Source of the DNA: a virus | Direction: 5' to 3' (one strand) | IMG/VR virus record: IMGVR_UViG_3300037882_001954 | Coordinates: 1 to 25,419 of that record | DNA length: 25,419 bases | In this document: positions 1-25,419 of the stretch, piece after piece | Numbering within the stretch: position 1 is the first letter of the stretch | Layout of the letters: the number at the start of each line of letters is the position of its first letter | Made by a program: the position numbers and the translations under genes | The notes under the pieces: generated by a model | The model's database searches: none | Told to the model about the DNA's origin: nothing | Seen by the model: only the letters and a program-made list of their open reading frames with translations

Positions 1-78
1 AGTCTCTTTCATCTGTTTCTTCGACCTATGTAATATTCAATAGGACGCCAAGAAGCTCAGCGTTATCGGCCACTTAGC

Positions 79-218
79 CGGCAATAGTCGGATAAACCCT
101 GTTTCTCTCTCTTGGATAAAGGTTTAAAGAAGCCCTTCAATAACAATTATTATCTTTATACAAATCCCCGGCTAAAAAGCTTTTCACCGGGGGAACCCGC
201 GTTATAGGACTATTGCCG
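79..218. repeat. Imperfect 17-bp inverted repeat around a 106-bp AT-rich core
   Basis: The left arm CGGCAATAGTCGGATAA (79-95) is the reverse complement of the right arm TTATAGGACTATTGCCG (202-218) at 15 of 17 positions. The core is AT-rich, with runs such as AATTATTATCTTTATA, and carries a strong hairpin at 166-192. Inverted arms flanking an easily melted core suggest a replication origin or a binding region for a dimeric protein. Only the repeat itself is directly seen. Confidence 0.6.
166..192. repeat. Hairpin with a palindromic loop
   Basis: CCCCGG (166-171) pairs with CCGGGG (187-192). The 15-base loop contains AAAAGCTTTT, itself a perfect 10-bp palindrome. The structure lies between the arms of the larger inverted repeat. 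It lacks a T tract on either side that would make a convincing intrinsic terminator. A cruciform or protein-binding site is more likely. Confidence 0.55.
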
Positions 219-266
219 CGCAACCTGCTGTTTTCTCATCGCTTCTTGGCGACCTATCGATTTTAC

Positions 267-301
267 CCATACGACTTTTTGCAATCCATACAACTTTTTG
301 C
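267..301. repeat. Two tandem 16-bp direct repeats (iteron-like)
   Basis: CCATACGACTTTTTGC (267-282) and CCATACAACTTTTTGC (286-301) differ at one base and are spaced 19 bases start to start. A CTTCTTGGC-like sequence lies on both sides of the pair (242-250 and 301-310). Short tandem repeats next to an inverted repeat and AT-rich DNA resemble initiator-protein sites, but two copies are too few to call an origin. Confidence 0.5.
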
Positions 302-391
302 TTTCTTGGCTATCTCCATGTTATCGCGCGATAATCACGTTTATCTTGCTTAATGACCCCTTTAACTTGCAACTCTCGCCCTGCAATGCGC

Positions 392-414
392 ACCATTGCT
401 TGTGCTCTTTGATC
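392..414 (+). promoter_or_regulatory. Copy 1 of the shared ACCA-CTTGTG-CTTTGA motif, possible promoter
   Basis: ACCA (392-395), CTTGTG (399-404) and CTTTGATC (407-414) have the same order and spacing as at 5509-5539 and 17627-17657. This copy lies 95 bases before the first gene. Here TTGATC (409-414) is also followed, 17 bases on, by TGTTAT (432-437), a passable sigma70-like pair. The other two copies have no such -10, so a host sigma70 promoter does not explain the motif. Confidence 0.5.
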
Positions 415-508
415 CACTTTCTCGCAACAATTGTTATTATTTCGCGTGCCTATGCGTCTCATTCGGCCTATCCTTTTCAGGCACGTCGCCCAAACGAGAG
501 GCTTACCG

Positions 509-979
509 ATGAATGACGAAGACCCCCCTGACCGTGGTTCGCGCAAGCCGCCATCCCAGCTATCCTTCTTGCCCTTCGACCGTGCCGACTATGGACCGCA
601 CGACGTGCCGTGCCAACTGCTGGCGGCTACCTTTAACTCGGCCGGGTTGCACTACCACGTGGAGCTCGATGTCGGGGTGAGAGTCTCTGTAGCCAAGAAG
701 CAGCTGCAGGCTCTCATGTCTGCCGGCATCTACGCTACAGTGATTGACTGCGTACCTGTTCGCTTGCCTGGAGCTTCTGCTCCTTCTCTTGGGATCAGGC
801 TGTCGAGGACTTTGACCAAGTACGTCAATGCGCATTCCTTCGCTCTACCCCCCAACGCAGTCAAAGCTCTCTTGGGAACCGAGTACGACGCACCGAGGAC
901 GCCGGGCAAACGCCTCGCGTACCGCTTCGAGGAGAGCACTCGTCGCGGCAACAACCTCAGCTATGGAGGCGTCGAATGA
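509..979 (+). CDS. Hypothetical protein, first gene of the left block
   Basis: A 156-residue protein I do not recognise. ATG 509 is chosen because GAGAGG (496-501) sits at a proper distance; upstream in-frame starts would add an implausible basic leader. The N-terminal 20 residues are charged and rich in Pro and Ser. The middle (SAGLHYHVELDVGVRVSV and the stretch after it) looks like a compact alpha/beta domain. No membrane segment or catalytic motif is visible. The stop overlaps the next start as ATGA, so translation is probably coupled. It may be an early host-takeover protein given its place, but no motif supports that. Confidence 0.75.
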   Translation: MNDEDPPDRGSRKPPSQLSFLPFDRADYGPHDVPCQLLAATFNSAGLHYHVELDVGVRVSVAKKQLQALMSAGIYATVIDCVPVRLPGASAPSLGIRLSRTLTKYVNAHSFALPPNAVKALLGTEYDAPRTPGKRLAYRFEESTRRGNNLSYGGVE

Positions 980-1389
980 GGTTCATGAGCCCCTCAGTCA
1001 AGTACGAGTTTGACGCTGCAGTAGAAGCGGCCGCGACCGCTTTTAAAGAGGCCCAAGAGCGTCAAGGCATCGAGCCGATCTGGATGCACGTCAGCGAAGC
1101 TTGGGAACGCTTCCGCAACATGACCGATATGGTGGCTGCGATTCAAGACGAAGGTGGATCAGCAGAAGGAGTTAAGAAGATGACTCGCCAATTCGTTGCA
1201 GGCCTCAGAGGCCACGGCTTGTACGTTGCCAAGAGACAGCTCTTGGGGGCTGAGCAATGCACCTCTGCCTGGGTTCGCCGAAGCTCATTCCTCAGCCACG
1301 TGCAGAAACGCAGAGAGATCTCCGGACCCGGCACCAAAGGTGGCAAGCAAGCTTTCGATTACAGCAGGATATGGGACATGAAATCGTGA
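976..1389 (+). CDS. Hypothetical protein, small and basic
   Basis: A 137-residue protein of unknown function. The first two thirds look alpha-helical (EFDAAVEAAATAFKEAQE near the N terminus); the C-terminal third is rich in Arg, Lys and Ser and could bind nucleic acid or be disordered. The start ATG overlaps the upstream stop by four bases, and the stop at 1387-1389 overlaps a GTG start of the next gene. No signal peptide, membrane helix or enzyme motif is seen. Confidence 0.7.
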   Translation: MRFMSPSVKYEFDAAVEAAATAFKEAQERQGIEPIWMHVSEAWERFRNMTDMVAAIQDEGGSAEGVKKMTRQFVAGLRGHGLYVAKRQLLGAEQCTSAWVRRSSFLSHVQKRREISGPGTKGGKQAFDYSRIWDMKS

Positions 1390-1790
1390 CCATCGACATC
1401 ACTCCGGAGGCCGTGGCGAAGACCGCAAAGGGGAACACTCAGCCCAAAGAGATTTGGCTTACCTTTTGGGACATCTACGAGGGCGAACGCACCTATCTTG
1501 GTGGCGTCAGCGACAAGCCGTGGGACGCGACCTATGACGCCCCAATCACAGCCTATGCCGACAATGTGCGGTATGTGCCAGCCGCCGAAACCGCAGAGGC
1601 GCAAGTCGAGCGCCTGCTGGAGTTGCAGGATAATCAGGATCAGAAACTGAAGGACGCAGTGGCCGAGAACGCACGGCTGCGGAATGCGCTTTCCGCCGCA
1701 GTTGAATACATGGCGTTTCATTCTACAGCGAACGGGGAGCCATATCCGCTGGACAAGTGTCGCGCCGCCCTCACAGGAGACAAGCCATGA
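1386..1790 (+). CDS. Hypothetical protein with C-terminal coiled coil
   Basis: A 134-residue protein if started at GTG 1386, which overlaps the upstream stop (GTGA) and has GGGA nine bases upstream. ATG 1371 in the same frame is possible but its AGGA is too close. The opening MTIDITPEAVAKTAKG resembles small phage and prophage proteins of alphaproteobacteria. The central part (KEIWLTFWDIYEGERTYLGG) looks like beta strands. Later residues form a likely coiled coil (AEAQVERLLELQDNQDQKL onwards). The end, with SAAVEYMAF and PLDKCRAAL, is typical of phage accessory proteins. Function unknown. Confidence 0.7.
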   Translation: MTIDITPEAVAKTAKGNTQPKEIWLTFWDIYEGERTYLGGVSDKPWDATYDAPITAYADNVRYVPAAETAEAQVERLLELQDNQDQKLKDAVAENARLRNALSAAVEYMAFHSTANGEPYPLDKCRAALTGDKP

Positions 1791-2164
1791 GTGACCAAGA
1801 CCTGATGCCGTGCCCGTTCTGCGGGGAGGTCCAGCCACCGCACGATGATTCATCATGGATTCGCTGCCTTGGTTGCGGAACAGAAACAGGCTGGCAAGCA
1901 ACTGGCGATGAAGCCATCGCTGCATGGAACCGCCGCCCCGCCGCCACCAACGACCGAGAGGCGCGGCTGGTGGCTGCGCTGACCGATCACAATGATCTGC
2001 TGCGCTCAGCAATGCAGATTGCCAAGCGCGAAGGCGTTGAAGGCGAAATCGGCACAACGAATTGGGATGCCTATTACAACCGGGTCGCGGTAGTTTTGAA
2101 ACGGCACCACGGGACCGCAAACGAAGCCCGCGCCCTCTTGGCAGAGATCGGAGAGACGAAATGA
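1787..2164 (+). CDS. Lar-family restriction alleviation-like zinc-ribbon protein
   Basis: A 125-residue protein whose first 50 residues match the Lar zinc-ribbon pattern: LMPCPFCGE near the start, then IRCLGCGTETGW, then DEAIAAWNRRP. The two CxxC pairs should bind zinc, and the trailing Ala-x-x-x-Trp-Asn-x-Arg is the family hallmark. Lar of the Rac prophage eases host type I restriction, but most phage homologues are untested and the role here is inferred from family only. The C-terminal half is helical and unlike Lar, so the gene may have two domains. It overlaps its neighbours as ATGA on both sides. Confidence 0.75.
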   Translation: MSDQDLMPCPFCGEVQPPHDDSSWIRCLGCGTETGWQATGDEAIAAWNRRPAATNDREARLVAALTDHNDLLRSAMQIAKREGVEGEIGTTNWDAYYNRVAVVLKRHHGTANEARALLAEIGETK

Positions 2165-2337
2165 GCGACGAGGGAATAGCCTTCAACTTCGGCTTGCTTG
2201 TCGGCGCGGCTGTCAGTGCGGTGCTGATGTTTTTTGCGGCCACATCAGACTGGCGCAACGATCTTATCGGTCGTGGGCTTGCCCAATACTGCCCCGACGA
2301 TGGGGCGTTTGCTTATGTCGGGGAGTGCGGAGAATGA
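2161..2337 (+). CDS. Small membrane protein
   Basis: A 58-residue protein with one hydrophobic segment (FGLLVGAAVSAVLMFFAA, about residues 10-27), then a polar C terminus with two Cys. ATG 2161 overlaps the previous stop by four bases and its own stop overlaps the next start. Probably a single-span inner-membrane protein. Its role is unknown; an early superinfection-exclusion or host-interaction protein is possible but untested. Confidence 0.65.
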   Translation: MSDEGIAFNFGLLVGAAVSAVLMFFAATSDWRNDLIGRGLAQYCPDDGAFAYVGECGE

Positions 2338-2600
2338 GCATTAGCGGCTTTGGTGACCTTGATCTTAACCACAGGACCATCGCTACAGCCGACCACGCAG
2401 CAGCCCTTGCGGCCCGTGACGCTGCGTCCGAGCGGCGGGGCATGAGCACCGGCCGCAGAATCTTCCTGCTCTCTGTGCTGCTTTATGCGATCGGTGCAGC
2501 TTCCTTCTTCCTTTTCGCCGAACCGTCTTTGCCTGAATCGCCTAAGCCGGATTCTGAACCAACCCTGAATACCAAACACAAAGAAAGATCTTGGGCATGA
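2334..2600 (+). CDS. Small membrane-anchored protein
   Basis: An 88-residue protein. After a polar N terminus (about 40 residues, Ala and Arg rich) comes one hydrophobic helix (IFLLSVLLYAIGAASFFLFA), then a Pro- and charge-rich tail. This suggests a single-span protein. The ATG overlaps the upstream stop, and ATG 2597 of the next gene overlaps its stop. No family recognised. With the preceding gene it makes a pair of adjacent small membrane proteins. Confidence 0.6.
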   Translation: MSISGFGDLDLNHRTIATADHAAALAARDAASERRGMSTGRRIFLLSVLLYAIGAASFFLFAEPSLPESPKPDSEPTLNTKHKERSWA

Positions 2601-2989
2601 CTGTATCCTTCTGGACCCCCAGCCGTATACCGTTGGACGCTTTCACGATGATGGGAGCCAACGTCAAGGTCGTAGACAACCCGATCGGCCAATTCGGCAC
2701 AGGACTCAAGTACGCAGTGGCCGTCATCTTGCGTCATGGCGGCACGGTTCGACTCTTCATCGAGACTGAAGAGTACGAGTTCTACGTGCACGAGAAGGAC
2801 TTCCGTGGCAAGGAGCTCCAGACCGTGCGCATGCGCAAGCGTCACGGAACTCTGGCGCGGTGGATGAGCTCTAGGCAGCTTCCGTTCACTCTCAACTACG
2901 GCCGCAACTGGGAGTTGTGGCAAGCCTACCGAGAGCTTGAGTCCAACGCGAGAGACGAGCGGGGGGGTGACTCTCCACGAACCTCTTGA
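2597..2989 (+). CDS. GHKL/Hsp90-like ATPase, N-terminal part (frame-split gene)
   Basis: The 130-residue frame carries DNPIGQFGTGLKYAVAVI (about residues 27-44), close to the GQFGxG nucleotide-lid motif of Hsp90-type ATPases. It also carries YRELESNARDE (about 111-121), which fits the ELxxNxxD N-box of the GHKL fold. In classical GHKL proteins the N-box comes first, so the order here looks permuted. The frame ends soon after a run of seven G at 2961-2967; the following frame continues the protein. The full-length phage family, as I know it, covers both frames in one chain. ATG 2597 is chosen for its ATGA overlap. Function in phage biology is unknown. Confidence 0.65.
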   Translation: MTVSFWTPSRIPLDAFTMMGANVKVVDNPIGQFGTGLKYAVAVILRHGGTVRLFIETEEYEFYVHEKDFRGKELQTVRMRKRHGTLARWMSSRQLPFTLNYGRNWELWQAYRELESNARDERGGDSPRTS

Positions 2990-3653
2990 GGGGGACTGTA
3001 GGTTCGACGGCACGACGATCACCGTTGACTGCCCCGGCTTCCGTGAGGCTGTGCTGGAGAGCGAAGCCTTCCTTCCCCCTGACCTCAAGCTGCTCTGCTC
3101 TGGTCCTACGGTTGACATCTACGCCGGTGAGTCCAAGCACTTCTACTATCGCGGCATCCGAGTCTACGATCTGCGCTATCCGGCCAAGCTGACCTACGAC
3201 TTCAAGCACCCTTACGTGCAGCTGACAGAAGACCGAACGGCAGGGAACTCTTGGAGCTTGATCTACGCTATTGGCCAGCTCTTCCAGCATAGCATAGATT
3301 CGGAGGAGATTCTGCATTCGACGCTGGTGAGCGACGATGAGGCCAGCCCTCCGACGTTCGAAGCATCAGAGCTATCCTTCGACGGCGAAGGAGAGGCATC
3401 CAGAGCCTTCATGGGCCTGCTCAGATCTATCCACGGCCGGTCTCCGCGTCTGGGCAAATCTCTAAGGATCTTCCAGTCCAGCTACGAAGCCAACCTAGAG
3501 AAGGAGCCGACAACCGGAGTGGAGCTGCCTGACCGCGATTGGGAAGAGCTGCTGGGGCTGCTCAAGGCTGTCTCCGAGGGAGAGGAGCTGCAGGACGACG
3601 ACATGCACACCGCTGCCAAGCTCTTTGCGGCGATACAGAGGGAAATCGAATGA
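2967..3653 (+). CDS. GHKL/Hsp90-like ATPase, C-terminal part (other frame)
   Basis: This frame continues the preceding gene. Removing one G from the run at 2961-2967 joins DERGG to VTLHEPLEG without a stop. Features typical of the family's second half are GTTITVDCPGF, then FYYRGIRVYDLRYPAK and VQLTEDRTAGNSW. GTG 2967 is the nominal start if translated alone; no good ribosome site separate from the G run is seen, and TTG 2937 is an in-frame alternative. Either the ribosome shifts +1 on the G run, the gene is broken, or the homopolymer was misread. The last 40 residues are acidic and helical. Confidence 0.65.
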   Translation: MTLHEPLEGDCRFDGTTITVDCPGFREAVLESEAFLPPDLKLLCSGPTVDIYAGESKHFYYRGIRVYDLRYPAKLTYDFKHPYVQLTEDRTAGNSWSLIYAIGQLFQHSIDSEEILHSTLVSDDEASPPTFEASELSFDGEGEASRAFMGLLRSIHGRSPRLGKSLRIFQSSYEANLEKEPTTGVELPDRDWEELLGLLKAVSEGEELQDDDMHTAAKLFAAIQREIE

Positions 3654-3937
3654 TGGCCAAGTCTGAGTTTATCTCGAGTAGCGGTCCCGCTCGCGCCTGC
3701 TCCTCGACCTTCCTCGATGAGTTGCAGGCCAAGGCTGCCATCTGGCGAAGACGCCCGCCGTCGGGCCTCTTCGTCCTGCACCGGCTCAAGCGGTCGCGTT
3801 TCTGCTACAATCATGGGCAGGTGACCAAGTACCACTTCTGCCAGATCAGCTGCGCCCTGTCGGAGTTCAGGTGCCTGCCGGGATGCAGCCGAGCAGAGTG
3901 CGGAACAAAGCAACAAGCTCAGGGGGATCCGGCATGA
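3650..3937 (+). CDS. Hypothetical Cys-rich protein
   Basis: A 95-residue protein of unknown function starting with ATG ATG at 3650, overlapping the upstream stop. It is basic, with seven Cys. The spacing in the C-terminal half (FCYN, FCQISCAL, RCLPGCSRAEC) could form a zinc site, although it matches no zinc-finger pattern I know. The AGAGGGA at 3637-3643 is a plausible ribosome site. The stop overlaps the next ATG. Confidence 0.5.
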   Translation: MMAKSEFISSSGPARACSSTFLDELQAKAAIWRRRPPSGLFVLHRLKRSRFCYNHGQVTKYHFCQISCALSEFRCLPGCSRAECGTKQQAQGDPA

Positions 3938-4068
3938 GCTTCAAAGCACTCGAAGGCGATACGGTGCTGCTTGTGCAGAACGGAGCGCGGAAGACTGCAG
4001 ATCTCTACGAGCGCGATGGGGCTCCGTCGCGCAAGCCTTTCTTGCTCGAGAGCAAGAGTGAGCTGTAA
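3934..4068 (+). CDS. Small hypothetical protein
   Basis: A 44-residue protein beginning MSFKALEGDTVLLVQNG, with AGGGGGA at 3921-3927 as a likely ribosome site and an ATGA overlap with the gene before. The N-terminal half looks like a small beta structure and the rest is charged. It ends the first chain of overlapping genes. No family recognised. Confidence 0.5.
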   Translation: MSFKALEGDTVLLVQNGARKTADLYERDGAPSRKPFLLESKSEL

Positions 4069-4142
4069 GCCTCAAGGGCAACAAGATTCCCTGAAATATT
4101 GCGTGCTTATGCGAGACGCATGGGCGATAAAGACGGTGTGGC

Positions 4143-4223
4143 TTCGTCTCCACCGCTAGGCAAGATCTCCCGGTCTTATCCTCCCGGATCTCAATCGCTG
4201 AGGTCTTGCCTAGCGTAGACGAA
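4143..4223 (+). promoter_or_regulatory. Long imperfect hairpin in the leader of the next gene
   Basis: CGCTAGGCAAGA (4154-4165) is the exact reverse complement of TCTTGCCTAGCG (4204-4215). Outside these arms TTCGTCT (4143-4149) pairs with AGACGAA (4217-4223), giving 19 pairs with a small internal loop. The 38-base apical region can fold further (CCGG and AGAT/ATCT arms). It ends about 20 bases before the ribosome site TAAGGAGA. There is no T tract, so it is not an ordinary intrinsic terminator. A structured mRNA leader or processing site is likely. The rest of the 4069-4257 gap shows only a short ATGCG/CGCAT hairpin near 4109-4121. Confidence 0.65.
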
Positions 4224-4257
4224 ACCCGACGGCTTGCCGGCCTTAAGGAGAGATGAC

Positions 4258-4509
4258 GTGGAAGAATACTGGTACGGCTCGTACATCGGGCCTGTGGTCG
4301 AGTTGTACGGTCGATGCGCCATAGTGCGTCCCTGCAAAGAGACTTATGAATATCCCGACCAAACCCGCAAGGTAGTCGCTCAGTTCGACTTGCCTGTGCG
4401 TTATCCCGGCAATGAGGGCGAGAGCGGGCTTGCTGGCAAGCTTCTCTCTCAGGGCTGGCACTGCTTCCTCGCATGCGAATTCCAACCCGCCAAGCCGCTT
4501 CCGGTTTGA
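4258..4509 (+). CDS. Small hypothetical protein
   Basis: An 83-residue protein starting at GTG 4258, chosen because TAAGGAGA (4244-4251) is ideally spaced. An ATG at 4253 is in another frame and ends after 23 codons. The sequence MEEYWYGSYIGPVVELYGRC suggests a small beta-barrel-like domain, followed by KVVAQFDLP and a hydrophobic C-terminal part. No family recognised. It follows the long hairpin leader and precedes the ssDNA-binding-like gene by 39 bases. Confidence 0.6.
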   Translation: MEEYWYGSYIGPVVELYGRCAIVRPCKETYEYPDQTRKVVAQFDLPVRYPGNEGESGLAGKLLSQGWHCFLACEFQPAKPLPV

Positions 4510-4517
4510 CGACGTAC

Positions 4518-4529
4518 GGCTGCAAAGCC
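4518..4529 (+). promoter_or_regulatory. Small GNRA-type hairpin before ribosome site
   Basis: GGCT, GCAA, AGCC gives a four-pair stem with a GNRA tetraloop, eight bases before AAGGAG of the following gene. It is short, but it echoes the GNRA-capped intergenic hairpins found after 18700. Confidence 0.3.
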
Positions 4530-4548
4530 ACAACCAAGGAGACGCCAC

Positions 4549-5439
4549 ATGGCACCCAAGACTGAAGATAAGCAGATCGAAGCGAAAGACGCTGATCCGA
4601 AGAACCAGATCGCGATCAACCCGACCTCGACGTCGGTCGCCAACTTCAACGACGACGACTTCTTCGGCATCCAGACCGGCATGGAGGATGTCACCTCTGC
4701 TGACGTGACTCTTCCGCGTTACACCATTCTTCAGGGCCTGTCGCCGCAGGTCAACTCGCGCAAGGACGAATACGTCGAAGGCGCGAAGATGGGCATGATC
4801 TTCAACACCGCATCCGGCAAGGTCATGGACAGCCAGCGGCTGGTCTTTGCCTACTACCAACGGCGTCACATCGAGTGGACCCCCCGCGACAAGCCTTGCC
4901 CGATCGAAGGCCTTCCGAAGCCGGTTGGTGGCGGGCTGTTCAAGGACTACGGCACCGACGATTCGATCGTGGGCGAATGCAAGATCTGGGAAGAGAACAA
5001 TTCGCTCTGGACGCCTCGCGGCAACGAACTGGTGATCACCGGAACGTGGTATGTGGTCGATCCCGACACTCTGGCGACCGGATGGATTGGGATGGGCAAG
5101 ACCCAGTTCACCTCGTCCAAGAAACTGCTGGCCGGCATCCGCGACGAGAAGTACATGCACCCGACGAAGGGCATTCAACCCGCGCCGATGTTCTATCGCG
5201 TCTGGGAGATGTCGACCCGGCTTCGCGAGTTCGACGGCAACGAGTGGTTCGTCTGGCAGCACAAGCCTGCAGAGCGGATCCAGGAGCTGCCGCAAGGTCG
5301 CGCCATCCTCGACGCCTGCAAGGAGATCAGCCGGACCATTCAGGAAGGCGATATGACGGTCGACGTCACCATCGGCGAGACGGACGGCCAAGCCGGTCGC
5401 AATTCCGGCGGAAACGTCGACTCTGGCGGTCGCATGTAA
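4549..5439 (+). CDS. Conserved phage protein, probable ssDNA-binding-like
   Basis: A 296-residue protein with AAGGAGACG just upstream of ATG 4549. After an acidic, flexible N terminus come LPRYTILQGLSPQV (about residues 55-68) and MGMIFNTASGKVM, a pattern I know from a widespread phage family of unknown or ssDNA-binding-like function. The middle is rich in aromatic residues and beta strands (FAYYQRRHIEWTPRD, WYVVDPDTL). The C terminus ends in a Gly-rich, low-complexity tail, as ssDNA-binding proteins often do. The ssDNA-binding role is inferred from this tail, the family and its partner at 5675. It could also be another replication or recombination accessory protein. Confidence 0.65.
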   Translation: MAPKTEDKQIEAKDADPKNQIAINPTSTSVANFNDDDFFGIQTGMEDVTSADVTLPRYTILQGLSPQVNSRKDEYVEGAKMGMIFNTASGKVMDSQRLVFAYYQRRHIEWTPRDKPCPIEGLPKPVGGGLFKDYGTDDSIVGECKIWEENNSLWTPRGNELVITGTWYVVDPDTLATGWIGMGKTQFTSSKKLLAGIRDEKYMHPTKGIQPAPMFYRVWEMSTRLREFDGNEWFVWQHKPAERIQELPQGRAILDACKEISRTIQEGDMTVDVTIGETDGQAGRNSGGNVDSGGRM

Positions 5440-5464
5440 CTCCCTGTTCTTTATGGGAAACCAA

Positions 5465-5505
5465 GGTAGCGAGTTTTGAGTACGCTTGTACCTGAACTCG
5501 CTACC
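5465..5505 (+). promoter_or_regulatory. Perfect 11-bp hairpin after the ssDNA-binding-like gene
   Basis: GGTAGCGAGTT (5465-5475) pairs exactly with AACTCGCTACC (5495-5505). The 19-base loop holds an inner GTAC-gctt-GTAC hairpin. It begins 26 bases after the stop. No T run follows, so intrinsic termination is doubtful; protection of the mRNA 3' end or RNA processing are alternatives. Confidence 0.6.
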
Positions 5506-5507
5506 TA

Positions 5508-5539
5508 CCAACCTTGCCCAAACCTTGTGGGCTTTGACC
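5508..5539 (+). promoter_or_regulatory. Copy 2 of the shared CTTGTG-CTTTGAC motif, possible promoter
   Basis: This 31-base block matches 17626-17656 at 28 positions and has the core CTTGTG (5524-5529) followed two bases on by CTTTGAC (5532-5538), as at 392-414. It lies 136 bases before the next gene. No -10 hexamer at sigma70 spacing is seen. It begins the 5' side of the metabolic block, which fits a phage-specific promoter or operator. Confidence 0.55.
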
Positions 5540-5570
5540 TAGCATCCCGAAGAGTCCGCAGGACCTGTTA

Positions 5571-5648
5571 GCTGGCCTACCGTTCCCCAAGCCAGCACCT
5601 AGGGGTTAGACGACGGAGATAGATCCGTGACAGGCCGGAGAGACGGCC
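5571..5648 (+). promoter_or_regulatory. Structured leader with three hairpins
   Basis: GCTGGC (5571-5576) pairs with GCCAGC (5591-5596). Then come two tandem hairpins with look-alike six-base loops: ACGGA-gataga-TCCGT (5613-5628) and GGCCG-gagaga-CGGCC (5633-5648). The ribosome site AAGGAG begins 14 bases later. The twin design with GA-rich loops suggests a protein- or ligand-binding leader; this is inference. Confidence 0.45.
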
Positions 5649-5674
5649 ACCAAATTCAACCAAGGAGACGACCG

Positions 5675-6367
5675 ATGGCAGAAGATGACGCAGCTTTCTT
5701 TGATGGCGATTTGCCGCAGACCTCAGATGACCAGTCCACGACGAGCCGCGTCATCTCGACCTTCAAGGAGCTGATGGGGCTTGAAGAAGAGTACGCTCAG
5801 GTCACTGAGCTCGAATCTGGCCTCAAGTCCAAGATTGGCAAGATCAAGACGGAGACCTTCCCTGACTTGCTGCGCGAGATGGGCACCGAGATCTGGCGTG
5901 ATCCAGAGACCGGGATCACTGTGGAATTGGAGACGGCAGTCAACTCTGCTCTGCCCAAAGACCGTGAGAAGCGTAACGACACACTCAACGCTCTGCGACC
6001 GCTCGGTATCGAAGAGATCTTGGGGGAGGAATTCAACATCACCTTCATCCCGAACGATCCGCGTGCTCCCGCACTTCGTCGCTTCCTCGGCCTGCCTGAT
6101 CCGATCGTGGACGTCATTGAAGACGACGACGCTCCTGCCCCCCGGCTGACCAATGAGCAGGTCGATCTGATCGAGCGTCTCCGGGCGAGCCTGCAGCTTG
6201 GCACCATGCCTGCCGAGGAGAAGCTGGGCGTCCATGCGTCCCAGCTTGGTGCATGGCTTCGCCGGAAGATCGACGAGGGTTTCGGCTCTGCCGTCACTGA
6301 TGCAGGCATCTGGCACGGCAAGTCAGCCAAGGTCAAGAAACCCGACAGCAAGGGGAAGAAGAAATGA
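5675..6367 (+). CDS. Conserved phage protein, helical, with Lys-rich tail
   Basis: A 230-residue protein started at ATG 5675, which has AAGGAGACG directly upstream; GTG 5627 is in frame but lies within a hairpin. The N-terminal third is acidic, then helical (EEEYAQVTELESGLKSKIGK, probable coiled coil). A beta-containing middle follows (TGITVELETAVNSALPKD, EEFNITFIPND), then a helical C-terminal domain and a KVKKPDSKGKKK tail. It resembles phage proteins found next to ssDNA-binding-like genes, as here. A DNA-associated role is likely but unproven. Stop and next start overlap as ATGA. Confidence 0.65.
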   Translation: MAEDDAAFFDGDLPQTSDDQSTTSRVISTFKELMGLEEEYAQVTELESGLKSKIGKIKTETFPDLLREMGTEIWRDPETGITVELETAVNSALPKDREKRNDTLNALRPLGIEEILGEEFNITFIPNDPRAPALRRFLGLPDPIVDVIEDDDAPAPRLTNEQVDLIERLRASLQLGTMPAEEKLGVHASQLGAWLRRKIDEGFGSAVTDAGIWHGKSAKVKKPDSKGKKK

Positions 6368-6828
6368 GCGCGATCAATACCGTTAGCGCCGAAGATATTG
6401 CCGCAGTAGAAGCTCACGGCAACTTCGATAACTATCAAGATGCCGCCACCAAGTCAGCCTTCTACCCCGGACAGGGCACTGCTCTGGGACTGGCCTATTG
6501 CGCGTTGAAGCTCAACGGAGAAGCTGGAGAGCTGGCTGAGCATGTCGGCAAGGCAATGAGGGATGACGGCTTAGTCAAGATCTTGGAGCTTCCTGGCGAC
6601 GGCGAAGCTTACGAGCACAGTTACGCGATGGACCTGATTCCCGGAACTGGTCTTACGGATGACCGTCGCCTGCACCTTATCAAGGAAGTCGGCGACGTGC
6701 TATGGTATCTCTCTGCCATCTGCAACGAGCTGGGAGTCACCCTTCACGAAGCGGCCAACATCAACCTTCGTAAGCTTTACAAGCGTAGCCTTGATGGCAC
6801 GCAACGCGGATCAGGAGACGACAGATGA
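6364..6828 (+). CDS. MazG-like nucleoside triphosphate pyrophosphohydrolase
   Basis: A 154-residue all-helical protein with the MazG metal-binding pattern: NGEAGELAEHVGK gives E53xxE56, and IKEVGDVLWYLSAI gives E108xxD111. MazG enzymes hydrolyse NTPs or dNTPs to the monophosphate and pyrophosphate. About 50 residues separate the two motifs, more than in compact MazG domains, because of an insertion (about residues 66-102). It is flanked by an HD phosphohydrolase and is near ThyX, so dNTP pool control is the likely role. Its ATG overlaps the upstream stop. Confidence 0.85.
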   Translation: MSAINTVSAEDIAAVEAHGNFDNYQDAATKSAFYPGQGTALGLAYCALKLNGEAGELAEHVGKAMRDDGLVKILELPGDGEAYEHSYAMDLIPGTGLTDDRRLHLIKEVGDVLWYLSAICNELGVTLHEAANINLRKLYKRSLDGTQRGSGDDR

Positions 6829-7406
6829 CCATCGACCCAGACACCCAGCGCAACGGCGACTGGATCCAGACCTACACCGGCCGCGCCTTCCACTTCGACG
6901 ACTTCAGTTCGGCCGACATCTGCATCGAGGACATCGCTCACTCGCTGAGCATGGAGTGCCGGTACGGTGGCCATACGGCTTGGCACTACTCCGTGGCTCA
7001 ACACTCGGTGCATGTGTACGACGCGTTGCTTGGCGAGACAGGGGACCGCATGACCCTTCGCCAAGGCTTGCTGCATGACGCGCCAGAGGCCTACGCCAAG
7101 GATATCCCTCGCCCCCTCAAAGCAAGGCTCGGTGAGGGTTACAAGCATTTCGACAGCAGGATCTGGGCTGCGATCTGCGCCAAGTACAAGCTGAAGTTCG
7201 AATTGACCCCGATCATCAAGGAGATCGACTTGAGGATAGCGCTGGATGAGAAGCGCGCATTGCTCTGCAAGGGAGAGAAGGAGTGGACCGGAATCTCTTC
7301 TGCCTTCAAGCCTACCTGGATTTCAATACCAGAGTGGTCGCCTTCCCGCGCTAAGGCGGAGTTCATGAACCGCTTCCGGCAAGAGTTTGGAGTGCATGAA
7401 CTGTGA
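6825..7406 (+). CDS. HD-domain phosphohydrolase (YfbR-like 5'-nucleotidase family)
   Basis: A 193-residue protein with the YfbR-like pattern: DIAHSLSMECRYGGH, then SVAQHSVHVYDALL (H60), LLHDAPEAY (H84-D85), KDIPRPLK and a late Asp in KEIDLRIALDEKRAL (D135). Members dephosphorylate dNMPs or dNTPs using divalent metal. The S-2L enzyme DatZ, a dATP triphosphohydrolase, comes from the same broad family, but no PurZ partner is in this window. It overlaps the genes on both sides (ATGA, GTGA) and so is co-translated with MazG and the FAD enzyme. Confidence 0.85.
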   Translation: MTIDPDTQRNGDWIQTYTGRAFHFDDFSSADICIEDIAHSLSMECRYGGHTAWHYSVAQHSVHVYDALLGETGDRMTLRQGLLHDAPEAYAKDIPRPLKARLGEGYKHFDSRIWAAICAKYKLKFELTPIIKEIDLRIALDEKRALLCKGEKEWTGISSAFKPTWISIPEWSPSRAKAEFMNRFRQEFGVHEL

Positions 7407-8353
7407 GCAAACTCGTCATCTTCGGTGCCGGAATGGCAGGCCTGATTGCGGCTCGCATGCTGGCCGATCGTTCGCCGGTGATCCACGAACAGCAACCGGC
7501 TCTTCCGAACAACCACCACGCTCTGCTTCGCTTCCGGTCCAGTGCCGTCGGCGATGCGACCAACATCCCTTTCGAGCGAGTCAGCGTCGTCAAGCACGTG
7601 CTGTCTGACTCTAACAGCAACCCGATCCGCGACGCCATCATTTACTCCAAGAAGGTGACCGGAAAGATTCACGCACGCCCCATCCTAGATACAAAGCCGG
7701 TTGAGCGTTACGTTGCTCCACAGGACATGATCCAGCGGCTGGCCGTGACTGCCGACATCAAGTACGATTCCGGCTTCCTTGAGTGGTCGCACGAGATGGT
7801 CAGAGACAAGCGGCCGTCTGTCATCTCTACCATCCCCGTCAACAAGATGATGGAGCTCTTCAACTGGCCCAACAAGCCAAACTTCGTCTCGTCTCCGGGA
7901 TGGACGATCAAAGCCGGTGCCGCTCCTGCACTTGACTGCAAAGTCAACGCGACTGTGTATTCGGCGCAAGAGCACACTCTCTGGTATCGGGCTTCGATCA
8001 CAGGCGACAAGCTCACGATCGAAGGCTCCGGATCCCTGCCTGACGGTCCGGACCAAGGCCTCGTCGTGGATCAAGTCTGCGAAGCTTTCGGGCTGGACCG
8101 CGCTGATCTGAGCAGAGAGCTCCTCGCCCATCAGCAGAAGTACCAGAAGATCGCAGACCTCGGCCATGCTGACCGCGAATCAGTTAAGCGGTTCGTGATC
8201 TGGCTGTCTTCTGAGCACCGCATCTACTCGCTCGGCCGCTTCGCGACTTGGCGCCCAAAGCTGCTCCTCGACGACTTGGTCAATGACGTACGCGTCATCG
8301 CCAAGCTCATCGGGGGTGAATCCAATTACAACGCAATCATCGGCAAGGAATGA
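7403..8353 (+). CDS. FAD-dependent oxidoreductase-like protein
   Basis: A 316-residue protein with a clear N-terminal dinucleotide-binding motif, KLVIFGAGMAGLIAARML (GxGxxG at G8, G10, G13). A C-terminal IYSLGRFATWRP probably closes the flavin site, as in many FAD oxidoreductases. The middle (ERYVAPQDMIQRL, VISTIPVNKM) looks like a substrate domain. GTG 7403 overlaps the upstream stop. The substrate is unknown. It lies directly before ThyX, itself a flavoenzyme, so it could support flavin chemistry on nucleotides or act in DNA base modification. Both ideas are inference. Confidence 0.7.
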   Translation: MSKLVIFGAGMAGLIAARMLADRSPVIHEQQPALPNNHHALLRFRSSAVGDATNIPFERVSVVKHVLSDSNSNPIRDAIIYSKKVTGKIHARPILDTKPVERYVAPQDMIQRLAVTADIKYDSGFLEWSHEMVRDKRPSVISTIPVNKMMELFNWPNKPNFVSSPGWTIKAGAAPALDCKVNATVYSAQEHTLWYRASITGDKLTIEGSGSLPDGPDQGLVVDQVCEAFGLDRADLSRELLAHQQKYQKIADLGHADRESVKRFVIWLSSEHRIYSLGRFATWRPKLLLDDLVNDVRVIAKLIGGESNYNAIIGKE

Positions 8354-9162
8354 CCATGGAAGCTGCAACCCCCCGCCATCACGTTGACATCGTCGCGGCA
8401 ACGTACCGAGATCCAGTCGAAGCGGCCGCGCTTCTGATCTTCACCAAGTCAACCCGGCTGGAGATGACGTCCGGAGGCTACGAGGAAGTTCTCCACCGCT
8501 GCCAACTGGACCCGGACTGGATGATGAAGGAGCTGGACTACATGTCCAAGACCATTCGCTCCAGCTGGGAGTTCTTGGACGTTACCTTCACGATCCGGAA
8601 CATCAGCCGTGCCTGCGCCCAGCAGATCACCCGGACCCGGTTCACACCGATCGACGGCGACCTCTTCGCATCCTATGCCATGCAGTCCCAGCGAGTGACC
8701 GACATGTCTGCAATGGGCTGGCACAACCCGAACGAGCCGGGAACTGTCCTGCATGGCGAGTTCGAGGCTTGGATGAAGGAGGCTATGGACAACTACCAGA
8801 ACCTCGTCAAGGACGGTGCCAAGCTCGAAGACGCTCGTGGCGTGCTGCCGGTGAACCTCTACTGCAACCTGATCGCGAAGTACAACCTGCGCATGCTGGT
8901 CGATCTGGTTCAGAAGCGAGAGAGCTACCGGGCTCAGGGCGAGTACAACGTCATCGCTCGCGAGATGCGTGAGGCTCTGGTCGAGGTGTGGCCTTGGGCA
9001 GAGCTCTTCCTGCGGCCGAAGAACGAGCTGGCCAAGGCTGCGGTCGAGGATCTGAAGGCGTCGATCCGCGCTGGCTGCAACGAGGACAATGTCGGCCGAA
9101 CTGCCTTGCACGACATCATGATCAAGCTGGCCAAGGTCGATGATATCTTGCAGGGAGAATGA
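8350..9162 (+). CDS. thyX: Flavin-dependent thymidylate synthase family protein, divergent
   Basis: A 270-residue protein. The C-terminal ThyX signature is clear: LPVNLYCNLIAKYNLRMLV, then R190 and AQGEYNVIAREM. In the ThyX motif region (RHRxxSxNxxSxR) it reads RTR (95-97), an insertion of about nine residues, then ASYAMQSQRV. S108, S113 and R115 are kept, but His is Thr and Asn-Glu are lost. ThyX makes dTMP from dUMP with methylene-tetrahydrofolate, FAD and NADPH. The changed motif could mean altered chemistry, for example another C5 modification of dUMP. ATG 8350 overlaps the upstream stop. Confidence 0.8.
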   Translation: MTMEAATPRHHVDIVAATYRDPVEAAALLIFTKSTRLEMTSGGYEEVLHRCQLDPDWMMKELDYMSKTIRSSWEFLDVTFTIRNISRACAQQITRTRFTPIDGDLFASYAMQSQRVTDMSAMGWHNPNEPGTVLHGEFEAWMKEAMDNYQNLVKDGAKLEDARGVLPVNLYCNLIAKYNLRMLVDLVQKRESYRAQGEYNVIAREMREALVEVWPWAELFLRPKNELAKAAVEDLKASIRAGCNEDNVGRTALHDIMIKLAKVDDILQGE

Positions 9163-9163
9163 G

Positions 9164-9655
9164 ATGGCAGGCATCGAGCAGATTGAGGCCGTCTTCTGCG
9201 ATCTGGACGGGACGCTGTGCGACGTAAAGCATCGACAGCATCTTGCTCAAGCAGGCCAGTGGGATGAGTTCCACAGCCTTCTTGCTCTTGACGAACCGCG
9301 TCCTATGGTTTGGGCTTTCTTGCAGATGCTCTCTGACTTGAAGTCTACCGGCATGCCAGGACCGATCGTCGTCTTCTTGACTGGACGGCCGCGCAATACG
9401 GAAGGCGCAACCGCCAGATGGCTTGCAGAGAAATGCGACCTTCACCTCAGCGACGAGTACGATTGCATCTTGATGCGGCCGGACGGAGACTATCGATCAG
9501 ATACTCTTCTCAAGCAGGAACTTTTGGATGAGTTCCTGTCCACCAGCGACATCGATCCAAGATCGGTGCTCATCCTCGACGACAGAGAAAAAGTCGTCGC
9601 TCACCTCAGGGACATCGGCTACGATGTCTGGCAAGTTCAAGAAGGAGCTTTCTGA
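9164..9655 (+). CDS. HAD-family phosphatase (polynucleotide kinase phosphatase-like)
   Basis: A 163-residue protein. Motif I is VFCDLDGTLCD (DxDGT), motif II is VVFLTGRP, and motif IV is ILDDREKVV. This layout fits the HAD phosphatase domain found in phage polynucleotide kinases (T4 PseT C terminus), here without the kinase. Likely substrates are nucleotides or 3'-phosphate ends. ATG 9164 is preferred over the in-frame ATG 9140 because AGGGAGA (9152-9158) is well placed and the HAD core starts close to it. The stop overlaps the next ATG by one base. Confidence 0.8.
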   Translation: MAGIEQIEAVFCDLDGTLCDVKHRQHLAQAGQWDEFHSLLALDEPRPMVWAFLQMLSDLKSTGMPGPIVVFLTGRPRNTEGATARWLAEKCDLHLSDEYDCILMRPDGDYRSDTLLKQELLDEFLSTSDIDPRSVLILDDREKVVAHLRDIGYDVWQVQEGAF

Positions 9656-10458
9656 TGGTTAACGTTGTCGTCGTTACCGGAGCTAACAGTGGCCTTGGCG
9701 CTGCTATTTGCTCCGGGCTTGATCAAACTGGGTCAAGCCTCTTGCTCAAGGTTGTCGGACCGGAGAGCGAAGTCTCTGGCCGCTGGGAGATGTCTGCCGA
9801 CCTATCTGATGAAGCCGCTTGCGCGGATGTTGCTTCTTGGGTCAAGGCTTGCACCAAAGAATTGCTGGAAGATCTGTGCTTCAAGGATGACGAGAAGATC
9901 TACCCGATCTTGATCAACTGCGCTGGCATCAACTACATCGACTGGTTCGAGAATGCCGACTTCGCCATGTTCGACAAGCTGATCGGGCTCAACGTCAAGG
10001 CTGGGCTCATGCTGGCTCAACAGCTGATCGGGAAACGCCCCCCGGCTGGTGGGCAGGAAGACGACAACTGGTTTCGCGGCCGGGGGGCAATCCTTAACAT
10101 CGTCTCCAACGCGAGCCATATGCCGATGACCAACTCGGCGTTCTATAATGCGAGCAAGGGTGCCTTTCATATCGCGACGTTGGCTCTTGCTCGCGAGTTG
10201 AGGAAGACCCACGGCATCTGCGTCTTCGGTATCAGCCCCAACAAGCTGGCAGGTACTGCAATGTCAGCCTACATTGAAGGGCAAGTTCCTTCTTTGCGCG
10301 GATGGACGCCTGAGCAGGCTGCAACCTACCAACTCGGAGCTCTTCCTTCCGGCGAAGAGACCGACCCGGCAACGTTGGCAGAGTTCATCGCCTTCCTGCT
10401 CTATGAGCCTCAGCGCCACAAGTACCTCACCAACACCATCATCCCTTACGGAGCTTGA
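9655..10458 (+). CDS. Short-chain dehydrogenase/reductase (SDR)
   Basis: A 267-residue Rossmann protein with all classical SDR signatures: VVVTGANSGLG (TGxxxGxG, residues 8-15), INCAGIN (88-93), Ser in NIVSNAS and YNASK (Y164, K168). It should be an NAD(P)H-dependent oxidoreductase. An unusual insert (about 125-143, with PPAGGQEDDNW) precedes the catalytic Ser. SDRs are uncommon in phages. Its place in a nucleotide cluster suggests a nucleotide-sugar or modified-base substrate, but the substrate cannot be read from the sequence. AAGGAG lies just upstream of ATG 9655. Confidence 0.85.
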   Translation: MVNVVVVTGANSGLGAAICSGLDQTGSSLLLKVVGPESEVSGRWEMSADLSDEAACADVASWVKACTKELLEDLCFKDDEKIYPILINCAGINYIDWFENADFAMFDKLIGLNVKAGLMLAQQLIGKRPPAGGQEDDNWFRGRGAILNIVSNASHMPMTNSAFYNASKGAFHIATLALARELRKTHGICVFGISPNKLAGTAMSAYIEGQVPSLRGWTPEQAATYQLGALPSGEETDPATLAEFIAFLLYEPQRHKYLTNTIIPYGA

Positions 10459-10460
10459 AC

Positions 10461-11012
10461 ATGTACTCTCACCTTCAGACAAAAGTCGCCGCACAATCGC
10501 CTCTCCTTGGGCTGCTGCGGATCGATCAGCTCGCCTTCCTCGCTCGGAGCGACGAGGACGAGGCTGCGATCAAGAAGCAACTTCGCCTCTCCGAAGCCAA
10601 CTGGGTCGAAGACCACGTAGTCGCCGAAGGCTACGTTCGAGGAGCTCGCAATCCCGGAGAACCTCGCGGAACCAGGAGCAGCAACACTGCCAAGCTGCTC
10701 TTCAACTACGACCTTGGGATCGAGCTCGAGATCCTGCGTTATACCGAAGGCATGAACTATGCCGACGTCGGGAGCGTCGCTTCCTGCGCACTGTGCCATG
10801 TCGGCTGCCACGTCGAGAAGGGGCAAGAGCTTCCCGGCGTCTTGAAGGATTGGACGTTCGGTTCGCCGATCATCCAGCAGGTCGAGACCCAGAGCCACAC
10901 CAACGAGTTCCTGGTCCAGACCGGTCGTAAGTACCGCTACACGATCTACGACACCAAGGGCCTGCTTGGTGTCTACTTCAAGGTCATCGAACGGCTGGAA
11001 ATTGCAGCATGA
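10461..11012 (+). CDS. Probable VOC-fold (glyoxalase/dioxygenase-like) protein
   Basis: A 183-residue protein. Two beta-alpha-beta repeats can be traced: RIDQLAFLARSDEDEAAIKK to LGIELEILRY, then CHVGCHVEKGQELP to VYFKVIERLE. This is the vicinal oxygen chelate pattern, with possible metal ligands Q23, E90, H113 or H117, and E177. VOC proteins include glyoxalases, ring-cleaving dioxygenases and resistance proteins. ATG 10461 is chosen because GGAG (10450-10453) is seven bases away; TTG 10455 overlaps the upstream stop but is too close to it. Assignment rests on pattern alone. The stop overlaps the next gene as ATGA. Confidence 0.5.
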   Translation: MYSHLQTKVAAQSPLLGLLRIDQLAFLARSDEDEAAIKKQLRLSEANWVEDHVVAEGYVRGARNPGEPRGTRSSNTAKLLFNYDLGIELEILRYTEGMNYADVGSVASCALCHVGCHVEKGQELPGVLKDWTFGSPIIQQVETQSHTNEFLVQTGRKYRYTIYDTKGLLGVYFKVIERLEIAA

Positions 11013-11188
11013 AGCTCTCTTTCGAGAAGCTTGGCTGGATTAAGTGTCGCTGGTCAGGCTTCAATTTCTCGTTCGACGAAACCATGGACGATGCTTGCGG
11101 AGAAGGCTATTCGTACTCCGACTGCTTCATTGTCGCAGGGTTCTGGGTTTATCAATTCCGCATTTGGATAAAGGAAATCGCCAAATGA
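11009..11188 (+). CDS. Small hypothetical protein (59 aa)
   Basis: A short gene with ATG 11009 overlapping the upstream stop and a stop at 11186-11188 overlapping the next ATG. The product is 59 residues, MKLSFEKLGWIKCRWSGFNF at the start, rich in aromatic residues and Cys, with a hydrophobic IVAGFWVYQF near the end. The perfect stop-start linkage on both sides supports it as real. No family recognised. Confidence 0.6.
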   Translation: MKLSFEKLGWIKCRWSGFNFSFDETMDDACGEGYSYSDCFIVAGFWVYQFRIWIKEIAK

Positions 11189-11547
11189 CCAACCACGACC
11201 GCCTTCCCTACGCGACCAACCTTCTTCACAAGATGGCAGACTTGTTCGCAGAACGCAATGCCGTGTACAAAGACAACTTCCGCATGGTCGGCAAGATCAT
11301 GTCGGCGATGTTCCCAGGGGGGTTGGAACTCAAGACGCCTGAGGACCACAACAAGTTCCACCTCTTCATGCTGGCGATCGTGAAGTTGACGCGTTACGCA
11401 ATCAACTACGAAGGCGGGCACAAGGACAGCCTTGAGGACATGATCGTCTATCTGTCTATGGTGGCTGCTCTGGACGCTGAGGCAGAGGCTCAACATCCAG
11501 AGCTTCTTCGGGACGCGGAGCTTCCCGACGCGACCAAGGCTCGCTGA
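11185..11547 (+). CDS. DUF6378-like conserved phage protein
   Basis: A 120-residue helical protein. Two family-like stretches are seen: AERNAVYKDNFRMVGKIM, and AIVKLTRYAINY followed by HKDSLEDMIVYLSM. These match the DUF6378 pattern of small phage proteins (an ERxxxYGD-like start and a D-S-x-x-D near the end), although the actual activity is unknown. The acidic residues and all-helical build recall MazG-like NTP hydrolases. ATG 11185 is used because it overlaps the stop of the 59-aa gene; the longer frame from 11044 is in shadow of that gene. Confidence 0.65.
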   Translation: MTNHDRLPYATNLLHKMADLFAERNAVYKDNFRMVGKIMSAMFPGGLELKTPEDHNKFHLFMLAIVKLTRYAINYEGGHKDSLEDMIVYLSMVAALDAEAEAQHPELLRDAELPDATKAR

Positions 11548-11560
11548 GGGGAACTGACAA

Positions 11561-12028
11561 ATGGCCAAGGAAGCTCAACAAAGCGTCGCTGCTTCGGACC
11601 CGGCCGGTGGCCCCGGCTCCTCTGCAGCCAACGAGGCTTCCTTGGCCATTTTCGCTGAGCCTGACGACCTATCTGACCAGATAGACTTCATCTCCAGTTG
11701 CCTCTTCATGGGCATCTCCCGACGCAGGAAGATTCTCTCTGCGATCTTCGCTAAGTGCGAGCGGCAAGGAGGCTGCATGATATGGCAAGGCTCTCACTCA
11801 GGAACAGGGAGAGGCGGGGGGTACGGCCGCTTCAGTTTCCAAGGTGCAACTTGCAGCGTGCACAGAACGGTCTATGCTGCAGTCTACGGACCGATCCCCC
11901 CGCGCAAGCAAGTGGACCATAGCTGCAATAATCGCTTGTGCTGCAATCCATTCCATCTGGTCGCCATGACCCACAAGCACAATCAGAAACTCAGAGACAA
12001 GAGGCGGAAGAATGCGGATAATATTTGA
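11561..12028 (+). CDS. HNH endonuclease (homing-type)
   Basis: A 155-residue protein with the phage HNH_3 pattern. GGGYGRFSFQGATCSVHRTVY leads into GPIPPRKQVDHSCNNRLCCNP and FHL, with H101, D119-H120, N129 and H132 as likely catalytic and metal residues, and C122 and C127 or C128 for structure. Such genes are often self-spreading free-standing homing endonucleases. The first 65 residues are low-complexity, Ala/Ser rich. It lies between the metabolic and replication genes, and its 3' end overlaps the exonuclease by 17 bases. GAGGGGA upstream is a fair ribosome site. Confidence 0.85.
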   Translation: MAKEAQQSVAASDPAGGPGSSAANEASLAIFAEPDDLSDQIDFISSCLFMGISRRRKILSAIFAKCERQGGCMIWQGSHSGTGRGGGYGRFSFQGATCSVHRTVYAAVYGPIPPRKQVDHSCNNRLCCNPFHLVAMTHKHNQKLRDKRRKNADNI

Positions 12029-12548
12029 CACGGAGACCACCGGTTTCGTGACCAGCATGGATTCTCCATTGAGCATCCAACCCAAGATAATCGAACTGTT
12101 CGCTCTTCGGATTAACGACGAGTTCGACATCTTGGAGGAGCTGGAAGTCTTGATAGACCCGAAAGAGAAACTCAGCGAGGAGATCATCCGGGTGACTGGC
12201 CTCAAAGACGAAGACCTTGCAGGCAAAGGAGAATTCCCCGTCCACTTCCCGAAGATCAAAGACTTCTGGCTTGGTTGCGAAGCTTCTATCGGCCACAACA
12301 TCTCTTTCGATTGCGATATGCTGGAGGTTGAATGCAAACGAATTGGGCAGGTGACAAGGTTCCCGTGGACGCCCAACCGCATTTGCACCGTAGAGGCATC
12401 TGAGCATTACTTCGGCCGCAGGCTCAAGCTCATCGATCTGCACACCTACCTGTTCGGGCAAGGCTTCGAGCAGGCTCACCGGGCTAGGAATGACGTCATG
12501 GCGACGTATCGCTGCGCCAAAGAGATGGCTAGGCGGGGGGACATTTAA
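12012..12548 (+). CDS. DnaQ-like 3'-5' exonuclease (DEDDh)
   Basis: A 178-residue protein of the proofreading epsilon type. Exo I is IIFDTETTG (D and E), Exo II is GHNISFDCDML (D), and Exo III is AHRARNDVMATY (H and D). All five catalytic residues are present. It sits directly before a DNA polymerase III alpha-like gene whose own PHP domain looks inactive, so it probably proofreads for that enzyme. ATG 12012 lies inside the end of the HNH gene. The size matches free-standing phage exonucleases. Confidence 0.9.
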   Translation: MRIIFDTETTGFVTSMDSPLSIQPKIIELFALRINDEFDILEELEVLIDPKEKLSEEIIRVTGLKDEDLAGKGEFPVHFPKIKDFWLGCEASIGHNISFDCDMLEVECKRIGQVTRFPWTPNRICTVEASEHYFGRRLKLIDLHTYLFGQGFEQAHRARNDVMATYRCAKEMARRGDI

Positions 12549-12566
12549 CTGTTGCAATCGTTGTTA

Positions 12567-12606
12567 TTCCTGGTGCTTCTGCTCTCTGGGCAGGGCATCC
12601 TCGGAA
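12567..12606 (+). promoter_or_regulatory. Intergenic hairpin element, copy P (before polymerase)
   Basis: Outer TTCC (12567-12570) pairs with GGAA (12603-12606). Lower stem GGTG (12572-12575) pairs with CATC (12596-12599). C12576 is bulged. Upper stem TTCTGC (12577-12582) pairs with GCAGGG (12590-12595, two wobbles) around a seven-base loop. The plan equals the hairpins found at 18761-21685, with a different upper stem. GAGGAGACGA of the polymerase gene follows, as in the other copies. This is the most remote copy and its upper stem is the weakest. Confidence 0.55.
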
Positions 12607-12623
12607 AATAGAGGAGACGAACC

Positions 12624-15362
12624 TTGAGAATTAGAAGCGGCTATTCATTCCGTACTGCGTACGGTTTCCTAGAAGACGTGCTGGCGAGAACTTTCTCAGA
12701 GCATGCCCCCCTGACCGACCGTGCCTCAGCTTATGGCTTCAACCGCTGGCGCAAGCTGTGCCTCAAGGCAAACAAGAAACCGATCTTCGGCGTAGAACTT
12801 GCAGTCACTGACTCGCCTAACGCAAAGAAGATGAACCTCAATTATGTGACGCTGATAGCGACCACCAGCTTAGGTCCGCTGAATGCTGCATTGGAGTTAG
12901 CTTTCAGTCAGTTTCGCTACGAGCCGATGCTAACCTATCCTCAGCTAAACAGCCTCGACTCAAGCCTCAAGGTTATCCTCGGTCGCAGGATCAATCCAGG
13001 ATTTCTTGATAGGGGCAGAGACTGGTTATACGCTCAGGGTCCGGGCCAAATCCCGGCGATGCAGCGGTGGGCGAAAGAGTTTGGCTGGAGGCCGATAGCC
13101 TGCTCAGACAACATGTATCCTGCGCCAGAGGACAAGCACGCTTATTCCATCGCTATGGGCCGCGACGCAAACACTCAGACTTGGCCGCAGCACATTCTCA
13201 CTGATGCCGAACTGTCGGTCTACGCTACGCCGGAGGCGTTCGCCAACAGGCAAGAGCTGTATGGCATGTGCACGGCAGACATGCTTCGGCCGCAACTAAT
13301 CAAGCCGAAGACTGATAAGACGGTTGAGGAGTGGTGCGACTATGCTGCGCCGTCGCTCAACGTAGACCTAACAGATCCGGTCTACGCGGCTAGGCTAGAG
13401 CGTGAGTTGGCCGTCATCAAGCAGCTTGGGTTCGGAGACTACTTCCTGATCATCGCCGACTTGATCCGTTACGCCAAGACGAAGATGTTCGTTGGCCCAG
13501 CGCGAGGATCTTCCTGCGGATCTCTGGTCTGCTACTTGATGGGCATCACCACTGTGGACCCGATCAAGCACGACCTGCTCTTCGAGAGATTCTTGGATCC
13601 CGGCCGCACCGACTTGCCGGACATCGACATCGACTTCAGTCACCAGAACCGAGATCTAGTCTTCACGTACCTCTCTGACCGTTACGGCCGCGATCACGTT
13701 GCCCGGCTTGGGACCGTCTCCTTCACTCGAGAACGTCAGTTAGCTAAGGAGCTGTCAGCTGCACTGAAGATACCGCAGTTCAAGTTCGAGTCAGTGGTGG
13801 CCAACGTAGAGAAGACGGAAGGCAACACCACGCTGGCCATGGCCATGAAGAACACCCAAGATGGCACTCGCCTGATGAGAGAGCACCCGGAGCTGGCTAT
13901 CATCGATAGGCTCGAAGGCCACCCAAGGCACCACTCCACTCACGCGGCCGGTGTGGTTGTGACCGACTTGCCCATCCACGAGTACGTGGCGGTCGATGCC
14001 AGATCCAACACTGCCGAAGTCGACAAGAAGGATGCTGAGGATCTCGGTCTGCTAAAGATCGACGCTCTTGGTCTGAAGCAGCTGTCCGTGTTTGAGGATT
14101 GCTTGCTGCTGATAGGCAAGCCTTTCGAATGGCTGCAGAACTTGCCGCTGGACGACAAGGGTGCTTTCGGGACCCTCAACAAGAAGCTCTTCTCTGGCGT
14201 GTTCCAATACAACGGCCGCTCAGTGCAGCAGGTCTCTGCAGCCTTCGAGATCGAAGAGTTCGAGGACATGGTCGCGACAACTGCTCTGGGCCGTCCCGGA
14301 CCGCTAGGAGCCGGGGGGACAGACAAGTGGATCGCAGTACGCAAGGGAATCACCCCCCTGCGCATAGAGCACCCAGCTTTTGAACCTATCCTTGGTCGAA
14401 CCAAAGGCATCGTGCTCTATCAAGAGCAGGTCATGCAGGCAGGCAGAGAGATTGGCGGCATGGACTGGGCAAGAGTGACCAAGCTCCGTAAGGCTGTGCA
14501 GTACTTTGGTGGCGCGAAGGGCATGGAAGAGTTCCGGGATGAGTTCATGGCCGGAGCTAAACAGAGAGATATCCCTGCAGACGTGGCTACGCGCTTCTGG
14601 GACGATCTGCTGACCTACGGTTCCTACGCCTTCAACCGCTCTCATGCCGTGGCCTACTCGATGATCTCGTACTGGTGCTGCTATCTCAAGGCTCATCATC
14701 CGCTGGAGTATGCAGCTGCGCTGCTCAACCATGAGGATGAGCCGGCACGTCAGCGTCTCCAGCTCAGAGAGCTAGAGGATGAAGGCGTGAGCTACATTCC
14801 AGTAGACCCTGAGACTTCAGGCCTCAAGTGGCAGGTTACCAAGAAGGGTTTGGTCGGTCCGATAAGTCTGGTGAAAGGTCTCGGCGGTCGCACTGCTCAG
14901 GATTACGTCCTAGCCAGAGACCGTGGAGGAGATCTGCCGAAGCGTGCAGTCAACCTTTTGAAGGATCCGAAGACCCCGCTTGACAACCTGAGGCCTATAG
15001 CTCAGTCGATTGCGCAGAACCATCCGGACTTGACCGAGATCAACATCTTTTCTAAGCCGTTGGCTGTCGACAAACTCGGAGACCGGCCGGAGAGAGACTT
15101 GCTGCTATTCCTGAGGCTAGTCAAAGCTCAACCGCGCAAGGACGACAAGAGCGGCGGAACCAAAATGACAGCTCTCATGGAAGACGACACTGGCCAGATC
15201 AAGGTGTTCTTCAATAACGACAAGTACCAGAAGTTTGGTAAAGACATGCTCGATCGAGGCAGGCCAGGAACTACACTCTGGGCTGTCAAAGGATCTCAGC
15301 CAGACGGTGGCGGCATCATATTCTGCGACATGGTCAGGTCGCTGGGAGAGTTCCGGCAATGA
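12624..15362 (+). CDS. dnaE: DNA polymerase III alpha subunit-like (family C), short form
   Basis: A 912-residue family C replicative polymerase, shorter than the roughly 1160 residues of E. coli DnaE. The N-terminal PHP domain reads RIRSGYSFRTAYG where active PHP domains have an HxH-type site, so it is degenerate. The palm has GPARGSSCGSLVCYLMGI and DLPDIDIDF, with D335 and D337 as catalytic Asp, and KIDALGLK supplies the third, about D480. HHSTHAAGVVVT follows the finger region. A C-terminal OB-like part starts near KMTALMEDDTGQIKVFF. TTG 12624 is the start, with GAGGAGACGA at proper distance. The 3' end overlaps the primase gene. Confidence 0.93.
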   Translation: MRIRSGYSFRTAYGFLEDVLARTFSEHAPLTDRASAYGFNRWRKLCLKANKKPIFGVELAVTDSPNAKKMNLNYVTLIATTSLGPLNAALELAFSQFRYEPMLTYPQLNSLDSSLKVILGRRINPGFLDRGRDWLYAQGPGQIPAMQRWAKEFGWRPIACSDNMYPAPEDKHAYSIAMGRDANTQTWPQHILTDAELSVYATPEAFANRQELYGMCTADMLRPQLIKPKTDKTVEEWCDYAAPSLNVDLTDPVYAARLERELAVIKQLGFGDYFLIIADLIRYAKTKMFVGPARGSSCGSLVCYLMGITTVDPIKHDLLFERFLDPGRTDLPDIDIDFSHQNRDLVFTYLSDRYGRDHVARLGTVSFTRERQLAKELSAALKIPQFKFESVVANVEKTEGNTTLAMAMKNTQDGTRLMREHPELAIIDRLEGHPRHHSTHAAGVVVTDLPIHEYVAVDARSNTAEVDKKDAEDLGLLKIDALGLKQLSVFEDCLLLIGKPFEWLQNLPLDDKGAFGTLNKKLFSGVFQYNGRSVQQVSAAFEIEEFEDMVATTALGRPGPLGAGGTDKWIAVRKGITPLRIEHPAFEPILGRTKGIVLYQEQVMQAGREIGGMDWARVTKLRKAVQYFGGAKGMEEFRDEFMAGAKQRDIPADVATRFWDDLLTYGSYAFNRSHAVAYSMISYWCCYLKAHHPLEYAAALLNHEDEPARQRLQLRELEDEGVSYIPVDPETSGLKWQVTKKGLVGPISLVKGLGGRTAQDYVLARDRGGDLPKRAVNLLKDPKTPLDNLRPIAQSIAQNHPDLTEINIFSKPLAVDKLGDRPERDLLLFLRLVKAQPRKDDKSGGTKMTALMEDDTGQIKVFFNNDKYQKFGKDMLDRGRPGTTLWAVKGSQPDGGGIIFCDMVRSLGEFRQ

Positions 15363-17557
15363 TATCTCCAATCGAGACTTCCGCTGCAGCTGTCAGGTAT
15401 CTTGAGCGCATAGGCGCTAAGATGCGGACCCTCTTCACCGCCTCGATAACCACCCAGAGCCTAGGCTACGAGAAGGACGTGTACAGCGTCAGGTTCAGGC
15501 GCGACGGCTCAGTAAGAGCTCCTGACCATCTCCTCCCAACGGCCGCTGAGTCTGAGGGCATCGCAGCTGACATCAAGGCAATGAAGTTCCCTGCTCAAGT
15601 TACGGTGGCTGCGCTTAGCAACTCAAACTTGCCTGAGCTGATCCTCAATGCCCCTGAAGACAAGCTCTTCGTATTCCGCAAGCCAAGCAACGGTCCGATC
15701 AGGTTCATCCAAGTCCGCATCGAGCTGGAGAACGGAGACAAGAGATATGTTCCGCAGACGCTGTGGGATGACGGAGAGTGGCGGGCTATAGAGCCGGAAG
15801 AAGGCTTGCCTATCTACGGCATCGACAAGGTTCGCAAAGGAGACAGGGTCTTCCTGCATGAAGGAGCTAAAGCTTGCAAGGCGGCTGAAACCGTAGCTCG
15901 CGATACTTCGCATCCGTTCAGTGAGTTCTTCAAGACTGGAGTGCATGTAGGTTGGATCGGCGGTGCGCATCACCTGCACCGCACGCTGTGGCACGAGCTG
16001 CAGAGCCTCCAGCCGGGGGAAGTCGTCATATTTCCGGATAACGATTTCGTCGGCCGGAGCAAGATCAACGACATTTCGGCCAAGTTCGAATGCCCGGTCT
16101 CGTACGTTCGCATGGACGCTCAATGGCCCAAGTCTTGGGATGTAGCAGACCCGATCCCCGATCGCATGTTCTCCCAAGAGAGCGAGACCGAAGTAGGCGG
16201 TAGGTATATCGGCGAGCTGATTGAGGATATGCTGGTCTCCTGCGATTGGGCTACGACTGAAGTTGCGCAGACAGAGAACGGCAGGCCGATATACGAAGTG
16301 CGCGAAGTGTTCGCCCACAACTGGATCCGCATCCAGAACCTGCAGCACTACGCTCACATCTCTAATCCTGAAGTGTCATTCAACCGAGACCAGTTCAACA
16401 TCGCAGTCAGGCCATTCTCCGACGTGCCTGACACTGCAGCCTTGTTCTCCAAGTTCGCGGGTCACATCTGCGACAAAGTCACATTCATGCCGTCTCTGCC
16501 TACGGGCATCGTTCGGCTGGATAGCGAGTACTGCTTAAACCAATACGTCGATCGGAGGCTCAAGCCGGTCAAGAGCAACAGCGTGCGGGAACAAACTAAG
16601 CCGTTCTGGGATTTCATGGAATACATGATCCCTAACCCAGAAGAGCGGCAAGTGGTCATGTCTTGGATAGCGACGTTGTATGCCAAGCCAGAACGTCGGA
16701 TGGCCTTCGGGTTGCTGTTCCTGTCGAAGCTGCAAGGCGTAGGCAAGAGTACTCTGCTCAACATGATAGCAGAGTTGGTCGGCCGCAAGCACGCTTCCTT
16801 CCCGGGAGACGCAATGATCCAAGGAGACTTCAACGGCTGGCTGGTCAACAAGCGTCTGGTGGTCGTGCACGAGATCTATGCAGGCCAGAGCTGGAAGACT
16901 TACAACCGGCTGAAAACCTTGATCACCGACGAGTTCGTGGAGGCCAACAACAAGCACGTGGTCAACTACACTCTACCAAACTGGACTCACTTCTGCGCAG
17001 CGTCGAACTCTATGGAGGCTCTCCGGATCGAGTCAGACGACCGGCGCTGGTACGTGCCTGCCTTGCCGGAGAAGCTCTACGGCAGGTACGGCGAACTACG
17101 CCAGTGGACCAGAGGCGGGGGGATGAGATATCTTGCCTCTGAACTACTGGAATGGGATGGGTATCTTTTGGAGGGAGATCAAGCCCCTCGAACGCTCTCC
17201 AAGTCCAACCTGATCGACCAGTCGATGCCGAACGACGAGCGCATGATCTTGGTCATGATGGAGAGGATGGATGCCGACGTCTGCGTGGACATCAAAGAGC
17301 TCTGGCTCTGGCTCCAGAAGGAAGCTAACAACCGGGCTTTCGTCAGCCCTCAGAGGATCTGCACTCTACTCAACGAGCATGGGTACGCGGTAGATCCGGC
17401 GCGGCCGTTGGGCTCTCGGCTCCGTCAAGTCGTGTGGAGGAGCATCGAAGCGAGAGCCAAGGCCCTCAAGAACCTCACGAACGATGATGAAGTGAAAGAG
17501 ATCGTGAACCGGATGAGAAGCCCATCCGAAGTATTCAGATCTTCCTCCGACATGTAA
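15359..17557 (+). CDS. TOPRIM primase - SF3-like helicase fusion
   Basis: A 732-residue protein. A DnaG-type TOPRIM domain lies around 160-265: FLHEGAKACKAAE (E168), VVIFPDNDF (D227, D229) and SWDVADP. A helicase domain of the phage SF3/DUF5906 type follows: LQGVGKSTLLN (Walker A, K463), RLVVVHEIY (Walker B, E505) and a THFCAASN sensor (about 543-550). A helical C-terminal segment (620-732) may bind DNA. It should unwind DNA and prime synthesis at the fork for the polymerase encoded upstream. ATG 15359 overlaps the polymerase stop by four bases. No N-terminal zinc-binding domain is evident. Confidence 0.88.
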   Translation: MISPIETSAAAVRYLERIGAKMRTLFTASITTQSLGYEKDVYSVRFRRDGSVRAPDHLLPTAAESEGIAADIKAMKFPAQVTVAALSNSNLPELILNAPEDKLFVFRKPSNGPIRFIQVRIELENGDKRYVPQTLWDDGEWRAIEPEEGLPIYGIDKVRKGDRVFLHEGAKACKAAETVARDTSHPFSEFFKTGVHVGWIGGAHHLHRTLWHELQSLQPGEVVIFPDNDFVGRSKINDISAKFECPVSYVRMDAQWPKSWDVADPIPDRMFSQESETEVGGRYIGELIEDMLVSCDWATTEVAQTENGRPIYEVREVFAHNWIRIQNLQHYAHISNPEVSFNRDQFNIAVRPFSDVPDTAALFSKFAGHICDKVTFMPSLPTGIVRLDSEYCLNQYVDRRLKPVKSNSVREQTKPFWDFMEYMIPNPEERQVVMSWIATLYAKPERRMAFGLLFLSKLQGVGKSTLLNMIAELVGRKHASFPGDAMIQGDFNGWLVNKRLVVVHEIYAGQSWKTYNRLKTLITDEFVEANNKHVVNYTLPNWTHFCAASNSMEALRIESDDRRWYVPALPEKLYGRYGELRQWTRGGGMRYLASELLEWDGYLLEGDQAPRTLSKSNLIDQSMPNDERMILVMMERMDADVCVDIKELWLWLQKEANNRAFVSPQRICTLLNEHGYAVDPARPLGSRLRQVVWRSIEARAKALKNLTNDDEVKEIVNRMRSPSEVFRSSSDM

Positions 17558-17625
17558 GTCCATGTTATTAAGGTGAAACCACTCTACGAACTTTAGACTA
17601 CAAGGGTGAGCTAAACCTATGTTGA

Positions 17626-17657
17626 CCAACCTTGACCAAATCTTGTGGCCTTTGACG
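17626..17657 (+). promoter_or_regulatory. Copy 3 of the shared CTTGTG-CTTTGAC motif, possible promoter
   Basis: CTTGTG (17642-17647) and CTTTGACG (17650-17657) recur as at 399-414 and 5524-5539, and 28 of 31 bases agree with 5508-5538. GTT and GAAACCA sequences further upstream are also shared with the 5440-5510 region, so the two regions may descend from one duplicated control block. No sigma70 -10 is seen at correct spacing. Confidence 0.55.
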
Positions 17658-17727
17658 CATGCATAATAATTCCCGAACTTGTGAAATAGTTAGTGCCTTC
17701 TTTAAGGGTTCAGGCATAAGTACTGTA

Positions 17728-17745
17728 CGGACCCGGTTGGGTCCG
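17728..17745 (+). promoter_or_regulatory. Perfect 7-bp tetraloop hairpin in leader
   Basis: CGGACCC pairs with GGGTCCG around the four-base loop GGTT. It is the most stable single stem in the leader and lies about 180 bases before the ribosome site. Without a T run it is unlikely to be an intrinsic terminator. Confidence 0.5.
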
Positions 17746-17926
17746 GCGGTGAGGCTCCCCGATCATGAGCCCTCTGACCGGTAGGTCGGGAGATGCGGAC
17801 CGAAGGCACTTGATCCTCGCGCAACCTCCCGCTCTGGTTTCCGGCAGAGAACGAGAACCCCAGTGGGGTCTCACGAGCGGCCGTGCGCGACCGCTTCTGA
17901 CTGCCCACTCAACCATGGAGACGAAC

Positions 17927-18442
17927 ATGAACAACTTCGCAGACGCCTTCGAGCCGCTCAAGCCGCTGATCATAGCCGACTTCGAAGCTTATGTCACGCG
18001 CCAAGTCAAGCGCTACGCTGAGACTTGGGACACAATGAGCGACGCAGCCAAGCAGAGCATCCGACGCGGCAACGACCGCACTTGGATCTTCGCCCGTCGC
18101 TTCGCAGTAATGGACAGCAACCGTATTGGCGCCAAGCCGACAGGAGACGTCAAGGTTGAGTGGCTGAGTAAGGTCGCCGCCGAGAATGCCGAAGCGCAGA
18201 TAGCCGAGTTTGCCCGCAAGCTCCAAGCCAAGCTAGGCCAGATCGGAGACTTCAAAGCTGTCTTCAGCCGTGGCGCTGACTTCACGATCACCGGCAACCG
18301 CAGCGGTCGTGAGATCAGGGTTGAACAGCAGACCATCTTCAAGGTCAGTGCTCTCGGCAACCCCTTCAACCAGTTCCCTGCCCGCATCTATGTGGACGGT
18401 AAGTTCACCCCGGCTGCTGAGTACGAAGCAGCTGTCGCCTGA
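17927..18442 (+). CDS. Conserved hypothetical phage protein
   Basis: A 171-residue protein. ATG 17927 is selected because GGAG (17917-17920) has the spacing seen in neighbouring genes; ATG 17915 overlaps that site. The N-terminal half is helical (FEAYVTRQVKRYAETWD, then AENAEAQIAEFARKLQAK). The C-terminal half ends with NRSGREIRVEQQTIFKVS and NQFPARIYVDGK, a pattern I know from conserved phage proteins of unknown function. It opens the 17927-22158 block, whose genes are separated by repeated hairpin elements. Confidence 0.7.
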   Translation: MNNFADAFEPLKPLIIADFEAYVTRQVKRYAETWDTMSDAAKQSIRRGNDRTWIFARRFAVMDSNRIGAKPTGDVKVEWLSKVAAENAEAQIAEFARKLQAKLGQIGDFKAVFSRGADFTITGNRSGREIRVEQQTIFKVSALGNPFNQFPARIYVDGKFTPAAEYEAAVA

Positions 18443-18451
18443 CCTTGAGCG

Positions 18452-18473
18452 GCTGGCATCTTAGGGTGCCAGC
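18452..18473 (+). promoter_or_regulatory. Intergenic hairpin element, copy A (arms exchanged)
   Basis: GCTGGCATC (18452-18460) pairs with GGTGCCAGC (18465-18473) with loop TTAG. The conserved CATC and GGTG of the other copies are here at the loop end, as if the arms were exchanged. TTCATGAAGG and CCAACC follow, then AAGGAGACGAAG, the same leader module as copy B. The ACCTTGAGC just before it is shared with copy C. Confidence 0.55.
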
Positions 18474-18506
18474 TTCATGAAGGCCAACCCAACCAAGGAG
18501 ACGAAG

Positions 18507-18758
18507 ATGCCCAACATGTCCTACTGCCGCTTCCAGAACACGCTGTCCGATCTGCGCGACTGCTCCAGCAACTTGCGCGATGGAGACCTGAGCCGCGAAG
18601 AGGCCAGTGCCCGTCGCCAGATGCTTCAGCTCTGCATGAACATGCTTGAGGAAGTTGGCATCCGCTTCCAGAGCGACAGCTACGAAGCCGAGGCGACCTT
18701 CGACGGCTGGGAAGAAATGTGCAAGGAGCACGCCGAAGAAGACCGCGACGAGGAGTGA
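18507..18758 (+). CDS. Conserved small phage protein
   Basis: An 83-residue acidic protein with an opening I recognise from many unrelated phages: MPNMSYCRFQNTLSDLRDC. After this come a helical middle (EEASARRQMLQLCMNMLEEV) and an acidic tail. Function is unknown. ATG 18507 has AAGGAGACG ideally placed; ATG 18477 is in frame but lies in the leader repeat. Hairpin elements lie on both sides. Confidence 0.75.
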   Translation: MPNMSYCRFQNTLSDLRDCSSNLRDGDLSREEASARRQMLQLCMNMLEEVGIRFQSDSYEAEATFDGWEEMCKEHAEEDRDEE

Positions 18759-18760
18759 CG

Positions 18761-18798
18761 TTCTGGTGACTCCCCCGGAGATGGGGGAGCATCCTGAA
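18761..18798 (+). promoter_or_regulatory. Intergenic hairpin element, copy B
   Basis: Outer TTC/GAA (18761-18763, 18796-18798), lower GGTG (18765-18768) with CATC (18790-18793), bulged A18769, and upper stem CTCCCCCG with TGGGGGAG (18770-18777, 18782-18789), capped by GAGA, a GNRA tetraloop. GGCCAACC and AAGGAGACGAAG follow. There is no T tract after the stem. Confidence 0.75.
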
Positions 18799-18818
18799 GG
18801 CCAACCAAGGAGACGAAG

Positions 18819-19349
18819 ATGCCCGCACTCAAGAAGACGCCAAAGCACGAAACCTTTACCAAACTCGAAGCAACCGTCAGGAGCTTCAGCGACAAGAACG
18901 CTTGCGCTGTCATTGCGGTTGCGGCCGCGACCGACAAGCCTTACGAAGAGGTTCACCAGCTCTTCTTGGAGGAAGGAAGGAAGCCCGGCAAAGGCACGCC
19001 GGATTACATCTCCGGCAGAGTGATCAAGCTGCTTGGGTTCAAGCGTACGAGGGTCGACCTCGATGAGATCTTGGCCAAGTATCCCTTGCCTCACTGCAGC
19101 GTTCTCAAGAACGTGACCACTCATCACCCTCGTCGGTTCCCCGGCACCTTCCCTGAGGGTCGGTTCATCGCTCGTACCAGAGGCCATGCACTGGCTATCA
19201 TTGATGGCCAAGTGGTTGACTGGTCAGCCAACAGTGCTCTCCGGATCGTGCAGCTCTACAAGATCGAGCCGATGACCGAAGTCGAAGCGGCTGCAAAGAA
19301 GGTCGCCAAGCGTTTGGCTGACGAGCTCTGGGTTCAGCTGAAGAAGTGA
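18819..19349 (+). CDS. Papain-like/C39-like fold protein, possible cysteine peptidase
   Basis: A 176-residue protein with a cysteine-protease-like layout. DKNACAVIAVAAATDKPYEE places C29 at the start of a helix. GRKPGKGT follows, and ARTRGHALAIIDGQVVDWS gives H123 and D134. Phage and bacterial proteins with this Cys-helix and RGHA-x-x-I-x-DG pattern are common, but few have known substrates, so peptidase activity is inferred. A transglutaminase- or amidase-like reaction is possible. ATG 18819 follows AAGGAGACGAAG directly. The C-terminal 30 residues are basic and helical. Confidence 0.6.
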   Translation: MPALKKTPKHETFTKLEATVRSFSDKNACAVIAVAAATDKPYEEVHQLFLEEGRKPGKGTPDYISGRVIKLLGFKRTRVDLDEILAKYPLPHCSVLKNVTTHHPRRFPGTFPEGRFIARTRGHALAIIDGQVVDWSANSALRIVQLYKIEPMTEVEAAAKKVAKRLADELWVQLKK

Positions 19350-19353
19350 CCTT

Positions 19354-19394
19354 GAGCACCAAGCTCTGTAACCGCTACCATAGGAGACGATACG
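19354..19394 (+). repeat. Leader module repeat, copy C (no stem element)
   Basis: GAGCACCAAGCTCTGTAACC and the following bases to the next ATG match 19552-19592 with one difference, and 21056-21090 nearly as well. The GAGC/GCTC arms can form a small hairpin. TAGGAGACGA is the ribosome site. Unlike copies D and E, the GGTG/CATC hairpin is missing upstream, so the two modules are separable. Confidence 0.75.
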
Positions 19395-19514
19395 ATGGAA
19401 GCCATCGTCGAACTGACCTTGAACTTTCTCTCCGAAGCCAGCCCTGTCATGTTGCTGGCCTTGGCTGTTTTCGTTTCTGCGACCTTTGCGACCATCACTT
19501 CGCGCTGGCTGTGA
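19395..19514 (+). CDS. Very small membrane protein (39 aa)
   Basis: A 39-residue protein, MEAIVELTLNFLSEASPVML and then LALAVFVSATFATITSRWL: essentially one transmembrane helix with a short basic end. Support comes from the strong TAGGAGACGA ribosome site in the repeated leader and from a stop that falls within hairpin element D, just as in the other tiny membrane gene at 20920. Function is unknown; small inner-membrane effector is possible. Confidence 0.6.
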   Translation: MEAIVELTLNFLSEASPVMLLALAVFVSATFATITSRWL

Positions 19515-19518
19515 TGTT

Positions 19519-19592
19519 GCGGTGACTCCCCCGGCGACGGGGGAGCATCCGGAGCACCAAGCTCTGTAACCACTACCATAGGAGACGATACG
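19519..19592 (+). promoter_or_regulatory. Intergenic hairpin plus leader module, copy D
   Basis: GGTG (19521-19524) pairs with CATC (19546-19549), A19525 is bulged, and CTCCCCCG (19526-19533) pairs with CGGGGGAG (19538-19545) under the GNRA loop GCGA. The leader from 19552 repeats that at 19354 and ends in AGGAGACGATACG before the ATG. TGC (19518-19520) and GCA (19554-19556) may add an outer stem. Confidence 0.75.
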
Positions 19593-20690
19593 ATGACTTA
19601 CCGTACCGCTGAAGGCGACGTCCTGGACATTCGCACCGAAGAGGCTCGCGGCTTCTTGACCACCAACTATCCGGCCATCACGGCCACTCGCCCTGTGGGA
19701 ATGAGCGAAGACTACCAGTTCATGCCCAGCTTCAAGATCGCAGAGACCTTGATCGACCGCTACGGTCTGGCGCTGGTCTCGGTGAGCCAGCAGTTCTCCC
19801 GTCGGCGCGACCCTCGCGGTCAGGAGCACTTCATGCGTTTCCGCCTTCCGAGCACGATCGATCTTCGGGCGGTCGGCGACTCGGTGCCTGAGCTGGTGAT
19901 CTCGAATAGCCACAACGGCCGCTCGACTCTGAAGGCCTACGCAGGCGTCTTCCGGTTGGTCTGCTCGAACGGCATGGTCATCGCCGAGAAGTCGTTCGGC
20001 AAGATCGTGATGCGCCACTTCGGCGAAGCCAACAACTGGGACGCCTTCTCTGGCACCCTCGACACCATGGGCTCACGCCTCCAGTCCATGGACCGGCGGA
20101 TGGGCTTCATGGACGCTCTGATGCTGACCAGCCCTCAACAGAACAAGCTGGCGCGGCTGATGATGAAGTCCCGTGGCGTGCCGAACTGGGTCGAGCCGCA
20201 CATGGTGCTGAAGGCTCGTCGCGGGCTGGAGGACGTCGCCAGCGACGGTCGCCGGTCGCTCTGGATGACTTACAACGTCCTGCAGGAGAGCTTGGCTGAG
20301 AGCCGCGATGTGGCCTTCCAGAGAGCAGGAGCTCGTGCTCGGTCGCTCCGGCCGCTGTCCGGAGCTCGTGCTCAGGTGCTCGTGAACGAGGCGTTGTGGG
20401 GCGCGATGGAGCTCTTCTTGGCTTCTGAGTTTCCTGACTTCGCCGGTGGCGTAGTGGACATGAATGGTGAAGAGTTGAAAGCTCCTCCTGTCGCTTTGGT
20501 GGCACCGGAGGACCACCAGCCGGTCGAAGACGCCCAGGAAAGCTGCGTCTTGCGTCCGTTCGATCAGCTCATTGCTCTGGCCTACGCGGACATGGCGACG
20601 ATCAGCGATGACGAGCTGAAATCACTGTCGGCTGACGAGAAGAAGAAGCTCTCCAGTCGCAAGAGCTACTTGAAGAAGAAGGAGAGCTGA
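19593..20690 (+). CDS. DUF932 family phage/plasmid-like protein
   Basis: A 365-residue protein. The DUF932 hallmark is seen around residues 105-135: VISNSHNGRSTLKAYAGVFR followed by LVCSNGMVIA. The N-terminal part (FMPSFKIAETLIDRYGLALV) and an Arg-rich middle also fit. DUF932 proteins occur widely in phages and plasmids and have no settled function; some lie near DNA-processing genes. The Lys-rich C terminus (KKKLSSRKSYLKKKES) suggests nucleic-acid contact. ATG 19593 is fixed by the repeated leader and ribosome site. Confidence 0.85.
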   Translation: MTYRTAEGDVLDIRTEEARGFLTTNYPAITATRPVGMSEDYQFMPSFKIAETLIDRYGLALVSVSQQFSRRRDPRGQEHFMRFRLPSTIDLRAVGDSVPELVISNSHNGRSTLKAYAGVFRLVCSNGMVIAEKSFGKIVMRHFGEANNWDAFSGTLDTMGSRLQSMDRRMGFMDALMLTSPQQNKLARLMMKSRGVPNWVEPHMVLKARRGLEDVASDGRRSLWMTYNVLQESLAESRDVAFQRAGARARSLRPLSGARAQVLVNEALWGAMELFLASEFPDFAGGVVDMNGEELKAPPVALVAPEDHQPVEDAQESCVLRPFDQLIALAYADMATISDDELKSLSADEKKKLSSRKSYLKKKES

Positions 20691-20692
20691 CA

Positions 20693-20730
20693 TTCTGGTG
20701 CCTCCCCCGTCGCCGGGGGAGCATCCTGAG
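20693..20730 (+). promoter_or_regulatory. Intergenic hairpin element, copy F
   Basis: Outer TTC/GAG, lower GGTG (20697-20700) with CATC (20722-20725), bulged C20701, and upper CTCCCCCG (20702-20709) with CGGGGGAG (20714-20721) around a TCGC loop. TGCCAACC and AGAGGAGACG follow. Compared with copy B the bulge is C rather than A and the closing pair is G-C rather than G-T. Confidence 0.75.
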
Positions 20731-20752
20731 TGCCAACCAGAGGAGACGCACC

Positions 20753-20923
20753 ATGAAGGAAGACGGAACCAACACTATGTACTATGCGATCGAGGTCGCA
20801 GTCGAGAATCGGATCAAGGAAGCCAAGGCCGATGATCTGCATAAGGTTGCCCGCTTCCTGAAGCGAGAACTGACAGTCGCTCAGACCAAAGCGTTGGCGA
20901 GCATCTTAGGTATCCTTAAATGA
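20753..20923 (+). CDS. Small helical hypothetical protein (56 aa)
   Basis: A 56-residue protein, MKEDGTNTMYYAIEVAVENR at its start, predicted to be helical and charged, with no Cys or membrane segment. AGAGGAGACG is well placed before ATG 20753. The stop overlaps the ATG of the next tiny gene. Family not recognised. Confidence 0.6.
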   Translation: MKEDGTNTMYYAIEVAVENRIKEAKADDLHKVARFLKRELTVAQTKALASILGILK

Positions 20924-21018
20924 GCCGGTCTCGCCCCGGCCGGATACGTGGTGCACTGGCCGATTGTCTGGGGTTGCTTGCGCTGGGTCTGATCTGCTAC
21001 GCTGTCCTGGCGATATGA
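20920..21018 (+). CDS. Tiny membrane protein (32 aa)
   Basis: A 32-residue protein: basic start MSRSRPGRIRG, then one hydrophobic helix, LADCLGLLALGLICYAVLAI. ATG 20920 overlaps the previous stop by four bases. Its stop begins the sequence TGATGTTGCGGTG, identical to the one ending the 39-aa membrane gene at 19512, so both tiny membrane genes are tied to the same type of hairpin. Translational coupling and layout support it, but size keeps it tentative. Confidence 0.5.
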   Translation: MSRSRPGRIRGALADCLGLLALGLICYAVLAI

Positions 21019-21024
21019 TGTTGC

Positions 21025-21090
21025 GGTGCCCAGCCTCGAGAGAGGCTGGCATCCGGAGCACCAAGCTCTGTAACCACTACCATAGGAGAC
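21025..21090 (+). promoter_or_regulatory. Intergenic hairpin plus leader module, copy E
   Basis: GGTG (21025-21028) pairs with CATC (21050-21053), C21029 is bulged, and CCAGCCTC (21030-21037) pairs with GAGGCTGG (21042-21049) under a GAGA tetraloop. Relative to copy D the upper stem has a different sequence on both strands yet pairs fully. The leader from 21056 repeats copies C and D up to CATAGGAGACG. Confidence 0.78.
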
Positions 21091-21094
21091 GGCA

Positions 21095-21253
21095 ATGCCT
21101 AAAGTAACCAAGATCAAGAAGGCCGGCAAAGATTATCCGCAGTTCGGCATCAAGAAAGGAGATGCCCACTTCGTGTGGGCGATCAAGATGCAACGCGGCG
21201 GCATCTTGATCGCCGGTCCAAGACCTATCCGCGCCAGAGCCAGCTCACCATGA
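21095..21253 (+). CDS. Conserved phage protein, N-terminal part (frame-split gene)
   Basis: A 52-residue frame beginning MPKVTKIKKAGKDYPQFGIK and KGDAHFVW. I know this start from phage proteins that continue as GG, then SKTxPxxSQLT and a helical C-terminal part. That continuation is found in the next frame (SKTYPRQSQLT, 21217-21249), so a shift by -1 near 21190-21215 would restore the full protein. As it stands the frame ends in a Pro- and Arg-rich stretch. The strong ribosome site of leader E serves it. Frameshift, decay or sequencing error are all possible. Confidence 0.6.
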   Translation: MPKVTKIKKAGKDYPQFGIKKGDAHFVWAIKMQRGGILIAGPRPIRARASSP

Positions 21254-21639
21254 GCGACTACAAGGTTCAGGCTTATGGGCTGAACGAAAGAGTCGAAGAC
21301 TTCAAGAACGATGGCACGATCGAGAGCGTCAATAGCTTCCTGGAGGAACTGATCAGCGATGCGGAGGCTCTGCGTGACGAGCAGCAGGAGAAGCTCGACG
21401 GCATGCCTGAAGGCTTTCAGCAAGGTTCTTCTGGCGAAAAGATCCAGGAACGGATCGAAGCTCTCGACGCCTTCATCAGCGAACTAGAAGGCGTTGACGA
21501 GCCTGAATTCGAGCCGGAAGAGGACGACGGCGACGGAGAGGATGAAGTCACCTCGGAGAACGAGGAAGGGCAAACTGAGGAAGATCTCGCCGATGGCTTC
21601 CAGGAAGAGATCCAAGCCATCACGCTTGACGTTAGCTGA
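21250..21639 (+). CDS. Conserved phage protein, C-terminal part (other frame)
   Basis: A 129-residue, very acidic protein if begun at ATG 21250, which overlaps the upstream stop as ATGA. Its frame is open from upstream (21175), and the residues just before the ATG read SKTYPRQSQLT, as expected from the full-length family. The core (EALRDEQQEKLDGMPEGFQQ, then GSSGEKIQERIEALDAFISE) is helical and strongly family-like. The C-terminal 45 residues are Glu/Asp rich and probably disordered. It may be expressed by re-initiation or by frameshifting from the gene before. Function unknown. Confidence 0.65.
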   Translation: MSDYKVQAYGLNERVEDFKNDGTIESVNSFLEELISDAEALRDEQQEKLDGMPEGFQQGSSGEKIQERIEALDAFISELEGVDEPEFEPEEDDGDGEDEVTSENEEGQTEEDLADGFQEEIQAITLDVS

Positions 21640-21641
21640 CC

Positions 21642-21684
21642 TTCTGGTGACTCCCCCGGTTGGCTCTGGGGGGAGCATCCTGAA
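21642..21684 (+). promoter_or_regulatory. Intergenic hairpin element, copy G
   Basis: Outer TTC (21642-21644) with GAA (21682-21684), lower GGTG (21646-21649) with CATC (21676-21679), bulged A21650, and upper CTCCCCC (21651-21657) with GGGGGAG (21669-21675). The loop is 11 bases rather than a tetraloop. TGCCAACC, CAACC and AAGGAGACGAACC follow before the ATG. Confidence 0.72.
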
Positions 21685-21710
21685 TGCCAACCCAACCAAG
21701 GAGACGAACC

Positions 21711-21941
21711 ATGAGCTACCCAAGCAAGCGTTACACTGTGATAGGCTTCCTGCTCGACTTCGAGATCAACCCTGACGGCACGCCTTGTCGCTCCGTCTCC
21801 TTCGTTCTGGATACGGATGACCCTGAAGAGGCACTCAACGCAGGCCTGTCTTGGGAAGCTGCCATGGAAGAATACCGTGGCAGCGACATCGAGTACGACG
21901 AGGTCCAAGTATTGGACAGCCAAGCAACCTACAGCATATAG
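21711..21941 (+). CDS. Small acidic hypothetical protein
   Basis: A 76-residue protein, MSYPSKRYTVIGFLLDFEIN at the start, then beta-like SVSFVLDTDDPEEALNAGL and an acidic end. It looks like a small alpha/beta domain. AAGGAGACG precedes ATG 21711; the longer frame from 21684 would begin inside the leader repeat. No family recognised. Confidence 0.7.
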   Translation: MSYPSKRYTVIGFLLDFEINPDGTPCRSVSFVLDTDDPEEALNAGLSWEAAMEEYRGSDIEYDEVQVLDSQATYSI

Positions 21942-21951
21942 GAGGCTATAA

Positions 21952-22158
21952 ATGCCATGCATCGTCACGCTCAACACTTCCCATCTAGGTGATGGCGTCT
22001 ACGTCGGCCTTGACGCGGCCGGTTTGAGCCAGATCTGGCTGGGCGCGAATGATCACCGCAACATGGCTGTCGCCCTAGGGCCGGGGGAACTGCGTGCCCT
22101 TCTTGAATGGGTTAAGAAGAATGCACCTCACGTCGCGAAAGGAGCTGGACTGAATTGA
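21952..22158 (+). CDS. Small hypothetical protein
   Basis: A 68-residue protein, MPCIVTLNTSHLGDGVYVGL and then LSQIWLGANDH, a beta-rich small domain followed by a helix (GELRALLEWVKKNAP). TAGGAGG just upstream is a near-perfect ribosome site. It lacks the repeated hairpin upstream because the gap is only ten bases. The stop overlaps the TTG start of the helicase gene. Confidence 0.7.
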   Translation: MPCIVTLNTSHLGDGVYVGLDAAGLSQIWLGANDHRNMAVALGPGELRALLEWVKKNAPHVAKGAGLN

Positions 22159-23828
22159 CCCGCATCATCGTAGACCTTCGCCCCCCTCGCGGTCGGATTT
22201 CCTGCTCTCCGTCTTGGACGATCTCCCTCATGGAGAAGGCCAAGGCTATGCCTGAGCGCAAGAAATTCGTGGACCGCATCATGTACTTCGAGCTGACGCC
22301 AAAGAACGTGGCTTACGTGAGGTCTTCGTTCAGGGATGCAGAGTTCCTGCTGCCTGCCAGCGATGGCACCAAGAAGCTCGCCTCTGGACCAAGGCAACCA
22401 TTCTCGACCGCCTATCATCCAACTGAGTTGCAAGTCGAAGCCTTTGGTAAATCCAGAGGCAAGAAGCTGTTCGCTTTCTTCGAGAAGCCGGGAGCAGGAA
22501 AGACAAAGATGGTGCTCGACATGGCGGTCGATCTTTGGTGCGCAGGCGAGATCGACGGACTGTTCGTCTTCAGCTACGCCGGGGTTCACGAGCAGTGGAT
22601 CTACGACGAAGCTCCGAAGCACATTCACGCCGATATACCTTGGTTTGGAGTTCCCTGGAGGTCTGGCAAGAAGCTGGATGAGAAGATCTTCCGGCCGGAT
22701 CCTGACACGTTCAGAATCTTTTCCATGAACTATGAGTCCTACGCCACGTCAGACGCAGGCTTCGCCGCTGCGAAGAGATTCGCAGATTCAGGCAACATGG
22801 CAGCTGCAGCAGACGAGAGCCAGCGGCTTAAGACTGACGACAGCAAGCTAAGCGATAGGGCTATCGGCAACAGGGACGATTGGGCAGTCAGGGTCATCGC
22901 TTCTGGGGAACCTACGCCGCTGGGGATCCAAGACTACTACTCTCAGTTCTGTTTCTTGGATCCGTCTGTCATCGGGTGCTGGACTTACGAAGGATTCAAA
23001 TCTATGTTCTGTCGCATGGGCGGGTTCAATAACCAGCACGTGGTCGGTTACCACAATCAAGAGTACCTGCACGACAAGATGGCTCCTTACGTACATGTCG
23101 GTGCACCAGACATCAAGGCCAAGCAGGTATTCGAGGTTAGTAGGTTCCACCTCAGTGACCGTTGCCGGCAAGCCTACGACCAGCTCAAAGAAGAGCTGAT
23201 GGTAGACTTGAGTCAGTACACGGAAGATGGACCGGTCTACGTCCTGCGTCAAGAGATAGCCAAGCTAACTAAGCTGAGAGAAATCGCATGCGGGCGGCTC
23301 ACGGATCGGGCAGGGATCGTGCACCAGATTGACTCAACCCGGCTGGATCTCCTGATGTCGATCCTCGATATCTATCGAGGGAAGAAGGCGGTCATCTGGT
23401 CTTGCTTCAAGGAAGACCATCGCTTGCAGAAGGAGCTGCTTGGCGACAAAGGAGAGATCCTGAACGGAGACACTCCTAAGCAGCATCGCAGGGCCATTGT
23501 CGAACGCTTCAAAGACCCGAACAGCGGTTTGCAATACATAATCGGCTCCCCAGCGGCCGGTGGCACCGGATGGAACATGCAAGGTGCTGCTTGGCGGAAC
23601 ATCTACTACTGCTCCAACAACAACGCTGGGCAGATCTGGCAGTCTTGGATGAGGCTCTTCCGGCTGGGAGTGGACCAAGACGTGCACAACCTCGACATCG
23701 TAGCGCGCAACACTGTTGATGTCGGCACGCTCAACTCCAACCGTAGAAAGAGGGAGATCTCTGACATGTCGGTCGCGGAATTCAAACGCATCATGCAGCA
23801 GACAGAAGTGGAGGACTTCGAGCTATGA
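22155..23828 (+). CDS. SNF2-like superfamily 2 helicase/ATPase
   Basis: A 557-residue protein. Residues 18-65 (SPSWTISLMEKAKAMPERKK, then YFELTPKNVAYV) resemble the small HARP-like domain before SNF2 enzymes. Motor motifs follow: EKPGAGKTKM (Walker A, K116), AADESQRLK (DExx box, D220-E221), IASGEPTPLG (motif III), then IIGSPAAGGTGWNMQGA and QSWMRLFRLGVDQD (motifs V and VI). It should be a DNA translocase or helicase in replication or recombination. TTG 22155 overlaps the previous stop and has GGAG at 22141. ATG 22230 would cut the HARP-like part. Confidence 0.85.
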   Translation: MTRIIVDLRPPRGRISCSPSWTISLMEKAKAMPERKKFVDRIMYFELTPKNVAYVRSSFRDAEFLLPASDGTKKLASGPRQPFSTAYHPTELQVEAFGKSRGKKLFAFFEKPGAGKTKMVLDMAVDLWCAGEIDGLFVFSYAGVHEQWIYDEAPKHIHADIPWFGVPWRSGKKLDEKIFRPDPDTFRIFSMNYESYATSDAGFAAAKRFADSGNMAAAADESQRLKTDDSKLSDRAIGNRDDWAVRVIASGEPTPLGIQDYYSQFCFLDPSVIGCWTYEGFKSMFCRMGGFNNQHVVGYHNQEYLHDKMAPYVHVGAPDIKAKQVFEVSRFHLSDRCRQAYDQLKEELMVDLSQYTEDGPVYVLRQEIAKLTKLREIACGRLTDRAGIVHQIDSTRLDLLMSILDIYRGKKAVIWSCFKEDHRLQKELLGDKGEILNGDTPKQHRRAIVERFKDPNSGLQYIIGSPAAGGTGWNMQGAAWRNIYYCSNNNAGQIWQSWMRLFRLGVDQDVHNLDIVARNTVDVGTLNSNRRKREISDMSVAEFKRIMQQTEVEDFEL

Positions 23829-24028
23829 TTTTCTGGTCAAGGAAGCAACCAATGAGTGAGCCCGATGCACTACGCACCGGGCTCACTGGAGTGTCGGAAG
23901 CAGCCAAATGCTTGGCGCTAGGCGAGTATCTGGTCAGGACCCACGGACCGGGGGAAGCGTCCCGTCTAGCCGACCTTATCGTAGGGTCAGTTCAACACCA
24001 TTCTAGGATCCCCCCGGATGGCTCTTAG
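23825..24028 (+). CDS. Small hypothetical protein
   Basis: A 67-residue protein if begun at ATG 23825, overlapping the helicase stop; ATG 23852 with AAGGA upstream would give 58 residues. It is helical (VSEAAKCLALGEYLV, then GEASRLADLIVGSVQHH) and has no membrane segment. It is the last plus-strand gene, followed by 34 bases before the convergent lysis cassette. No strong bidirectional terminator is seen there, only a weak GCTGC/GCAGC stem. Confidence 0.55.
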   Translation: MIFWSRKQPMSEPDALRTGLTGVSEAAKCLALGEYLVRTHGPGEASRLADLIVGSVQHHSRIPPDGS

Positions 24029-24062
24029 ATCTCCTCGGCTGCTTCGCCTGCAGCGTGTAGCA

Positions 24063-24317
24063 TCACTGAGGGCCTGCCACGATTTCGCCTATTGCGAGGA
24101 TCTTGCCGTTAGCGCAGTCCCTGTCTTGAGCGATGCGCAGAGCCTTACGAGCGAACTGGCCTTCCGTTTCTGATGCCATCGCCGGGGTCAGGCATGGCAT
24201 CAGCAGATCCGCCGGGATGTAAGGCTGCAACGGTTCTGGCAGAGCCTTAGCGCAACCGCTCGTCAACAGTGCGCAGATAATCAGACAGTGGCGCATCAGC
24301 TCCCTCCATTCCTTCAA
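24063..24317 (-). CDS. o-spanin (Rz1-like outer membrane lipoprotein)
   Basis: An 84-residue protein with a lipoprotein signal: basic start, LIICALLTSGC lipobox, then Ala-Lys and a Pro-containing stretch (LPEPLQPYIPADLL). After cleavage the Cys should be acylated and the protein anchored in the outer membrane, where it pairs with the i-spanin to fuse membranes at lysis. The start may be Met1 (24317) or Met8 (24296), the latter giving a classic short signal. Its 5' part lies within the 3' end of the i-spanin gene in another frame, typical of Rz/Rz1 pairs. Confidence 0.75.
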   Translation of the reverse strand: MKEWRELMRHCLIICALLTSGCAKALPEPLQPYIPADLLMPCLTPAMASETEGQFARKALRIAQDRDCANGKILAIGEIVAGPQ

Positions 24318-24534
24318 ACTCAGAGATCAGGGCATCGTAACCGGCCTCGATGCCGGCAGCGACAACGAGATAGGTGCGGTGCACTTCGTCTGCTGCGCGA
24401 ACCTGAAGGATCTGCGCTTTGGCGCTGGCAAGGGCAGTTTCTGCTGCCTCTGCCCGGTTAGTTAATCGTTGACCATTCCAGAGCAGACCTAGACAAATAG
24501 CCAACAAGCCAGCAATGGCATAGAGGCGGATCAT
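24247..24534 (-). CDS. i-spanin (Rz-like inner membrane protein)
   Basis: A 95-residue protein with an N-terminal hydrophobic anchor (MIRLYAIAGLLAICLGLLW) and a long helical, coiled-coil-like periplasmic part (RAEAAETALASAKAQILQV). This is the i-spanin architecture. It overlaps the endolysin stop by four bases and the o-spanin gene by 71 bases in another frame. Sequence identity to Rz is not expected; assignment rests on topology and position. Confidence 0.7.
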   Translation of the reverse strand: MIRLYAIAGLLAICLGLLWNGQRLTNRAEAAETALASAKAQILQVRAADEVHRTYLVVAAGIEAGYDALISEFEGMEGADAPLSDYLRTVDERLR

Positions 24535-25148
24535 GACCAGTTTGCCACGCGTGCTCGGTGCTGGGCGTCTGTCAGGTGAAGCTTGGGGCTGATGAACTCT
24601 TCAGACCGAGTTATCCAGCCACCTTTGCCACCATCCTTGCGGCGAGCATACTTGCGGCTGGCTGGGCGACTGTCTGCCAAGGCGTAGTAATAGTTGCGTC
24701 TGGCGATGCCGTAGGCGTCAGCCATGGCCAGATCGCCCTTGGTTTCCACCGCAGTCTGCGCCGCCCGAATGGTGCCGGGGCCGATGTCTCCGTCAACTGC
24801 GCAAGGAAAGCCAAGGGCAGTCAGGGTGCGCTGCAGGATCTTGACCGCGTTCGCACCGGCGTTGACCTGCATGTCGAATACGGTCGCTTGCAGCGCGGCC
24901 GGCAAGGAAGCGATGCCGGGCTTCTCGAAGTAGTGCCGAATGTAGATGTCGACTGCTTGAGCTTGGGTCAGAGCCTTGACGTCTTCGACGGTGACCTTGC
25001 CGTCTTTGGTCAAGTCGAGGCCCAAGGCCTTCATGGTGCCGATGGTGACGCCATGCTTGGTGGCCCCGCCAGGATCGTCGGGGTCGTTAACGAAACCCCC
25101 CTCACGAGCGACGATAGCCTCGGCAATCTGGCGAACGGTCTGAGTCAT
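24531..25148 (-). CDS. Endolysin, glycoside hydrolase family 108 with PG-binding domain
   Basis: A 205-residue muralytic enzyme. The GH108 (DUF847) motif REGGFVNDPDDPGGATKHG appears near the N terminus, with E16 as the likely catalytic acid, followed by ALTQAQAVDIYIRHYFEKPG. FDMQVNAG and the VDGDIGPGTIRAAQ stretch match the C-terminal peptidoglycan-binding 3 domain. It cleaves the glycan strands of the wall at the end of infection. No signal peptide is seen, so release should depend on the holin encoded just upstream, with which it overlaps (ATGA). Confidence 0.93.
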   Translation of the reverse strand: MTQTVRQIAEAIVAREGGFVNDPDDPGGATKHGVTIGTMKALGLDLTKDGKVTVEDVKALTQAQAVDIYIRHYFEKPGIASLPAALQATVFDMQVNAGANAVKILQRTLTALGFPCAVDGDIGPGTIRAAQTAVETKGDLAMADAYGIARRNYYYALADSRPASRKYARRKDGGKGGWITRSEEFISPKLHLTDAQHRARVANWS

Positions 25149-25419
25149 TTATCGTCGTCCTTCGTGTTGCTTGGGGGCAGGAAATGATCGACCACGCGGT
25201 CGGTTAAATCGTCGGCTTTGTACTCGACTCTGCCTGCCATTCTCAGTGCCAAGTTGATCGCGAACCGGCTGAAAAAACCTGCAGAGGCCATAGCCATTTG
25301 AATCGGGAAGTCGGCAGGGAGATACCCATGCTCAGGGAGCCTCAGATAACTCGCAAGCATGGCGATGAACGCCGCCAGCAACGCTGCGCTGACCAGCACC
25401 AGCCAAGCTCCTCTCTGAT
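25145..25419 (-). CDS. Holin-like membrane protein, partial at window edge
   Basis: The frame is open to the window end, so the true start is probably outside. A GTG at 25397-25399 is possible, but upstream residues RGAWLV fit the hydrophobic helix that follows (SAALLAAFIAMLASYL). A second hydrophobic stretch is AMASAGFFSRFAINLAL. The tail, DDLTDRVVDHFLPPSNTKDDDK, is charged. Two hydrophobic segments, small size and position directly before the endolysin argue for a holin or holin-like protein. The family cannot be named from this part. Confidence 0.65.
   Translation of the reverse strand, partial: QRGAWLVLVSAALLAAFIAMLASYLRLPEHGYLPADFPIQMAMASAGFFSRFAINLALRMAGRVEYKADDLTDRVVDHFLPPSNTKDDDK

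Follow-up and report, generated by a model that had tools for sequence, protein, structure and literature searches.

Among the closest described systems, the promoter early stem-loops (PeSLs) of T4-type phages are mobile regulatory cassettes (Arbiol 2010 and Comeau 2014, cited in PMC4503421), and the extended start-associated sequences (ESAS) of Cluster K mycobacteriophages are 17-bp inverted repeats that occur in many copies per genome beside translation starts (PMC3203893). The element analyzed here, termed M, is a non-coding repeat of about 108 bp. PeSLs and M are alike in that a conserved non-coding junction sequence is tied to promoter function and to the shuffling of neighboring genes; M differs, however, in its two copies per genome, its fixed junctions, the unrelated phages that carry it, and its varying orientation, and also in that no stem-loop is common to its copies and a promoter role is proposed at one junction only. 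Hence, if a PeSL-type cassette is taken as a promoter plus a stem-loop in many mobile copies, M does not belong to that class. Like ESAS, M is a clade-specific conserved intergenic repeat of unassigned function, with a variable middle and the same neighboring genes across relatives (PMC3203893), whereas its 108-bp length, its lack of inverted-repeat symmetry, and its occurrence in two copies set it apart. A sigma70-type bacterial promoter offers a third comparison, because at one of the two junctions (B) M presents aligned −35 and −10 hexamers 16–17 bases apart in three phages; nevertheless, only the −35 lies within the repeat, the conserved stretch is far longer than such a promoter, and the copies at the other junction (A) have no −10.

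The DNA studied, referred to below as the window, is 25,419 bases long; it is an IMG/VR record and comes from a phage that encodes a DnaE-type polymerase, a primase, a helicase, and proteins of nucleotide metabolism. Relatives were collected by polymerase and primase searches and comprise G001 (22.6 kb), G002, G003, G004, G005 (48 kb), G006 (46.6 kb), L130, and the fragment L074; of the four records later screened for polymerase and sigma-factor genes, G005 and G006 approach genome length and the window and G001 are partial, and the polymerase of G005 is 80% identical to that of the window. Junction A lies between a Pam3 gp34-like gene (end 5439) and a gp33-like gene (start 5675), and junction B lies between the primase gene (15359–17557) and the next operon (ATG 17927), so that together they bracket the replication block 5675–17557. 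Five phages bear M, namely, the window, G001, G002, G005, and L130.

A first-pass annotation of the window had proposed a phage promoter motif, MCCANNNCTTGTGNNCTTTGAY, in three copies. All three matches are present on the plus strand with zero mismatches (Table 1), the first exactly where it had been placed and the other two each one base away; no further site was found in the window at up to three mismatches, and reading of the sequence confirmed that all point in the same direction and lie 95 to 270 bases ahead of an ATG (509, 5675, and 17927). Shuffled sequence contained the motif 0.20 times on average and never three times (n = 100 shuffles), an expectation that concerns a pattern composed after the three copies were known. 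The second and third copies are identical at 28 of 31 bases, as had been claimed, and are paired by blastn over 32 bases (90.6%, E = 6e-7). The first copy, taken alone, stands at chance level: it agrees with 18 of the 28 columns common to the other two, while shuffled sequence attains a mean best of 17.5 and reaches at least 18 in 132 of 300 shuffles, and its best-segment score of 12 was equaled in 103 of 500 shuffles. The three-copy set is therefore reduced to one real pair and one chance-level match; copies 2 and 3 are a true repeat pair, and a three-member set goes beyond the evidence. Upstream of copy 1, a stretch resembling the left block of M (TCCATGTTAT plus AATCAC) stands one base off the spacing seen in M, and an equally good left-block match at that spacing arose in 12 of 5000 shuffles; on the left block alone, many window sites outscore this stretch, and no such forward copy was found in the G005 region that matches the copy 1 area. 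These traces are a weak hint of a possible decayed third copy. Exact matches to the motif across IMG/VR numbered 22, one per stretch, in DNA of varied composition where inspection by eye showed no M nearby, and were dismissed as chance.

Table 1. Coordinates of the motif matches, of M, and of the adjoining features (window positions unless a relative is named).
Feature	Position	Strand	Basis and remarks
Motif copy 1	392–413	+	Not above chance alone; possibly part of a decayed third M (about 308–416), whose right end it would be
Motif copy 2	5517–5538	+	Junction A; forms the right end of M, with no −10 after it
Motif copy 3	17635–17656	+	Junction B; forms the right end of M
M, junction A	5434–5541	+	Seven-copy alignment, profile match; counterparts in G005 (4358–4465) and, shortened, in G001
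M, junction B	17552–17659	+	Seven-copy alignment, profile match; overlaps the primase stop codon
M, junction B, forward counterparts	G005 16794–16901; L130 1760–1867		
M, junction B, inverted counterparts	G001 1695–1802; G002 6458–6351		
Sigma70-like pair, junction B	17643–17670	+	−35 TTGTGG (17643–17648), 16 bases, −10 AATAAT (17665–17670)
Second conserved block, TGAAATAGTTAGTGCC	17682–17697	+	Possible extended −10 (AATAGT at 17685) or leader RNA start; 25 bases from the M edge
Candidate leader RNA of the operon behind B	17693–17926	+	Covariation in five phages; gene start ATG 17927
Leader RNA counterparts	G005 16936–17122; G001 1650–1453 (−); G002 6496–6671; L130 1912–2119		
Leader element N, junction A	5539–5674	+	Read from gap comparison; also in G005 (4205–4360), G001, and G006

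Comparison of the intergenic gaps revealed that copies 2 and 3 form the right end of the longer repeat M, whose seven copies align over 108 columns with zero gaps. The profile is conserved in its left 30 and right 25–30 columns, and the middle is variable in sequence at a fixed length. Copies at orthologous junctions are 61–76% identical, inverted copies included, against 31–38% for the fourfold-degenerate sites of the polymerase gene between these phages, which is near saturation; an identity so far above that of near-saturated sites calls for constraint or exchange and not for recent descent alone. A protein-coding role was considered, as five of the seven copies share an open reverse frame, and was rejected for want of codon periodicity, conservation being 0.72, 0.70, and 0.72 at the three codon positions. 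An RNA structure was rejected as well, given that RNAalifold returned zero pairs over the seven copies and that the folding of most copies does not exceed that of shuffled sequence; single copies do fold well, the junction-A copy of the window strongly so (z = −5.4). M has no Rfam match at gathering score, and just chance-level matches occur around it; its overall dyad symmetry is not above that of permuted columns, and a search for intrinsic terminators at both junctions gave none. M is, in short, a DNA-level element.

These results also weigh on the proposal that M works as a leader RNA element, for example, an ops-like site, or one of antitermination, on which a NusG-like protein of the phage would act. 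Proteins of this kind, with NGN and KOW domains and a PHROG assignment as transcription antiterminator, are encoded in G005 (42731–43276, minus strand), where the gene adjoins the terminase genes, and in G004 (3831–4025, minus strand). The G005 gene and the strong fold of the window's junction-A copy would suit such a site; however, the copies have no base pair in common, two phages carry their junction-B copy inverted, and G004 has its NusG-like protein yet lacks M, all of which makes an RNA element very unlikely. As a reader of M, the NusG-like protein was rejected since it does not track the element.

The distribution of M is narrow. It stands at both junctions in the window, in G005, and in G001, whose junction-A copy is shortened at its left end, and it is seen only at junction B in L130 and G002 because those contigs do not reach A. 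In G006, the flanking genes are there at both junctions and M at neither; in all four phages in which both junctions are visible, M is thus present at both or at neither. A profile search of G005 found M at these two junctions and nowhere else, and a model built from the window and G005 copies only recovered those of G001 and G002 and matched L130, a contig fetched for its primase, with E = 1e-15. M was not found in G004 or in more distant polymerase-bearing contigs, homologues sought in phage records gave none, the left-end pattern yielded two unrelated chance matches only in other IMG/VR contigs, and the exact left-end pattern was absent from 85k bacterial and archaeal genomes.

Within this group, the placement of M varies. 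At junction B, it is inverted relative to the genes in G001 and G002. At junction A, it precedes the leader element N in the window and follows it in G005 and G001, where M abuts the ribosome-binding site directly, and G006 carries N without M. N forms hairpins around CCGCAGGACC and GGCCGGAGAGACGGCC, and its alignment is too divergent, and partly mis-registered, for a covariation test. M thus occurs pointing either way, and both before and after a leader element. The empty G006 sites, the two orientations, and a CTAACTA direct repeat that flanks the shortened G001 copy are features that a small non-autonomous mobile element, landed at both junctions by chance, could also leave behind; however, part of that repeat belongs to M itself, the same two junctions are occupied every time and never others, and M is conserved over saturated divergence with no matches beyond this phage group, so that a mobile origin is quite improbable.

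The same variation bears on another alternative, in which M would be a DNA site of replication or recombination (an accessory origin, a primase or helicase binding site, or a module-exchange boundary) and the promoter hexamers at B would be incidental. M occurs at both ends of the replication block, its orientation and order vary, the position of MazG-type genes relative to the same junction differs among G005, the window, and G006, and the oppositely oriented copies of G001 are more alike in their middles (34 of 44 positions) than are the junction-B orthologues of G001 and G002 (29 of 44). Against this, G006 carries the same replication genes and no M, the aligned −35 and −10 at B would have to be coincidence, and a more origin-like AT-rich repeat region exists at window 1–508 and in G005; a replication or recombination site is consequently possible but rather unlikely. 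The AT-rich region is a large gap with direct and inverted repeats in both genomes, comprising a CCATACRACTTTTTGC pair in the window and a 57-bp duplication with ATCTCCTGCTCTTT iterons in G005 (44300–44915), and its sequence resembles that of an origin or control region. The MazG-type gene directly follows M in G005 (4476–4847), comes after the gp33-like gene in the window (6364–6828), and lies elsewhere in G006 (43559–44017); the G005 and window proteins have no blast match to each other, and both match Pfam MazG.

With regard to promoter function, the first-pass annotation had stated that no consistent sigma70 −10 accompanies the motif, which is correct for copy 2 and incorrect for copy 3, where a −10 follows. 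In the window, the −35 at junction B lies inside the motif (CTTGTG) and the −10 just outside M, and the same aligned place reads TTGACC-17-AATAGT in G005 and TTGAAG-17-TATTAT in L130. When the three forward B copies were scored with a sigma70 matrix for the best aligned −35/−10 pair, that pair fell at M column 92–93 in all three; its mean score was reached in 0 of 400 independent shuffles and in 3 of 600 under a null that keeps relatedness (3-column block permutation of the aligned copies), for a pair that was tested after being seen. The window's own pair scores 6.4, short of the 8.6 that marks the 95th percentile among coding windows. A sigma70-type arrangement with 16–18-base spacing kept in relatives is found at junction B, though the window's own example is weak. 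At junction A, the copies lack a −10, and their best aligned mean score, 4.25, is at the level of shuffles; the inverted junction-B copies do not offer a good −35. An AT-rich block at the −10 location is also present in G001 and G006, and AATAGTNNGTGCC, some 20 bases past the −10, is kept in G005, L130, G001, G002, and the M-less G006. From AATAGT to the M edge there are 25, 26, 36, 29, and 29 bases in the window, G005, L130, G001, and G002, respectively, and this distance sets M just upstream of the promoter zone in either orientation. A transcription role at the third copy is plausible, and the sigma70-like pair points to the host-type RNA polymerase and not to a phage-specific one, as a good lead and not as proof.

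The reading of the motif by a phage-specific RNA polymerase or sigma factor, as first proposed, finds no such support. A conserved sequence does precede operons; however, no such enzyme was found. A PHROGs survey of the large G005 proteins gave no RNA polymerase or sigma factor, PF04542 detected no encoded sigma factor in four records (two of them partial) with its control positive in 10 genomes, and PF00940, for single-subunit RNA polymerases, matched nothing in the window, G001, G005, and G006 (two of them partial), with a control that likewise matched nowhere. Moreover, the junction-A copies of G005 and G001 reach straight to the ribosome-binding site, and copy 1 is at chance level. Since two relatives carry M inverted at junction B and a third, with the same genes, lacks it, the motif does not act as a uniform signal for promoters, and a dedicated phage promoter is very unlikely; the M-less G006 likewise indicates that M is not required for the operon behind B.

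Between the sigma70-like pair and that operon, comparison of five phages predicts a structured leader RNA in which 92.5% of cells are paired and 17 of 38 pairs are changed on both sides, with a covariation score of 0.358 compared with 0.155 ± 0.027 in shuffled alignments; in slid controls, the score never exceeded 0.134. It has no Rfam family at gathering score, and a scan with its pattern returned clade members and two unrelated contigs only; the junction-B leader is a candidate for a new cis-regulatory RNA. By eye, its 5′ GUGCCUUC could pair with the loop GAAGGCAC as a pseudoknot, a pairing without covariation support. Separately, window positions 18819–19349 encode a small protein in which Cys, His, and Asp positions are conserved and which by eye resembles a papain-type protease, with no Pfam match and an assignment to PHROG 3754 (unknown). 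It is present in all five M-bearing phages and not in G006; as a trans-factor it was rejected, for it tracks M but nothing suggests DNA binding.

The best explanation, with a probability of roughly 0.4, is that M is a clade-specific non-coding DNA cassette at module borders that would act as an exchangeable upstream control cassette. M would, at junction B, abut a −10 region that exists outside it, and in the forward copies its right end, the motif, would supply the −35 for the host-type sigma70 RNA polymerase, with the leader RNA and then the operon following downstream of this putative promoter. The conserved stretch far exceeds a −35, which makes a bound regulator probable, and the rest of M at B is where a putative activator or repressor would bind. 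At junction A, where M has no −10, it is more likely a protein-binding site or a shared sequence for recombination, and it may thereby enable the exchange of modules; the swapped order of M and N at A and the shifting position of the MazG-type gene support the exchange reading. Weighing against the cassette are the ordinary score of 6.4 in the window, the weak −35 of the inverted copies, the absence of M from G006, the testing of the −35/−10 pair after it had been seen, and the small number of phages. A bolder extension is unlikely, in which the two copies in each genome would evolve in concert, and in which insertion, flipping, and reshuffling would rewire the promoter of the next operon; M, indifferent to orientation and bracketing the replication module, would then be a small mobile promoter-module system outside the T4-like phages.

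The earlier reading of a three-copy phage promoter is thus corrected to one repeat pair within a longer element. If the control-cassette reading is true, a compact non-coding cassette would travel with the replication module of these phages and flip yet stay beside a promoter, and it would provide a concrete, testable case of phage modules bringing their own control sequences.

Follow-up and report, generated by a model that had tools for sequence, protein, structure and literature searches.

Gene content and boundaries of the locus

The window, a 25,419 nucleotide stretch of viral DNA (IMG/VR record IMGVR_UViG_3300037882_001954, positions 1 to 25,419), carries a closely packed run of enzyme genes leading into the phage replicase:

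6364..6828, +, MazG-type pyrophosphohydrolase (PF03819, 1.4e-7; phrog_229, 9e-30); outside the conserved module
6825..7406, +, HD-type deoxyribonucleoside 5'-monophosphate phosphatase (phrog_318, 1.4e-59); outside the conserved module
7403..8353, +, FAD enzyme with UDP-galactopyranose mutase/amine oxidase-like fold (phrog_4828, 1.3e-54); core
8350..9162, +, ThyX relative, RTR instead of RHR signature (Thy1, 8.6e-27); core
9164..9655, +, HAD phosphatase, PNKP type, DxDGT motif intact (HAD_PNKP PF25109, 1.8e-22); core
9655..10458, +, SDR, short-chain dehydrogenase (adh_short PF00106, 1.4e-21); optional tailoring gene 1
10461..11012, +, VOC-fold protein, methylmalonyl-CoA epimerase-like (predicted structure); optional tailoring gene 2
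11009..11188, +, small ORF, no family found
11185..11547, +, DUF6378-like protein (PF19905, 0.057, below the curated cut-off); core
11561..12028, +, HNH endonuclease, probably a homing-type insertion (PF13392, 1.7e-14)
12012..12548, +, DnaQ-like 3'-5' exonuclease, closing gene of the module (PF00929, 1.3e-20)
12624..15362, +, DnaE-type DNA polymerase III alpha, the phage replicase (PF07733, 8.6e-69)

The initial annotation described seven tightly packed genes at 6364-11012, and an ORF check of the window confirms all seven on the + strand, with overlaps of at most 4 bases or gaps of 1-2 bases at their junctions (MazG/HD -4, HD/FAD -4, FAD/ThyX -4, ThyX/HAD +1, HAD/SDR -1, SDR/VOC +2). The boundaries, however, were set too narrowly: two more 4-base overlaps carry the run past VOC to the small ORF and the DUF6378-like gene, followed by HNH, DnaQ and DnaE. 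Nor do the seven genes hold together as a single unit, because MazG was not found in this position in most relatives (locus comparison) and, among VOC-anchored loci, HD sits next to FAD in L006, L007 and L009 alone, all of them close relatives, which leaves MazG and HD as local neighbours outside the conserved module. We reject a single pathway of all seven genes on this ground. The conserved module is FAD-ThyX-HAD-SDR-VOC together with the DUF6378-like gene, leading into DnaQ-DnaE.

Conservation across virus contigs

An alignment scan of viral contigs yielded 444 FAD relatives, the best 80 of which form our FAD-anchored IMG/VR set. FAD, DnaQ and DnaE occur together in 65 of these 80 contigs, which reduce to 52 clusters at 90% FAD identity, and the recurrence of the gene order across them is more than chance. 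Within this set (best 80 of 444), ThyX is present in 52/52 clusters, the DUF6378-like gene in 51/52, HAD in 42/52, SDR in 18/52 and VOC in 14/52, with the module genes on one strand in all 52. DnaE lies downstream of FAD in each of the 45 FAD-anchored loci whose downstream sequence runs to 8 kb or more, and is present in each of the 31 distinct VOC loci for which it reaches 4.5 kb. This DnaE-adjacent position is fixed in phages of diverse hosts (Pseudomonas, Escherichia, Xanthomonas, Microbacterium). Relatives of the FAD enzyme occur in 359 phage records, mostly from Pseudomonas, those of SDR in 122 and those of VOC in 54 (of 50,697 searched for VOC), figures that qualify the initial view of SDR and VOC proteins as unusual in phages.

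Single-sequence scans of viral contigs with FAD and ThyX found nothing where the FAD alignment scan gave 444 relatives, so blanks from such scans mean little. Three contigs (L139, L149, L155) carry SDR-VOC-DUF6378-DnaQ-DnaE with no detectable FAD or ThyX homologue. Among actinophages, SDR, DnaE and ThyX match by profile in Gumball (L036) and Gibbin (L037), and Sparcetus (L003) has HAD, SDR, VOC, DUF6378-like and DnaE genes. The HAD of Gumball is supported by hhalign (90%); its FAD-like and DUF6378-like genes, similar by eye, are not (0.5% and 0.2%), and these two, like the FAD-like gene of Sparcetus (46%), were left out of the counts on account of their weak scores. One search pattern against bacterial genome contigs confirmed no VOC relatives, and no description of the module was found in titles and abstract openings of open-licence papers.

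Core and tailoring proteins

The labels 'FAD' and 'VOC' had been assigned by inference, as neither protein has an informative family match above cut-off: the FAD protein matches no Pfam family at that level and only the function-less phrog_4828 in PHROG, and the VOC protein no family in either collection. Predicted structures agree with both labels. The FAD protein has the fold of UDP-galactopyranose mutase (UGM; 4dsg, Z 21.7, rmsd 3.7, 307 aligned), at only 17% identity over aligned residues and with a weak sequence match to UGM profiles (best E-value 0.049). The VOC model (pLDDT 87.3) shows the paired beta-alpha-beta-beta-beta fold and resembles methylmalonyl-CoA epimerase (Z 12.4, rmsd 3.3, 135 aligned; Foldseek 9.1e-8 to 3gm5), again at only 18% identity. 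The metal ligands of that epimerase are H, Q/E, H and E; in the VOC protein E88, E90, H113, H117 and H146 are invariant across 20 sequences, and Q23 occupies the expected first-His position by sequence alignment. No CoA or UDP-sugar pathway was seen near the module. The SDR belongs to its family by the adh_short match, and its catalytic N113, S151, Y164 and K168 are invariant in 14 sequences.

The ThyX relative matches the Thy1 profile at 94.6 bits (cut-off 24.8). The middle residue of its signature, T in the window, is T in 79, N in 6, H in 6, S in 4 and Q in 2 of 98 distinct relatives, with no motif found in one; as RHR is kept in 6/98 in the same context, RTR does not necessarily change activity, and the product of ThyX may be plain dTMP. 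Thy1 is found in 13/13 whole phage records. The ThyA-type family PF00303 was found in none of those 13, in none of 23 IMG/VR records of module relatives (the window itself being a fragment), and a ThyA-type enzyme in none of the carbamoyltransferase or Nmad5 contigs checked. The best profile matches of HAD are to Pnkp1 and T4-type polynucleotide kinase, and a remote HAD counterpart in L126 matches the pyrimidine 5'-nucleotidase NT5C, just under cut-off. HAD and DUF6378 are fused in Pbunavirus, Wifcevirus and other phages; among the VOC-anchored loci the fusion is seen in L001, L002, L004 and L030-L035. The PF19905 match improves to 6.4e-5 in L012, also below the curated cut-off, and alignment of DUF6378 to solved structures gave no convincing match.

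An optional, coupled SDR-VOC pair

Absence of SDR from 34/52 FAD clusters (best 80 of 444) indicates that the SDR-VOC pair is not obligatory. Random presence or absence of these genes had been named as grounds for rejecting a functional cluster; their distribution is patchy, yet it is not random, since VOC has an SDR within 700 nt upstream in 52/52 cases and never occurs without one. On the FAD tree (70 rows) SDR changes state 16 times and VOC 14 times, and in seven independent SDR-differing pairs on starred branches VOC differs in the same direction in a mean of 5.6 and in the opposite direction in 0. Sister contigs L105 and L111, whose aligned DNA is 71-79% identical, are told apart by SDR-VOC, cleanly inserted between DUF6378 and DnaQ in one of them. 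SDR and VOC are thus gained and lost as a pair, and this tight coupling rules them out as chance passengers; they are probably an optional decoration pair of the module.

Other tailoring-type genes occupy the same slots: a carbamoyltransferase in the VOC-less contigs L048, L084, L091 and L115, and methyltransferases in others (FkbM in L068; Methyltransf_11 in L058, L088 and further contigs). Nmad5 accompanies SDR-VOC in two clusters (L051, L113); it is present in 2/22 records and absent from those of L006, L007 and L009, the window's nearest relatives, which are possibly fragments. None of the searched-for tailoring genes occurs in 29/74 clusters. Because the methyltransferase and carbamoyltransferase search seeds were taken from VOC-less loci, their non-overlap with VOC is a biased test; the best reading of these gene contents is that tailoring genes are exchangeable on a fixed core.

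Relation to known modification systems

The founder of M6/SP10/ViI-type cassettes is a pyrimidine hydroxymethylase of the ThyA type, whereas the founder here is ThyX. Those cassettes otherwise resemble the module in their position near a phage polymerase gene, their thymidylate-synthase-type founder and their swappable tailoring genes (PMC9476957, in excerpt), and Nmad5, part of the SN1/M6 thymidine hypermodification cassettes, is common to them and to two SDR-VOC clusters here (same excerpt). No match to aGPT-Pplase, radical SAM or PLP families was found among the module genes (Pfam, PHROG). In the MetaGPA systems, according to excerpts of PMC8670742, a related carbamoyltransferase makes 5-carbamoyloxymethylcytosine, is active on 5hmC and not on 5hmdUTP, and likewise adjoins a thymidylate-synthase-family gene in phage DNA. 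That gene is the ThyA-type PF00303, whereas 5/5 contigs here have ThyX and no PF00303; the window differs from these systems in that SDR-VOC takes the place of the carbamoyltransferase.

Pbunavirus and Wifcevirus replication clusters share the order FAD-ThyX-HAD+DUF6378-DnaQ-DnaE; SDR-VOC is missing from Pbunavirus DL68 and present in Wifcevirus, where HAD and DUF6378 form one fused protein. Judging by its title, a preprint that deals with END nucleases and with hypermodified genomes of phages may already describe the Pbunavirus base. Wifceviruses are reported to resist nearly all tested restriction systems, with no mechanism known, and retain sensitivity to EcoP1_I. Of 16 enzymes, Pbunavirus AA20 DNA resisted 10 and AC20 DNA 7 (PMC11945000), a weak support for modification, as the unrelated U17 was cut by 11 and resisted 5, and HindIII cut all four DNAs.

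Proposed pathway and alternatives

The initial suggestion of a pathway for an unusual nucleotide or a host metabolite is narrowed here towards the nucleotide, for the re-cut module rather than the seven genes. With moderate confidence, we propose that the module makes a modified pyrimidine deoxynucleotide which DnaQ-DnaE puts into phage DNA, blocking recognition by restriction enzymes; the product's entry into DNA, the identity of its base and every reaction are what we infer from the genes. The ThyX relative would place a one-carbon unit on C5 of dUMP (or dCMP), and the UGM-like flavoenzyme, PNKP-type HAD phosphatase and DUF6378-like protein would process or channel the nucleotide. In the subset that includes the window, the SDR might then oxidise or reduce an oxygenated group on it, which the VOC enzyme might isomerise or rearrange; in other phages a carbamoyltransferase or methyltransferase would be swapped in, or Nmad5 added. 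The adjacent replicase would carry the modified nucleotide into DNA. Counting against this pathway are the RHR kept by some ThyX proteins, the EcoP1_I sensitivity of Wifcevirus, the MetaGPA carbamoyltransferase's lack of action on 5hmdUTP, the clusters with none of the searched-for tailoring genes, and the contigs L139, L149 and L155, which have SDR-VOC and no detectable FAD or ThyX homologue.

A trapped ThyX reaction intermediate yields 5-hydroxymethyl-dUMP, which puts hydroxymethylase chemistry near for this family, and in the carbamoyltransferase and Nmad5 contigs checked, where no ThyA-type enzyme was found, ThyX is the sole known one-carbon enzyme detected that might make the hydroxyl acceptor. 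We put forward, tentatively, that a ThyX-family enzyme has turned flavin-dependent pyrimidine hydroxymethylase, founding its own class of hypermodified DNA in which exchangeable cassettes (candidates being SDR-VOC, SDR-methyltransferase, carbamoyltransferase and additions such as Nmad5) finish the handle.

The same module could instead act on polymerised DNA, modifying particular sites after replication, with the HAD-DUF6378 protein as a DNA-end or base-processing enzyme like its PNKP relatives. The HAD profile matches fit this, as does the HindIII cutting of Pbunavirus DNA, and M6-like phages modify half of their thymines post-replicatively from 5-hydroxymethyluridine (PMC9476957, in excerpt). 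We nonetheless think it rather unlikely, given that Pfam and PHROG found no DNA-binding domain or DNA kinase in the module and that the L126 counterpart resembles a nucleotidase. Ordinary nucleotide supply, in which ThyX makes dTMP, MazG, HD, HAD and DUF6378 pare down the dNTP pool, the FAD enzyme and SDR regenerate flavin or folate cofactors and the DNA stays unmodified, is in our judgement unlikely: it draws on Thy1 as the only thymidylate synthase family in the 13 whole records, on the RHR retained in some ThyX members and on the nearby MazG, HD and nucleotidase genes, but leaves unexplained why a UGM-like flavoenzyme stays in lock-step with ThyX, why a carbamoyltransferase or methyltransferase replaces SDR-VOC and Nmad5 enters the slot, and how Wifceviruses resist restriction. 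Least probable, and by our estimate very much so, is reprogramming of the infected cell through a modified host metabolite or cofactor (e.g. a nucleotide-sugar or folate); the flavoenzyme fold is nearest UDP-galactopyranose mutase, and sugar and acyl-CoA metabolism make wide use of SDR and VOC folds, but the fixed DnaE-side position across such diverse hosts points to DNA rather than host-specific metabolism.

If the proposed modification of phage DNA is correct, it would account for the restriction resistance of Wifceviruses and would define a new set of nucleotide-modifying enzymes, a pathway shared by Pbunaviruses, which find wide use in therapy, and by hundreds of uncultured phages. Phages caught in an arms race against modification-dependent nucleases would be expected to swap their tailoring genes while the core stays fixed, an idea that can be tested on natural sister pairs differing in SDR-VOC.

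Gene run and conserved unit

Seven genes from MazG to VOC are packed, as the initial annotation had described, at 6364-11012 of this 25,419-base virus record; neighbours overlap by at most 4 bases or are 1-2 bases apart. The run extends past 11012 through a 59-aa ORF to a DUF6378-like gene, each joined by a 4-base overlap, and HNH, DnaQ and DnaE follow in that order.

Genes of the run
6364-6828, + strand, MazG
6825-7406, + strand, HD
7403-8353, + strand, FAD (UDP-galactopyranose mutase-like by predicted structure)
8350-9162, + strand, ThyX (RTR motif)
9164-9655, + strand, HAD (catalytic motif kept)
9655-10458, + strand, SDR (catalytic motif kept)
10461-11012, + strand, VOC (methylmalonyl-CoA epimerase-like by predicted structure)
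11185-11547, + strand, DUF6378-like gene (after the 59-aa ORF)

A profile scan of the window proteins gave no Pfam support for the FAD and VOC labels, but the predicted structures group the two with the mutase and the epimerase, respectively. The RTR of ThyX occupies the position of RHR in the solved ThyX proteins compared; RHR is kept in 6 of 98 ThyX proteins, a point of doubt for the modification reading given below. The HNH endonuclease (11561-12028), probably an insertion, separates the DUF6378-like gene from DnaQ and shares 17 bases with the latter, and HNH genes likewise occupy slots (positions where other phages hold different tailoring-type genes) in loci L057 and L076. Upstream, at 4549-6367, one gene matches cyanophage Pam3 gp34 (PF23977, 2.3e-33) and a second matches Pam3 gp33 weakly, below the cut-off (PF23984, 7.2e-6).

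FAD was used as the anchor so that neither SDR nor VOC would be favoured. IMG/VR, scanned with an alignment, yielded 444 FAD relatives; for 65 of the best 80 the retrieved sequence included FAD, DnaQ and DnaE, and these 65 form 52 clusters at 90% FAD identity. Across these clusters, drawn from the best 80 of 444 relatives, the counts are 52/52 for ThyX, 51 for the DUF6378-like gene, 42 for HAD, 18 for SDR and 14 for VOC, and all module genes share a single strand in 52/52. DnaE is downstream in 45/45 FAD-anchored loci with at least 8 kb of downstream sequence. MazG and HD are not members of the conserved unit: the seven genes proposed as one unit do form a run, but the grouping excludes these two and includes the DUF6378-like gene. 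HAD and DUF6378 are one fused protein in Xanthomonas phage Carpasina, Wifcevirus ECML-117, Pbunavirus DL68, Pantoea Kyle, Serratia MTx, Luteibacter Pluto, Aeromonas Gekk3-15, Burkholderia WTB and Erwinia TropicalSun; in the window they are separate genes on either side of SDR-VOC.

SDR and VOC as a linked pair

Wherever 600 nt or more of sequence precedes VOC (52 distinct cases), SDR is found within 700 nt upstream of it, in 52/52. The pair is 5' of DUF6378 in 9 of 14 VOC clusters and 3' in 5 (best 80 of 444 FAD relatives). A 70-row FAD tree, built by a quick method with 23 of 67 inner branches open, gives 16 changes for SDR and 14 for VOC; the starred branches give 7 independent pairs differing in SDR, and VOC shifts with SDR in a mean of 5.6 of these and in the opposite direction in 0 (sign test, median p 0.03). 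One such event is seen directly: L105 and L111 have the same genes and aligned DNA 71-79% identical, except that just one of them has SDR-VOC placed between DUF6378 and DnaQ. SDR occurs without VOC in 4/52 FAD-anchored clusters (best 80 of 444 relatives), two of which hold a Methyltransf_11 gene. Because VOC presence is nested within SDR presence, we infer that the pattern suggests VOC acts after SDR.

Mycobacterium phage Gumball (L036:4614-7696) and Gordonia phage Gibbin (L037:3644-7696) carry an oxidoreductase, HAD nucleotidase, methyltransferase of the same family as in SDR-only module contigs, small ORF and SDR, then DnaE, with ThyX placed after DnaE.

Other tailoring genes

From 140 slot ORFs listed, 30, mostly the longest, were scanned; many had no family match. 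The remainder included carbamoyltransferases with both domains (L048, L091, L084, L115), FkbM methyltransferase (L068), Methyltransf_11 (L058, L088), a PAPS-reductase domain (L089) and Nmad5 (L051, L113), as well as helicase, HNH, MazG and pyrimidine-dimer glycosylase genes. A tailoring-gene census of 102 loci (74 clusters), enriched for VOC by design, gave SDR with VOC in 30 clusters, with VOC and Nmad5 in 2, with methyltransferase in 2 and alone in 2; clusters lacking SDR held methyltransferase (3), carbamoyltransferase (3), both (1), FkbM (1) or PAPS (1), and 29/74 had none of the genes searched for. Carbamoyltransferase or methyltransferase never accompanied VOC, which is only suggestive of exclusion because their seeds were taken from VOC-less loci. 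In Microbacterium phage Sparcetus, which has SDR and VOC, a glycosyltransferase (L003:13029-14105) directly 3' of a split DnaE is possibly a further decoration step.

A proposed pyrimidine modification

Pathways involving Nmad5 and carbamoyltransferase begin with a hydroxymethyl pyrimidine, usually made by a ThyA-type enzyme. The ThyA-type domain PF00303 was found in 0/13 whole phage records and 0/23 contigs (possibly fragments) of module relatives, the latter including all five carbamoyltransferase and both Nmad5 contigs; the search was positive in 9/14 controls. ThyX was the sole thymidylate-synthase-family enzyme found, at one copy in each of the 13 whole records. Nmad5 is described as part of an M6-type thymidine hypermodification cassette (PMC9476957), but we do not class the module as M6-type, since the ThyA-type founder of that type was searched for in relatives and not found. 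The slot carbamoyltransferases are of the same two-domain type as the enzyme described as converting 5-hydroxymethylcytosine to 5-carbamoyloxymethylcytosine, which in modified contigs is encoded next to thymidylate synthase genes (PMC8670742). Pbunavirus DNA is reported to resist 10 and 7 of 16 enzymes, versus 5 for an unrelated phage (PMC11945000), which is weak evidence for DNA modification; another paper describes a Pbunavirus gene as encoding an END nucleases inhibitor and cites a preprint titled on END nucleases and multiple hypermodified phage genomes (PMC12390725).

The module might instead merely supply dTMP, but this alone leaves the tailoring genes unexplained. A FAD homologue, a ThyX homologue or both went undetected in 5/35 VOC loci whose upstream sequence reached 5.5 kb or more. 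Two loci with SDR-VOC-DUF6378-DnaQ-DnaE, L155 (1802-3970) and L139 (4347-7138), had no detected FAD or ThyX homologue; in their place are a nucleoside 2-deoxyribosyltransferase (PF05014, 3.6e-15 and 5.7e-13) and an ORF that has no Pfam match but shows, by eye, an RHR motif, and contigs of this type carry a YfbR-like HD nucleotidase upstream (PF12917, 7.5e-25 in L155). These genes are a nucleotide-level variation on the module theme, and may supply the SDR-VOC decoration pair with a different front end.

The best reading of the module is a ThyX-founded pyrimidine modification with exchangeable tailoring genes, working in like manner to known phage hypermodification cassettes; SDR-VOC, present in the window, is the commonest tailoring set found here, in a census enriched for VOC by design.
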